Below, in pieces: positions 1 through 64,000 of a stretch of 64,000 nt of DNA (position 1 is its first letter; the number at the start of each line of letters is the position of its first letter). Origin of the DNA: Coprinus comatus (taxonomy: Eukaryota > Basidiomycota > Agaricomycetes > Agaricales > Agaricaceae); NCBI GenBank assembly GCA_034638255.1, contig JAWPGT010000075.1:47419-111418 (forward strand), in the 5' to 3' direction. Made by a program: the position numbers and the translations under genes. The notes beneath the pieces were generated by a model, which was not told where the DNA came from, ran no database searches, and worked only from the letters and a program-made list of their open reading frames with translations.

Positions 1-723
1 CGAGTTTTTCAAGAATTTGAAGTCGAGACTGTGTAACTCGGGGCATGCCTCTAGTGCATGTGAGAGATTGTAGTAGAACACAATGGGTTCATTGCCTTCG
101 ATGAAGATTCTAGGGGTGTAAACCGTGTCAGTAGCTTCGTTAACAAGTAATAAGAAATAGTATACCCACTCTGCCGACTGTAGACCCTCCAACGATCGAA
201 TGACTGTACTTAATCTAAGCATCACCTCTCTCATGGTCTTAACCATCAACTCTCTCCATCCATCGAGCTCGAGTACGGGTGTAGGAATTGGTCAAACAAC
301 GTCGATAGGTAGAGCTTGAGGTGCTTGATTCGTCGACAGGCAGGAGGAGCTCTAACATGGAACAATGTGTCTATTTGGTTGCACAACCGTTCGCACTGGG
401 AGGGCGTTGGTGGATGTTTATTACCGTTCGTAATCCATGCCACCGGGTCGTTACCATCTTCTCCATAGCACGTAAGTAAGGACAGACCGAGAAATATATG
501 TTCGCTGACGACGAAGTTGAAGTATCGACACACGAGGCGTAGGGTACAGAGCTTCTGGTGAGGCTGGGAAAATAATAATAGTCAGGGAATGATGCCACAA
601 TTTTATTTCAAGGACTCGCAAGAAGCCAGCTGCTTGCTGGAAGACACACACCTTTAATATACACAAGATGGTAGAGAGAATATATTCAGGAATCCTGTCG
701 GCAACATCAGTAGTGGCAGACAT
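1..723 (-). CDS. F-box-like protein gene, 5' part, leaves the window
   Basis: Reading leftwards from an ATG at 723-721, the product begins MSATTDVADRIPEYILS, a typical fungal F-box start. An intron (GTGTGT...CCCAG, about 639-559) separates it from a segment reading LRLVCRYFNFVVSEHIF, the second half of an F-box helix pair. Known role of the family: substrate receptor of SCF ubiquitin ligases, binding Skp1. The frame stops at 246-248, but another frame stays open from about 285 to base 1 with gene-like composition (PRIFIEGNEPIVFYYN). Either an unrecognised intron or a 1-nt frameshift near 270-290 lies between them. The family is recognised from the F-box pattern only; the C-terminal repeats are outside the window. 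Confidence 0.5.
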
Positions 724-1248
724 GATCCCGAAAGAGGAGGGGAAAAAATGATGATTGGCGCTCATGATTGAAGTTCCTCAATTGTCCCTTTATATTTCCC
801 CACAATCCCCCTCGTGTTTTGCCCCGTGGCTTTTTTAACCCACAATTATTTGGGATTGTTGGATTGGCATCCACAACATGTCTACTCAGAAACACACCCA
901 AACATCTCGACCCTACTTACCTTTTCGGGACAACAAAGAAATTCGAGTGGTTCGTACAATGGCGGGCATTGCTGTGAAAAAAAATCGTCTACTTATTGTT
1001 CCCTGTGTCTTATAATGTGGATAACAATGGCAAAGTGTGTCTCTAGTAGGGATGACAATCCGTTCGGAGACGCGTAAATATCCTCAGATCGGGCGGCGGG
1101 CCGACTGTATCCAGTAAGGTCACAAGCGCTTGTAATATTTCTTCATTGTATAATTGTCGTGATACCGAATTTATTTGTAGATAAATAGTACATGTACACG
1201 GTTAGAATACAAATATTTCAGGTCCGAGTTGAATCTACGCGTCACTTT
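724..1248. other. Intergenic, nothing recognised
   Basis: This lies between the 5' end of the F-box gene and the 3' end of the 303-aa gene. The open frames here are short, overlap on both strands and lack protein-like composition. No repeat or RNA gene was recognised. Confidence 0.4.
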
Positions 1249-2160
1249 CTACCACTTGAAGGCTTCCGTATGAAGTCTTACACTATCCCAATCATCAAAA
1301 TCTCCATTCAAAATGTGCTGCTTCGCCAAAGAAAAACTCTCTTTGACATATTCGGGTAACCGATCTCCACGGGCCATGCATTCCATGGGCTGTACTTTCA
1401 AAGCACCCACAACATCATCCCACCCCCACCTAGCATCCGGTTCCGTTCTGACGTCATCATACCATAACCATGCCTTTCCCTGTCCCAACTTGTTATGGCC
1501 CATATATTCCTTGATTTCCTTTCCTGCCCCAAGAAAGACCGCTGCTAGAGCCACAAAAATTGCCGGTTCCTGTTCATCTCCGGAGAAAAGTCCTTTAACA
1601 AAAATATCTTCCACATTCCTCCAAAGGGGATCTCGGAAAGTTTCAGCCCCCAAAACGAATGCTCTTGCTAAAAGAGAACCTTGAACCGCAGCTTGAATAT
1701 AATATTCCTTCGTTTCTTTACGATCAGTTTCCGAATTTGCTGTGGTTGCCCTCGATGTAATACCCCACATTGAATCATACAACGACTTTGATAACATCTC
1801 CCCTAATATTTTTGGTCCTTCTACTGGTCGTAAGTTTGTAGTTTTGTATGTCGGTCTTTCGTCTCCGATGATATTCCCAGGATGAACTGCATCAGAGTTG
1901 ATTTGTAGTGCAGCGAATGATAAGAAGGTGATGTATTCATCTATAGTTTCACTATGAGCGAAAGCTGATAAGATGGCTTGTTGCGAAATCGATGAAAGAA
2001 GAGCATCAAGGGCTGTGGTGTCCCTTTGGGCTGAATCTTCGGATGAAAGCTCTTTATTGATAAGAGATGATAGTTTAAGTGCGTTATCCTGGGATGGCTC
2101 TGAGAAGAGCCCAGTAAGATCTTTAGATGGAAGAGTCAAAGATGGAGGAGGGGTAGGCAT
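1249..2160 (-). CDS. Hypothetical protein, 303 aa, single exon
   Basis: An uninterrupted ATG-initiated frame of 303 codons. The N-terminus (about residues 1-60) is Ser/Pro/Leu-rich and acidic. The rest looks globular and helical, with alternating Ala/Leu segments (ISQQAILSAFAHSETIDEY, PAIFVALAAVFLGAGKEI) and a Trp-rich stretch near residue 225-245 (KAWLWYDDV, ARWGWDDVVGALK). No signal peptide and no convincing membrane span are seen. The length and the 'DPLWRNVEDIF...WLWYDD' style resemble fungal proteins of unknown function such as the DUF3632 group, but I cannot confirm that and assign no function. It is likely real because it is long, intact and codon-like, with its promoter in the 2161-3482 gap. 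Confidence 0.65.
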   Translation of the reverse strand: MPTPPPSLTLPSKDLTGLFSEPSQDNALKLSSLINKELSSEDSAQRDTTALDALLSSISQQAILSAFAHSETIDEYITFLSFAALQINSDAVHPGNIIGDERPTYKTTNLRPVEGPKILGEMLSKSLYDSMWGITSRATTANSETDRKETKEYYIQAAVQGSLLARAFVLGAETFRDPLWRNVEDIFVKGLFSGDEQEPAIFVALAAVFLGAGKEIKEYMGHNKLGQGKAWLWYDDVRTEPDARWGWDDVVGALKVQPMECMARGDRLPEYVKESFSLAKQHILNGDFDDWDSVRLHTEAFKW

Positions 2161-3482
2161 TGCGAGAGAGTTCTTATCCGATGGGTAGAGCGCAAGTTCT
2201 TACGGTGCATTTAAGCGATCAGCCTTACTTGATATGATATCAGTATCAGCTCCAATTTATGAGTCACCACCAGATCACGATGTCATCCAATGTAGTGCAA
2301 TTGTGGTTCATCGCTGATTATCCCCAGAAGAAGCTAGCTCGAAAATGTGTATCCAATGTGCCTAAGGCCTTAGGCAAAGGCTAGGTACCTTGATGGACGA
2401 AATCCGTGGGAAGATAAGTCCATATACAGAAACAAGATGGTAGATCTCCAAACGTGCGTGGTCGTTCAAAGGCGTTCACAGCATCATACTTCTCGAAGCT
2501 TATATGCGCAGCGTCTGATATGTATTCTAATTTCTACCATCTATCAGTGACATCGGGTATACTACGGCACGATCTCGAAGATATTCTCCGGAATAGTTCA
2601 AACTTCAAACATACCATACTAGGCCAAGACATACTACCACCTACGAGGGATCATCTCAATCTGTAGTACCAGAGACAAGTTACTCGGCTTGCGACCAGAT
2701 TTCCAGCAGAAGATTGATACCAATCATCTGTCACCACGTGCAACCAATAGAAATATGGGGTATTATGTTTCCTCTCTCTCACGTCTAACCTTTCTCTGAC
2801 ATTGAATGATTGAGACTCGAGAATGATTTAGCCTTGCACAAAACATAAAAATAGTGACCTACAAAGCTTCTAAAAGACGGACACATATCTGTTTGATGAC
2901 TACCAGGATGATTGATTTGGTACCTTGCGAATTTCAGTTATGTGGGACGCCATCACAGAAAGAACCTACGCGCCATGCTGAAGCCTCTAGTGTAACTCTG
3001 GGAAATCTAAGCAAGCTACTCAGTGTTCCGCCGGTACTACCGTGACCTTGGAAGGTGTGGCTTTCATAAAACTTCACATCTCCGCTTAACCCAATGTGAC
3101 TACTTACGCGGCTTCACCTCTATCAAGTCGTTTGTCCCTTCATCGCGATGCCATAACCGTATGTAATTATGGCTCATTATCACTTGGCTGCTATAAGTCT
3201 GTTTTATATATAATGAATGAAATCAACCCGGATAACACATGGGGTTACGCGCTTGATGACCCCAAAAAAACCCTTCAATCATCACGCTTCCCATCCTATT
3301 CGGTGTCACAACAATTCTATCATTAGGTACGCTAGCGGTCTTATAAAAAGCTCAAAACTTTGTTCATGATGCTTTCCCATCATCACCAGGGTACTAGGCT
3401 ACTCACTCACTCATTGCGCTAGCGCAAAAAGTGAACTTGTGTCAATAATCCTCCACTGTTTCCGCGTATCGACACTACAAAA
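2161..3482. other. Intergenic region between divergent genes
   Basis: A 1.3-kb spacer between the 303-aa gene (-) and the MFS transporter (+), so it should contain both promoters. The only frames are short and scattered. No repeat, RNA gene or coding relic was recognised. Confidence 0.4.
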
Positions 3483-5998
3483 ATGCCTGGCTCTATTGTT
3501 GATGCAGCAAGCATTGAAAAACACTCGGATTTGCGCTCGGCTTCATCAGTAGGTGAATCTGGGCAGCTCATTCTTGATATCGATCCTGTAGCAGAGAGGA
3601 AGCTGTTAAGGAAGCTGGACATATGCCTCCTTCCGTTCTTCATGTTGATTTGTGAGTATCTCGACAACATTACGCGTTTTCCACCCCATACTAATGCACC
3701 TGAAAGTCTGTTTCAACTTTATCGATAGGTACGTCCCTGTTATCGAACCCATTTTTTCTCACTCATTCTGATACGCGTAACGTAAAGGTCGTCAATTGGT
3801 ATGTGAGCCCCTTTCGGTCTTGGTTTATCTTGCACTCATCTTATTTCGTAGGTAATGCCAGAATTGCAGGTAAAGAATTTCGGCTATTTGTGTAACAAAA
3901 GTTTATAATTTCTTGTTACTCTAGGTTTAGAACGTGATTTGGGAATGCACGATTTCGATTTCAACGTCGCTCTCACCATCTTCTATGTTGCTGTACGTTT
4001 TCATTTCTATATGGTTCCTCTAGTCTCGCAATTGCTCAGGAAAAAATTAGTATACTGTTTCGGACTTGCCATCCATTATAATTCAGAAACATGTCGGGTC
4101 AACATGGGTTAGCGTCCTTGTTTTTACCTTTGGCGTCACGTCTCTTGGTACTGCTTTTATCCATACCTACCACCAACTCATTGGCATTCGTGTTATTTTG
4201 GGAGCTGCTGAAGGAGGCCTCTTGGTAAGATCTTAATCGTCTGCTTTGAATCCGGGGAAAGCAGTCTAATCCATTACATGCGTGCCTTAGTCCGGTCTAC
4301 TTTACATTCTATCAAGGGTGCGTGGAGCATTATCTTTCACATGAGCAGGTCAATTTGACATGTCCGCAAATAGTATTACCGCAGAAAGGAACTTGTTCTG
4401 AGAGTTGGTATTTTCTTTGGTATTGCACCCAGTCTAGCCGGCGCATGTAAGATGGCTGTCCACTAGGTCAAAAATAGACCCTTTCGTTACTCACACTCCT
4501 TTTTTATTTATTTTTAATATAGTTGGTGGCTTGTTGGCATCTGGTCTGCTATCGGTTAGTGATTTTGGTCAGGTTCGTTCATGGAGAAAGGTATGTCTAA
4601 TTCAGTTGTATTCCGTTTTTCATGGAATGGACTTGTAACAAATATCTATGACCTAGATTTTCTTCGTCGAGGGTATTATAACCATGGGAATTGCTGTTCT
4701 CGCTTATTTCTTCGTTCCTTCCGACCCAAGGATCTCCAAGATGCTGACCGAAAGTGAACGTGCATTGGCTATTGCCAGACTTAATGCGGATGCAATTATC
4801 AAGCAAAACGGACGCACCGAGAAGCCTTCGTGGAGCCTGATCAAAAAGTCTTTCAGTTTCTGGGTAGGTTGTTTTGTCGCAATGACATCTGTCTGAAAAT
4901 CTACTAAATTTACACCACGAATCGGAACAGATCGGTATTTGTGCAACATGTTACATGATGATCGCAATTTCATTCCAAGGTCTCAGTCTTTTCCTTCCCA
5001 CAGTTATCAGCGGTTGTAAGTAATTAACCTATCAGCGTCGAATTGTATCTGACCTAGTGTATTCTTCTAGTGGGTCATTATAGTATGTTTAGTTCTGCAA
5101 AGTCTCCTGGAAGTCGTATTCATTAGACATTCCCAGCTGTCGTTGAAACACAACTTCGTTCTGTTCCTCCTTTCGCCGCGGCGGTCGTGTATACCCTCGG
5201 TGCCTCTATTTTCAGCTTCAGATTCAACAATCGTGGTCTCCCTACTATCATCTCCATATGCCTCCATATCACAGGTTACGCCATTACCATCGGTACCAGG
5301 AATACTGCAGCACGGTAAGTCTAAATTTCCCACTTTTATAAAATGCCAATCTTTTCTGGTTCTTTTTACACTTGGCACTAACCTTCTATCTGCCAATCAG
5401 TTATACAGCATGTTTCTTGGAATTGGCAGGGAACACAGCCAGCGGTGCTTTGGTTAGTTTTTTTATATCTTTTATTCGCAAATCAGAAATGGAAGCACTG
5501 ATCTATTTTTAACTCGAATGTAGTTCCTCACCTGGGCGACAGATAACTCTGCTCCTGATACTATGCGTGCGGTCACTAGTGCTTCTCTTCCAAGTAAGAT
5601 CCCCGTTCTCTCTCCTGACTTTCTACCTCAGTTGAGACTTATCATGTCCACGCTCTCCCTTAATAGTTTGGGGTGCCGTCGGCTCTATCATTGGGTAAGT
5701 TGAAAAGTCTATCACCAAACTCAAAATATACATATACTTATGTTTCTTTATTAATTTCCTAACCTATAGTGTTTGGACATACCTACCCACCGATCGTCCA
5801 GACTACAGGAACGGTAATATTCTTAATCTATCAACTGGATGCACGGTTATGGTTCTCACTTTCGTTGCGATATTCTACGTACGTTGGGAGAACGCGAAGC
5901 GTGAGAACGGTGATCGGGATCATCGTATTGAAGGTCTCGATAAAGACCAGGAATATCAATTGGGTTATAGACACCCTCAATTCCGCTATCAAGGGTAA
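3483..5998 (+). CDS. MFS transporter, anion:cation symporter (allantoate permease/Dal5-like) family
   Basis: A plasma-membrane transporter of the Dal5/TNA1-type ACS family, which imports organic anions such as allantoate or nicotinate; the substrate here is unknown. The start ATG is at 3483. Splicing restores family motifs in order: DPVAERKLLRKLDICLLPFF, FNFIDRSSIGNARIAG, LGMHDFDFNVALTIFYVA, GAAEGGLLSGLLYILSR, YYRRKELVLRVGIFFGIAP, VRSWRKIFFVEGIITMG, then SFSFWIGICATCYMMIAISF, FAAAVVYTLGASIFSF, NTASGAL and a cytosolic tail ending FRYQG before TAA at 5996. There are about 15 exons. Three consecutive exons are very small: 3707-3728 (22 bp), 3788-3798 (11 bp) and 3852-3869 (18 bp). All splice sites read were GT-AG and phase-consistent, so the gene appears intact. 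One usual motif (FEIPSN) reads SDLPSI. Confidence 0.85.
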
Positions 5999-6372
5999 TT
6001 TGCTCTTTTTTTATGTACCCATGTTGAGTGGGTAGTAATGATCGTTCGGATTCATATATTTGTGAATAAGATAGTATTATGTGTTTTCGGGTTTGCTTTG
6101 CTTTGCCTTTATTTTGTTACTTAGGATTTAGGTCTGTACATTAATACACCTTGGTTGATTAATACGGCGCACCACATACTGTATCTTACAGTTTTCCTGA
6201 AGTAGCCATAACAGCCGATTCAAGTGGGCGAGTTACCACGTCAACTTTGAATCAATGAAGTTAAAAGGTGATATTCCAAGCATTGTTACCGATATCTATC
6301 AGAAGAATCATGTTCTCGGCAACAAGATCAATATCTCCGCAATGCGTCTATCTCGTTTTAACAGTGAACAGT

Positions 6373-8463
6373 CTAGTTGTTGTCAACTGTCGAGAAACCA
6401 ATGTCGAACCATGCTCTCATTGCATCCCCGTATGCAATTGTCAACGATAGTAACCTGGAGATAGGCGTTGATTTAAATGTTTTGTCACAATAAACTTCAT
6501 AACACGAGCCCCACGTACCCGAATCCAGACAGGGCTAGAAGAGATACCATAAAGTTGGTGAAGAGATGTCCATATGCATTGATTGTTGGTAAGATCATTG
6601 CGATCAAACCTGCTAGCAATACAGAACGGAGACCACTAGAAAATCAAAAATCAGTAAGCCGGTTACTCTAGAGTTTGGAAATAAAAACGACATACTTGAC
6701 TGCAGCTGTTACTTCTGCACTGTTGTCATGTAAAACATCGACAACATAGGCGCCGCAAGGTGTCAAAACGATGTCAACCTACAACGTCTCATAATCAGAA
6801 TATCCATAGATCCAAGAAAACAGAAATATTTACCCCGACTCCGTTGAAAAATAAGCAGATAAGGTTCAACACCAACCCAAGTTTTGTTGGTATGTACGTT
6901 GTAATGATACCAGAAGCAAGAACAGTAAGTGGGAGGAACAATGCGTATAAAGATGCTCGGAGGCGATCTTCTGGGTACCATGTTCCACGTTTCTGTTTCC
7001 AAGAGGTCACCATTCTATCAGATAACCATCCTGCAAGTGGTGCACCAGCTAGGTTCCCGACCAGAAATGAGATACGTTAGTCATGTTTAGAGTGTTCATG
7101 TTCATGTATTTTGAACGTATTTACCAGCATTACCAATGCCTAGAGGCAAGAAGCAAGCTCCAATTAGTGCTTCGTTCTCAATACCATAACGTTTGCCCTA
7201 ATTTTAAAGTTAACAGAGAATGATTGAGGAGCAGGATGAACTGACAATTGTATATGCCAACGGTACCAACAAGGCTGCAAGTAGTTGATTAAAAAGTCTA
7301 ATAGCGCCAAGGAGATAACAAAGAAGAAAACTCACTGAAGTCAGTCAGAAGGGCGAGACACCCGAACAATGACTATCAATGAATGATATCAGATTCATCT
7401 TGGTGAAAGATATAGCCATAGGGTTATTGCCATAGACAACTTACAACGGCCAAGATATTGGGACTCCTTAAGACCAATAATTGAGATAGAGGATTCAGCA
7501 TCACTGGTCTCCATTTGGGCAATACCTTTCCTTCTCTTTTATACGCGTCTACTCCTGTAGTATTTGGGTGACTCGTTTCGGGGAAATATATCAAGATGCA
7601 TAATAAAGCACTAAATGCAAATGCCGCAAGCATCAAATGGATCGCGCGCCACGACCAATAATGAGCCGTGATACCTAATAAGATGTTGGTTTCACGTTTT
7701 TTTATGCAATCGGAGGTAATTGAACTGACCGCCAATGATGGGAGCTATTGCAAGACCAAGTAAACCAGTCTGAGGTCGCAGGGTTAGTACATTATTGCAG
7801 GCTTCGAGATGTGACTCGCTCCAAAATAACTGCCTAGCGCAGTCCCTCTCTCTTCGAGTTTATATATATCTCCGATAACACCAGCACCGACTGAAAGGCT
7901 GGGGGAGGCACCCATGGCTTGAACGAAACGCCAGACCAACAACTGTGTGACAGTTTGCGAATATGCAACGCCGAAAGATCCTACGAGCATCACAGGAAGA
8001 AACCACAAGTAAACAGGTCGACGACCATCTAGCAAATTCGTTAGTTTGGAACAAGGTGAATTTTCTGGGCTTCTCACAAAACTTGGAGTACTTTGATCCT
8101 ACAAGACCACCTACGCAACCTGCCAGGACAGCTATGCTAACTCCATAACTACATCAAAGCTATAAGAAGTGAAGACATGACTTCAAGACATCCAAGCAGG
8201 TACTTACCTGATAACCTCTCCTGTAGATCCCAGCTCAGCAGCAATTTGTGGTATCGATGGAACGAAAGTCCCGGATGTAAAAACTGACTCAGAATTAGGT
8301 ACCGGACGACGTAAAAATGAGATGAACGGAACATACACGAGACTAGACCGCCCCATGAAACAATAGCAACAAGAATTCTTTTCTTTGTAGTCGAGAATTG
8401 TTCGTATATGAGATCGTGCTTGCTAGGGGTCGCAACTAGTAACGGTGCCTCCTCGCTCGTCAT
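6373..8463 (-). CDS. MFS transporter, DHA1-like (multidrug/H+ antiporter type), copy 1
   Basis: Starts at ATG 8463 (MTSEEAPLLVATPSKHDLI) and ends with FSTVDNN before TAG at 6373. Recognisable segments from the N-terminus: RILVAIVSWGGLVSC (TM1), GTFVPSIPQIAAELGSTG, RRPVYLWFLPVMLVGSFGVA, LLVWRFVQAMGASPSLSVG and GAGVIGDIYKLEERGTALG (motif A/C region), HYWSWRAIHLMLAAFAFSAL, then a loop with YFPETSHPNTTG, and WYPEDRLRASLYALFLPLT. At least ten introns split it. The family exports drugs or metabolites across the plasma membrane; the substrate is unknown. A close paralogue lies at 60001-62082, also on the minus strand and also upstream of a divergent F-box gene. I did not resolve every intron, so intactness is probable, not shown. 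Confidence 0.75.
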
Positions 8464-9016
8464 GGTCGTTAAAAGAAAGAAAGAACAGTGTTACAAATAC
8501 CTCACGTGTGTTGAGCTTCCGTTATGTTAGCCGTACCCTGGATTCTTCACGACTTGATTGGTCCAGACTCCGTATATGGCGCACGTTCAACAACATGTTT
8601 TTTCCTCTCTTTATTGACCTTTGTTCAGATGAACGATGACGAGTAGTAATAGGCTTGTACCCATACACAAAGACTCCCAAGCCCTTTGAATTCCCAAACT
8701 GACATAAATGTGATTACCTCAAGGCCTCATTAGGTTGTGATCCGATTCAGATCATTCCGAATTGAGCTTTTGTATGTACTTGAAATTAATATGCTGACTT
8801 CATTCATTATTGCTAGTAGGATACTACATTTACTGAATATCCAGAGAAATATCACTAATATGTCAGACGTAAATAAATTATATCATGCAAAAATGATGTG
8901 TGCAGCATCCCTGCCGAGCGTAGTCTGACGATGATTTTGTTCTGCGATGAATATGAGTAAGTTATTTTATATACGGCCTGACCTTCTGTAAACCGTAACT
9001 CTTAACTAGTACTTCC
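8464..9016. other. Divergent intergenic region, DHA1 copy 1 / F-box relic
   Basis: It separates the start of the transporter from the decayed F-box gene and should contain the transporter promoter. No coding or repeat signal was recognised. Confidence 0.4.
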
Positions 9017-10684
9017 ATGGGGCTTACCGTCCACTGTCCTCTTTGTGGTCAGCAAGAAACAAATAACTTGACTTCAGATGACCCTCCCTCTGAAGCTGAA
9101 CGTACTCAAAGCCTCGTTGACCGCTTCGTAGAATAACGAGCCACATCGTTACGACGTGTCAACTACTAGAAATCGTTAACTCAAAATCATTTCCACCATA
9201 CTGCACCTCGCTTGTCAGCCTTCTGATTTGTTCAACCCAGGAAAACTGCTAGTATCCCTCCTGCATCCCCCCTTGTCTTGAGCGCCGTGTCGTCATACTG
9301 GCGAGACATGGTCACCAAGTCAAAACCGAGTCCTTTGTTGACATTCGCCACGATACGCGTAGAAGTCAATAATCACAATGTCTCTCAAGTTGCTTCTCTC
9401 CTTCGACATCGCCTTTGCGAGTATGGACACGCAGAATTAAATATTCAAATTGACTTCGAGGCTTAAATGAGGGTTAATGACAGAATTAGGGGACAGCGCC
9501 AAGAACTTATGCAGAGAATCCATTGTGATGATTGTGGTTACGAATCTGATTACGATGATGCAAGGAACTTATTCGGCAATGATACAGAACTGGAGAAACC
9601 ACTTCTACCTGTGCGGGATGTTATTTTCAAAGAACATCTAACACAAATCAAAACTCTTTGTTGGATATGCCCTCCACCAGTGTGGCTAGAAGGCTTCACC
9701 GAAGTTTATTTTAGATGGAGAAAACTCGTCAACATGGAAGCTGTTCACTTCATTTCAGGAAAGTGTAATACTTACGGTGATTTACAAAAATTTCCAAAGC
9801 TCCAGGAACTATTCTGGCATGGTCTTGCGGACACAGCAGGATATTAAAAAACTACTCCCTTGATTTTATACTCAACAAACATTACTGAACTCCATTTATC
9901 AAAAATTCCCTACAATATCTGTCTCTATCTTTTCATCTCCTGCATTAATATACGGCTATGTTTAATGATCCAGCCACTTTCATCTACTCACCTCCCGCAA
10001 ATTACGGCATCAAAGGATATTACATCGAAGAAAAAGCTCGAAACCCTGGAATAGACATTTTCTGACTTCAAAAGTGATATGGATTTACATTCCACACTGG
10101 TCTTTCCATTGCTGCATACCGTGCTTTGCATCATATGTGGGGCTTTGGCAACGACCCTGCTCCGGGCTCCAGTCAATCCTCAGCCAGCTATCCACGTCGT
10201 GCGAATCATTTGCGATTGGTATGAACTCACATTACGGCCCCGAAATATCACAATACGTTCCAGTCACAGTGTTACAGAAAATAGCAGAAGCTCTTGAACA
10301 CATTCATGAAACGGTTGCTCAGATTGGGTTGAGGAGTCCCTGTATTAGTTTTGCATCCAGTCTTATAAAGGATTATGAAGATCGGTGTCCACAACAACTC
10401 CTGAAGAGGATCTCAAAGTTTTCGGTTATCAACGGTGCAGCACATGAGTGTAACTATTGTGTAGGTTTCAATATGTTCAAATCTTCGGAATTCCTGAATG
10501 CTGTGAAGACGAGGCTTGCTCTTCTAGGTTCCGGTTCTAGCTTTTGCTTTGAGTACTATACGGATTGTGTAGAAATTGGTTGGGACGTTCGTGATTAGAA
10601 GGAATTGAAGGAGTTCAGGATTCAAGGGCTTGATCTCTACACTTTGAAGATGGAAAATTGGTTGGTTGGCTTTGAAGTGATCTC
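9017..10684 (+). pseudogene. Decayed F-box protein gene, relic 1
   Basis: The frame starts at ATG 9017 with CPLCGQQE followed by SEAERTQSLVDRFVE and a TAA. The remaining family pieces follow in other frames: VLSAVSSYWRDMVTKSKPSP (F-box C-terminal half), VASLLRHRLCEYG, a TAA at about 9464, LEKPLLPVRDVIFKEHLTQI, PPPVWLEGFTEVYF, and TNITELHLSKIPYNICL. The C-terminal part at 10074-10598 (FNMFKSSEFLNAVKTRLALL) aligns by eye with the 3' half of the F-box gene at 54179-54765. Stops and frame changes occur throughout, so this is a pseudogene of the same family as the copies at 16691 and 62690. Nonsense codons here include TAA, unlike the TGA-only pattern in the transposons. Confidence 0.7.
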
Positions 10685-10837
10685 TGTGTTAGTCGACAGA
10701 CGTTGTGATAACATTTGTGTGGCGAACCTGAGGTTAGTAGTACCTCTCTTGTTCGACTCCTTAAAAGTTCGGAACTCAAGCTCAAGTTCTATATTGTGTT
10801 AAACACCAATACTCTTTCGCACAATCCTCTTATTCAT

Positions 10838-11720
10838 AACTTCTATCTCCTACTGTCTTCTTTGCGACCAACAAGCCATCAATCATATATGTGATGATGA
10901 TGATGAATCGCTGATAAGCGTTACTGAGGCTGAACGCCTTCAAAACATCATTGGACGTTTGATAGAATAAAGGGCCGAGGCTCTACGTAGAGTCAATGCT
11001 AAAAACTCAGGACATTCCATTCGAGATTCTCGCTACCATATTCCGCTTTGCCAGCCCCCAGACATTGTAAACCCACCTTCAATCACAAAGGGGGTATTGC
11101 ATCTCCATTCAACTTGGGTGCAGTTTCGTCCCTTTTGCGGAATCTCGTCAACACTACTCCTTATATTTGGACGTTCGTCCGTGTACGAGTCAAAAATAAG
11201 AATATCACTGGGCCATTTATCTTCTTCAGTACTACTTCAACAAATCAGGGGATCCTGGAATGACTGTCGAGCAGTGGACTTTCAGGCGCAGATGTCTAAG
11301 AACATTGCGTTTGGGGAAACAATAGAAGAAGAAAAAACGGGATGTGCTTGAGCTATTATACCCAGACTATGAAGCTTCTCCTTACCACGACCTTTATCCT
11401 TCGGAGGCTTAACTTGACATCGACTTTCACAATAACGAGGGTAATCTAGAGGCGTCTCTTGCACCTATGAGAGATGTTATCTATAACGAATATCCAAAAC
11501 GAATCAAAACCCCTCGGTTGCTTCGGTTGGTGAGCGCTCCACTGGAGTGGCTAGACTCTGCTATTATTAGATCCCAGCAATGGAAAAAAGTTCACCAATC
11601 TCCTTCACTTCACGTGGCCAAATGCTCCTTCCACTAAAATGGATTGTGCCAAGTGGAAAATGTTTTCCCTTAATCTGAAACTAGCTCCGAAGTTGGGCAT
11701 AGTTACAATATGTAGCTAGT
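10838..11720 (+). pseudogene. Decayed F-box protein gene, relic 2 (tandem to relic 1)
   Basis: It opens with LLCDQQAINHICDDDDESL and SVTEAERLQNIIGRLIE, matching the start of relic 1 (CPLCGQQE...SEAERTQSLVDRFVE). Then come an in-frame stop, an ALRRVNAKNS segment, a scrambled F-box, and APMRDVIYNEYPKRIKTPRL followed by LVSAPLEWLDSAI, which matches the PPPEW region of the 62690 copy. It is shorter and more degraded than relic 1. The C-terminal end is not recognisable past about 11720. It is interpreted as a tandem duplicate that lost function. Confidence 0.6.
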
Positions 11721-12257
11721 ATACCTATGGCTCTTAAATTAGTGAATGGAACAGTGGTACACAAAGTTAACGATCCGAAGTATGAAGAATAGCTTAAGTT
11801 GTATTAAAAGGAATATTAGTTTGTATTAGTGTTAAATACAACCTGAAGAGAAACTTTTCATATTACATCATCCGAATCTCAATTGGAATCTTCATGAAAC
11901 CAGTATTGACTTTCCTATCTAACGCCAAATTCAAAGTTAAGAGGATGATGTACTTGCAATTTAAAGTACTGCATCTAGAATGCTACTAGATCTCCGTGTG
12001 TCAAGAATGAGATCAAAATGATGGTTGGTGTCAGGTCGGTCACTCGGTGTTTGAACAGTGAACTTCTGATCGAACATCGACCTACCAACTATGCTCTCAA
12101 CAGAATCATGAATAATCGAGTATCTGAGCTCTATGTGTTTGGGGGTATAAGACACTAGAAGTGTTTGTAGGTAGTTGTCCAACATAAATATAATTATGTC
12201 CGATAACTCTCTACACCACCATTCAATTCCTTCAACGACAACCCTATACATTTATCC
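11721..12257. other. Intergenic, nothing recognised
   Basis: It lies between the second F-box relic and the 3' end of the small ISG12-like gene. Only short frames of unlikely composition are present. Confidence 0.35.
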
Positions 12258-12626
12258 CTATCCCATCATGGCTGCAGCACCACCAGCAACGACAGCGCCG
12301 GCGGCCACAACTGTCTGACCGATAGCTGGTGCAGCAACATATGTACCAGCGCTCTGTAACAAGGAAAATAGTCCTGTTGTTGCGCCACCATAGATACCAG
12401 ACTGTAACGTGGCTGCGATAGAGCCTAGTATACACGAGGTATAAGTTTAGTTTTTCAACAAGTAAGATGAGCGATTAGGCATACCGCCAGCCACACCAGA
12501 GGCAGTGAAGCCTAAACCCCCCAACAAAGCAGCTCCTCCAGCAGGGATGAGTGCAACTCCTCCAGCTAACATGGTAGCTCCTGCAACGAGGGTGGTGGTA
12601 GTTGAATTAGAGAAAAACCACGACAT
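12258..12626 (-). CDS. Small ISG12/IFI6-like hydrophobic protein, 102 aa
   Basis: Two exons (12626-12485 and 12424-12258) joined by a GTATGC...ACTAG intron give a 102-aa product starting MSWFFSNSTTTTLVAG. It is almost entirely Gly/Ala-rich and hydrophobic, with the family signature LLGGLGFTASGVAGGSIAA and LQSGIYGG...GLFSLLQSAG. In animals the interferon-induced 6-16/ISG12 family is membrane-associated (mitochondria or ER) and linked to apoptosis and immunity; the fungal role is unknown. It lacks the N-terminal domain of its neighbour at 12733-13722. The intron sits at the same place in the signature (between G and SIAA) as in the two longer paralogues, which supports the model. Confidence 0.7.
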
Positions 12627-12732
12627 TGAAGTTTCTGTGCGTGTGATTGTGGTAGTAGTGGGCGGAAGGCGGTTCTATCTTATAGGGGTTTTATTAACAC
12701 TGGTGCCCAAACATACACAACTTTGAGAAGTT

Positions 12733-13722
12733 CTATTTATAACATAGACGCGGGTCAACGTTCCAGGGTGTAAAAAGAGGAGTATCACCAATGTCACCGA
12801 CGGCTGTAACTGCAGCCTGAAGTACATTGGCGTTGCACTCGCTAGCATCTTCAGTGGATAATAATTTTTCGGGTAAAGTAGCAGCTGCGACGCCGCCGCT
12901 AACAAGTCCCACACCAGCAATGATCTGACCGATGGCGGGCGCTGCTGCAGTGGCGCCAGCAGACTGCAAGAGTGAAAACAAGCCTCCTGTCGCACCACCA
13001 TAAAATGTAGATTGAGCACCAGCAGCGATAGAGCCTACAGTACGTAAAGGTGATGTTGAAATTCGTTGATCAGATCCCTTGCTTAGAAGAATGATTATTC
13101 ACTGACCGGCAGCTACGCCCTCGGCAGTAAATCCTACAGCTCCTAGAAGTGCAGTGCCCATTATTGGTAGTAAGACAACGCCTCCCACCCCAGTTGCGAC
13201 TTTTCCGGCAATCTTTACTAGGATCTGCGGTCAGACAGAACTGTATCATTGAACCCGCATGATGCACGTACACTTCCTGTTACTTTCCTTGTTTTCTGAA
13301 TAGAGCAATTGAGTGGATCCGGAGATTCAATATACGAATCAACACTTACCGCACATCTTTAGAAACTCTTCTCTAAAATCAACCCACTTCCAATACCTCC
13401 CTTCATGCAACCACCCAGGCCATTTTCGCACCTGGTGTATCCTCGCGGTGATTTGTACTCTAAATTTTACCGCCTCTTCAGTTGCATCTGGAACATCTGT
13501 AGATCGTGGTAGCCATGATATAACTGCATTTGCGTGATGGTATGAGTGTATTCCACGTTTCTCGCATTTCTCCCTCACGTCCTTTAGCCACAACACCAAC
13601 TCAGTGCGTGAGGCCAATGGACCTGGGAAAGGAATGGGATGCTCCCTCGGATGATCGGTATGCCATTGGTGGAGAACTTGTAGAAGGATATGTGGTTCGA
13701 GGAGTCCTTGTGGTAATTGCAT
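12733..13722 (-). CDS. ISG12/IFI6-like protein with N-terminal helical domain, 269 aa
   Basis: Four exons: 13722-13350, 13295-13272 (24 bp), 13217-13107 (111 bp) and 13034-12733, all phase-consistent. Residues 1-125 form a soluble, Trp/His/Arg-rich domain (FPGPLASRTELVLWLKDV, HANAVISWLPRS, WKWVDFREEFLKMC). After that come a short linker and the hydrophobic ISG12 core: KIAGKVATGVGG, LLGAVGFTAEGVAAGSIAA, QSTFYGGATGGLFSLLQSAG, then IGQIIAGVGLVSGG. The tail ends TPWNVDPRLCYK. The paralogue at 55036-56026 has the same exon plan, including 24- and 111-bp exons. It is probably an integral membrane protein. The N-terminal domain has no name that I recognise. Confidence 0.75.
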
Positions 13723-14463
13723 GGTGTTGAGTGTTCAATCAGAAGTGGTGGGCGCCAGATGGTATATGTGAGGCTGTTGTTTGATCACATGGTAACTGTC
13801 GATATTTATAAGTCCCTCCGATGTTGATGGGCTCCGCACAACCAGTGCTGTGAACAAATGCCATTTCAACCTAAGCTACTATTACACAACCTGTGTTCAA
13901 ATCTTCCACAAATGTATTTATATTGCACCTAGAGCTTTTCTTTGAAATAAAATTATTATGATAGATTTGGATTAACTCTATTCAAATACACCAGATTCGT
14001 CGAGCCTTTGCCCTGCTCATGAAATCCCATTATACACTGAATGAAAGATGGTCTAAATTTCTCGGAAGCGGGGCACAACTTAAATATTGCCGCAGTATTT
14101 GCATAGAAAGTACAATCTGAGATTTGATTATTTGCGTTGAAAAGTTTATACCACAGAACTTCGAGTGTACTGAAGATCAGCATAAGCATGAGCAGCTATA
14201 GTATTTTTGTTAGTAGACATACATATATTGCCTATACGTAGTACATCTCTAAATCATAGAACACTCGGGGATATGTATGTTGCGTTGAGAAAATTAGGTA
14301 TTTTCAATGTCCGATACTACTAACATCAGCGGTGCACGTTCCACCACTCAATGTACAGAAAACATTAATACTTAAATTATCCGAGTTTGACATGTTCGAA
14401 CCCACAACCTCCGAATAATCTGTGTGGCTGTGTGCGGCGTGGGACTTGCCTAATAATCAACGA
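13723..14463. other. Divergent intergenic region, ISG12-like gene / DNA glycosylase
   Basis: It should carry the promoters of both flanking genes. A 77-codon minus-strand frame at 13956-14189 has no recognisable family and no supporting splice context. Nothing else was seen. Confidence 0.35.
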
Positions 14464-15929
14464 ATGCGCCAAGGGCGTCTGGAGACTGGAACTTCTTTTC
14501 CCATCACTCCTGACATGATTAAACCAGAATCAGAAGACGAAACCCAAACCGTGTGTCTCGACGCCATCCGTAACACGCTATCTGCTTTCATATACAAACC
14601 TGACCCAATAAAAACTGAGTCAAAACTCCATACTCTACCATCAACACCAATTGGTGAACTTAGGCGGAGTCCTCGTAAGCCAACGCCTTCGCAGCGTTAT
14701 ACGCCATACGACGAAGACCTTCTGCCTACACCTGCACCTATCCCTCGTTCTCGCTCATCAACCAGTTCGCCATTTCATAAGAAGGTGAAAGGAAAACGGG
14801 GATTCGCCCCCGCGGAACGTTACAGCCATTTGGCTCCTTTGCCTGACTATTTCTGCGAAGAGCTAGATAGTCAGTACTGAATTTCACTCTGTTGATTGAT
14901 ATGTGAATGACGAATCCCTTGTGATAGTTGTTTTTTGCGGAATCAAGTATGTTTTATACCTTTTTATTTTTTATTTCGATCAGACTAACATATAATCTAT
15001 CTTTGTAAAAGCCCTGGTCAGAAGTCTGCCGAAGTAGGACATCATTTTAGTGGCCCTACAAATCATTTCTATCCCTGCTTGTACGAGTCAGGTTCGTTGA
15101 ACCATCCAACCTTGCCGATCTGAGTCACAGTTCGTCCTCGTAGGCTTAACTTCTGAACGCATTCGACCAACCGAGGACTACACTCTTCCAGACCGTTTCT
15201 CATTAGGCCTGGTATGTATGCACTCCAAATACGAATGACTACTGGTTTATTCCAATCATAGACGAATCTTGTTGATAGACCAACTGCTGAAGTACATTCA
15301 TTAAATACATACCTATGTCCTTCGTTACTACTAACTAAAAATCTGCGTCTTTAGCAAAATGAACTTTCAAGAGCCGAACAAGTTCAATCTGTTCCAACAT
15401 TTCTCGAGAAGGTTACCCGCTACAGGCCCCTAATTATATGCTTCGTTGGATTGGGAATAGCTGACATCGTCAAATCTCGAGTTCTCCCAGTAAGCCTTTC
15501 TTTCCTTACAACTACATATGCGAACTGACTTCATTTTAAATACTATTTGTAGAAATCTGACAAGAAGAAGAAAATCCCAACCACGTATGGTGTACAACCG
15601 TACAAACTAGTACACAATACCAATACCAGTACGTTTCTCAGATCGCATCATTCACAATCTAACATGTATTTGGTTACCGGTAGTAGAATATTCAGTCCAA
15701 GAAACGTTGTTTTTTGCTGTTGCGAGTACGTCTGGACGTGTAGTTCAGTATCATGTAAGTGGACTTCAAATCCTTGCCCAATCTCTGTGATAACCAACTA
15801 ATGAAATTCTTAATACAGAAATCCCACAAAATCGAAATGTTCAAGGAGCTAAAAGATTTGCGTAATAAAGTAAAAGAGAAGAAATATGACACAAGTGACA
15901 TACCTGCTATCGAGGTCACTTCTCTTTAA
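14464..15929 (+). CDS. G/T(U) mismatch-specific thymine/uracil-DNA glycosylase (TDG/MUG family), 331 aa
   Basis: A base-excision repair enzyme that removes T or U mispaired with G, for example after deamination of 5-methylcytosine. Nine exons join in phase: 14464-14869, 14928-14946 (19 bp), 15012-15091, 15144-15211, 15262-15291, 15355-15489, 15553-15628, 15684-15754 and 15819-15929. The N-terminal 120 residues are basic and Pro/Ser-rich (LRRSPRKPTPSQRY). The catalytic domain then shows RGFAPAERYSHL, IVFCGINPGQKSAEVGHHF (the GINPG active-site motif with its catalytic Asn), GPTNHFYPCLYESG, EDYTLPDRFSLGLTNLVDRP, PLIICFVG, YGVQPYKLVH and ETLFFAVASTSGRVVQY. ATG 14464 is chosen because the open frame upstream has no ATG. 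It appears intact. It sits 1.9 kb from a KDZ transposon. Confidence 0.88.
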
Positions 15930-16690
15930 CTTGATGTATCTACATCTTATCTTTTGGGCGTCTAGATAATGATTTCCATCCCAATATAGGTCAGGGCCGC
16001 TGCACTTTCACTCCCCAATGCCTTAACCGATGTTAAAGGCTGTTAGCAGTAGAAGCCAGGAGACAGGTTTGTAGTCTGTGGCGCCTTTTGTTTAAATTTA
16101 TTTGGTTTCTGAGTTGAGTCCAGTCAGGTGAAGTCACTTGACAGACTCCGATTAACTAGAAAGCGCCGATCGCGCTTATAACCTCACGTTAGTGGACGTA
16201 TTTCGAACAAATGTGTTATGAAGTGCAAGAATTGTGTTGTAGTAATATCAAGTTGAAGAGTAAGTAACTTGAGCTGTAATGAAGATTGGATTATTAAGAG
16301 ACGTAGTACAGGCTGCAATGAGTAAAGGAATGTATCAGCAGCTCCTGGGATGAGGCCAAGCTAGGCATCGCATCGCAGCCAGCTAGCTCAAAAGGTGGTG
16401 CCAATTGCTTGTTTTATCAAGCAACTCATGAAAAAAAGCAGCCCTAAAGTTGCTCGCCAATAAAGGATTTCATCACGTGAAAATCAACCCAAATACTAAA
16501 ACCTAATTAACGTTCGGCGAATTTACGGTTGCCTTCCCCTACTCCATTCCATCCATTTCCCACTTCATTCCTGATCTGTTACCAGTTCGTAAACTGTCTG
16601 ATTGCGTTCGAGATATTGTTCTCAGGTAAGCAAGGATTATATGGTTTGACACCAACATGAATTAATCCTGTGCCTTCCCAGTGTCGCGTC
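15930..16690. other. Intergenic, promoter region of the F-box gene
   Basis: No coding frame or repeat was recognised. A minus-strand frame at 15692-15919 is a shadow of the last glycosylase exons. Confidence 0.35.
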
Positions 16691-17823
16691 ATGAACCAGA
16701 ATACTCAACAACAACCCCGCGTCCAGGGTCATTCATCAGTGACTGACGCCTCACTTGTTGAAGCAGAACGTCTCCAATACGTCATAGAACGCACCGTAGA
16801 GGAACGCTCGGCTTTGTTACGGCGTGTCAACAGTCGGGGCTCAGCAACAAGGGACGTTCCAGCTGAAGTTCTCTCTACCATATTTCGATTTGCTTGTCAA
16901 CCCCTTGATTCACGCGTCCTCGAATATGATTCAGCCAGTCCCAATGTCTATCCCACATATCCACTTCTTTTGGCCTCCGTCTCATCCACCTGGCGGGATG
17001 TGGTTAATTCGACACCCCAATTATGGGCGTTTATGCGAACTAAAGTCTGATAGAAATGTAAATTGTATCGTCGCCCTTTTGCGACTTCATTTGCGCAAAT
17101 GTGGAGCCGTAGGGGTGACGGTCGATTTGGATTTCCGGGACCAGACCGCAATTGACAGTGGGCATAGAATGAGAGAAGATGAGAAGAATGAGGCCGAAAG
17201 ATATGGCATTTACTATGCCGAAAACGATGGAATAGAACATTATGATGAATCATTGGCATTGGAACCCATACGGAAGGTGATATTTGACGAGTACCCGGAG
17301 ATGGTCAGAGGCCTTCGTTTTGGTAAACGCTCCCCCCGCCTGGTTCAAAGGAGCATCTGAATCTCTCAATTATTTGGGTTTCGCAAGATTTACCGCGCTA
17401 AAGCGCGTTCACCTCACTTGGAAACCAGATCCATATGGACCGTCGTTTGGAACAAATAGACATGACCAATTTCAAATCGACCTCAAGAGCATGCCAGTTC
17501 TTCAAGAGGGTTACATATATATGTTGCCGGAGATATTGACATTGTTGACTCCCTTAGCGGTCGCATCTGATAACATTACCAACCTTACATTATCCGAATT
17601 GAATTACGCCAATTGTCTTTCCCTGCTTCACCAATGTAAAAACCTTCGTTCCGTTTCGATGATGCGTCCAAATTATCTCCAGATGTCAAGACGGGATATA
17701 CCCAAGGAACTTTTGGCGAGAATCATTCAATTGCCACGCCTTGAAACCTTCGAATGGACACTGGAAAGGCACATCACAAATTTTCCATCTCTACTTTCTA
17801 TCTTGACTCTTCCTTCTATTCGT
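16691..17823 (+). pseudogene. F-box protein gene, 5' half, cut by the KDZ transposon
   Basis: Starts at ATG 16691 (MNQNTQQQPRVQG). It carries AERLQYVIERTVEERSALL and LRRVN, then the F-box (DVPAEVLSTIFRFACQ...LLLASVSSTWRDVVNSTPQLW). Two 1-nt frame changes are needed, at about 17045 and in a T run at about 17320. After the first it continues DRNVNCIVALLRLHLRKCG and LALEPIRKVIFDEYPEMVRG, and after the second LVNAPPAWFKGASE, TNLTLSELNYANCLSLL and FPSLLSILTLPSIR. At CTATTCGT (17816-17823) it is interrupted by the KDZ element; the continuation is at 54179-54765. The frameshifts could predate insertion or be sequence errors. The role expected of an intact copy is an SCF substrate receptor. Confidence 0.8.
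17816..17823. repeat. 8-bp target-site duplication of the KDZ element, left copy
   Basis: CTATTCGT directly precedes the left terminus (CACCTGTGG) and is repeated exactly at 54179-54186, just after the right terminus. An 8-bp duplication is what the Zisupton/KDZ superfamily is known to make. Confidence 0.95.
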
Positions 17824-18914
17824 CACCTGTGGTTCCCAGAGTTGACCTAGTGTAAGAGATGCCGGTCGATAAAACTAACACCTCTAATAAGAGGTGGATT
17901 TGGAAACCATGGCTCCCGTCAATATCCTGGCAATAAATGCTAGGTTCTTAGTGAAAATCTGACTTGATGTCGTGATATATCCTGTGTCAGGTCTACTTAT
18001 CACGTGTATGATAGATCCGACCGTGGGGCTATCATATTCTGATCATGTTTATTATATTTTCATGTTTTACTTTACATCCGACCTTGTAAATGACATGATA
18101 TTATGTCTAAGAGGTCTCTATGTTCCTCAACACCGCCGCGGACTCCGTGCCGCCTCCGGGGTCCATGTGTCATCATCACCGATCAGCCGTGGACACCTAA
18201 CATTACACTTGTGTCACATTATGTTCTATGATATGTTTATGATAGGTAACTCTACATCCAATAACAAAGTTATGTCTATAAGAGCTCAATATGTTTTTCC
18301 CAATACCACCTCGGACTCCGTGCCGCCTCCAGAGTCCGTGATACTGTGTGTCATCATCATTATATATAATATTATGCCCATGTCATGTTTGTTATTTCTT
18401 ATGATATGTTTGTGATAGGTACACAATTATGTCTAGGAGCTCTATATGTTTTTTTTCTAATATTACCACAAATCACTTTTCCAAATCACGCATGTGTTTG
18501 TCAAACCATCCTTCCTTGTCTTTGTATTATCTATGTTACACTATGTTAGTTACTTGTTGTGAAATGATTAATCTTATGTTTATAGGTTCAAGGCATTAAG
18601 TACTCATAATAAATCACACAATGTCAATGTCAGTGTTTAACTCTATATGTTCTTATAGTAACCATAGTCTAAAATATAAAATAGCCTTATTCTTTTTCTT
18701 TTTTTTTTTGCGAAGTTTTTAATTATGGGGAAGAGCCTGTCATTGCATTGTAAGTAGTAATAATCAATAAGAAGCCTTTTTTTAATGCGGAAGCCGTCGT
18801 GTACTCCCATCTCCCATCACCCAATCACAGTATTGATGGATTTTAATTATGCGGGAGCTGTCATGTACTCCTATCACCTGTCATCTGATCACGGTATTGA
18901 CAGGTTTTAATTAT
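17824..18914 (+). repeat. KDZ left terminal inverted repeat (about 1.09 kb)
   Basis: By eye it is nearly identical to the reverse complement of 53091-54178. Internal structure: a repeat unit of about 160-167 bp starts near 18104, 18271 and 18428 (landmarks TATGTCTA...AGAG/AGCTC and CGGACTCCGTGCCGCCTCC), and an inner array of about 60-bp units marked by TAATTATGCGGAAGC occurs at about 18720, 18781, 18841 and 18904. Such subterminal arrays commonly bind transposase. An open frame at 17972-18415 that reappears in the other arm is a by-product of the repeat, not a gene. Confidence 0.9.
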
Positions 18915-20088
18915 GCGGAAGCCTCTATCAGTTGACCACACAGGTTAATGACTATATGGCTGCATTAGGAGGGTAAACTGTAAATTACTACTACCAAGTT
19001 CCAACAAACAAGATTCATAGTATAAGAAGGCTTTTATTTCTCTTATTCCGTTATGCAGAAAGAAAAGAAAAGAGTTTAGAGTCGAAGGAACTCTCGTGAG
19101 TCATAAGAGACTTGACCAGGTTGCTTGGAGTACGGCGTTGGAGTGCCCGATGGCAGCATTAGGTATGGTGTCAATGTTGAACGGCAAGAATCATTTTCTT
19201 TAATTATGCGGAACTTAGAAGCCATCAGAATGCCTCCTGATGGTGATTCTTTTATCCTACAGACTGCTTGGAGACGGCGTTGGAGCACCTGATGTCGGTA
19301 TTAGATAGGATTAAAATACAACTAACAAGTGGAACTCAAAAAAAGACAACTTTGATTTCCGTAGTCATGTTATATATGGAAACAAAAGGACAGTTTATGA
19401 GTTGGGATAAATTATGAGTACATTCCTTTTGTCTAAGGACATGTTTCTTGCACATGTTTTCCATTTACATCAAGCACAGACTTTAGAGAACAAGGCAGGT
19501 TCAGTGTTATTGACATTGGCAGAAGCAGCAGAGAAGCCTTTGTTGACGTTCTATTAGATATATATCCACCCGATTTATTATGTCTTTCAAGATTAAGGAG
19601 TACTAAATCTGGGCACAAACCTGTACAACCCTCAACCCTGGAACCTTCTATCCGATACTCCTTACCTATGTTTTGTCTGTCTAAGGTGGAATGGTGAAAC
19701 TCACACCACATTTCAAGTACAACAATATATGTAGTAAATTGGAATGCAATAGCTTCAAATGATCAATTATCCCAAGCCCGAAGCTGCTCATGACAGGTGT
19801 CAAATAGACTCGGAATTGAATATTGAAGTTGGAGCATAGGTTGCATTGGCAACCACTTCTAACTGAGAGATGCTTCATGTCCACGGATTCTAGAAGATTC
19901 ACCGAAGGTTGTCAAATCATCACCAATTATATATTCTACAGTTGGTACACCAATGAACATCGATACTCTCATTTATTTTATTCAACCAAATTTCAGGGTA
20001 ATCAATCTACAATAAAATTTCCAAGAAATGTAAAAATGAATGTCTCTTCAGATATTAGAAGTAGGAACTGACAGCAGATGTACATAAC
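18915..20088. other. Left subterminal region of the KDZ element
   Basis: Non-coding. It holds another copy of the TAATTATGCGGAA motif at 19200 and a diverged direct repeat (landmark GACGGCGTTGGAG/TACGGCGTTGGAG) at about 19130-19160 and 19270-19300. No gene was recognised. Confidence 0.5.
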
Positions 20089-20291
20089 CTAAGCTGCATG
20101 ATCTGGTAATGGATCCATAACAGCTGCAATTAATTCCAATTCTTCCTGTACCTGAGCTTCTTCGGCATCTCCTTCGGCCTCGGCTGCAAGTTCAACTTCT
20201 GCCTGAACATCATTAATTGCATCCTGATTTGTCTCTACCTCCAATGGGATGTCTGCATGAGATGTGAGAACAGTTCCCATAGATCCAGACT
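20089..20291 (-). pseudogene. KDZ transposase, C-terminal fragment (3' of the gypsy insertion)
   Basis: An acidic Ala/Glu-rich tail (AEAEGDAEEAQVQEELELI) ends at the stop codon 20089-20091. Removing the gypsy element with one CACGG copy joins it in frame to the HQTRFTLANQQHR segment at 29243: the junction codons read HR then ESGSMG. It is therefore the true C-terminus of the transposase at 37751-40659 and 29243-29795. Confidence 0.8.
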
Positions 20292-20296
20292 CACGG
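20292..20296. repeat. 5-bp target-site duplication of the gypsy element, left copy
   Basis: CACGG; the matching copy is at 29238-29242, immediately after the other LTR. Confidence 0.92.
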
Positions 20297-20816
20297 TGTT
20301 ATAATCTTGCCTATACCTCCGTTTCGGTATAGACGATGCTACGATGGATCTCTTCAAGATGCTCGTAGGAGGAGAACGTCTACTCAGACTGAGACTATTT
20401 TCAGGGGACGACCTCCACAGTACTCGGACTGTAGATCACAGGTGTTCCTTACTAGTAAGCCGTTCGTGCAAGAGTTAGAGCTGACTCCGGTTCTAGGTAT
20501 CAAGTTGAGGGCGATGAACGAGATAGAGTAGAAGCAACTTAGAGTATTAAGCTGAAGCTTAATCTCTGTCGCTGTCCATGTATTTATACAACTACGAGTA
20601 CAGGTTGTAGGCTATGCTTGATACATGTGAGACAGGAGAGTGAAACTATCTACAGCTGAAACAGTGAGTGAAACGACAAGTGGAAGTCCGTAGAAAGTGC
20701 TAGTCCGAGGCTATACGAAACAGTAGTCCAAGGCTATGTGAAACGAGTAAGAGAAAGTACACTATCGTCCATCATTAGTTCTAATGATTAGTCGTGATAA
20801 ATATGAAACCGTAACA
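20297..20816 (-). repeat. Gypsy 3' LTR (520 bp)
   Basis: Matches 28718-29237 almost base for base. Open frames on the plus strand within it are copies of the LTR, not genes. Confidence 0.95.
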
Positions 20817-20927
20817 TTATCCCCTTTCTAGAGAACTAGTCCATAGTTCATAAATAATAGTTCAAGGTAGTAGTCCAGACGAAAATAAAAAGGAAAGAAA
20901 AAGTACTCAAAGAAAATAGGTCCACGT

Positions 20928-22975
20928 TTAGACACGTCTGTCATAGCGAGAGGGTCGAGTTTGGTAGGTGGGCAGCGGAGTGGGTGGTCTGGCAGGAAGA
21001 GGGTGGCGTACTGCTGAAGTGGGGATTTCCCAAAGAGGAGGAGTATGTGAAATGCGGTGTAGGAACTGGGAGGGGTGGCGGATTTCATCTACTCGGCGGT
21101 TGTCTTGCTCATCTCGATAGGTGACTCGGTTAGGTGGCAATCTGGGGTTGACCCATGGTCTGGCATCTCCTCGATAGTTTCCATCGTTCTCCAAGTTGGC
21201 AGGAAAGGGACACTCGTTTGTAAGAGGAGCGAGGGTTCGACGAGCCAGAATTCGATCCGAAGTGGGATGAGTGGTTAACAGATAAGTAGTGGTGAATTCG
21301 GGGTTTCGGTTCTCATCGAGACGTCGAGGGAGAGGAGTGAGGAGGGAGGAAGTATGTCCGACACGATGAAATTGTAGTCCATGAGCTTTCTGGGTGCCAA
21401 AGATCTCGGGAGTGATTTGATCTTGAGCTCTTGTAAGTGCGATGGGAGTGGCTGGTTCCAGGGGCTCGGGAGTATTGAGTCGAGAGACAATGACTGGGGA
21501 TGTGGGTCGATTCTTGCAAGTCCAGGAATAATGTCCCATGGTGTTGCAGAATCGGCATTGGTAGTCAGGGCATGACGATCCAATGTGTCCGACTAATCCA
21601 CAGACAATGCAACCGTAATCATAGCACTTCTTTTCTTCGTCGGTGAACTGGTTGTAGACCAGTAAGGGAATATCCTTCTTCATGATATCTTCCTTCAACT
21701 TGTAGACCGGGAACCTTCCAAATCGTTGCTCAAAATCTCCAGAACCGATGATCTTATCAGCCAGTTCCTTTAATGACGATGCATAGTGAACTGCTCTTGA
21801 CGATTCGAATGGTGGGTTGGAGATATTTCGTAAGATACGGGCCTCTCGTCGGTTTGGGGGATGGTAAAGAGCGGGCGTGGTGTATCGATACGGATATCTG
21901 GAACCAAGGTTGGCGAATGGATGGTCTGGGGCGATTGGATAGGTATTGGGGATGTCGGTAAGGAGATTGGCGGGAGGAACCTGGCTAGCTGGGAGGCTGG
22001 GGTTCTCACGTCCAACATTTCTAGGAACATCCGATCCCGTTGGGTCATCTGGTCGTGGAGGGTTGGTTGTGGGGGTAGAGGCTTCTGAGATCTCCGATGC
22101 ACGGGCGAGGTACTCGGTAACGGTCTCCCCCCGAGTTGTCGAACGAAGTATAATTGTGCCAAGCGACCGGGTGCGGAGGTTGGAGCATATCGTTCTGCTC
22201 GTGCCGTCGACGCAATGTGGGTGAGGACATTCCAGAGTTCATAGAGTTTCTCGAAATATGGAAGGGAGAGAAAATCGGCATTGGATCCAGCTGGTAACTC
22301 TCGTGGTGCCTCTCCATCCTCGTGGTAGGAGAGCATGTTTGGATGTCCAACTCCCCTTCTCCAGTTATAGTGATTTCCCCATTCCGATGTACTCGAATTA
22401 TGAATGGAGGGGGTGGCAGGTGCGCTTCTCGGGTGAATTTCCGTCGCAAATACTGGTTCAGGCGAGTTACCATCTGACCTAGAGGGTGCAGTGGTCGGTC
22501 GTTCAATGAGGGGAGAGACTGCGTCTGGGGTTGCGATGCGGGGTATGGGGTGAGCAATGGGTGTCTCTGTTTGATCCATGGTAGGTGGAATGGCATTGAA
22601 CCTTGCCAGGACAATGGCTGCGGTGAGTTGGGGTTCTTCAATCAGAGTTGTTCCAGGTGGGTAAGTACCACGAGCGATAAGAGTGTCAATGTGCAGGCGA
22701 TTGAGAATGTGAGGAGGAATATCCTCGATAGCAGTATCAAGAAGAACTTGAACTTCTGGATCGTCCAGTCGAAGTTGGTTAGGATCAAAAGCTGGATTGA
22801 AAGCAAGAGGAGTATTGATAGCTCCTGTTGTAGATGCAGTTCGAGGGGGTGTGGTTGCTGGTGACGGAAAGGTATCGTTGGTGGTTGAGCTTAGGCTCGG
22901 TGTGGAAGATGAGTGAGAGGAGGGCGAGTATTCAAGAGGAGAGGGGCCTGAGGTAGAGTCTTGTTGTTGGGTCAT
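20928..22975 (-). CDS. Extra 3' ORF of the gypsy element with two CCHC zinc knuckles
   Basis: It starts at ATG 22975, overlapping the stop of the chromodomain frame as ATGA. Residues 1-200 are Ser/Pro/Thr-rich, followed by a more globular region (VQVLLDTAIEDIPPHILNRL, FLSLPYFEKLYELWNVL). The frame ends at 21770, but the next frame continues in register (ASSLKELADKIIGSGDFEQ, then LLVYNQFTDEEKK) into two adjacent CX2CX4HX4C knuckles (CIVCGLVGHIGSSC and CRFCNTMGHYSWTC). A Pro-rich tail with many YRDEQ/RYDRR-type basic residues ends at 20928. A 1-nt frameshift at about 21785 probably splits one protein of about 680 aa. The layout resembles a second Gag-like nucleic-acid-binding protein. The function is inferred from the knuckles only. 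Confidence 0.7.
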
Positions 22976-23240
22976 TTATATCTGCGAGGGGGGGTAGAGA
23001 GTGTCTTCTTTGGAGGAGCCCTTTTAAGTGAAAGGCGATGGTTCTTCTGGTATTCTCCAAACAGTTCTTTTGCTGAATCTGAAACATTCTCTTCTGGTTC
23101 CCAAGTATTCTCTGAGTCAGGAAATCCCTTCCATTTGATCAAATACTTCATCTTGTTTCTACTCCTTTTGTGATTGATGATTGCTTCGACTTCCCAGTGT
23201 TCTTCTCCATCTATCAAGTCAGGGATGTTTCAGAGGAAGG
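22972..23240 (-). CDS. Chromodomain at the C-terminus of the gypsy integrase
   Basis: The sequence WEVEAIINHKRSRNKMKYLI followed by KWKGFPDSENTWEPEENV is a canonical chromodomain (aromatic W/Y positions plus the WKG...TWEP motif). In chromoviruses it directs integration to particular chromatin. It is now one frame off from the integrase frame ending at 23214, so a 1-nt indel near 23222 separates it. It ends RRYK at a TGA that overlaps the ATG of the 3' ORF. Confidence 0.85.
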
Positions 23241-26200
23241 CTTATTTGGGTTGATCTCGCTTTGAACTGCGGGTTTCAACAGAGCCACATGAAACGTGTT
23301 GTAGATCTTCCATGAAGTTGGTAGAAGAAGTTGATAAGTCAGAGGTCCTTTGCGTTTTAGGATTTTGAAGGGACCTTGACGTTTCGGCTTGATCTTCGAT
23401 GACTGATATTGGATTGGAAGATTCTTCGCATTTAGATAAACTTCATCCCCTTCATTATAGGTTGGATAATGAGGGCGTTTGACACGAGAAGATATCACTT
23501 TAGCTGCGGATTGATAGGCTAGCAGTGCTTCGTGTCTGAAACGATCAAGTTTTCGAACATGATCATCGACTGATGGTGCACCAGATTCTTCCATGACATT
23601 GGGGAAGGATGGCGGATTTGTTCCAGTCATAATTTCTAGTGGTGATCGTTTGTTGGCGGCATGGGGACGGGAGTTGTAACTGAATTCGAGAAGTGGAAGT
23701 GCGTCGACCCAGTCGTTTGGTTGGTTATTGCAGTAGATCGAGAGATATGTTTCAATCTCTTGATTGGCTCGTTCTGTTGCACCATCTGTTTGGGGATGGT
23801 ATGCCGTAGAAGGTTTCCAGTCGATCTGGAGCATCTTAAAGAACCTTTGGGCAGCTTTAGAAGCAAAACGAGGGTCGCGATCTGAGACAATAGTGTTGGG
23901 GGTACCAAACCGTTTGTAGACATTGTCGATCAGGAGTTTAGAGATGTCGGCGAAAGTGCAGGTTTTCGACGTTGGACAGAGTATTATCCCCTTCGATAAT
24001 CCGCGATCTATCACGGATAATATAGAATCAAATTTTCCGCAAGGAGGGAGATCGGTGATTAAGTCCATAGCTATATCGCCAAAAACACGCATGGATTCGG
24101 ATGGAGGAAGTGGTTGGAATGGAGGTTTTGCAGGATTCCGATCAATCTTGAATTGTTGGCATTGTGGACAGGCTTTGACATAGTTGGTAATGAAATCGCG
24201 CATTCCAGGCCATTTCACTATTAACTGAATTCGTCTTAATGTTTCATCTATTCCAGGGTGTCCTGCGGAATGATGATCATGATACTGTGCTAGAAGCCGT
24301 TGTTTCTCCTTCAGAGTGGGTTCTTGGGCAATTAAGGCAGGTTCAGTTGAAGTGGCGTTTAAGAATAGCTTGTTTGGTAAAACCACAATATCCACATTTT
24401 CTTCGGCAGAGTCAAAGTTATGATCTGGTCGTCTAGAGAGTGCATCTGCAGCAGGAATTTCTTTTCCTGGTTTGTGTTTTATCACAAAATTGTATTTCTG
24501 CAGTTCAGCCCATGTGCGAGCTTGACGACGTGACAGCTTTTGCGAATCTTGCCAAAAACGGAGATTGTTGTGATCACTGTGCACAGTTACTATATGCGGT
24601 GATCCCAGTAGGTAGTGGCGCCAGTCATCAAAAGCTTGTTTGATCGCAAGGAGTTCTTTGTCCGGAGTGGGATAGTTGCGTTCCGCGGGTCCAAGGGATT
24701 TAGAACGGAATGCACAAGGACGAGTAACTCCATTATCATCAGTTTGACATAGAACACACCGCCCGTTGCAAAGTCAGAAGCATCTGTTTCGACATGGAAA
24801 GGTTTGTGAGGATCAGGAGTGAGAAGGATAGATCCATTCGCAAACATGTCTTTAACAGTGTTGAAAGCTTCTTCTGCTTCTGGGGTCCATTTAAATGCTA
24901 CCGATTTGCGTAGAAGGTCATTTAGAGGACGGGTGATATTGGCGTAGTTCCTGATGAATTTTCGGTAGAAGTTTGCAAATCCTAAGAACTTTCTAACTTC
25001 GCGTTGTGATGTTGGTGTAGGCCATTCTGCAATTCCGGCAAGTTTGTCTTCTGACATGGTGATGCTGTTCTGGCTTATTGTCATTCCTAGGAATTCTATG
25101 GAGGTTTTCTCGAATTCGCATTTCTCGGTCTTGAGATAAAGATCGTTTTCTTGGACTCTTTTTAGAACTTCAAGAGTCATCTTGTTAAGATCTTGCTTGT
25201 TATCGGAGAAAATGAGAATGTCGTCTGTAGACAATAACTGCTGTACAACCAGGTTTGTCAATGAGGTCTCGGAAGATATGATCCATCATTGCCTGGAACG
25301 TTGCAGGAGAGTTTGTCATTCCAAAGAACATAACAGTAGGTTCGAAAAGACCGAATGGAGTTTTGAATGCTCCTTTCCATTGGTCTCCATCAAAGATGCG
25401 AACGTTGTTATATCCAAGACGAACGTCCATTTTGGTGAAGTATTTAGCTCCACGGAGGCGGTCCATAATTGAGCTGACATTGGGAATGGGATAGGCGTTT
25501 TTCACAGTGTGGGAATTGAGATAGCGATAATCTTGACATGGTCTAAGAGACTTTCCATCTTTCTTATTGACGAAAAAGAATGGTGATGCCATAGGAGATT
25601 TAGATGGTCGGATATATCCTTTGGCTAGGTTCTCATCAAGAAAGGTCTTTAATTCATCCATTTCAGCCGGTGCAAGGCGATATGGTTTGTAAGACTTTGG
25701 AGTGAAGGTTTCTTTTAGATCAATGCGATGATCACAAGGTCGTGATGGAGGAAATCGTTCTGAGGCCTTCTTGTCAAAGACAGGAAGATATTTCCATAAT
25801 GTTCTAGGAACTATTTCCTTTGGATCGGAAGATGTGGCTTTTGCATGCTTTTGAGATATAAGTTGGGATGCAGAAGTTTTGGCATTGATTTGTATGAGGC
25901 GGCCAGCCAATCCAGTGTCAAGGGTATCAGGGAGCGATTGTGCAGCAATGCGGAGGTTTTTAGGAACATCAATTGGGTCTTCACTGTAACAGGTGACTTC
26001 GTTGATTGTGATGGAGTTTTCGAGTTGGGAGCAAGAGATGGTTCTAGAAGATGGTGAACGCCATCGGAATGTTTTGGCAGTCCAATCAATGTCGGGATTG
26101 TACTGTTCCAAAAAGGAAAACCCTAGAATGGCGGGGTGTTTTCCAATTCCAATAACATAGGCATCTGTCTTGATGTTTCGACCATCAATGATACATTCCA

Positions 26201-26659
26201 CAACTACTTTCTCAGTGATTGTTCCACTGATGTTTTCTGTTCCATCAACATTCGTAACAGCGATTGGGGGTTCCACAGGGATTCGTTGGAGGTTAAGGGA
26301 GCGTGCGGTTTTCTCGGAAACGAAGTTTCCTTGAGCTCCTGAATCAATCAGGGCATTGAGGGTGGCGATCTGGTGGGAGCGGTGATTTTGAAGATAGATG
26401 GGTAGATAAATAGATTTTTCGTTGCGGGACAGGATGAGAGGAATAACGGAAATGTTCACTGGAGGTGAATTGTCTGGTTCGGGAGAATAAATAGGGTCCG
26501 GTATGTCCATTGTCTTTGAGGTAGAGGAGTGAGTAGTACTAATGTCCGATTCATCGTCTGTAAAGGAGAGATTGTCTGAGTCTTGAGAGTCTTCATGAAT
26601 CACCGAAAGGATAGCGGAGGCTGGATGGGTTCGACTTGTCGCCTTAAGCAAAACCCGGC
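23214..26659 (-). pseudogene. Gypsy pol: protease, reverse transcriptase, RNase H, integrase (frameshifted)
   Basis: N- to C-terminal on the minus strand: protease with LIDSGAQGNF (26651-26200), RT from about 25740 (FTPKSYKPYRLAPAEM, FFFVNKKDGKSLRPCQDYRY), RNase H with VETDASDFATGG, and integrase with the HHCC finger (HSAGHPG...CPQCQQF) and the D,D-35-E core (DIAMDLITDLP, VSDRDPRF, HPQTDGATERANQ). Two indels break it. One of 2 nt at about 25221-25231 destroys the catalytic YVDD box (Y is followed directly by the remains of DDILIFSDN). One of 1 nt at about 24747 lies just after VETDASDFATGG. The pol frame overlaps the end of gag in another frame. No in-frame nonsense codons were found. Confidence 0.88.
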
Positions 26660-28343
26660 CTAAAAATTCAAATCTTCTTCATCTTCAATCAGTGTTGATG
26701 CCACTTTCATGAAGCTTCGGAATTTGTCAATTCCATTGTTCTTCTTCTTCTTTTTGAAAGGTCTGTTTGATGAGGATGATTTCTTGTTGCGGGGTTTGGA
26801 GGATGAGGATTGACGTTTGGGGCATTCTCGGAAGAAATGTCCAGCATTTCCACAGAGAAGCAGACTCCTCGGCTACGACGTTCCTTTTGTCGTTCCGTAA
26901 GGACCATTCCAAGAATTAATTCAGCTTCGTTTTCTTCGTCAGATTCTTCTGAATCGGAAGAATCGAAATCTGGGATTCCGACTTCTTCATATTCATCGTC
27001 ATCATATCGTCCAGTAGCATCAATCTCCATTGGTTCTCCTTGGGGTAGTTTGGAGATGTTGAAGTTATGTCTCTGATAGCTTTTTGGAGGACGAGGTTTG
27101 TGGTTGATCTGACGGATAGCTTGATCAAGTTGGGTGGCAATGGTAGTCCATTCATCGAATGTAGTTGGTTGAGGGTAGCGAAGAGCAATGGCTTCTCGGA
27201 TTTTAGGAGGGAGGGTAGAACGGAATGAATCGACTTTGTAGGCGTCATTGTCAATTCCAGCTAAGTCAAGAAGTTGTTTGACATTATTAACATGATCTTC
27301 CATATTTTGCCAAGGAAGCATGCGATAAGTTTTGAGCTTGTTGTGAGCATCGGCAGCTTCAGCATGGGGTTGGAAAGCTCGGTCAAGACTTGCGATGAAA
27401 TCACGCCATGTTCCATATCTGTATGTTCCAGCTTCATCTTTATGAGAACTCAAGTATTGCCTTCGGAAATGACCACAACTCCCATGAGTTAATAATTGGA
27501 GAACAACTGGTATGGCTTGTTCTGTTTGGATAGCACCGTTTCGAAAGTATTTGGGTTTCGATTGTAGGGCAAGAATGATGCTATCTTTCCAATTCTCATA
27601 ATGGATGGGTTTTCCATCAAACCTTTCGATTGGGATATCGAATTTTCCATTGTAGTTTTCTTCGGTAGGTTGGTCGGTCATTCTGGAGGGAGGACGAGCT
27701 GGGTTTCTGGGCGTAGGTGATTGAGCGCGAGAGTGGGTTTGTGAATTTGAGTGGATAGAAGTGTCGTCAGGCGATGAGGGATTGGGATTGGGAGGATGAG
27801 TTCGGATAGGTGATGATGTAGGGAATAGATCTAGAGCAATGATCTTGTCGCGGACTGCGTTTCTGAGGTTTGCAAGTTCGTTGCTGTAGAATAGGGTTTT
27901 GGTTTTGTCGACTTCGATATCAGTTGTGAGATTGGGGTTTTCAACAGTGGGTTGATAGAGTCCGTCAACTACCAGGTATAGGTCGTAGGTGTTGACTCGG
28001 ATAAGAAGTGAGGTGGATTTATAGGGTAGTAGGAAACGGAAGATGTAGTGGATGTCGGCAGCGATTTGGGAACTTCCTGCTTCGTTGAGTTCTTGAAATC
28101 GTTTCCAGGTATCAACAAGACAACTTTGTTGGTCGTTTGAAAGTTTGATTCCGGGTGGAAGGTACCTCCTGATTGAAGGAGTTCCAAAGGTTGTGCTGAC
28201 CTCTGGGATTCGTACGGCGGAGTCAAAGAGATCAACTAGTTCTTGTTCGTTTGCGTCTCTGGATATGGGTGGTTGTCTGGAAGACGAGGGAGTGGAAGAG
28301 GAAATTCGGTGGGAGGCAATTGTGGAAACTTGGGGTGCTGCTT
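26660..28343 (-). pseudogene. Gypsy gag with zinc knuckle, frameshifted and lacking an upstream ATG
   Basis: The frame from 28343 to 26707 encodes a capsid-like region (FDGKPIHYENWKDSIILALQ, YRMLPWQNMEDHVNNVKQLL, YPQPTTFDEWTTIATQLDQA) and an acidic Ser/Asp stretch. The CCHC knuckle is in the next frame (CGNAGHFFREC at about 26855-26820), so a 1-nt loss near 26858 cut gag short. The first ATG is at 27681, yet the 221 codons upstream of it are open and protein-like (VRIPEVSTTFGTPS, DIHYIFRFLLPY) without a Met. The frame opens just after CTTTAG, which could be a 3' splice site. Confidence 0.75.
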
Positions 28344-28371
28344 GCTAAAGGCAGCCCTTCTTCTTTAAGAG

Positions 28372-28480
28372 GGTATGTTCTCAGCCACTACTTGCTTAAG
28401 GTAGACCTGCTCGACGGCGAGGTATGTTATTAGCTACTACTTGCTTAAGGTAGTCCTGCTCGACGGCAAGGTATGTTATC
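28372..28480. repeat. 49-bp direct repeats in the gypsy 5' leader
   Basis: GGTATGTT starts at 28372, 28421 and 28470, and the 49-bp units between them are nearly identical (landmark CTTGCTTAAGGTAG then CCTGCTCGACGGC). They lie between the 5' LTR and gag. Such leader repeats may be packaging or enhancer elements; here that is a guess. Confidence 0.7.
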
Positions 28481-28700
28481 AGCCCGGATCTTGATCCTAT
28501 GCGTGAGGGTTTGTGCTAGTTTTCCAAATAATGACGGTTGCGGGTTAGGCGGTTGTCAAAGGAATAAAAGCAAGGGGTTGCAGAGACTCTGATTAGGAGT
28601 TCGCACGGAGTTGGGTTGGGGAGGGTGATGAGTGCAGAGACCTGGGTTAGAGGTTCGCGGAGGAAGACGATGACAGATATCCTGGTTAGGGATTCGTCGA

Positions 28701-28717
28701 GTTGTAGCTTAATACAA
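28701..28717 (-). promoter_or_regulatory. Probable self-priming primer-binding site of the gypsy element
   Basis: Directly inside the 5' LTR the minus strand reads TTGTATTAAGCTACAAC, with no TGG that would pair to a tRNA 3' end. The 10-mer GTATTAAGCT in it is exactly complementary to AGCTTAATAC in the LTR (28965-28974, minus strand), which lies about 35-45 nt downstream of a TATAAATA box. This matches the self-priming arrangement known from Tf1/sushi elements, where the transcript 5' end folds back on the primer site. Confidence 0.5.
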
Positions 28718-29237
28718 TGTTATAATCTTGCCTATACCTCCGTTTCGGTATAGACGATGCTACGATGGATCTCTTCAAGATGCTCGTAGGAGGAGAACGT
28801 CTACTCAGACTGAGACTATTTTCAGGGGACGACCTCCACAGTACTCGGACTGTAGATCACAGGTGTTCCTTACTAGTAAGCCGTTCGTGCAAGAGTTAGA
28901 GCTGACTCCGGTTCTAGGTATCAAGTTGAGGGCGATGAACGAGATAGAGTAGAAGCAACTTAGAGTATTAAGCTGAAGCTTAATCTCTGTCGCTGTCCAT
29001 GTATTTATACAACTACGAGTACAGGTTGTAGGCTATGCTTGATACATGTGAGACAGGAGAGTGAAACTATCTACAGCTGAAACAGTGAGTGAAACGACAA
29101 GTGGAAGTCCGTAGAAAGTGCTAGTCCGAGGCTATACGAAACAGTAGTCCAAGGCTATGTGAAACGAGTGAGAGAAAGTACACTATCGTCCATCATTAGT
29201 TCTAATGATTAGTCGTGATAAATATGAAACCGTAACA
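28718..29237 (-). repeat. Gypsy 5' LTR (520 bp) with TATA box
   Basis: Ends match 20297-20816. Read on the minus strand it has TATAAATA at about 29003-29010 and a short palindrome (ATTAAGCTTCAGCTTAAT) at the expected transcription start. The CACGG duplication follows at 29238-29242. Confidence 0.93.
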
Positions 29238-29242
29238 CACGG

Positions 29243-29795
29243 TGTTGTTGATTTGCAAGTGTAAAACGTGTTTGGTGGAGATGAATTTGGTGGGAAATTA
29301 GTGGATCCATTTCAGAATAGTAGTTTTTCATTTGTTCCAGGAATTGTTCTTTGTCTTGCATGAATGTCAGAAAGCATGATATTTCAATCTCCAAATGTTC
29401 AATTTCCTTGTGTGCACGTTGCATCTTGAAGTGCCTGTCCAACAATGCTCGTGATTTGACACCTGCCCAGGGCTTTTGACGTATATCCTCACGAGAATTT
29501 GCCAAGATATCAAATTCGGAAACAAAAGCATACTCCACCACTTCAGACCATTCTAATTTCTCACGTAGTGGAGAAAGGTGTTTTGCCACTTGATTAAACT
29601 GGTCCAATGCCACTCGTATTGCAGCGGATCGAGTTCTAAGACTAGTCGCAACATGTTCGCGAAGTTTGTAGCCTGTGATTAATAGCATGAAAATACAAAT
29701 ATGACAAAAGGTGGATGACATACACATTCCGGATTGATTCATTTTCCCCAGCTCAAACATCTGTTCCACCACTAATTTTTCCAGTTTATCCAAAG
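29243..29795 (-). pseudogene. KDZ transposase, C-terminal catalytic-region fragment between two insertions
   Basis: From 29795 leftwards: LALDKLEKLVVEQMFELGKM, a short intron around the GYKLREHVA junction, RSAAIRVALDQFNQVAKHL, WSEVVEYAFVSEFDIL, DIRQKPWAGVKSRALLDRHF and HQTRFTLANQQHR. These match my memory of the KDZ C-terminal region (RTGYKLR, RSxAIRxAL, LxWxxVVEYxFLxEFDLL). The left side is joined to 20291 across the gypsy element and the right side to 37751 across the LTR element pair, both in frame after one duplication copy is removed. Confidence 0.85.
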
Positions 29796-29800
29796 CAAGC

Positions 29801-30112
29801 TGTTGGAATATGACGAAGACGTAAAGTACTGAGGTGAACACCTTAGCTGAGTGTAGGATGCCACAAGTGTTGTATTCGGGTGTAAGTGGACAAGGACTAC
29901 AGGACTTGTACGCGACATATATATACAACAAGTAATTCACATGTGATAACAGAAATAGACGACATGAGAAATAGAACACATGTGATAATAAAAGATTGAC
30001 AGATGGGGACAACATGAGGAGGACAGGTGACAAACAGTAGCACATGGATATCATAAAGAAGTGATAACGGGAATCAGATCTGCGAGTTTACCCCAATAAT
30101 AATTTGCTGACA
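29801..30112 (-). repeat. Element A 3' LTR (312 bp)
   Basis: Pairs with 37434-37745. Differences seen: T/C at about 29890 and two bases near the end (TTTGCTGACA vs TTCACTGACA). Confidence 0.92.
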
Positions 30113-30133
30113 CACCCTCCTAAACTCGCAGGT

Positions 30134-30739
30134 CTAAGAGGGAGGACGTTGACGGCGGCGTTTGTCACGGGCAGATTGTGTGGCTCGACGACGAAGTTCA
30201 GTGGAGTCAGCTGCAAGGGCAGCAAACTGCATAGTGTTCGGAACGGCGGGATGAGGAGGTATACCAAAGTAAGGATACAAGGGGGGTGCTGCAAATTGAC
30301 CAGGCACAGCAGCTGCAGAGGCAGCCTGCGCGCTCTTGGCCAGTGTGGTGTTCCTCGCTACTCATTTCCTCATAGCATTGGGATTGGTGGTGCGGCAGTC
30401 AGTGTTGACATGTCCATGGGCATGACATAACGTGCATCTTGGTTTGCGACCAGGTGGACGTGTGGGATGCTGGGTTCCTGTCGAGGAGGCAGTAGCACCA
30501 ATAGTCGAGGGAGCAACTGTAGTGGGAGGGGCAGATGGCGCTAAGGTGGCTTGATCTGTAAACTCCCGCTCGATGCGACGGCCTAGAATATCTATGCCAT
30601 AGAGGAGCTGAGTGAAAAGATTGACGATCCAGGCGATCAACGGTGCAAAAGATTGGTGGACTGTTGGTGGGTGCTGGATGGTGTTCTTGATGTCCTCGAA
30701 AGCATGATCGGCCAGATCAGATATGGAGGAGGCTGACAT
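30134..30739 (-). pseudogene. Gag-like ORF of element A with CCHC knuckle, one TGA
   Basis: Starts at ATG 30739, only about 26 nt inside the 5' LTR once the nested copia is removed. An N-terminal helical part (SISDLADHAFEDIKNTIQ, FAPLIAWIVNLFTQLLYG) and a Thr/Pro/Ser linker lead to CTLCHAHGHVNTDC (CX2CX4HX4C). A TGA at 30362-30364 follows NAMRK. The same frame then stays open to TAG 30134 with VARNTTLAKSAQ and a strongly basic end (ELRRRATQSARDKRRRQ), so the original product was about 201 aa. CGA (Arg) in place of TGA would restore it. A function in capsid assembly and RNA binding is inferred from the knuckle and basic tail. Confidence 0.7.
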
Positions 30740-30763
30740 GGTCGAGAGTGGGGGTAGTCCGCT

Positions 30764-31001
30764 TGTTAAAACAAGAGTGTAGTGTATGAAACATGGTAGG
30801 TACGACTCTGGACTTACTGAGGGTGTTGGTTGTTAGTAGAAAAGGAACTGAAGTATATAATGCAGGAGTACAAGTTTATATACATATTTACAGTGGTCCA
30901 TGTGAGAATATACTAGGTCACATGATAGGGATCATGAAGATATATTCGTCAAGCATGATGCCATACGAGAATGTCATTGTAGAACTAATAATAGTTCAAC
31001 A
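30764..31001 (-). repeat. Element B 3' LTR (238 bp)
   Basis: Compared with the 5' LTR, three of the five differences are TG or CA here where the 5' LTR has CG (GTCCATGTGAG vs GTCCGTGCGAG; AGCATG vs AGCGTG). Confidence 0.93.
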
Positions 31002-31037
31002 CTCCCCTGAATACGAGCATGGCAGCTATGAAGCGCC

Positions 31038-34000
31038 TTACATTGGGACCATATTATTTGAGCGCTTGGCAGCGCTATATGTGGGATTAGAAAACTCCAA
31101 CCCGTAATAGTTATCACAGAAGTATTCAAACTTCACACATCCAAGATTCTTCGTGAGAAGATCTGCAGGGTTCTCAGTGCCTGGGATAAAATAGAGCTGA
31201 ACCTTCTTTTCATCAATTACTTGACAAATGAAGTGGAAAATGATATCTATGTGTTTTGATCTCTTTTCGACGGCAGGGTTTTGCACAATAAAGAGAGAGC
31301 CCATATTGTCTCCACAAATATCCATTGGTTCGTTGTTATGTAAACCAAGTTCAGTCATTAGGCTTCTGATCCAGATGGACTGGCGACTACAATCGGAAAT
31401 AGCCATGTACTCAGCCTCTGTGGACGATAACACAATAGTCTTCTGTGATCGACTAACCCAGGCTACTGGGCAGGATGCAACAGTGGACAGATAACCAGTT
31501 TGGGATCTTCAAGTAGAAGGATCACTAGCCCAATCAGAATTACTGTAAGCGATGAAGCCCTCATTACCAGAACCATCAAGTGTCATTCGGTATTCCTGAG
31601 TCGCTAAGAGGTATCTGCAAATGTAGAGAGCTCTACATAAATGTTCTTCCGTAGGGTTATGAGAATGTTGACTAAGCTTAGTCACAGCGAACGAAATGTC
31701 TGGACACGTGCCAATAGCAATGTACAACAGTGATCCGATCACCTGTTGGTACCTAGAACGGATGGAGGAGTTGATTGGCTTGTCGTTAGGAACTGGATAG
31801 TACCCTTCTGGCAGCGGAGTTCGCGCCGGCTTGGTGTCACGGTCAGAGCCAGTGACTTTAAACCTTTCCAGGATCTTTTCTAAATAAGCACATTGATCAA
31901 GATAGATCTTTCGATTAGCTCGATCTCTCCTGATGCACATACCGAGAAATTCTTTGACTTCTCCAAGGTCGCGGCATTCCCACTTTTTCATAAACTCTCC
32001 TTTAAGCTTTTTAAGCAGGGCGGAGTCATTTCCCATGAAAAGTACGTCGTCAACATACACAACAGCAATGACAAACTTGCCATCTTTTTGACGATAAATA
32101 TAGATACCGGCATCGGATTCACATCTCTTGAAACCTAGTTTGTTCATGGAAGATGCCATCTCCTTCCACCAGGCCAAGCCAGCTTGTTTAAGGCCGTACA
32201 ATGCACGTCGTAACCTCCATACCATATGTTCCTTGCCCTTAAGTTTGAAACCTTCGGGTTGATCCATGTAGATTTCCTCATCCAGTTTGCCATAGAGATA
32301 TGCTGTCTTTACATCGACAGACTCAATGTCCCAGTCTTTAAGGGCGGCTAACCCGAGCAGGATTCGAGCGGACTCATATCGTACTACTGGAGAAAATAAT
32401 TCATCAAAGTCGATGCCCTCGACTTGAGAAAATCCTTTAGCAACTAGTCTAGCACGTTTGCGACTGTCACTTTTTTCATTAAAGACCCATCTATTTTTTA
32501 CAGTTTTCCTTCCTTCCGGAAGTTTCACCAACTTGTAAACTTGTCGCTTTTTCAGCACATCTAGTTCTTCGAGACAAGCTTTGTGCCAGTGTTTACGTTC
32601 CTCCGGATTCAATTTTACAAGATCACAGAATTGCTCAGGAACTGTAGTTGAACTCGCTTTTGCCAATAAAAAGTTCATCAATTCTAACCCCCCTTCCTTA
32701 GTAATCCGTTGAATCTTACAATCTGCATCTTCTTCCATTGCGTCAGGTTGTTGTTCCCTCGCATATTGCCGTGAGGCATCTGTAAGCGCAGGATCGTAGA
32801 GGACGACGAGACGAGCACGATGACGAAGGAATGGAAGGAAACCGGTAAGAAATGACTGAGATAAAACACAAACACTGCAGACACTTGTATTAGACTAGAG
32901 AGTTACAATAACTTCTTAACTACTCACCTGCAGACACTTGTATTAGACTAGAGAGTCTTCATGTGTCTGCAGGACGCTTCAGTAACGTGTGACGTGACAT
33001 TGTGATGTCACAGAAAGCGGAAACAATCTACAAGTCCAGAACTCCAAAGAGAATATCCAACCACAGCTCTTCTAACCTCAACCAACAATAAGTACTGACC
33101 TTGGGGACTGTCTAGAGCATTCCTGACAGCATCCTCGTGTTGTCTGCGTATTTCATTGCGACGTTCTCGGACTTCCTCGGGCGAAATAGGACGTGGATCT
33201 GCTTTAGGGCGATCTCGTTGATTTCGGATTCTGAAATCATGACCACGGAGATGAACTCTCCCCTGAGGTGGTAGAGGTTCATTGTGATTATAGTCTTGTA
33301 GGATCTCAGACGGATGTGTTCTCTCCCCATAAATGTTACCTTCTCTAAACGGAACAAACTTTTCTCAGCCGGAACGGCGAGGTAAAGGTTCAACAGGTCT
33401 AGCAGGTCGTTCAGGTGATGGAGAAATGGGACGGGTGGAGTCAGATCGAGGAGCAGGGCTCAGACTCGGGTGACGAATAGGTGATTCGGGATCAGCGTAT
33501 GATAACGCGTCATCATCATCTTCATCAGTGACTTCCTCGACTGTTGTTTTCCTGGGAGCAGGTTTGCTCGGACCGGGAACAGGAGGTTTTTGAGAAGTAG
33601 ATAGTCCGGGAATTGGACCTTGCGGTCTAGGCGTTAACGGTGTTCTATCACTGTCATCTTGTCAAGATGTGTCCATGGGATCATCAGGATAAAGATCAGG
33701 TGTAGTATCCTCATCATCTTTATCAGACGCCGGAGGAGGAGGATTTATTTTGGGGTTTTTTGTAGAACCGGAGTCCTTACGTTTTTCGTGATCTGGCTTG
33801 CATTTGGGATACCAGCCCTCGTCGAAAATAGCTGTTTTCGCAGTATAAATAACATTTCCCTTCTGATGTCGCATAAATGTATAGTTTGCGCCAGCGTAAC
33901 CAAGGAAGATCATTATTTCAGATCTGGGTGATAATTTGTCATCACGTGATTCCTTAGGAATGAAAACGTAAGCTGCACAGCCAAACATGTGAAGACCAGA

Positions 34001-36904
34001 TAGATCTGGCTTCTTCCCTGTTACCATTTCAGTGGGAGTCTTCCATTCAAGACGTTTGATGGGAGTTCTATTGTAGCAATGAACAGCCGTGTTAAGGGCA
34101 AATTCCCACCAAGAATCTGGTAAGCATGCAGTAAGTCACATGGCTTGCGCCTTTTCCTGAAGTGTGTGGTTCAGTCTTTCTGCTCTACCGTTCTGCTGGT
34201 GAATGTGTGGTGCAGATGTCTCGTGTACTATCCCTTTTGAGTGAAGGAATTCCTCAAGTTGTTTAGAGACATATTCGCCACCATTGTCTGTCCGGATACG
34301 CTTAATCATTTTACCGAATTGCTTTTCCTCAAAGGCACAAAATTTTTCAAGTGCTGCAAAGGCATCAGATTTGGCTTGTAAAAGGAGGATCCAGGCATGG
34401 CTAGAATAATCATCATAGAATGTCATTGCCCACTTGTACTTGTGATACGAGGCAACGGGGAATTCTAGAAGATCACTATGGATCAATTCTAAAAATGACT
34501 TCGCTTGTGTCGAAGAAGGATGATGTGCATCATCGGACATTTTGCCTCGAGCACAACCATCACAAACTTGACAAGAGATAGGAATGTCGAACTCAGGTAC
34601 TTTTTCTGAGTGTTTTGGAAGTTGTCGCAATATTTCCTTTCCAGGATGCGCCAATCGACGGTGCCAAAGATCATAAACAGATAATTTGGATGCACAATAA
34701 GATAGCACCTGATTCGCAGTATAGTGACACACAATCCGAGTATGAATGTGGTGGAGTGCATCTTCTAACTCTTTGAACACAGGTATGTGTGTAGCATGCA
34801 TAAATAATTTTCCGTTTGAACGAAATATGTTGGTTCGCTTTAAATTAGACTCACTCCTCATTCCTTGCAGCCATAAGGCGCCAGGTGAAATGATTCTAGT
34901 GGAGAGAGACACTATATAATAGACCAGATACAGTGGAGTTGTTCTTGTAACTCCGTCTACTTCATGTTGAAAGAGGACTTTCCCACGGCCAGTAATGCCA
35001 ATGAGTTTGTCGTTAGCAGTTCTAACATTGCCAAACACTCCTTCCTCTAACTCGATAAAGTCGCTTATATGCTGGGTGCAATTAAAGCTAGCGCCTGAAT
35101 CAAGGAGCCAGGTAGCAGACTCTCTAGCATAATTAGGTTTTTCTTTATCTTCACAGAAGTTGCATAAGCATTCAAGATCTTTTACTGGTTCATCACCACT
35201 TTCAGGATCTCTTAAATATTTTGCCGGTAAGACAAAAGGATCACATAAGGAAACGGGAGAATCCATCGCATTTACCAAAACAGGAGAAGTTACATCAACA
35301 GTAGATAAATGAGAACTAAATGTCCGACTATAGTCCGGCAGTCCATTACGGTGCACTAGAACATTGGGTCTGATGGAGCAATTTGTTCGTCTCCCCATTT
35401 GGTGGGGGCATCTCTGGATATCCCATTTAGTAAGGAAGAAATCTTGAGAAAAGAAAGGTACATACTCATTGTACCAACCATCATTGACCTCGTAATCCGC
35501 ATCAGCTTCGTAGTCAGGATCATTCATATAGGCATCAGCCTCGGAGATCGCTTCAGGGACATCAAAAGGAGGGACATAAGAAGGAGACTCAGATCTGCAC
35601 GTGGGGGACCCAGGTGTAGAAACCGAAGATGAATTAACTTCCTCTTCAGGAAGGATGTGTGACACCATCACATCAAGCGATAGTGGAGGTGATGGAGGAC
35701 AGGGTTCAACCAAGCCGAAGCCAAGGCGAGCACCCATCTTCTCGAAGACCTCTGTCTTCTTTTTCTGATACCGGGTACAACTGACCAGGTGCCCAGCAGG
35801 GGGAAGAAGAGTAGCACGAGGAGCAGGAGGCTCAACACCATGCACGACAACTTCATCTGCAGCCTTTTTCAAGGCCACTGCCCTGAGGCGGGGATCAGTA
35901 GTCTTCATCCTCTCGACAAGAGAACGAGTGGTAGAGGGTTTGTTAGTGGGAGTCGTAAAAGACTCCAAGACAGCGGGTGACAAAATCATATCCACATTAC
36001 CGGCATCCTCTTCGGCATTGTTAGCCTTGTTGCCTCCACGTTTTCCGCGTCGATGCTTCTTCTTTTTATCCTTATCCCCCCCAGAAGCATCACCGGAACC
36101 GGAGTTCTGGGTCTGATTTGGTTTAGAACCACCAGATGATGACTTCTGTTGTTGCTGTTGTTGGGGCTGCTGAGAAGCGCCACCGGAGGATTTAGAATAG
36201 GGCTTTGCACCCTTGTAGTTTTTAATGCCGGTAGAAGCGGCACGAGAAGCAGAAGCAGCTCCACGGGAATCCCGCCAAGCACCCATAATTGCATCGGAGA
36301 CGATCTGGACCGTTAAGGTCGAAAGGGAGTTACCATATTGAATGAGGAGAGCAGCACGAGTGGCACTCCATTGAGGAGGAATGCGTGTCATTAACATCAA
36401 CACGCGGAGGATACCGGGGACGTTAATTGGGGGCGAGGCTTGCTCTAACTGTGTAAAATAGTTCCTAAAGGTGGCGATTTCCTTAGAGGGATCAGTCACA
36501 CCAGATAATCGGAACGAATCTGCAGAAGCATACAGTTCGTAAGCTGCACCTGCCAAAAAAGTGCCGTAAACTCATCTCAGGTGTGTCCAGAGATCATCTG
36601 AGGTTGTTTCACCATGCCGGAGCATGTCATTGCTCAATCGGGAATTTAGCATCCCAAGTGCAAATGCCTCACAATTATCGAGCTTTCGAATTTCATCGAC
36701 GTTCGTGGGGGGTACCATAGCAGTAGTGGCAGTTGCGGGGGAACCACCAACAGCTGCAGGCCTTGCGGCGCTGCCGTCGATCATTCTCACTACACACCAT
36801 CCATCCATGTGGATCATATTGGCAATTGACAAAACACGTGCTTCCCACACTTGGTAGTTAGCAGTGCCAGTGAGGACCGGGATCGAGGGGATCAAAGCGG
36901 CCAT
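31038..36904 (-). pseudogene. Element B Gag-Pol polyprotein, one frame with five TGA codons
   Basis: The Gag start is taken as ATG 36904 (MAALIPSIPVLTGTANYQV). Gag continues through LNSRLSNDMLRHGETTSDDL and SAYRNYFTQLEQ-type sequence (RNYFTQLEQASPPINVPG) into a Lys/Arg/Gly-rich tract (KDKKKKHRRGKRGGNK) with no CCHC knuckle. Then come protease WLLDSGASFNC, integrase (LWHRRLAHPG, CQVCDGCARGK, DLLEFP, RTDNGGEYVSKQ, HQQNGRAERLN), RT (ARLVAKGFSQVEGIDFDELF, VVYVDDVLFMGND) and RNase H (SSTEAEYMAISDCSRQ). Stops at 36572-36574, 34136-34138, 33662-33664, 33365-33367 and 31509-31511 are all TGA, and the frame is otherwise continuous. The solo LTR plus duplication (353 bp) accounts for the only phase change. 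Confidence 0.88.
32781..33128 (-). mobile_element. Solo LTR of the copia-C family inside element B
   Basis: 348 bp. Its reverse complement matches the LTRs at 44784-45131 and 49032-49379 with only a handful of differences. It is flanked by GCATC at 32776-32780 and 33129-33133. It lies between the integrase and RT segments of element B, so it inserted after B and then lost its internal part by LTR-LTR recombination. Confidence 0.93.
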
Positions 36905-37173
36905 GAGTAATGTTTGGAGATGAAAATCTACAACAAAACATGTGTCAGAACTATGAACTAAAGCTGCACTACATGCGCTATGTTCTACAGAGCTATAAGC
37001 TGCCCGTCTAACCGAGTACGGTAAGGGGTTGCATAGAGAACACTGAGTGGGTCGACGTCTTGAGCGAGCGGAACTCAGACTTCCCTCACAGGTGAATCCA
37101 GCTTCACCCTCGAGCTCTGAGCTACACGATGAGTAGTACTCGTCAAGTGCGCGTCGAGAGTCGTACAGGCTAA

Positions 37174-37188
37174 CTGGGGCCCATAACC
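37174..37188 (-). promoter_or_regulatory. Primer-binding site of element B, half-tRNA-iMet type
   Basis: Minus strand: GGTTATGGGCCCCAG directly after the 5' LTR. GGTTATGGGCCC is the reverse complement of GGGCCCATAACC, an initiator-tRNA-Met anticodon arm with its CAU anticodon. This is the primer type known for Drosophila copia, which uses a cleaved half tRNA. Confidence 0.65.
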
Positions 37189-37426
37189 TGTTAAAACAAG
37201 AGCATAGTGTATGAAACATGGTAGGTACGACTCTGGACTTACTGAGGGTGTTGGTTGTTAGTAGAAAAGGAACTGAAGTATATAATGCAGGAGTACAAGT
37301 TTATATACATATTTACAGTGGTCCGTGCGAGAATATACTAGGTCACATGATAGGGATCATGAAGATATATTCGTCAAGCGTGATGCCATACGAGAATGTC
37401 ATTGTAGAACTAATAATAGTTCAACA
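37189..37426 (-). repeat. Element B 5' LTR (238 bp)
   Basis: Partner of 30764-31001. An ATG in its last part opens the Gag frame early (37219), but the Gag-like sequence starts at 36904. Confidence 0.93.
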
Positions 37427-37433
37427 CCGCTTA

Positions 37434-37745
37434 TGTTGGAATATGACGAAGACGTAAAGTACTGAGGTGAACACCTTAGCTGAGTGTAGGATGCCACAAG
37501 TGTTGTATTCGGGTGTAAGCGGACAAGGACTACAGGACTTGTACGCGACATATATATACAACAAGTAATTCACATGTGATAACAGAAATAGACGACATGA
37601 GAAATAGAACACATGTGATAATAAAAGATTGACAGATGGGGACAACATGAGGAGGACAGGTGACAAACAGTAGCACATGGATATCATAAAGAAGTGATAA
37701 CGGGAATCAGATCTGCGAGTTTACCCCAATAATAATTCACTGACA
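37434..37745 (-). repeat. Element A 5' LTR (312 bp)
   Basis: Partner of 29801-30112. It is separated from the nested copia only by CCGCT plus TA, so the copia landed in the leader of element A. Confidence 0.92.
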
Positions 37746-37750
37746 CAAGC

Positions 37751-40659
37751 TGGTACTCACGATGTACCAAAAGATCTTGAACCCTAACCCAATTTTCATC
37801 ATCCTCAATCCATCGTTGTGTGATTCCCAATCTCAACTCAAGTTCATGTATGCGAAGGAGGTGCTTCTTGGCTAGTTCAAGGTTATGACGTCGTTCAGTT
37901 TCCTTTTTTGCAGTCGTTTGTGCATCAACCCTTTCATTGGTAACATTGAATGGTGTTGAAACAAACCACTTGCAAGAAGCTTCTAATTTCTTGCTATATA
38001 TGGCAACAAAAATTATGTTAAACGATATAAAATTTAAACCTAAGAGACTCACCTTAGATGTCAGGATTGCTCTAGACAGTCCCTAAGGTCAGCACTTCTG
38101 TGAGTTGTGGTTGGACATTATCTGTTGATTGGGACTTGTACATGATTTGCGATCTTTGTGACATCACAGTGTCACGTCACACATAGCTGAAGCGTCCTGC
38201 AGACACATGAAGACTCTCTAGTCTAATACAAGTGTCTGCAGGTGAGTAATAATAATGTTATCCTATAGTCTAGTCTAATACAAGTGTCTGCAGTACTTGC
38301 TTAATATCTCACTCATTTCTTGACCGATTCCTTTCATTCCTTCGTCGTCGCGTCCGTCTCGTCGTCCTCTACGTTCCTGCGCTTACATTAGAACATTATA
38401 TTTTTCGAGTGTTTGAAGATAGTCAATTTCATGTGACACCACAGGTGGCTCAGTCGTCCTATTCATCAGATAATTTTTCTCCTCAGAAAGCCATTGTTCA
38501 AATATGTTGTCATTGGTGATTCCATGTATGGTTTTGGCTTGTTCAAAAGTGATCTGATCCGCTAAAATCTCCTTTGCATGTTTATAGTGATTGGCCATAA
38601 ATGAACCTATGATTGCCGCGAGTGTTGAATTAAAAATAAGAATAGACAACAAAAAAAGCTCCAGTACTTACTGAGACTTTCATAGATATCAGTTTCATTG
38701 AGGTGCTGGAGGAAGTTTACAATACGTTGACGGTGATGAAAGGTGCTTGAATGTCGAGTAGAAGCCGCCAGATCATTGGTTTTTGAAAAAAGCCTTTCAG
38801 CTCCTTCGAGGTCACTGAGACCAAGGCCCTTGTGGTATGTTGCCAGATAATCCAGTTGACACATCCGATTATGGGCGTGTCCGTGGAACGACCCAATAAG
38901 GGATGTATATTGACGTTCCTTGGCCTCCTGACCAAGACCACTCCGAGAAAGTGTTTTTTGAAATCTACACCCAATGTCATATCCTACTCCTAATCTGTCA
39001 TTAAGCGTTCTGCTACTGCAAGACCATACTGTGAACTGTACAGGCACTCAACATTGACGTAATTTTAATGTATTGAAAAAACCACATACCCTTCTCCAGA
39101 ACGGATCATATCCATCAAAACAAGAATGGTTCCATGCCTACACAAGGCAACAAAGACTCCATTCTCCTCGAAAATACTCCAAGATTTACCTGTCTTTTCG
39201 CTAGACATATTCTTCCACCATTCCGAACATGGTGTATCACTGCTCTAGAGGACATTGAGATCCTCACTTAGTAGATACAAAATCTAGACTCACTGTATCA
39301 GAATTTTCGGTTGGCTCTACTGGTCGCACACCTTGTAAATCCGCTAACCACTTCTCCGCCTCTGTGTGAGGTATGTAATAATCACCAGGAACCTCTCGGT
39401 CATCTGCTAGTTCGTTGGTTACATGTGTCATCCGAATATCTCCATCATTTGTTTGGGCTAGATCATCTACTGGCTTGCGTTTGGGTATCCTCTTCAATGA
39501 GTTGTTACCATCCATCATAATTAGCATACTAAATTTCATCTCCTTTTCATCTTTCAACGAGTAAGTACAAGGGGAACATGCATGCTCCAGCCGCCATTGT
39601 GGGTGATCCCAGCCAAGTGCCTTTTGGACTCATGCATCAACTTGGACAAGAATGGCGAGGTAAACGTCCTGGCAAATGGAAAACTGTTTGCTGATATGTT
39701 GCTTATATGGTTTCTGTAGCATTTTCAATGCTTTAATTAAACAAAAAAGACAAAAAAGAAAAAAGAAAACATACACGGTGGATGTCGAGAACTGATTCAA
39801 CAAAATTCTGGATTGCTAAACGGGTGCATCGTAGTGACAGGCAGTGATACAGCTCCAAAGTACGTATAGTGATTGCTATGGTCGGGTTGTAAGGTGCACA
39901 TGGTATCAATCCATGGCCAACCAACGCAGCGGCAATTCCTTGATCACCATCAAGCAGGGGAACAGATTTCGTAGATGCACCTAATGATTATGTATATTAA
40001 ATTTTTCAGTAAAAACAGTGAATGAACTGCAACTCACCATAGGTATCAATAATTGTGATGTTGTAGTTTTCTTGTGTTACATCCGGAAGATGTATCAACG
40101 GATCTTCCATCCAGAGACCCCCTTTAGCTGTGGTAGAATTCCAGAGCAGATAACGATCTACCATGCTCTCCAACTGTTCCGAAAATCCCAAGTTGCGTCT
40201 CAAAATGCGATCCCTCCAGTCCCTTGTATCTTTTGGATGTAAAATTGGTCTTGTAAACCGTGTCAGGCTGGAAGTGTAAAGTAACTGATAGTTGGTTCAA
40301 CAATAACCCACCTATTCTTCCTTAGTTCTTGAGCAATGAGCTCTTCTATTTTGCCACCCTCATGACTCGTAATAGCAAGATCATGATCTCCTTCATCAAA
40401 GTACATCGGATTGTAATTTTCATCTTCACCTTCTATATTGTTAGCTGACCCAATATGAATTATCAGTGTGCATTTCTTTTAGAGAGCTATAGGATGTACA
40501 ACCATCATGTGAGGAGCTAGTGCCAATGTGTTCCTCGTACCGTAGTCTCTGTTTCTTCTTCCCAGACAGAGTCTCTGGTCGCTTCAGGATTCCACACTGA
40601 GTTGTGACCCGTAACTTTCGAGAGATGAGGCTTCGTGTCCTATTCTTTCCCTTATGCAT
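37751..40659 (-). pseudogene. KDZ transposase, N-terminal and central part
   Basis: The ATG is at 40659, followed by a basic N-terminus. After several introns the family sequence runs: PILHPKDTRDWRDRILRRNL, LESMVDRYLLWN; GLIPCAPYNPTIAITIRTLE and LYHCLSLRCTRLAIQ; DVYLAILVQVDA; VQKALGWDHPQWRLEHACSP; KFSMLIMMDGNNSLKRIPKR; CSEWWKNMSSEKTGKSWSIF; ENGVFVALCRHGTILVLMDM; YGLAVAERL; GVGYDIGCRFQKTL; SFHGHAHNRMCQLDYLATYH; and GLGLSDLEGAERLFSKTNDL. The DGN and YDIGC motifs are hallmarks of KDZ transposases. Defects are a TGA at 39630-39632 in VDA-VQKALG, a 1-nt loss at about 38990 before GVGYDIGC, and a solo LTR at 38059-38387. It continues at 29795 beyond element A (HREYQ joined to LALDKLEKLV). It catalyses excision and insertion of the element when intact. 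Confidence 0.88.
38059..38387 (+). mobile_element. Old solo LTR related to the copia-C family
   Basis: 329 bp, TGTCAGGATTGC...GCGCTTACA, flanked by TTAGA at 38054-38058 and 38388-38392. It is clearly diverged from the 44784 LTR throughout, while keeping the paired inner repeat (landmark AATACAAGTGTCTGCAG) and the GTGACATCAC block. It is an older insertion in the transposase gene than copia C. Confidence 0.9.
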
Positions 40660-42057
40660 GATTTCAGTACTGAGTGTGGGCAGAAGACTCTGACCAACTG
40701 TGACGCTCTGATGTTGTCACATGTTTATAACATGGTACAACATATTGAAGTCACAAAGACTGAGCCTTATTGGCTTGTATATCTAATGATTTTGGCTGTC
40801 TATGATCCTGTATTACCATTAACCTACATGATCACATTATATAAAAGCCACATCTTCAGAATTGGCCTTGTTCTGTGCATTTCAAAGGTAATGCGGTCCA
40901 TTGATCTAAGTGAGAATGACATGAATTTAAAAGAAGTAGTAGCATACAAAATGTGTGTGCATATGCCACATATAAGTACCTATCTTAAAAGGAATCGATT
41001 TAGTGATCAATACTTGTGTGTGTATTACTGTAATACCCCAAGATGCTCCATATTCTAGAAATCATTTTTTGACATAAAACATATGGCAAAAATCAGTCCA
41101 TATTATACAATTTTGAGTGTCTTGCCTTCGGAACATCATATTTACTATCTTACAAGGTTTATCTCTCATTTTTATATAGGTTGGTCATACGGTACCATGA
41201 TGTTGCCTGTGAAATGACGATATGGCAGTAGGACTGAGAGTTGGATTAGGATCATACCTGGCGACCAAGTGGCAAAATTCAAAATTGCCCTACACTCAGG
41301 AAGCAAGGCATATATTTATACCAACGATCTCATAGTATTTGAATATGCAGTCCATATCCCTTCAATGTTACTCTATCCTTTACAAATCAACATTTAGTGT
41401 AAAAGTTGATTAAACTGTACCATTTATATAATACAAAATATTTACTCTATGAGTTTGAGAGTCTGTGAGGATGTTATGAATGATATTTATAGCAGAAATA
41501 AAATATTGGTATAGAGGTAAATTCCCTGAATAGTGTCAAGGAGTCAAAATGAATCTGAAGAGAGATGTGGTTACACCGAGAGCAAATTTGAAGACTAAAT
41601 CTTCGTAAACACGTGTATTCAAAGATAAACACTTGTATATTATTTTCCAGAGCATCCGAGGGCGAAAGGTGTCCATACCAATACCATAATATCATTATGA
41701 TAAAAACGGCGGGAAGAGGCGGGATGGGGCAGGACATCGCGCTTTTCTTATCATTACCATATTAGGAATTTTCACGCCAGCGCTCTAGCTATATTAGTCT
41801 GATCCTGTCTGATCCATCAAGGAACTTGACATGTTCTGTTCATGCTCGTGTGGGGTTTGACAGCTTCTGTCATCACATAATTCATTATACCTATTTAAAC
41901 CTACGACGGCAACACTGCATCACTGACCAGCAACAACTCAAAAATCATACAAGGCCAACCACAAGAAATTACATTTATCTTTTGTAAGCAAGAATACACA
42001 AAGATAATAGTCCAAGAAATAGCACATTGTCTACAGCAGCCTATAGGATGATTATAT
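40660..42057. other. AT-rich spacer inside the KDZ element
   Basis: It lies between the transposase start (-) and the RNase H1-N-like gene. A 134-codon plus-strand frame at 40654-41058 has no recognisable family, so I do not call it. No TET/JBP-like gene was seen here. Confidence 0.4.
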
Positions 42058-42567
42058 TTACAATGGGATACAAACTTGCAAATTCATAGAAAGTTTGACA
42101 AAAGTAGCCTGAGCATCGGCCTCATCTGCACATTTCACAACGTAACCAATCACGTCATCTCCAGCAACGGCAGCTGCAGTTTCACTAGAGTGTCTTGAGT
42201 TCATGTAAAATATACTGATTTTTGGGACGGTACTTACATGCCAAAGTAGATACCCGGTTTAGGAGCGACAGGTACTACATACCAAGCGCAATCGTCAGGT
42301 GGTGAAATAGGTGGAACAGGCTGGTGCCTCTTCAATGCTGGAGCCGGGGAAGGGTAACAAAATTCTCGTATTTGACCTACCATAAACATATCAGTAAAAA
42401 GTGCGTTCGCTTCTGCAACGCTGGAACACTGAATCATGTGTGCCTCAGGACTAGACCCAGCCGCCCGTCTTGCTGTTGTCCTGGGAAAAAATATGAATGT
42501 TCACAATGAGTCGATGACGTGGAACAGATGTGTTTACTTACTTTCCCCTCATCAGGAAATTGCACAT
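42058..42567 (-). CDS. Small protein with RNase H1 N-terminal (viroplasmin)-like domain, KDZ cargo 1
   Basis: Three exons on the minus strand: 42567-42542 (26 bp, MCNFLMRGK), 42480 to about 42238, and about 42185 to the TAA at 42058. The product is about 130 aa. It contains CAWYVVPVAPKPGIYFGI, the beta-strand start of an RNase H1 N-terminal/viroplasmin fold, and after the intron VIGYVVKCADEADAQATFVK, the end of the fold with its acidic-Ala helix. An upstream stretch (SSPEAHMIQCSSVAEANALF) looks like the end of a second such domain, so the gene may be N-terminally cut. The domain binds RNA/DNA hybrids or dsRNA in RNase H1; here no catalytic RNase H domain follows. The splice position matches the cargo gene at 44504-50088. 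Confidence 0.55.
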
Positions 42568-42959
42568 TTGCTTGGGTCTACCTTAGGGTTGCTTAGACTA
42601 CTTGTTGTACTTGTACATCCTTGGTGAAAAATGTCCCAAGGTACTCTGAGGAGCTTTTTAGTTCCAAGTTAGGTCAAGGATAGAACCAAGTAAATCCTCA
42701 AGCTTTACTTGCTCACGAAAAATGTTAAACTTTAGTTTACATTATTAACACTATTTGTTTTTGTTCTGATCAATGATTATTGATCATCACATATGTTTTG
42801 AAACTTTTGATGTTATCAAATTTGGACTTTGCAAAAAAAGCGGATGAGTGTGACATCCTACTCTCCTTGTCACACATCACTCACTCCACGTCACATCCCA
42901 ATGGCAACAATCTCACGAGATCATAATACCTCTGCCACATCATTACATCCCTATTCACT
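42568..42959. other. Spacer inside the KDZ element
   Basis: The stretch at about 42610-42670 (CCTTGGTGAAAAATGTCCC, CAAGGTACTCTGAGGAGC) resembles the reverse complement of 44390-44440, hinting at a small inverted-repeat element around 42.6-44.5 kb. Otherwise nothing. Confidence 0.3.
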
Positions 42960-44080
42960 CAATTCCTAACAAAATCTCACGTTTTTAGGCTCTCTAGAAT
43001 CGTCTCACCGTTTTGCTTCGAATGACGGCGGTTACGCGTCGCGTGGTTTAGTACTTGTACTATAACAGCCACTTTATTGAACAAGGTAAGCATACAATGT
43101 TTTTGGTCTGTTGTACTCATTTCATCACGCTTTGGCACGCGTCTTGGCTCTTTGGAACCGGCTCTTTTTTCCGCTTCGAACAAGCTTAGCCACACGTGCT
43201 ATGGTCTAATTCTCATGGTATGGCATGAATAATATTGGTATGTCATCACTCTGTAGTATCCTGAGGCTGTCTCACTCATTTCTTCACATAGAGACATTTA
43301 CCTAGGCTCGTTTAGACCATTCGTAACTCCTCCATGACTGACCGAAGTTGATTGCGCTGTGGGGAAGGATTGGAGGTGTAGTGAGCAATACTCTGGTACT
43401 AGGTCCCAGGTGAGTCACTCTAACTAAATATGTAATATTTCGCTTGATACATGTTTAATCCTTATGATTTTAGGCTCATTACAACCGTCTTGACGACGCC
43501 GTCCGAACAGTGCCATCCGCACTCCGCACTACCCAAAACTCCGGTGCCGACACACTCCTCTCTGGTGAGTTACCATATATGTTCCTCCCCAACTAAATAT
43601 TTAATATGTCACTCAATATCTATGCACTCCTTTTGTATCTAGACTCATTAAAATCACCTAAATGACGCCGTTCGAACGATACCATTTACACTGCACACTG
43701 TCCAAAACCCCTGTGCCGACATGCACACATCTCTGGTAAGTTACCACATATGTTCCTCCCCAACGAAATAACTGATATATCATTCAATATCTGTGCACTC
43801 CTCCTGTACTTAGGTTCGTTAAAACCGTCTAAACGGCGTTGTTACAACGATACTATCCGCACCACGTACCCCTCAAAACTCATGTACCGACATGCAGATC
43901 TTTGGTAAGTTACTATATATATATTACTCTCCAACTAAATAACTAATAACTCGCCCATTTCTTATCCAATCCTTTTGTGTTTAGGCTCGTTATAACCACA
44001 TTAACCGCCCCTTTCCAACGCTGGTACTCGCACGCCGTACGGTCGAGTATCGTGCTTCGTGTGATGTGATCTTTGTAACA
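42960..44080 (+). repeat. Degenerate tandem repeat with splice-site-like unit boundaries
   Basis: Units start with GGT[A/G]AGT at 43409, 43564, 43735 and 43914 (155, 171 and 179 bp). Each contains CTCC(C)CAACTAAATA, a pyrimidine stretch ending in TAG or TAGG, then GCTC(G/A)TTA...ACCGTC and a GTGCCGACA-type segment. Weaker copies of the TAGGCTC...CGTC block occur near 42987 and 43293. Every unit thus resembles an exon of about 95-100 bp plus an intron with GT and AG. The 'exons' share no open frame across copies. Confidence 0.6.
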
Positions 44081-44503
44081 CATCATCCAAGGTTCGCTTT
44101 TTCTCTCCATTTTATGTTAATAATTACTTATTTCACTATTACAGTCTCTATGCTGATACAAAGGTATAAGAATGTATTAATACTGTAGACTAAGTTAGTA
44201 TATCACATGTATTATTACAACTTCAATGATATTTTTTTTATTGTCCTTATTCCCTTACTTGGTGTGACCTTGAGAGTACTTGAATTATCCCGAAAATGCA
44301 AATAAAATCCTGTAAAATATAATTACAAGGTAGAAAAGTAACTTTTATGTGCTGTCCAAGTACGTTCAAAGCTATTCAAGTACACCCAAGTTAGAGGGAC
44401 CTACTTGGAGCTCCTTGGGACAAATTTTCCAAGGAACTCCAAGGATAATTTTACTCTTCTTTGAATTCTATTGGGGTGTACTTGGAGCTCCTTGGATGCC
44501 TTT
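44081..44503. other. Spacer with repeated TACTTGGAGCTCCTTGG motif
   Basis: TACTTGGAGCTCCTTGG occurs at about 44403 and 44480, with inverted relatives (CCAAGGAACTCCAAGG, CAAGTACCTCCAAGG) between and after them. It may be the end of a small non-autonomous DNA element. No gene. Confidence 0.35.
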
Positions 44504-44783
44504 CTAAGTAACTTCAAGTACCTCCAAGGACATGCGCGAAATCCTGATGCTGTAAACACCAGTAGCTGCACCACATGTAACTAGCCACCACATGACGTTG
44601 TCATCACTACTTCCGCGCTGAGATTGAGTGTGGACTAGAGCCCAAGAGCTCCCTGGGTTGGATGATGACGGTGGTGGTTGACTTGCACTCCGAGTCGGAG
44701 TTGGTGAGCTAGTCACTGGGTAACGAGAATAGGGGGGTGGAGAAGTGATGAACTGCCGATGGGGTTAATATGTGTACTGGGAC
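44504..44783 (-). pseudogene. KDZ cargo 2, 3' end beyond the copia insertion
   Basis: Directly past the GGGAC duplication the coding frame of the 49380-50088 segment continues (PGPSTHINPIGSSSLL). After a 1-nt change at about 44750 it reads a Ser/Pro/Thr-rich segment (TSSPTPTRSASQPPPSSSNP) and a hydrophobic end (VMWWLVTCGAATGVYSI) to a stop at 44504. The hydrophobic stretch could be a membrane anchor. Confidence 0.5.
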
Positions 44784-45131
44784 TGTCAGGAATGCTCTAG
44801 ACAGTCCCCAAGGTCAGTACTTATTGTTGGTTGAGGTTAGAAGAGTTGTGGTTGGATATTCTCTTTAGAGTTCTGGACTTGTAGATTGTTTCCGCTTTCT
44901 GTGACATCACAATGTCACGTCACACGTTACTGAAGCGTCCTGCAGACACATGAAGACTCTCTAGTCTAATACAAGTGTCTGCAGGTGAGTAGTTAAGAAG
45001 TTATTGTATCTCTCTAGTCTAATACAAGTGTCTGCAGTGTTTGTGTTATATCTCAGTCATTTCTCAACCATTTCCTTCCATTCCTTCGTCATCGTGCTCG
45101 TCTCGTCGTCCTCTACGATCCTGCGCTTACA
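44784..45131 (+). repeat. Copia C 5' LTR (348 bp)
   Basis: It contains a short inner direct repeat (landmark TCTAATACAAGTGTCTGCAG, twice, about 60 bp apart) and a dyad around TGTGACATCACAATGTCACG and TCACA that includes a TGACGT-like (CRE/bZIP) core on the reverse strand. Confidence 0.93.
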
Positions 45132-45144
45132 GGTTATGGGCCCC
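45132..45144 (+). promoter_or_regulatory. Primer-binding site of copia C, half-tRNA-iMet type
   Basis: GGTTATGGGCCCC immediately follows the 5' LTR. It is the same site as in element B and pairs with an initiator tRNA-Met anticodon arm (…CCATAACC). Confidence 0.65.
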
Positions 45145-45233
45145 GTGCTTTAGGACTTCAAGAAACACGTTATTTATTCACATATTCCACTCTCTACTGC
45201 TCAACACTCTTTCTACTATTTTACAACGACTTT

Positions 45234-47213
45234 ATGGCTTTCAAAATGCGTCACTCATCCTCTGGACATCCCTCCCTTCCTCCTAAACCTTCAGCTCTAC
45301 CTCAGGCCGCTTTTCCAACCACAAAATGCGATTTTTGCGGAGTTACAGGCCACTCTCAGGTTTCATGCTTTAGTTTTGAGAAGGCAAAGGCAAAAGCTCA
45401 ATATCTCGCCAACCGACCATCCGAATCACGTCAAACTTGTTATACACGTTTATCTCATATTTCGCAAACGACACCCAAAATTTGGTGCGATGAGACGAAC
45501 TCCTTCATTACCGAGTTTGCTGGCAATGCAACATCTACCCTTCCTTCCTCCAGCCCTCTCCAACCTCATGCAAGTTTCCAATGGCTTTGTGACACCGGTG
45601 CTACATCTCACATGTCTCCCCACCATCACTGGTTCAGGAACTACACCCCCTCTCGCATTCCCATTCGCTTGGCTGATCATTCTGTGGTTTACTCAGCTGG
45701 CATAGGTTCTGTGGTGTTTGAGCCTATTCTGAAAGGAAAGAAGGCTAGACCGGTTGAATTTTCGAGGGTTTTACACGTTCCTGACCTAGGGAACAACCTC
45801 CTATCTTGCCTACATCTTACCCGACATAAAGGCTTCAATATCAACATCTCTTCCCATTCCATCACCTTCAGGAAGTCCAGATCTACTCTCTTTACTGCCA
45901 CCATTGACTCTGACAACTGTGCTTACCTCAATGGCTCAGTTATTGCCTCTGAGGTCGCTTTTTCCACCTCTACACTCCCTCTTGACCTCTCCCTCTGGCA
46001 CAGACGTTTCATTCACCACAATTACTCAGATGTGAAGAAGATGATTGCTCAAGACCTGGTTACTGGTATTTCTCTTGATTCTGATTCACTCCCTGACCCA
46101 ATTTGTGAACCTTGCCTTGCTGGAAAGATGCACTCAACTTCATTCCCTCCCTCCACCCACCATACTCGATCTCCACTCGAACTCATTCATTCTGATCTCC
46201 ATGGTCCTCTTCCTACACCTACTGCTCAAGGTTACAAATATTGGATTACTTTCATTGATGATGCTACTCGATTTCGGTCTGTTATATTACTCAAGGCCAA
46301 GTCTGAAGCTTTCGAAGCATTCAAACACTACAAAGCATGGGTAGAGAACCAACTCGGGATGAAGATCAAGGCGCTTCAAGATGATAAGGGAGGTGAATAC
46401 ATGTCCAATGCCTTTTGCTCCTTCACTATGGGGTGTGGTATTGAACGTAGGCACTCTACCCGTAATCGTCCTCAGCAAAATGGTCTTGCTGAACGTGCAA
46501 ATCGAACAATGGGTGAACGTATCACCACCATGCTCTCGGAATCTGGTCTTCCTCCTTCTTTCTGGGGCGAATGTATTGCCTCTATGGTTCATGTCTGGAA
46601 TCACCTTCCTACTTCCCCACTTCCTCACACCACACCATTTGAGGCCTTCTACAAGCGTAAACCTGACGTCTCTCACCTTCGAGTCTGGGGATGTACTGCC
46701 TACGTTTTCATACAAAAGGATAAGCGTACATCTCTTGAACCTCATATGGAGAAGTGTATTTTCTTGGGTTACGAACCTGGTTACAAAGGTTGGAAGTTTT
46801 ATAATCCAACAACTCGAAAGGTGATCATCTCCGAAACCGCTCATTTTGACGAACGCTACTTTCCGGGTCTTTCAAAAGGGAAGACGAACAATGTTCCTGA
46901 CTTCTCTCTATCCTCTATACCATCTTCCTCTTCATCATCTACTCCAACTTCGCCAACGATCTCAGGTGTTCCACTTCCCAAAGATGAGGGGGGTATTGTA
47001 GAGCATTCCACTTCACTTCCACCTCTAGTTCCTGCTGCTCCTATTCATCTTCCGGCACCTGTCCCACCTTCACCTTCACCTTCACCATCCCCACCTCACT
47101 CACCAAAACTCTCTCCACCTCCAACACCTCGCATTCAACCAGCAGCTACCTCCTCCTCCTCCTTCTACTCCTCCTCATCGTCAACCACCTTCTGCTCAAC
47201 CACCATCCCGTAG
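45234..47213 (+). CDS. Copia C Gag remnant, protease and integrase
   Basis: Starts at ATG 45234 and within 40 codons reaches the knuckle CDFCGVTGHSQVSC (CX2CX4HX4C). There is no room for a capsid domain, so most of Gag was lost. The protease active site is WLCDTGATSHM. Integrase follows: LWHRRFIHHNYSDVKKM and CEPCLAGKMH (zinc finger), then HSDLHGPL, ALQDDKGGEYMSN and QQNGLAERANRT (D,D,E core), and VWGCTAYVFI. The linker to RT is Ser/Pro-rich and ends in a (CCT)n run at 47150-47175, where a 1-nt change throws the frame; the next frame (PPSRRRGSRIRQPSWK) leads into RT. Confidence 0.9.
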   Translation: MAFKMRHSSSGHPSLPPKPSALPQAAFPTTKCDFCGVTGHSQVSCFSFEKAKAKAQYLANRPSESRQTCYTRLSHISQTTPKIWCDETNSFITEFAGNATSTLPSSSPLQPHASFQWLCDTGATSHMSPHHHWFRNYTPSRIPIRLADHSVVYSAGIGSVVFEPILKGKKARPVEFSRVLHVPDLGNNLLSCLHLTRHKGFNINISSHSITFRKSRSTLFTATIDSDNCAYLNGSVIASEVAFSTSTLPLDLSLWHRRFIHHNYSDVKKMIAQDLVTGISLDSDSLPDPICEPCLAGKMHSTSFPPSTHHTRSPLELIHSDLHGPLPTPTAQGYKYWITFIDDATRFRSVILLKAKSEAFEAFKHYKAWVENQLGMKIKALQDDKGGEYMSNAFCSFTMGCGIERRHSTRNRPQQNGLAERANRTMGERITTMLSESGLPPSFWGECIASMVHVWNHLPTSPLPHTTPFEAFYKRKPDVSHLRVWGCTAYVFIQKDKRTSLEPHMEKCIFLGYEPGYKGWKFYNPTTRKVIISETAHFDERYFPGLSKGKTNNVPDFSLSSIPSSSSSSTPTSPTISGVPLPKDEGGIVEHSTSLPPLVPAAPIHLPAPVPPSPSPSPSPPHSPKLSPPPTPRIQPAATSSSSFYSSSSSTTFCSTTIP

Positions 47214-48942
47214 ACGAGGCTCTCGAATTCGACAACCTTCTTGGAAAGTTCGAGAGAATCTCCGACAACAAAAGCTCTATTTTGACTCTGAAGCTGAGGA
47301 TAGTGACGAAGATTTCGCGTTTTCAGTATCTGATGAGAAGAATGGTTTTAAGGAAGTTGAGTTTGCTGGTAACGTGTCATCCGGTCATCCAGGATCATTC
47401 AAAGCTGCGATGAATTCCCCTGATTCACATTTGTGGAAAGAGGCAATGGACAAGGAGTACTCTACACTCGAGGCGAATGGTACTTGGGAACTTATTCCTT
47501 TACCCCGTGGTGAGAAAGCTATCAAGTCTGGTTGGGTTTACAAGATTAAGGACAATCCTGATGGTTCCATCGAACGGTATAAAGCTCGTCTTGTTGCTAA
47601 AGGTTACGCTCAACGTCCTGGATATGATTATACTGAAGTCTTTGCTCCAACATTCCGTCCCGCTTCCCTCCGCCTCATTGTCGCCCTTGCCGCCAAAGAA
47701 GGTTACAAGTTACGCTCTATCGACATCTCCTCCGCCTTTACTTATGGTGACCTGGAAGAAGAGATCTATATGCGTCAACCTGAAGGTTATCATTTTGGTG
47801 ACTCAAACATGGTTTTTAGGCTTCGAAAATCGCTTTATGGACTCAAACAAGCAGCTCGACAATGGAACAAGAAACTTCACTCGGTCTTCATTTCACTTGG
47901 TTACATTCGACTCCAATCTGACAGCTCTATCTACATCTACTCTAAAGGTCCAGTCAAGGTTATTGTTCCCATTTTCATTGACGATATTACTCTTGCTTCG
48001 AAGGATGACAAGGCCATGGATGATACGATCAAAGAGCTCTCTACTCACTTCAAACTTCGAGATCTCGGCTCTACCTCCTGGTTATTGGCTGTTAAGGTTG
48101 ATCAAGACCCCTCTCATCGCTCCATTTCGCTTTCACAAGAGAAATATGTCAAGGAACTCCTCGAACGCTTCCAGATGTCTGACTGTCGACCTGTGAAGAC
48201 CCCTCTCACTCCTGGACTCAATCTCTCCACTGTCACTGTCACTGAAGATGACAAACTCCTCATGAAAGATGTTCCCTACCTCAGCGCTGTTGGCGCTCTT
48301 CAATATCTGGCCACCATGACTCGTCCTGACATTGCCTTCGCTGTTTCTTACCTTGGGAGATTCAATCACAATCCTGGTCCTCAACATTGGGCGGCTGTCA
48401 AACATCTCTTCCGCTATCTCAAGGGTACAATGGACTATAAGCTGGTCTACAAAGGTGACATGGCTACTGAGGATCTCTTCATCACATATTCTGATGCTTC
48501 TCATGGTTCGTGTCAAGAGACTGGAAGGGCTACGGGTGGTTATGTGACTTTGGTATGTGGTGCGGCTGTTGGTTGGTCTTCAAAACGTCAGAGTTTAGTC
48601 ACTCTCTCCTCCACTGAAGCTGAGTACGTTGCGGCTGTTGAAGGGGGAAAGGAGATTATGTGGATGCGCAACATTCTATCCGAGTTCGGTTATTCCTTCA
48701 CTTTCCCCTCCATTCTTAACATCGACAACCAATCTGCTATTACTGTTGCTAAGAATCCTGAACACCATGGTCGTATGAAGCAATTGGATTTGTGTTATTT
48801 CTGGCTCCGTGATGCTGTTCAAAACAAAGTCATTTCCCCTCTCTTTGTTCCTACCTCTGAACAACTGGCTGACATCTTCACCAAGGCTGTTGAACCAAAG
48901 GCAGTCTCTCACTTTGTTCCTCTTCTTGGACTTTCATCATAA
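47214..48942 (+). CDS. Copia C reverse transcriptase and RNase H
   Basis: After the linker (RQPSWKVRENLRQQKLYFDS) comes the RT: MNSPDSHLWKEAMDKEYSTL, ARLVAKGYAQRPGYDYTEVF, LRSIDISSAFTYGDLEEEIY and the catalytic box PIFIDDITLAS. RNase H carries ITYSDASHGSCQ, SSTEAEYVAAVEGGKEI and LDLCYFWLRDAV. It ends at TAA 48940-48942, 89 bp before the 3' LTR. There are no internal stops. With the upstream frame restored it would be one polyprotein. Confidence 0.92.
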
Positions 48943-49031
48943 TTCCTTCTCTTCCTTTTCTTTTATCACTTCACTCTTTTCTTTTCCATTTATTTCCTTC
49001 CTTTGTCTGGACTGGCTAGATCAAGGGGGTA

Positions 49032-49379
49032 TGTCAGGAATGCTCTAGACAGTCCCCAAGGTCAGTACTTATTGTTGGTTGAGGTTAGAAGAGTTGTGGT
49101 TGGATATTCTCTTTAGAGTTCTGGACTTGTAGATTGTTTCCGCTTTCTGTGACATCACAATGTCACGTCACACGTTACTGAAGCGTCCTGCAGACACATG
49201 AAGACTCTCTAGTCTAATACAAGTGTCTGCAGGTGAGTAGTTAAGAAGTTATTGTATCTCTCTAGTCTAATACAAGTGTCTGCAGTGTTTGTGTTATATC
49301 TCAGTCATTTCTCAACCATTTCCTTCCATTCCTTCGTCATCGTGCTCGTCTCGTCGTCCTCTACGATCCTGCGCTTACA
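49032..49379 (+). repeat. Copia C 3' LTR (348 bp)
   Basis: By eye identical to 44784-45131; followed by the GGGAC duplication. Confidence 0.93.
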
Positions 49380-50088
49380 GGGACCTGGTGTCGCATTCCT
49401 GGGACCCGGAGGCGTGTTACTGGGACCTGGAGTTGCACTTCTCTCCCTATTTACCAGAAGCCGAGCTTTGGCAGCTTCAGCTTTTTGAATCCGTTCCATA
49501 GCATTCATTTCTTCAGTCTCCTTTTGAAGTTTCGCGAAGGCTCTGGCCCGAACCACCTCACATGGCATATGTGATTTCAAAAGATAGCGATTGTTGTTGT
49601 GAACCCAAGGGCCAGGACCAAGCAGATTTAAAGAGGAAGCCTGAGCGAAAGCGAATTCGGCATCCTCTTGGCTGTGGTAAGTTGAGTAATGTCGCCCTCG
49701 AACTTTTCCAAGAGCGTTGAGCACTGAGGCTCTAAGGTCACATGAGCTGATGGCACGAGGTTGATACGTAGATGGATTCTCACATGGTTGGGAACACCCC
49801 TGTTTCGTCCCCGTGAAATACAACAAACCACTTCACATAGCAGTGGCAAGGATTCTCCTTCGGGGTGTGCATCATGTCGAGGGGCAAGCTCATCTTCGAG
49901 TTGGGTTGCTGTGGATTTTCTACCAGTACTACACTGGAATTCTCGTCATCCGATAAATCTGTTACAGAGTCGCAAAGGTAAGTATTAGAGAACTAGTTTG
50001 ATCACAGCATACGCTCACCATCGACTACTATAGTGATTTTCTGAGATGGTGCAGGGGACTCAGAATTCTCAGGCTGTTCTGCTGACAT
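49380..50088 (-). pseudogene. KDZ cargo 2: RNase H1 N-terminal-like domain gene, 5' part, cut by copia C
   Basis: Three exons: 50088-50019 (MSAEQPENSESPAPSQK), 49958-49784 and 49731-49380, with GT-AG introns in phase. The domain reads CYVKWFVVFHGDETGVFPTI | ASVLNALGKVRGRHYSTYHS | QEDAEFAFAQA. This is the pattern of the RNase H1 N-terminal/viroplasmin fold (WYVV...G..GVY...W, then V.G....Y.S.EEA..AF). The intron falls at the same codon position as in cargo 1. A long charged helix (RARAFAKLQKETEEMNAMER) and Pro/Gly repeats (SATPGPSNTPPGPRNATPGP) follow before copia C. The rest is at 44504-44783. An RNA/hybrid-binding role is inferred. Confidence 0.65.
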
Positions 50089-50462
50089 GATCTACATCAT
50101 ACATGTTCCATCGTCAGGTATGTGTTTTTTTTAACATGTTTGAATGGGAGCTTACTGGTAGAAACGACGTTGTTACGCAGGAAGTAATTGAAGGAAAGGA
50201 AGGGGGTGAGATGTCACCCATCCAAGAGGAAATCCTTTTTCATCCGCAGTCAACAGTCATTCACATAATAGCCAGCAATGAGGACCAGCTTATTTCAGCG
50301 GGTAATTACCTACTATTTACCTAACTCATGAAGACTCTTCTAGGCAAGGACATCGTTTGTAATTTGCTTTCTATCTTTTTATTCTATTTTTAAATGTTTC
50401 AAATAGTGACTTGAGAAGTTAATTTTTATACCTGAATGCAACTACTGGCATAGGTGTCTACT

Positions 50463-52809
50463 ATGTTGTCCCCTTCATCAGAACCCCTTAGATTGTCCAC
50501 CGAGGATGATTGGATGCTACCACAACCTGAATCGCAGGTGTCACCAACCACGGGAACTCCATCTATTCCCCAACTTCCAACAATCCCGTCTTCAATGGCC
50601 ACTCAAATGCCTGGCCTTGTAGGTGACGAAACTCACAGTCTTCGGAATCCCTCTCGTCCTGAACAACCCATCTGTGAGCAACCCCAAAAACCCTCGGATG
50701 CTGAGAAGAAAACCATGGCCTTCCGCGCACAGGCCAGATTGGCCAAACAGCAAGTTGTTGATGACGAACTTCAAAAATTACATCAACTATGTGGTGAACA
50801 TATTCACGATATAGCCACCAAGTACGATATTAAAGAGGACAAGGTCCGCCGAAGTGTTTATTTCTCCTCTCACGCGAAGAAGAAGAGAAAGGCAAGTCTG
50901 TTTGATGCTGAAGTTAGTAATCGATTTGATGAGCTACACCAGTCTGGTATGATCTGATTTTCATATCTTTCAATTAAAATTTACTAATGGTGGTTTTAAG
51001 GTCAATATGGTGTAAAGTTATTCGACGTCCAAGCAGAGGTAGCTCAAGCTCGCTTGGATTGCGAGCATAACCACGAAACTCTCTCTGCAGAGAGAAAGAA
51101 GGAGCTGATTAGGCAGTTGGAAGCAAAGCGTGCATTGAAGGAGATGGGTTGTCGTTCCACAAACAAAAGTGCAGCTCAAGACGTGGCAAACTTCAGGAAA
51201 TATGTAATGCAAGAGGTAAGTTGATTTTATTTTATTTCTGTTGTTTTAACAGCCTTGACTAACATTCTATAAATTTAGTCTTACAATCTCAAGCAACGTA
51301 CTGGTGCACTCACCATGTTTGCCACCACCCGAGATCATTTAAATGACACCTTCATCCCAACGGTCTACTCGACTGAAACATCAAAAGGGTTTTGGAAAGA
51401 TGTATTGGGGATGACGTCCATGGAGGTTGTAGGAAAAATGGAGAGTTGGGTAGGTACAAGGCAAGGTGAGAGTATTGTTAGTGTATCTTTTTTAATCACG
51501 CTCATGCACACTACCAGAACCTTCAAAACATCAAGCAAAGGATCTGAGAAAGGAATGTAGTACTCTCATTTTGAAAGGACTTCATAAGTAAATTGAAGTA
51601 TTTATTAGATTAACCTTTACTGATAATATGTTGTCCAGGCGAACTTTCAAGGTCTAAAAATATCAACATGAACTATATTAACTACGACAAGGCAATTGTG
51701 AACACCTATGATATTCAATTAGTAGGGTGGCCAGAAGGTATACCATTTGTCTGTCCATCAGATCTAGGAGCCAGTCAGTTGTGTCAGCTCAGGGATGCCT
51801 TGATATTTTGTCAGTGTTATTGGGAGGTGATGACGAGAGAGGACGTGCTCAACATAGAACAAGGTTGGAAAGCATTGAGGCGGATGGAGGTGTTGTAGGA
51901 ATTCCGCGCAAGGAACGGTCTGACAAGGGCAAGAAACGTGCGCATCCCGATCCCGATCCATCAAGACAGCAGAAGAAGCAAAAAAAGACAAATATGCCTC
52001 TTCAAAACCAACTACCCCCTCAATATTGTAGCGCAGAATACATATTCAACTCTGATCCTGATGAAAATGAAGACGACACTCATCCAATCACCACCCAGCC
52101 CATTTCAACAATCTCCATTCCCACTGAACTACCAGCTGGGCCTCTTGTGACTGTGCAAACACCCTCGACTACTACCCCCGAGGATCAACTTGTCCAACCT
52201 CCTCCTGAATCTGTTGATTCTGGTGAGTGGATGACGTTTGATCTGAGCATGTCTACTGCGGAATTGTTGTCTCACCTTCGCTCCACGTCCTGTCAACCAA
52301 ATCAACGACCTGATACCATTGTTACCACACCCGATGCCGCCAATGCCACTCAAGCTGGTTCCAATCACACTACGTCATTGGTTTCCAATATTGCTTCGTT
52401 ATCCATTAGTTCTGAACCTACCTCATATGTTAGGTCTCCTTCCATGCCATTGATAATGCCTCCCACCCCTTCACAGCCAGTATCCCCACCAGCCATCACC
52501 ATCGACCAATCTCACCCTCATGACACTGTGATATTGCCAACTCCTACTGATGTCTCCCCTGATTCCTCGGCTTCCTTGTGTGACAGTTCCCCCACTGTGG
52601 AGTCCGTTCAATCCCCACCAGTCCGCCGAAGTGTCAGGTTCCATGGTCGTGATGATATCCACCACGCTCCATCCGCGCCTGTTCGCAGAAGTGCCAGATT
52701 CCATGCCAATGATAACCTAGATACTCAGCCTGTTCCATCTGTACCTGGCTCTAAACCTGAAGCTCTCCGTTGTAGTGTAAGAAATCGGGTCAAGGTTGTA
52801 CGTTCATAG
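50463..52809 (+). pseudogene. KDZ-associated accessory protein gene
   Basis: Five exons: 50463-50946, 51001-51215, 51279-51465, 51518 to about 51597, and 51639-52809. Sequence: a Pro/Ser-rich start, DAEKKTMAFRAQARLAKQQ, a helical region (LDCEHNHETLSAERKKELIR), FWKDVLGMTSMEVVGKMESW, MNYINYDKAIVNTYDIQLVG, WPEGIPFVCPSDLG, LRDALI, then IPRKERSDKGKKRAHPD. The tail has three basic RRS[VA]RFH-like repeats. I recall proteins with the 'NY.NYD..IV...V.LVGWP' and 'KERSDKGKKR' signatures beside KDZ transposases in many agaricomycetes; their function is unknown. Two TGA codons (51545-51547 and 51572-51574) and a 1-nt shift at about 51842 (between MTRE and RAQHRT) break it. Upstream exons near 50103-50324 are possible. 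Confidence 0.7.
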
Positions 52810-53090
52810 TGTAGACAGTTGCACTTGTACTTATTACTTCTTGGTGGTGTTTTCTTTTTTATTTCTTGTAAAATTTAAACGGTAATATATTTCTTGAGCT
52901 GGTCTACACCACTTCCTGTCACATTTCAGCTCTGTCTTGCACTCACCCACAGAGATGTTGAGCTTCGAGCTGGTTCTGAGACTAAACGGCTTCTAGAATC
53001 CTGTCATGACTCATTGCAATGATCGGATCACAAGGGTAATTAAAAGAAAAAGATTCTCATTGATCTCTCCTAATACAGGCATTGTCATAT

Positions 53091-54178
53091 AATTAAGACC
53101 TGTCAATACCGTGATCGGGTGACAGGTGATAGGAGTACATGACGGCTCCCGCATAATTAAAATCCATCAATACTGTGATTGGGTGATGGGAGATGGGAGT
53201 ACACGACGGCTTCCGCATTAAAAAAAGGCTTCTTATTGATTATTACTACTTACAACGCAATGACAGGCTCTTCCGCATAATTAAAAACTTCACAAAAAAA
53301 AAAAGAAAAAGAATAAGGCTATTTTATATTTTAGACTATGGTTACTATAAGAACATATAGAGTTAAACACTGACATTGACATTGTGTGATTTATTATGAG
53401 TACTTAATGCCTTGAACCTATAAACATAAGATTAATCATTTCACAACAAGTAACTAACATAGTGTAACATAGATAATACAAAGACAAGGAAGGATGGTTT
53501 GACAAACACATGCGTGATTTGGAAAAGTGATTTGTGGTAATATTAGAAAAAAAACATATAGAGCTCCTAGACATAATTGTGTACCTATCACAAACATATC
53601 ATAAGAAATAACAAACATGACATGGGCATAATATTATATATAATGATGATGACACACAGTATCACGGACTCTGGAGGCGGCACGGAGTCCGAGGTGGTAT
53701 TGGGAAAAACATATTGAGCTCTTATAGACATAACTTTGTTATTGGATGTAGAGTTACCTATCATAAACATATCATAGAACATAATGTGACACAAGTGTAA
53801 TGTTAGGTGTCCACGGCTGATCGGTGATGATGACACATGGACCCGGAGGCGGCACGGAGTCCGCGGCGGTGTTGAGGAACATAGAGACCTCTTAGACATA
53901 ATATCATGTCATTTACAAGGTCGGATGTAAAGTAAAACATGAAAATATAATAAACATGATCAGAATATGATAGCCCCACGGTCGGATCTATCATACACGT
54001 GATAAGTAGACCTGACACAGGATATATCACGACATCAGGTCAGATTTTCACTAAGAACCTAGCATTTATTGCCAGGATATTGACGGGAGCCATGGTTTCC
54101 AAATCCACCTCTTATTAGAGGTGTTAGTTTTATCGACCGGCATCTCTTACACTAGGTCAACTCTGGGAACCACAGGTG
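53091..54178 (-). repeat. KDZ right terminal inverted repeat
   Basis: Reverse complement of 17824-18914. It ends CCACAGGTG and is followed at 54179-54186 by the CTATTCGT duplication. It contains the same inner 60-bp array (TTCCGCATAATTAAAA landmarks at about 53150, 53210 and 53274). The 280 bp between the accessory gene and this arm hold nothing recognisable. Confidence 0.92.
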
Positions 54179-54765
54179 CTATTCGTACCATCATTCTTCA
54201 TGATGCTTCGGATGAAAATGGAGAAATCGATTCTGGGCTTAGTAAGTTCCTCGGTAATCTTCCCATTTCATGTTCATCCATTTCCTTCGTTCAAAACTCT
54301 TATCATTCTCGTCTTAAGTTATTGTCATGTTTTGGGGAATGCATAAAACAAATTCCAAAGACGATCCTAGAAATCGAATTACGAAGCTCCTGTCTTCACT
54401 TTGCATCTTCTATTCATCTCGAAAAAGAAGGGATTGATGTGGAACAACTTACCAGGATTACGAAGGTTTCGGTGGTTAAGGACAGAAGATATGAAGCTAA
54501 CCCATCTAATGGAGGGTGTTGGTTAAGCAGGTTTAGGCGTGCTGAATTTTCTTGTCAATATGTATTCAAGTCGTCGGATTTTTTGGAGGCTATGAAAAAA
54601 AGAGTTGCTGTTAAGGGGTCAGAGTCAAAGTTCTGTTTCGAGTACGAAATTCAATACGGTCCTGTTGATTGGGAGATGGATGATAAGGAAGAATTGAAAG
54701 AGTTGGTTGCTGGTGGTCTGAGGCTTGAGGTTTTGGAAGATGGGAAAAAGGTAGATTGGCTTTGA
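54179..54765 (+). pseudogene. F-box protein gene, 3' half, right of the KDZ element
   Basis: From the CTATTCGT duplication onward the frame reads IIILHDASDENGEI-type sequence (TIILHDASDENGEIDSGL, SKFLGNLPISCSSISFVQNS), a leucine-rich-repeat-like region (TILEIELRSSCLHFAS), FKSSDFLEAMKKRVAVKGSE, and ends GKKVDWL with TGA at 54763. Joining 17823 to 54187 (one duplication copy) keeps the codon phase: PSIR then TIILHD. It shows no internal stop, so this half is undamaged apart from the transposon. Homologous ends occur at 10074-10680 and 59585-59705. Confidence 0.85.
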
Positions 54766-55035
54766 TTCGGGATGTAAAATCAATGTGACCGATGAACTAA
54801 ATATAATACATTTGGAATTAAAAAATAATGCGTCTAAACCTTTCAATTTACTCCGGAATCTCACTTCTAATGCATTTCCGTGGAAAAAATAGCGAAAATT
54901 ACCTTACACATACTCAATGTCAGACTCAATACACGCCCTTGAGATCCAGATCCAAACAGTATGATAAAAGAAAATCATATCTACATTGTTTGACCACCCA
55001 CTATCCAACAGTTCACTTGGTATCTCCAGTGGGAT

Positions 55036-56026
55036 TTACTGAATATTCAAAGAAATATCTCCTATATCACCGACAATACGTAATGCCTTCGTCAATTGCT
55101 CGTCGTCAATTCTTTGTCCGGCTGGTCCAAAGGAAGGCTCTTCACCAGAGGATGCAGCAGCAGCAATTGCTGCTCCAGATCCAACAAGCCCTACACCAGT
55201 AATTATCTCCCCTACTGCAGGGATAACAGCTGTAGCTCCTGCAGACTGTAGGAGCGAGAATAAACCTCCAGTTGCTCCACCCCAAAACGTTGACTGCGCC
55301 CAGGCAGCAATAGATCCTGAAAAACGGATTAGCGTTGAGTAAAAAAAACTAGTAGTACATCAAGCAGTTGAATCACTTACCACCAACTACCCCTGCGGTA
55401 GAGAACCCTAGGGCACCTAAAGCTACAGGAGCGGCCAGTGGAACCAATATAAGCCCTCCTGCTATAGTAGCAACTCGTCCTGCAATCCTCACTATTATAA
55501 GTGTGTTAGATATCACTGTGTCCATTTAATCTGAATCTCATATTTTGCTGCTTACAAATTCTCTTGGCAGCTTCATTTTCTTCACATCGTAATGGACCGA
55601 GAGTTAAGATTTCATTTCAAATTTGAAGCGACGACAAAACGTACCACACATTTCCAAAAACACGGTATGGAAGTCCTCCCACTCCCAAAATCTGCCGTTG
55701 CGTAATTTGCCTTGTTCTCTCTTTTCCCTGATCTTTTTGGTCACCAGTGCTCGAAACTCTTCCACCTTTTGATTTCTCTGTCCTGTTTGACTCTTTACAG
55801 ATAGCCAAGAGATGGCAGCATTTGCGTGTTGAAGTGGATGTAACTTCCATTCCTCACATTTCCTCCCCACATCCCTCAGCCATTGCCGCAACTTGGTTTC
55901 TGGGGCTAAAGGACCCGGGAAGGAGATAGGTTTTCTCGCCTGATCGACAGTCCTATGCCACTGGGACAATTTTAAGAGCAACTGCCGAGGACTCCTGAGA
56001 GGATGAACACTTTGTGTAATCTCCAT
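55036..56026 (-). CDS. ISG12/IFI6-like protein with N-terminal helical domain, 265 aa
   Basis: Four exons: 56026-55645, 55579-55556 (24 bp), 55491-55381 (111 bp) and 55316-55036, all in phase. N-terminal domain: LRSPRQLLLKLSQWHRTVDQ, FPGPLAPETKLRQWLRDVGR, HANAAISWLSVKS, WEWEDFHTVFLEMC. ISG12 core: ILRIAGRVATIAGG, VALGALGFSTAGVVGGSIAA, QSTFWGGATGGLFSLLQSAG, IPAVGEIITGVGLVGSG. The tail is ALRIVGDIGDISLNIQ. It is the paralogue of 12733-13722 with the same two internal exon lengths. It is likely membrane-embedded through the Gly/Ala-rich core. It lies just downstream of the split F-box gene. Confidence 0.78.
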
Positions 56027-56996
56027 AGTAAAATGTTGAGAGTGTTTGGTGTGGTAGTAAGTCGTAAACAGGTTGTGACTTGAAGACCGAGTTCTCCGCT
56101 TTATATTTATTCCAACACTAGAAACACTCTATAGCCTACGAATTATGAAGAAGTTGATCGGAGGATAGAGAGCGGTCTTTAGCAAGTGCAACGTGTTTGC
56201 TATTTGCGATCGACCTTATGGTAAAGGTTATAGGTAGTACCCCATTGATTGATAGTTTAGACGGTAATTAAAAATGTGAGGTTTCGAAGCTAGCTCATGC
56301 TTTGGGGTCCATTCGTTTTACATAAAGTTTACTCTCAAGTTCCCAGTTGTGGGTAAAATTGGTATGATATGGCACATAGAGATCAATATTTCTGACGATT
56401 CTTCCACCTTCCACCCTACTTATGAATTTTTCCTCTGAAGATAACTAGAGACGTCACTCGACATAAAACGACATAATATTGACATGTTCCAAAAATAACA
56501 CGAGATAATCAATCACCTTGTTTCTCGCAAGAAGTATATTTTTGCTATTGGATGTAGACAGAGTAATTTACTATGTAGTAATAAGGATTTGAGGGTGGAA
56601 GCATATCGGGGAATGCGGGAGATTGCGATTGCGATTGCTTCTGCAGGAATTATCATTATCATTATCTTCATCATGGTCATTACTTCCTATAACCCATTGA
56701 GGTAAGATCAAGTCCTTTCCGACGTCGAGAGCGAGAGTCATGGTTGACATTGAATACAGATACTTCAAGCCTCAGAGTCAGGAAAATTTACACCTGTCAG
56801 AGCTACATCCGAAGTTTGTTCGGGAGAAAAAAAACGCAAGATAGAGTCCATTAATAATACCAACTAGTAACAAGATCCCAAAAAGATAGTTCAAAGATAT
56901 CGGGCGGAAGATACTAACAAAAGAAACGTCCAGTGAATGTTCAATGTTCAACAGAGGTAACTTCAGCTCCAAAGCCTCACTCCCCAAAGCAATGAT
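56027..56996. other. Intergenic, nothing recognised
   Basis: It carries the promoter side of the ISG12-like gene and the 3' side of the glycoprotein gene. A 65-codon Asn/Asp-rich minus frame (56571-56768) is low-complexity and not called. Confidence 0.35.
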
Positions 56997-58902
56997 CTAG
57001 ACAGCTGGTGCAGGGGTTTGATTAGGGAACGAAGGTTGGAATCTTTTCTCCATACCACCATTTGACCTCCGACGGATAGGAGAAGAAGTAATGGTAGGTA
57101 AAGATTGACATTGAGAAGAAGAGGGGGCTGGATGAGGACCAGGAGTAGGAGAAGTGCCTTGATGCCAGGTACTAGTACCATATTCACCCATAGGAATGCT
57201 AAAAAAAAAAAGAATTACACCATTGGAAGTTATGTACATTTGAAAATTCTTCGAATGATGAACCACTTACGCGTTATCACCCTTACAGTTTTCGAATGTA
57301 CCTTCGTTGTAGTTGGCAGGCATGTTCTATCATAAATATCCAATCAGTTCTACAATGACTGACAAAAAACCGAAGAAAAGTTTTACATACCCAATAACAG
57401 CCCATAACATCATAAATATGGTTGCAAAGCCTAGTGGCATTAGGACCTCTGCAAGCTCTGAAGCAGAACTCAGTGGAAGACATGAAGTTAGTCCATTCGT
57501 GGTATTGGAATCCCGGTGCGAAAGTATTACCGAATACCAGTCCACCAACTACAAAAGATTTGAAGCATTTAAAAACGTGTAAAACAGAAACAAAGATATA
57601 CGCACTAGGGTTGCCACGACCGTCAGAACCACGGTTATCAAGTTCACCACCATCATCACCAGCAAGGATGTTGATCTTGGTAAAGTCGCCTACACCGGTG
57701 ATTTGGACGTAATCAGGAGTTTCAACGAAGTGGACCCCTTTGAGTGTACCATTTGGAATGACACGAGTACCACGGCCGGATTTAGTGCACCATGCTACTT
57801 CTTCACGTTCTGTATCACCGATAGTTCCAGGAGAAGCTATGAGAAAGATAGGACCTATGAGTACATTCACATCTAAGTCATCGATTTACTTACGAGGAGC
57901 CCAGACACAGAAATCTTCTGCGGAACTGAAAAGCACAGCATGTCAGCCTAGATTTATTCCCCAAGAGTGGAATCAAAAAACGTACTTGATCCAAGCAGTC
58001 TGACAATTAGAACTTTGACTTGATGTAGTCCCACAATTGTTAGTACCAAATTGTTCATTTTGACTTGTTTGAGGAAGTGCATTAGCCATATACCCTGCGT
58101 TCCATCTTTGATTCGCATTATTACCACTGCATGACCAGATTTGTACCTAATTTTCCATCCAGTTTCAGTTCATCGTTTGTGTGATAATAGGGGTAATTGA
58201 GGAAAGAATCAAATTGACGTTTACCTGAGTACCATCACTGGTTTTCCCATCAGTAACATCTATGCATTTCCCACGATTTGTCCATGAAATATGGTTATCC
58301 CACTATGAGAACCAAATGGATGATCATCGTCAGCCTCATTCTCAACCACGCACATAAAAACTCAGCAGCCTGAGCTAACGGAGAACTCACAAAGTTGTAA
58401 TACCATTGTTGATTAGAGTTATTGGTGCCACAGGTCCAAATTTGAAGTTTAGTTCCATCAGCATTGATACCGTCTTTGACATCCAAACATTTATTCCCAT
58501 GGACTTTGATAGATCCGTTTTCGAAAACCCAATGTTGAGATGCGGCACCGGTACATCCTTGCATTGTGACTGTTGAACCATCGGTATTGGAAGTAGCTGT
58601 CAAGCATCTTCCTATTGGACCGCACCGTAATTGATTTACAAAGACGAAGGATTAGGATATCCATTGGGGACATTGGTGAGGAAAAACTGGACGCACGGGT
58701 GGTGGCAATCGCTGGTTCGAGAACGAGCTCGCCTTTGAACCTAGATGATTGGTTATTATATAAATACATTACACCACCTGGGAGGAGGGAAGGCCTCCAG
58801 TAGTATAAAAACATACTGAGGAGTTTGAGCGACTACGCCTTCAAAAGACAAAACGCTAACTAATACTGAAAGTGCAAGCTGATTGACGAGAGAGTTCTTC
58901 AT
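56997..58902 (-). CDS. Secreted CBM13 (beta-trefoil) glycoprotein, macrofage-activating-glycoprotein-like
   Basis: Begins MKNSLVNQLALSVLVSVLSF with a cleavable signal peptide (end near GVVAQ). Then a ricin-B/CBM13 type beta-trefoil with QxW repeats: RCLTATSNTDG, ASQHWVFENGSI, KCLDVKDGINADGTKLQIWT, NSNQQWYYN, KCIDVTDGKTSDGTQVQIWS, NNANQRWNAGYM. A Cys-rich domain follows: EDFCVWAPR, EREEVAWCTKSGRGTRVIPN, VHFVETPDYVQITGVGDFTK, YHEWTNFMSSTEFCFRAC, CNHIYDVMGCYWNMPANY, MGEYGTSTWHQG. The C-terminus is Ser/Pro-rich. About seven introns. The domain order is that of fungal cell-surface proteins annotated as macrofage activating glycoprotein. It is a carbohydrate-binding lectin fold without any catalytic toxin chain. 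One frame break at about 58640, just before NQLRCGPIGRC, is unexplained by a normal intron. Confidence 0.75.
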
Positions 58903-59584
58903 TGTTTATGTTTTCAACAAATAAGTAACGAGTGTGGGGTCAAGGAAGAACCTGAGAGAGAGAGAGCGACAAGGAGAGATAGAGGGCGAAAGCAGAGTCC
59001 CCTTTGGAAAAAAGACGGCCCACGAAAGCCGTTTACTTTATATGCTCTTCTTCCATGCTGACAGGTGTTCTGAGTGTTTACCAAAAAGTCGTATGGTACG
59101 AACCCTAAGTTCTATATATAGGTAAATCATGATCTGTTTCAGAACGCTGGAAAATCCCTATAAGAAAGCCTGGGTCCCGGATTTTGAGATTTTGGACATT
59201 CTGTCCGCACAAAAATCCACAAAGCGATAAAATTTTGTGGTGGATCTGGCCTAAAAAAAAGTACAAAATAAATAACTATGCTCAGTATACGAACGTTTTG
59301 GGAATGTTACAGCGGATGTGCAAATAGGGAAAAATCGCGATATGGTAAACTTCGGATTGGAAATTGTAGTAATTACACATCGGCTGTCACACTTTTTTCT
59401 AGAGGCCTCCGTCCCTGAAATGATGGAATGACTGCGCAATGTGTAGGGTTGAAGCTGGAGTGATTCACGAATGGAGAAGAGTATAGGCCCCTCCCAACTT
59501 TTTTATATCTGTATCTTGAAAGAAATGAGTTGGTCTTGTGGGACTAAACTCACAACTCTGTTTTGAGTACTAGTGACTGTATAG
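58903..59584. other. Intergenic, glycoprotein promoter region
   Basis: It should carry the promoter of the minus-strand glycoprotein gene. No repeat or gene was recognised. Confidence 0.35.
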
Positions 59585-59705
59585 ACAGAGAATTAATTAG
59601 GAGGTTGATGATGGGGAAGGATTGAAAGAATTGGCGGAAGCCTTGTGGACTCAAGCTTGAGATTGTCGAAATGGGAAAGAGGTCAATTGGCTTTTCTTTT
59701 CTGGT
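59585..59705 (+). pseudogene. F-box gene C-terminal relic
   Basis: The nucleotide sequence (GGATTGAAAGAATTGGCGG..., GGGAAAGAGGTCAATTGGC) matches by eye the last codons of the F-box gene at 54690-54760 (KELVAGGLRLEVLEDGKKVDWL region). The frame is broken. It marks another former F-box copy upstream of the second DHA1 transporter. Confidence 0.55.
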
Positions 59706-60000
59706 TGATTTCTGTAACTGTTAACTTCCATCAGTCTACTCTATGATGTTTGTGTATATATTAAGTCAATAAGAAGCTTTATATACTCAAGAACAATCAG
59801 TATTGCAACCTAACCAATATAATACTGCCAACGTAATCTACCATCCACTATGTGATGCCAATAGTTTTCCAGAAAGCAAAGTAGGTATCTAGAAGTACCT
59901 GTATCTCTGGTGTTGGCCTTATTCGGCCCAAACGGTCTTAACAAACATTACCAAGGTTCTTTCCACAGAACGAAACACTGGAATATGCATAATAACTTGT
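59706..60000. other. Intergenic, nothing recognised
   Basis: A short AT-rich spacer before the 3' end of the DHA1-type transporter copy 2. Confidence 0.35.
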
Positions 60001-62082
60001 CTAGTTATTATTAGCTGTTGAGAAATCAAAATCAGCCCATGCTCTCATAGCGTCTCCATATATAATCGTCAGATATAATAGCCTATCGTCAATTGTTTAG
60101 ACATAGAAATAAATTTAAGCGCAATAAAACGTACCCAAATCCGAAGAAGGTGACAATCGTAATTAGGGTGTTTGTAAAGAGATGTCCGTATGTTTTAATC
60201 ATTGGCAACAATGCAGCAGATCCACCTGCAAGTAAAAAGGAACGTAGAGCACTGGTGTGTTTTTTTTTGGTTAGTTCAATAGTCAGATGTCAGTAGGAGT
60301 AAAGAGTATAGACATACTTCGAAGCTGCTGTTACTTCCGCACTGTTTTCATGTAGAACATCTACCACATATGTCCCGCAAGGTGTTAAGACAATATCAAC
60401 CTGAAAGAAGTCAGTTTCAGCTGATATCCAATTGAACAGTACTAGCTAATTACCCCTATTCCATTGAGAAATAGACAAAGAAGGTTCAAATATAACCCAA
60501 ATCTCGATGGGATGTAGGTAGTAATAAGACCCGAACAAAGGACAGTAAGGGGGAGGAATACACCATACAATGACGCTCGGAGACGATCCTCTGGGTACCA
60601 TTTGCCACGTTTTTTCTTCCATGAAATGACAATTCGATCTGATAACCAACCTGAGATTGGTGCGCTGACTATACTTCGATAAACGCGATGCTGTATACAG
60701 TATGATCGGACACCTACCAGCGTTTCCAAGCCCTACAGGGAGAAGGCAAGCTCCAATTAATGCTTCATTTTCAATCCCATAGCGCTTTCCCTATAACAAA
60801 ATGTTAACAATTGACTAGGTAGGATAGTTTAATTTACCCACAATAGTGTATGCAAGTGGCATCATCAATGCTTTGAAGGAAGTCATTGGATTTTGTTATG
60901 CTGAAGGAGTGACATAGGTTTACTCACATAGATCAGTAAGAATCGCGAGGAAACCCAATATCGTCTTCACAAATGTTGGGTTACTAGCATTGATGAAACG
61001 AATGAAAAGCAACTTACAACAATCAAGATGTTCGGACTCTTCAAGACCCGCAGTTGTTCAAGTGGATTTAGAATGACTGGTCTCCATTGGGGTAATTTCC
61101 TTCCTTCCCGTTTGTACGAATCTATTCCCATGGTGTTCGGGTGATTTGTTTCGGGTAAGTATGTTAAGATGCAAAAGAAAGCACCCAAGGCGAAAGCGGA
61201 AAGCATCAAGTGTATTGCACGCCATGACCAGTAGTGCGCAGTGAATCCTATTTTAAGTTCATGTTCATTTAATTTCGACAACAGAGAAAGGTATAAAGTA
61301 GAAGAACTGACCACCAATTACAGGAGCTACAGCGAGGCCAAGTAAACCAGCCTGGAATCATGGCATCCTGTTGAGACAAATTTGAAAGAGTAATGGAACG
61401 CCTCACTCACGCCATAATAGATTCCGAGTGCTTTTCCTCTTTCTTCGAGCTTGTATATATCTCCAATCACCCCCGCACCAACTGATAAGCTGGGAGCTGC
61501 ACCCATAGCTTGAACAAAGCGCCATACCAGCAATTGAGCTACTGTATGCGAGTATGCGACACCAAAAGAGCCAATGAGCATAAGTGGGAGAAACCACAAG
61601 TAAACTGGTCGACGACCATCTAGTAAAGATTATTGTAATTTGTGAGAATGTCCAGAGGGATAAGGAGGTTCAACTCCAAGGATTACTCACAGAATTTTGA
61701 GTATTTCGAACCAATCAGTCCACCAACACAACCTGCCAAAATACTTATGCTAACTGCATAGCTGCGATGAATAACTTTGAGCATGAAATACCTGCATTCC
61801 AAGCAATAAGTATTACCCTATAATCTCCCCTGTAGATTGGAGATCACGGGCAACCTGTGGTATCGAGGGTATAAACGTTCCAGATGTGAAAACTGCAGTT
61901 GAATTAATCATTCATTTGACAATTTTTCTAGTAGGATAATCATAGATGCAATACGTACACGAGACTAAACCGCCCCAAGAAACAATAGCGACCAAGACCT
62001 TTTTCTTTCCTGTGGGAAATCGCTTGTAGACAAGGTCGTGTGTCGTCTCCCTAGTCAATAGTGGTGTCTCCTCGCTAGACAT
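60001..62082 (-). CDS. MFS transporter, DHA1-like, copy 2
   Basis: ATG at 62082 (MSSEETPLLTRETTHDLVYK) and TAG at 60001 after ADFDFSTANNN. The segments parallel copy 1 (6373-8463): KKVLVAIVSWGGLVSC, GTFIPSIPQVARDLQSTG, WFLPLMLIGSFGVAYSH, LLVWRFVQAMGAAPSLSVG, GAGVIGDIYKLEERGKALGI, HYWSWRAIHLMLSAFALGAF, YLPETNHPNTMGIDSYKREG, WYPEDRLRASLYGVFLPLTV. Length, exon layout and ends agree with copy 1, so they are a duplicate pair. A proton-antiport efflux role is inferred from the family; the substrate is unknown. Not every intron was resolved. Confidence 0.75.
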
Positions 62083-62689
62083 TTGCCTGGGAAGGAAACT
62101 GCCAAAGCTACCTTGCATAAACAAACCACTACCACCTTTATAGATCTGAATTTGTTAGGAATTCAAGCTACAGTAGTGATCCGGGTTGAACGCGCCTTGC
62201 AGCTGCGGATACTCCACATTTGATTGATCCTTCGGCACAATCACTCGAGCTGCGGATGAGCGAGCTTCTTGAGTATGGCAGTGACCACCGAGCGATAAGC
62301 GAGGTTCGTACTGCGAAAAGGATTCATGGCAACACCTTCGTCACATCTATGTCTAGCATCAATGTTGTATCATTTGCAAGTACATAATAACTACTATTGT
62401 TATCATTCAGCGACGTGTTACGCCACACTGGCACACACTCTCTCTCACAGGAATGAAAGAACGAAGAGTTATGAAAACATTGTTACGTAATAGCAACCAG
62501 TTGCGGTAAAGTTCGTTCCCAACAGCGTTGAAAATTTGAAATTTCGGCATTTGCCCAGTCCAACCGATTTCAGCCCATTTCCCACTCAACGTTCGCAGAT
62601 AGACCTCAACCCTTTGAACCAAACTTCGTTCCTACCACGCGCAAATCCGAAAATTTGCCCTCAGAGGTGAAGACGCGAAATATCACAAT
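62083..62689. other. Divergent promoter region, DHA1 copy 2 / F-box gene
   Basis: A 0.6-kb spacer between two divergent starts, mirroring 8464-9016 beside copy 1. No repeat was seen. Confidence 0.4.
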
Positions 62690-64000
62690 ATGTTATCACC
62701 ATCAGAAGGTGGCCTTGCCAAAGCCAGACGACTCCAGGATCTTATCAATGACTTAACGGAGCGACGCGTCGCGTTGTTGCGAAAAGTTAACGCCGAACAA
62801 TCAACCACCAAAAATATACCAAACGAACTCCTCGCCACTATATTTCGCCATGCGTGTCAAGGTTATGACTTTCTTGATGTCGTTAACGCTAAAAAAATAA
62901 ATGGAAGAAGATATGTGCTCTACGACACTTCCGTTTCTCCGCTACTCTTGGGCGCTGTATCATCCCAGTGGAAAAATGTGGTGGAATCGACGCCTCATTT
63001 ATGGACATCCTTGCGTGTTGTAGTCAACAACGGCAATGTGCGCAAGATCGTCTCTCTTCTCCGACGTTACTTGGTCAATTCCAAAATGTTGGGGTGTACG
63101 GTGGATCTCGACATTGAAGAACAAACAAAACATAATAGTCCAATCAGGAACCTGGCGATTGACGATGAAAGTGACGACGGCTATGACAGGACGGAGTCGT
63201 GGTCGAACAATAGAGAGCTACCCTTGGAGCCTGTACGGGAGATCATCTTTAATGAGCTCCCAGAACAAGTCTACGCCCTTCGTCTGGTCAGCCCTCCACC
63301 TGAATGGTTTCCGGATGATCCAGATCGGCCTCTTAGTGAGAGATTCAACAAATTGAAAGCTCTACACATCAGTTGGGAAAATGTTCCGTTTGTAGAAGGG
63401 GGCAGTCCAGTGGGCGTAATGCAGCCGGTGTTTGATATCGATGTCGCAAATGTTCCGGGGCTACAAAGAGTATGGTTACACAACGTGTCAGAACCTAGTT
63501 GGAAGCCATTCGGAAACATTGTCGAGTTCCATCTGTCCCTAATCGACTACAACTCCTGCGTGGCATTACTCATGTCATGTCCTTCCTTACGTTTCTGCTT
63601 TATGACTCGTCCTCGCACCGAATTCGATCAGGGGTTTGACTACTCCCCGCACTATCCATACCTTCCATACAGAGTTTGACCCTCCACAACATCTTCGATA
63701 CCCACTGTATGCCCACTGAAGGACTTGAAGAATTTCTAGACAACATGCCACAATCCTGTCAAATCCTTCACATATCTACCGACGCTCATTTCGATATCGA
63801 AGCATCCCCAATAATGATGGAATGTATTGAACACATCCCATCTACGATTACATATACCTCATTCCGGCCCTATGCGCTGGCTTTACGGATTTTATCTACA
63901 TGGATGATGCTACGCTTCCGTTGATGCTTCAAAAAGACTTCTCCATGTTCTCCATCTCCCCGACTATAATCAAAGTGTCACAATTCAAGACTTGCTGCAA
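62690..64000 (+). CDS. F-box protein gene, incomplete at the window end
   Basis: ATG at 62690 (MLSPSEGGLAKARRLQDLIN). Then DLTERRVALLRKVN, the F-box KNIPNELLATIFRHACQG...LLLGAVSSQWKNVVESTPHLW, VRKIVSLLRRYLVNSK, LPLEPVREIIFNELPEQVYA, LRLVSPPPEWFP, FNKLKALHISWENVPF and IVEFHLSLIDYNSCVALLMS. A TGA at 63677 ends this frame. The next frame continues with family sequence (LTLHNIFDTHCMPTEGLEEF, LDNMPQSCQILHISTDAHF) to the window end. A 1-nt change or an unrecognised intron lies near 63640-63680. It is the best-preserved member of the family here; an SCF receptor role is inferred. Confidence 0.75.

Follow-up and report, generated by a model that had tools for sequence, protein, structure and literature searches.

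Evidence for Insertion of a KDZ-Superfamily Transposon in an F-Box Gene of Coprinus comatus

Results and Discussion

Interrupted F-Box Gene and Element Ends

The window (the whole 64,000-nucleotide stretch of contig C75 of Coprinus comatus that was analyzed) carries an F-box gene in two plus-strand parts, and the interval between these parts contains a KDZ transposase gene, two companion genes, and other mobile elements. The 5′ part, at 16661..17823, differs by small indels from a copy on contig C42 and matches the F-box-like profile PF12937 with 21.4 bits, below the cutoff of 24.3. The 3′ part, at 54187..54765, was assigned from the joining of the reading frame and from the alignment to C42.

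The interval is bounded by a left terminal inverted repeat at 17824..18914 (plus strand, 1091 bp) and a right one at 53089..54178 (minus strand, 1090 bp). Pairwise alignment of the left arm with the reverse complement of the right, a comparison proposed in an earlier sequence-only reading of this DNA, gave identity at 1082 of 1091 aligned positions with 1 gap (99.2%). The arms face each other as that reading had described, but the right arm begins 2 bp before the position 53091 given there. The perfect 8-bp duplication that it had noted on both outer sides is present as CTATTCGT at 17816..17823 on the left and 54179..54186 on the right. The exactness claimed for the element ends is borne out by the closest relative in the genome (C40:57156-69216), which terminates at the identical base, is collinear with the window element, and contains the same genes with no nesting. 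In the window copy, in this relative, and in the paired elements described below, the KDZ transposase gene is bounded by the inverted repeats. When the flanks are joined with one duplication copy, the F-box frame is unbroken and reads through LPSIRTIILHDA, so that the continuity of coding phase asserted earlier holds.

Nested Insertions

The interval had been described as a 36-kb KDZ transposon. The KDZ insertion itself was retained, but the assignment of all 36 kb to KDZ DNA was rejected because 65.6% of the 36,355 bp consists of nested insertions and the element proper amounts to approximately 12.5 kb. A Gypsy LTR retrotransposon occupies 20297..29237 on the minus strand (LTRs of 520 bp, 99.8% identical; target-site duplication CACGG). 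It is followed at 29801..37745 by LTR element A (LTRs of approximately 314 bp, 99.0%; CAAGC), within which a Copia element lies at 30764..37426 on the minus strand (LTRs of 239 bp, 97.9%; CCGCT) and itself contains a solo LTR at 32781..33128 (GCATC). Another solo LTR is found in the KDZ gene at 38059..38387 (TTAGA). A 2.0-kb Plavaka-like repeat with termini CATCA...TGATG and a 2-bp duplication is located at 42550..44549 on the minus strand, and a second Copia element at 44784..49379 on the plus strand (LTRs of 350 bp, 100%; GGGAC). Each of the seven nested insertions therefore has a matching target-site duplication, of 5 bp in six cases and of 2 bp in the seventh.

A Helitron identity was considered for the 2-kb repeat, prompted by its tandem repeat and by PMC4289320, and was rejected; its ends and 2-bp duplications fit PlavakaB as described in the available portion of PMC12730594. 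Of six loci of this repeat (L083-L088), the four with both ends readable (L085-L088, L087 being the window copy) all have a 2-bp duplication.

The nested insertions may predate the landing in the F-box gene, in which case the whole 36-kb load would have been moved in trans by the transposase of another copy. The many KDZ copies in the genome could supply such a transposase, and on contig C19 a 37.3-kb relative that includes a second KDZ element is flanked by an exact 8-bp duplication. This order of events is nevertheless considered improbable: the nested target-site duplications are intact, the LTR pairs of four nested elements are 97.9-100% identical, as young insertions would be, and no second copy of the window arms was reported.

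KDZ Transposase Gene

The presence of a KDZ transposase inside the element, part of the original description, was verified by a profile match to PF18758 of 128.6 bits (cutoff 26.6) in the core exon at 38607..39047 on the minus strand. After conversion from C75 coordinates, the domain extends over 38697-39035 and 39092-39241. The domain start lies at 39264..39629 (17.3 bits to PF18758, below the cutoff; 67% to the C40 copy), and the upstream exons lie at 39733..40296 (68-79% to the C40 copy). Upstream of the core, the segment at 39733-39987 gives weak matches to the cysteine-cluster profiles CxC1 (16.9 bits) and CxC2 (15.3 bits), both below cutoffs of approximately 27; the C40 copy scores 16.1 bits to CxC2 and 14.5 bits to CxC1. 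The remainder of the gene, also on the minus strand, is scattered among the nested insertions. The solo LTR and LTR element A flank one piece (37746..38058, 75% to the C40 copy), element A and the Gypsy element flank the C-terminal piece (29238..29800, 71-76%), and the tail lies to the left of the Gypsy element (20089..20296, 48%).

Companion Genes

These elements have a common layout in which the KDZ transposase is accompanied by a middle gene and, on the other strand, by a third gene. The first part of the middle gene, at 49380..49992 on the minus strand, has its lower edge cut by the second Copia element and matches the C40 copy at 66-67%. It encodes an RNase H1 N-terminal domain, a domain that binds RNA:DNA hybrids. 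After two exon halves were joined by eye, the match to PF01693 (Cauli_VI) reached 22.7 bits against a cutoff of 21. Matches of 51.2 and 38.9 bits were obtained for the middle genes of relatives, and RNase H1 structures match the middle gene by sequence. For the C40 middle gene the domain scores 21.9 bits on the whole protein, above the cutoff, and is unreported on a 157-aa fragment. An RNase H catalytic domain was not found in the middle protein. The second W-x-VV repeat of this gene was located by its motif between the second Copia element and the Plavaka-like insert (44550..44764, minus strand; 37% to the C40 copy), and the third repeat with the C-terminus was located in the same manner at 42058..42500 (minus strand; 54-57%).

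The third gene, of unknown function, is found at 50463..52809 on the plus strand, and by comparison with the C40 copy its frame is disrupted near 51.85 kb; all three genes of the window copy are thus broken. A database search with the third gene returned one distant match, Suillus P0001. Searches of that database with the middle gene and with the joined F-box protein returned no match although relatives of both exist in the same genome, and the database therefore says little about fungal proteins. A TET/JBP cargo was rejected for the window element; the 17 matches to TET_JBP (PF12851) in the genome include none on C75 and none within the 15 paired elements.

Empty Site on Contig C42

The empty site proposed in the sequence-only reading was found in the same assembly. 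On C42 an uninterrupted F-box gene, with an open frame of 581 aa, contains a single CTATTCGT at C42:11377-11384, and its alignment with the joined window flanks extends over 2,502 bp at 98.0% identity. Since the empty site holds one copy, CTATTCGT is the duplicated 8-bp target, and since the site is present as predicted, an assembly error at the junctions, raised earlier as a ground for refutation, is unlikely. A single assembly thus gives base-by-base sequence for the ends of this large fungal KDZ insertion, for the two copies of the duplication, and for the empty site.

Contig C42 is collinear with C75 at 97-99% over C42:542-21193, short gaps excepted. The insertion is present on C75 and absent from C42, which would most simply mean that the assembly holds two nuclear haplotypes. 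Alternatively, C42 may be a segmental (paralogous) duplicate with the KDZ element inserted in one of the two duplicates, which would leave the mechanism the same and remove the haplotype polymorphism. C42 has many F-box paralogues, and the right end of C75 overlaps the left end of C42. Duplication is still judged unlikely, because the 97-99% collinearity runs across the overlap with both flanks included and because contigs C28 and C93 hold matching F-box pairs, as haplotigs would.

Related Elements in the Genome

The earlier reading had also proposed a search for other genome copies ending in CACCTGTGG with 8-bp duplications. About a dozen elements with similar ends and 8-bp duplications were obtained. 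These are relatives and not copies of the window element, since no third match to the window arm was reported in the arm search, in which the diverged C40 arms also went unreported. The ends were found by pattern, so that their likeness is partly by construction. The pattern gave 57 matches, from which 45 ends were examined, 12 two-mismatch rows being left out, and pairs were formed by eye. Fifteen CACCTGT-type end pairs, each with its two ends on the same contig, enclose a KDZ gene; all 15 also enclose the third gene, and the middle gene was seen in 10. For this count the gene places were entered by hand, the 86 KDZ matches having been reduced to 49 places.

An exact 8-bp duplication is present at 13 of the 16 same-contig end pairs, and one more has a single mismatch. 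In a chance estimate, family ends were paired across contigs, and 3 of the 478 pairings shared the 8-mer; one of these is a duplicated locus and two resemble single elements split between contigs. The pair C3:901264/923749, counted among the 16, lacks inverted repeats, a KDZ gene, and a target-site duplication and is probably due to chance. Exact ends with an empty site had been called rarely available, which was an overstatement in view of these 13 pairs and of the fungal KDZ elements described in the accessible text of PMC12810828 and PMC12730594. In 10 of the 15 elements the two inverted repeats are alike at 98.6% or more, and in the other five at 80-97%; between elements they are mostly not alignable.

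The C40 relative has no 8-bp duplication at its ends. Its two flanks match paralogues with 283-284 bp between the flank matches, and these paralogue coordinates suggest that a deletion beside the element accounts for the missing duplication. Six empty sites were found for a relative on contig C54. A KDZ-domain tree of 31 rows (30 loci and the window, all from this genome, including 13 of the 15 paired elements; bootstrap not settled) does not place the paired-end elements in one clade. The 11 rows for which no end was found form two groups, of 3 and 7 rows, together with C102.

Proposed Origin of the Insertion

These results make it very nearly certain that a KDZ-superfamily transposon with approximately 1.09-kb inverted repeats inserted in the F-box gene and duplicated the 8-bp CTATTCGT; this confidence applies to the insertion itself, the haplotypes and the order of nesting being weighed separately above. 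It is very doubtful that the bounded unit belongs to another superfamily with the KDZ gene as cargo or nested within it, for although 8-bp duplications also occur outside KDZ, being listed for hAT in the available part of PMC12730594, the layout is common to all 15 KDZ-bearing pairs, no other DNA-transposon domain was found among the ORFs scanned, and C40 has the same genes without nesting.

For the KDZ insertion, the transposase would bind the CACCTGT-type ends, cut out the element, and join it to an 8-bp staggered cut, and this cut-and-paste insertion into the F-box gene would duplicate CTATTCGT. LTR retrotransposons and the Plavaka-like element would then land inside the KDZ element. With the frame break in the third gene, they would have broken the three genes and left a copy unable to move on its own.

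Comparison with Known Systems

The available text of PMC12810828 describes Cryptococcus KDZ1, KDZ2, and KDZ3 as elements of approximately 9-11 kb with inverted repeats of 139-241 bp and target-site duplications of 8 bp in observed insertions, or of 4-8 bp for KDZ2 and KDZ3. The window element likewise has a KDZ transposase, inverted repeats, and 8-bp duplications, but it is larger (approximately 12.5 kb) and its repeats are 1.09 kb in length. The domains named in that text are KDZ and CxC1, and not the RNase H1-N gene found here. With Zisupton and Dileera, as treated in the accessible portion of PMC12730594, the window element shares the KDZ superfamily and the 8-bp duplication; the elements treated there carry TET/JBP, unlike the 15 paired elements. 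Kyakuja, a KDZ transposase group in five orders of Agaricomycotina, is described in the same portion with 7-bp duplications and no inverted repeats (PMC12730594). The window element shares the KDZ transposase with this group and differs in its 8-bp duplication and 1.09-kb repeats. KDZ elements with characterized inverted-repeat motifs are also described for another mushroom, Marasmius oreades, in the available text of PMC8290104; the likeness lies in the possession of inverted repeats by mushroom KDZ elements.

The window element is thus of a published sort (KDZ, inverted repeats, and 8-bp duplications), and the RNase H1-domain companion is its newest part. This companion hints at a possible role of RNA:DNA hybrids or RNA-based silencing in the KDZ superfamily, and it invites reinterpretation of a "gene capture" that has been published for a Helitron. 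The long helpo1.3 Helitron of Pleurotus ostreatus has a 10.7-kb extra segment with capD, capE, and capF, reported as captured genes, and with inverted repeats flanking capD and capF; capE carries PF01693 and the domain of capF was classed as a putative transposase, according to the accessible text of PMC4289320. By that description, the segment resembles the present elements in its inverted repeats, PF01693 gene, and putative transposase, and it may be a KDZ element inserted in the Helitron.

A broader reading is offered tentatively, as a possibility less probable than not. The CACCTGT-ended KDZ elements of C. comatus would form a three-gene type that encodes a transposase, a conserved third protein, and between them an RNase H1-N protein in which no RNase H catalytic domain was found. 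The Pleurotus segment would be an element of the same type inside a Helitron, and the arms would be kept alike by inter-arm repair. The RNase H1-N protein might guard against RNA-based silencing or act at R-loops, taking the place that a TET/JBP dioxygenase has in other KDZ lineages. The set of elements found here, with 13 exact 8-bp duplications, similar ends, and a common layout, provides defined substrates for tests of KDZ transposition.

Termini and Empty Site of the Window Element

The inverted-repeat arms of the KDZ element are located at 17824-18914 and 53089-54178 and are identical at 1082 of 1091 aligned positions, with one gap. The sequence CTATTCGT directly abuts the outer side of both arms, as the sequence-only reading had described for the 8-bp target-site duplication (TSD). 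The same reading held that the F-box coding phase is continuous once the element is removed, and the reading frame of the joined flanks is indeed unbroken across the junction. It had also predicted an empty site, which was identified on a second contig, C42, when the joined F-box protein was used as a query against the assembly. An intact F-box copy, 99% identical, appears at C42:10878-11963, and CTATTCGT is single-copy at C42:11377-11384 within an uninterrupted open frame of 581 aa. The C42 DNA (locus L089) aligns with the joined flanks over 2,502 bp at 98.0%. Small indels relative to C42 are found in the window F-box copy upstream of the insertion.

The window corresponds to C75:47419-111418. 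C75 is collinear with C42 in several blocks of 97-99% identity (C75:55418-111318 with C42:542-21193); C42 carries a few short additional stretches in this comparison, which covered the range outside C42:12301-13207. In the simplest reading, C42 and C75 would represent two nuclear haplotypes with the insertion in one, and it is possible that C42 is instead a segmental duplicate of the C75 region. Relatives of the interrupted F-box gene occur at several places along C42:3059-109305.

Gene Layout and Nested Insertions

The nearest relative in the genome is found at C40:57156-69216 (12,061 bp, with inverted repeats of 937 bp that are 99.5% identical). It is collinear with the window element and has the same terminal base. 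A search of the assembly (35.7 Mb, 134 contigs) with the window arm matched the two window arms alone and missed the diverged C40 arms. Three genes emerge from comparison of the two copies: the KDZ transposase and the middle gene are both encoded on the minus strand, the third gene on the plus strand. The window transposase gene is split by a Gypsy element, LTR element A, and a solo LTR. The window middle gene is interrupted by a second Copia and is also cut, at or near an intron, by a 2.0-kb repeat. The reading frame of the window third gene breaks near 51.85 kb when compared with C40, and an apparent frame change is present in the C40 third gene too, near 66.13 kb. Inverted repeats of ~3.5 kb, mostly 84-89% alike, flank the C40 element at C40:53358-56942 and C40:76026-79777 (L033 and L035).

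All seven nested insertions have matching TSDs, of 2 bp for the 2.0-kb repeat (42550-44549) and of 5 bp for the other six. These are the Gypsy (20297-29237), LTR element A (29801-37745), a Copia inside element A (30764-37426), a solo LTR inside that Copia (32781-33128), a second solo LTR (38059-38387), and the second Copia (44784-49379). Retroelement domains were detected among them, and the identity between LTRs is 97.9-100% across four pairs. Subtraction of the five outermost insertions leaves 12,522 bp of 36,355 bp; therefore, 65.6% of the element is nested sequence. The 2.0-kb repeat has CATCA...TGATG ends and 2-bp duplications, occurs at high copy in about 40 genome places, and is like a non-autonomous Plavaka element.

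Related Elements in the Genome

Published reports already describe KDZ elements of fungi that have inverted repeats and 8-bp TSDs (PMC12810828, PMC12730594), KDZ inverted-repeat motifs in Marasmius (PMC8290104), and 36 KDZ-type transposons in Pleurotus ostreatus PC15, where a CxC2 cluster precedes the intact ones (PMC7641404). Here, CACCTGTNGTTCCCAGA with ≤2 mismatches gave 57 genome matches versus 13 for a reversed-pattern control. From 45 inspected ends of these matches, 16 convergent same-contig pairs were formed by eye. An exact 8-bp duplication is found in 13 pairs and one with a single mismatch in the C57 pair; none is found in the C40 pair or in C3:901264/923749, which has neither an inverted repeat nor a KDZ gene. 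In paralogues of the C40 flanks, found at C40:16 kb and C40:96 kb, the flank parts are separated by 283 and 284 bp, which suggests that the missing C40 duplication may be due to a deletion beside the element.

Exact 8-bp matches appear in 3 of 478 between-contig pairings. Two of these, C44:185606/C69:43015 and C60:122002/C43:23013, have the KDZ gene on one contig and the third gene on the other and thus read as single elements split between contigs. The halves lie near contig ends (C44:185606-end with C69:1-43015; C60:122002-end with C43:1-23013). With exact duplications and complementary genes, KDZ duplications might serve to join these contigs. In the third pairing, C130/C54, the two contigs share 1,500 bp of identical left flank, and the copies at C54:4512-15701 and C130:8274 onward are therefore duplicates or haplotypes of one locus.

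The C54 relative sits in the 2.0-kb repeat, for which 42 genome matches were obtained, some partial or split. Six other copies of this repeat (L083-L088, among them L087 from inside the window element) are empty sites in which the C54 target, AGGTAGAC, is present once. They continue for 26 aligned bases past AGGTAGAC to the repeat end; this stretch is identical in four copies, with one mismatch in L085 and two in L087. At C19:305298-342612 and C19:315619-340594, one KDZ element lies within another, and an exact 8-bp duplication brackets each of the two.

The third gene is present in all 15 KDZ-bearing pairs and the middle gene is detectable in 10. Among the first 15 terminal bases, 12 are invariant in a set of 30 ends, partly by construction. 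The two arms of an element, compared over the best BLAST piece (124-1091 bp), are 98.7-100% identical in 10 pairs and 80-97% identical in five (both C19 elements, C46, C79, and C101). The window left arm could be aligned to one of eight other elements tried, that of C40 (75% over 133 bp).

Middle and Third Genes

In the middle gene, the first repeat has a match to Cauli_VI (PF01693), the N-terminal domain of RNase H1. With exon halves joined by eye, scores of 51.2, 38.9, and 22.7 bits were obtained for the C1, C54, and window copies, respectively, against a cutoff of 21. The whole C40 protein scores 21.9 bits, and a 157-aa fragment of it gave no match. The C1 segment is matched by three solved RNase H1 sequences (E 5e-6 to 2e-4). 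The hybrid-binding domain of RNase H1 binds RNA:DNA hybrid. No RNase H catalytic domain was detected in a domain scan of the C40 middle protein. The window middle gene contains three occurrences of a W-x-VV...G-x-F/Y motif, versus five in all six frames of the 64 kb, and the C54, C1, and C101 copies have two further occurrences downstream of their first repeat; Pfam gave no support for the two later repeats of C1.

The open-licence literature yielded a single report of this domain with transposons, which describes capE (PF01693) and capF (a putative transposase) together with inverted repeats inside a long copy of a Helitron (PMC4289320). The RNase H1-domain companion looks to be the least described part of the element, which is no proof of novelty since the search covered open-licence papers only. 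For the third gene, the pieces scanned contain no named domain above cutoff, and one distant database match, from Suillus, was obtained.
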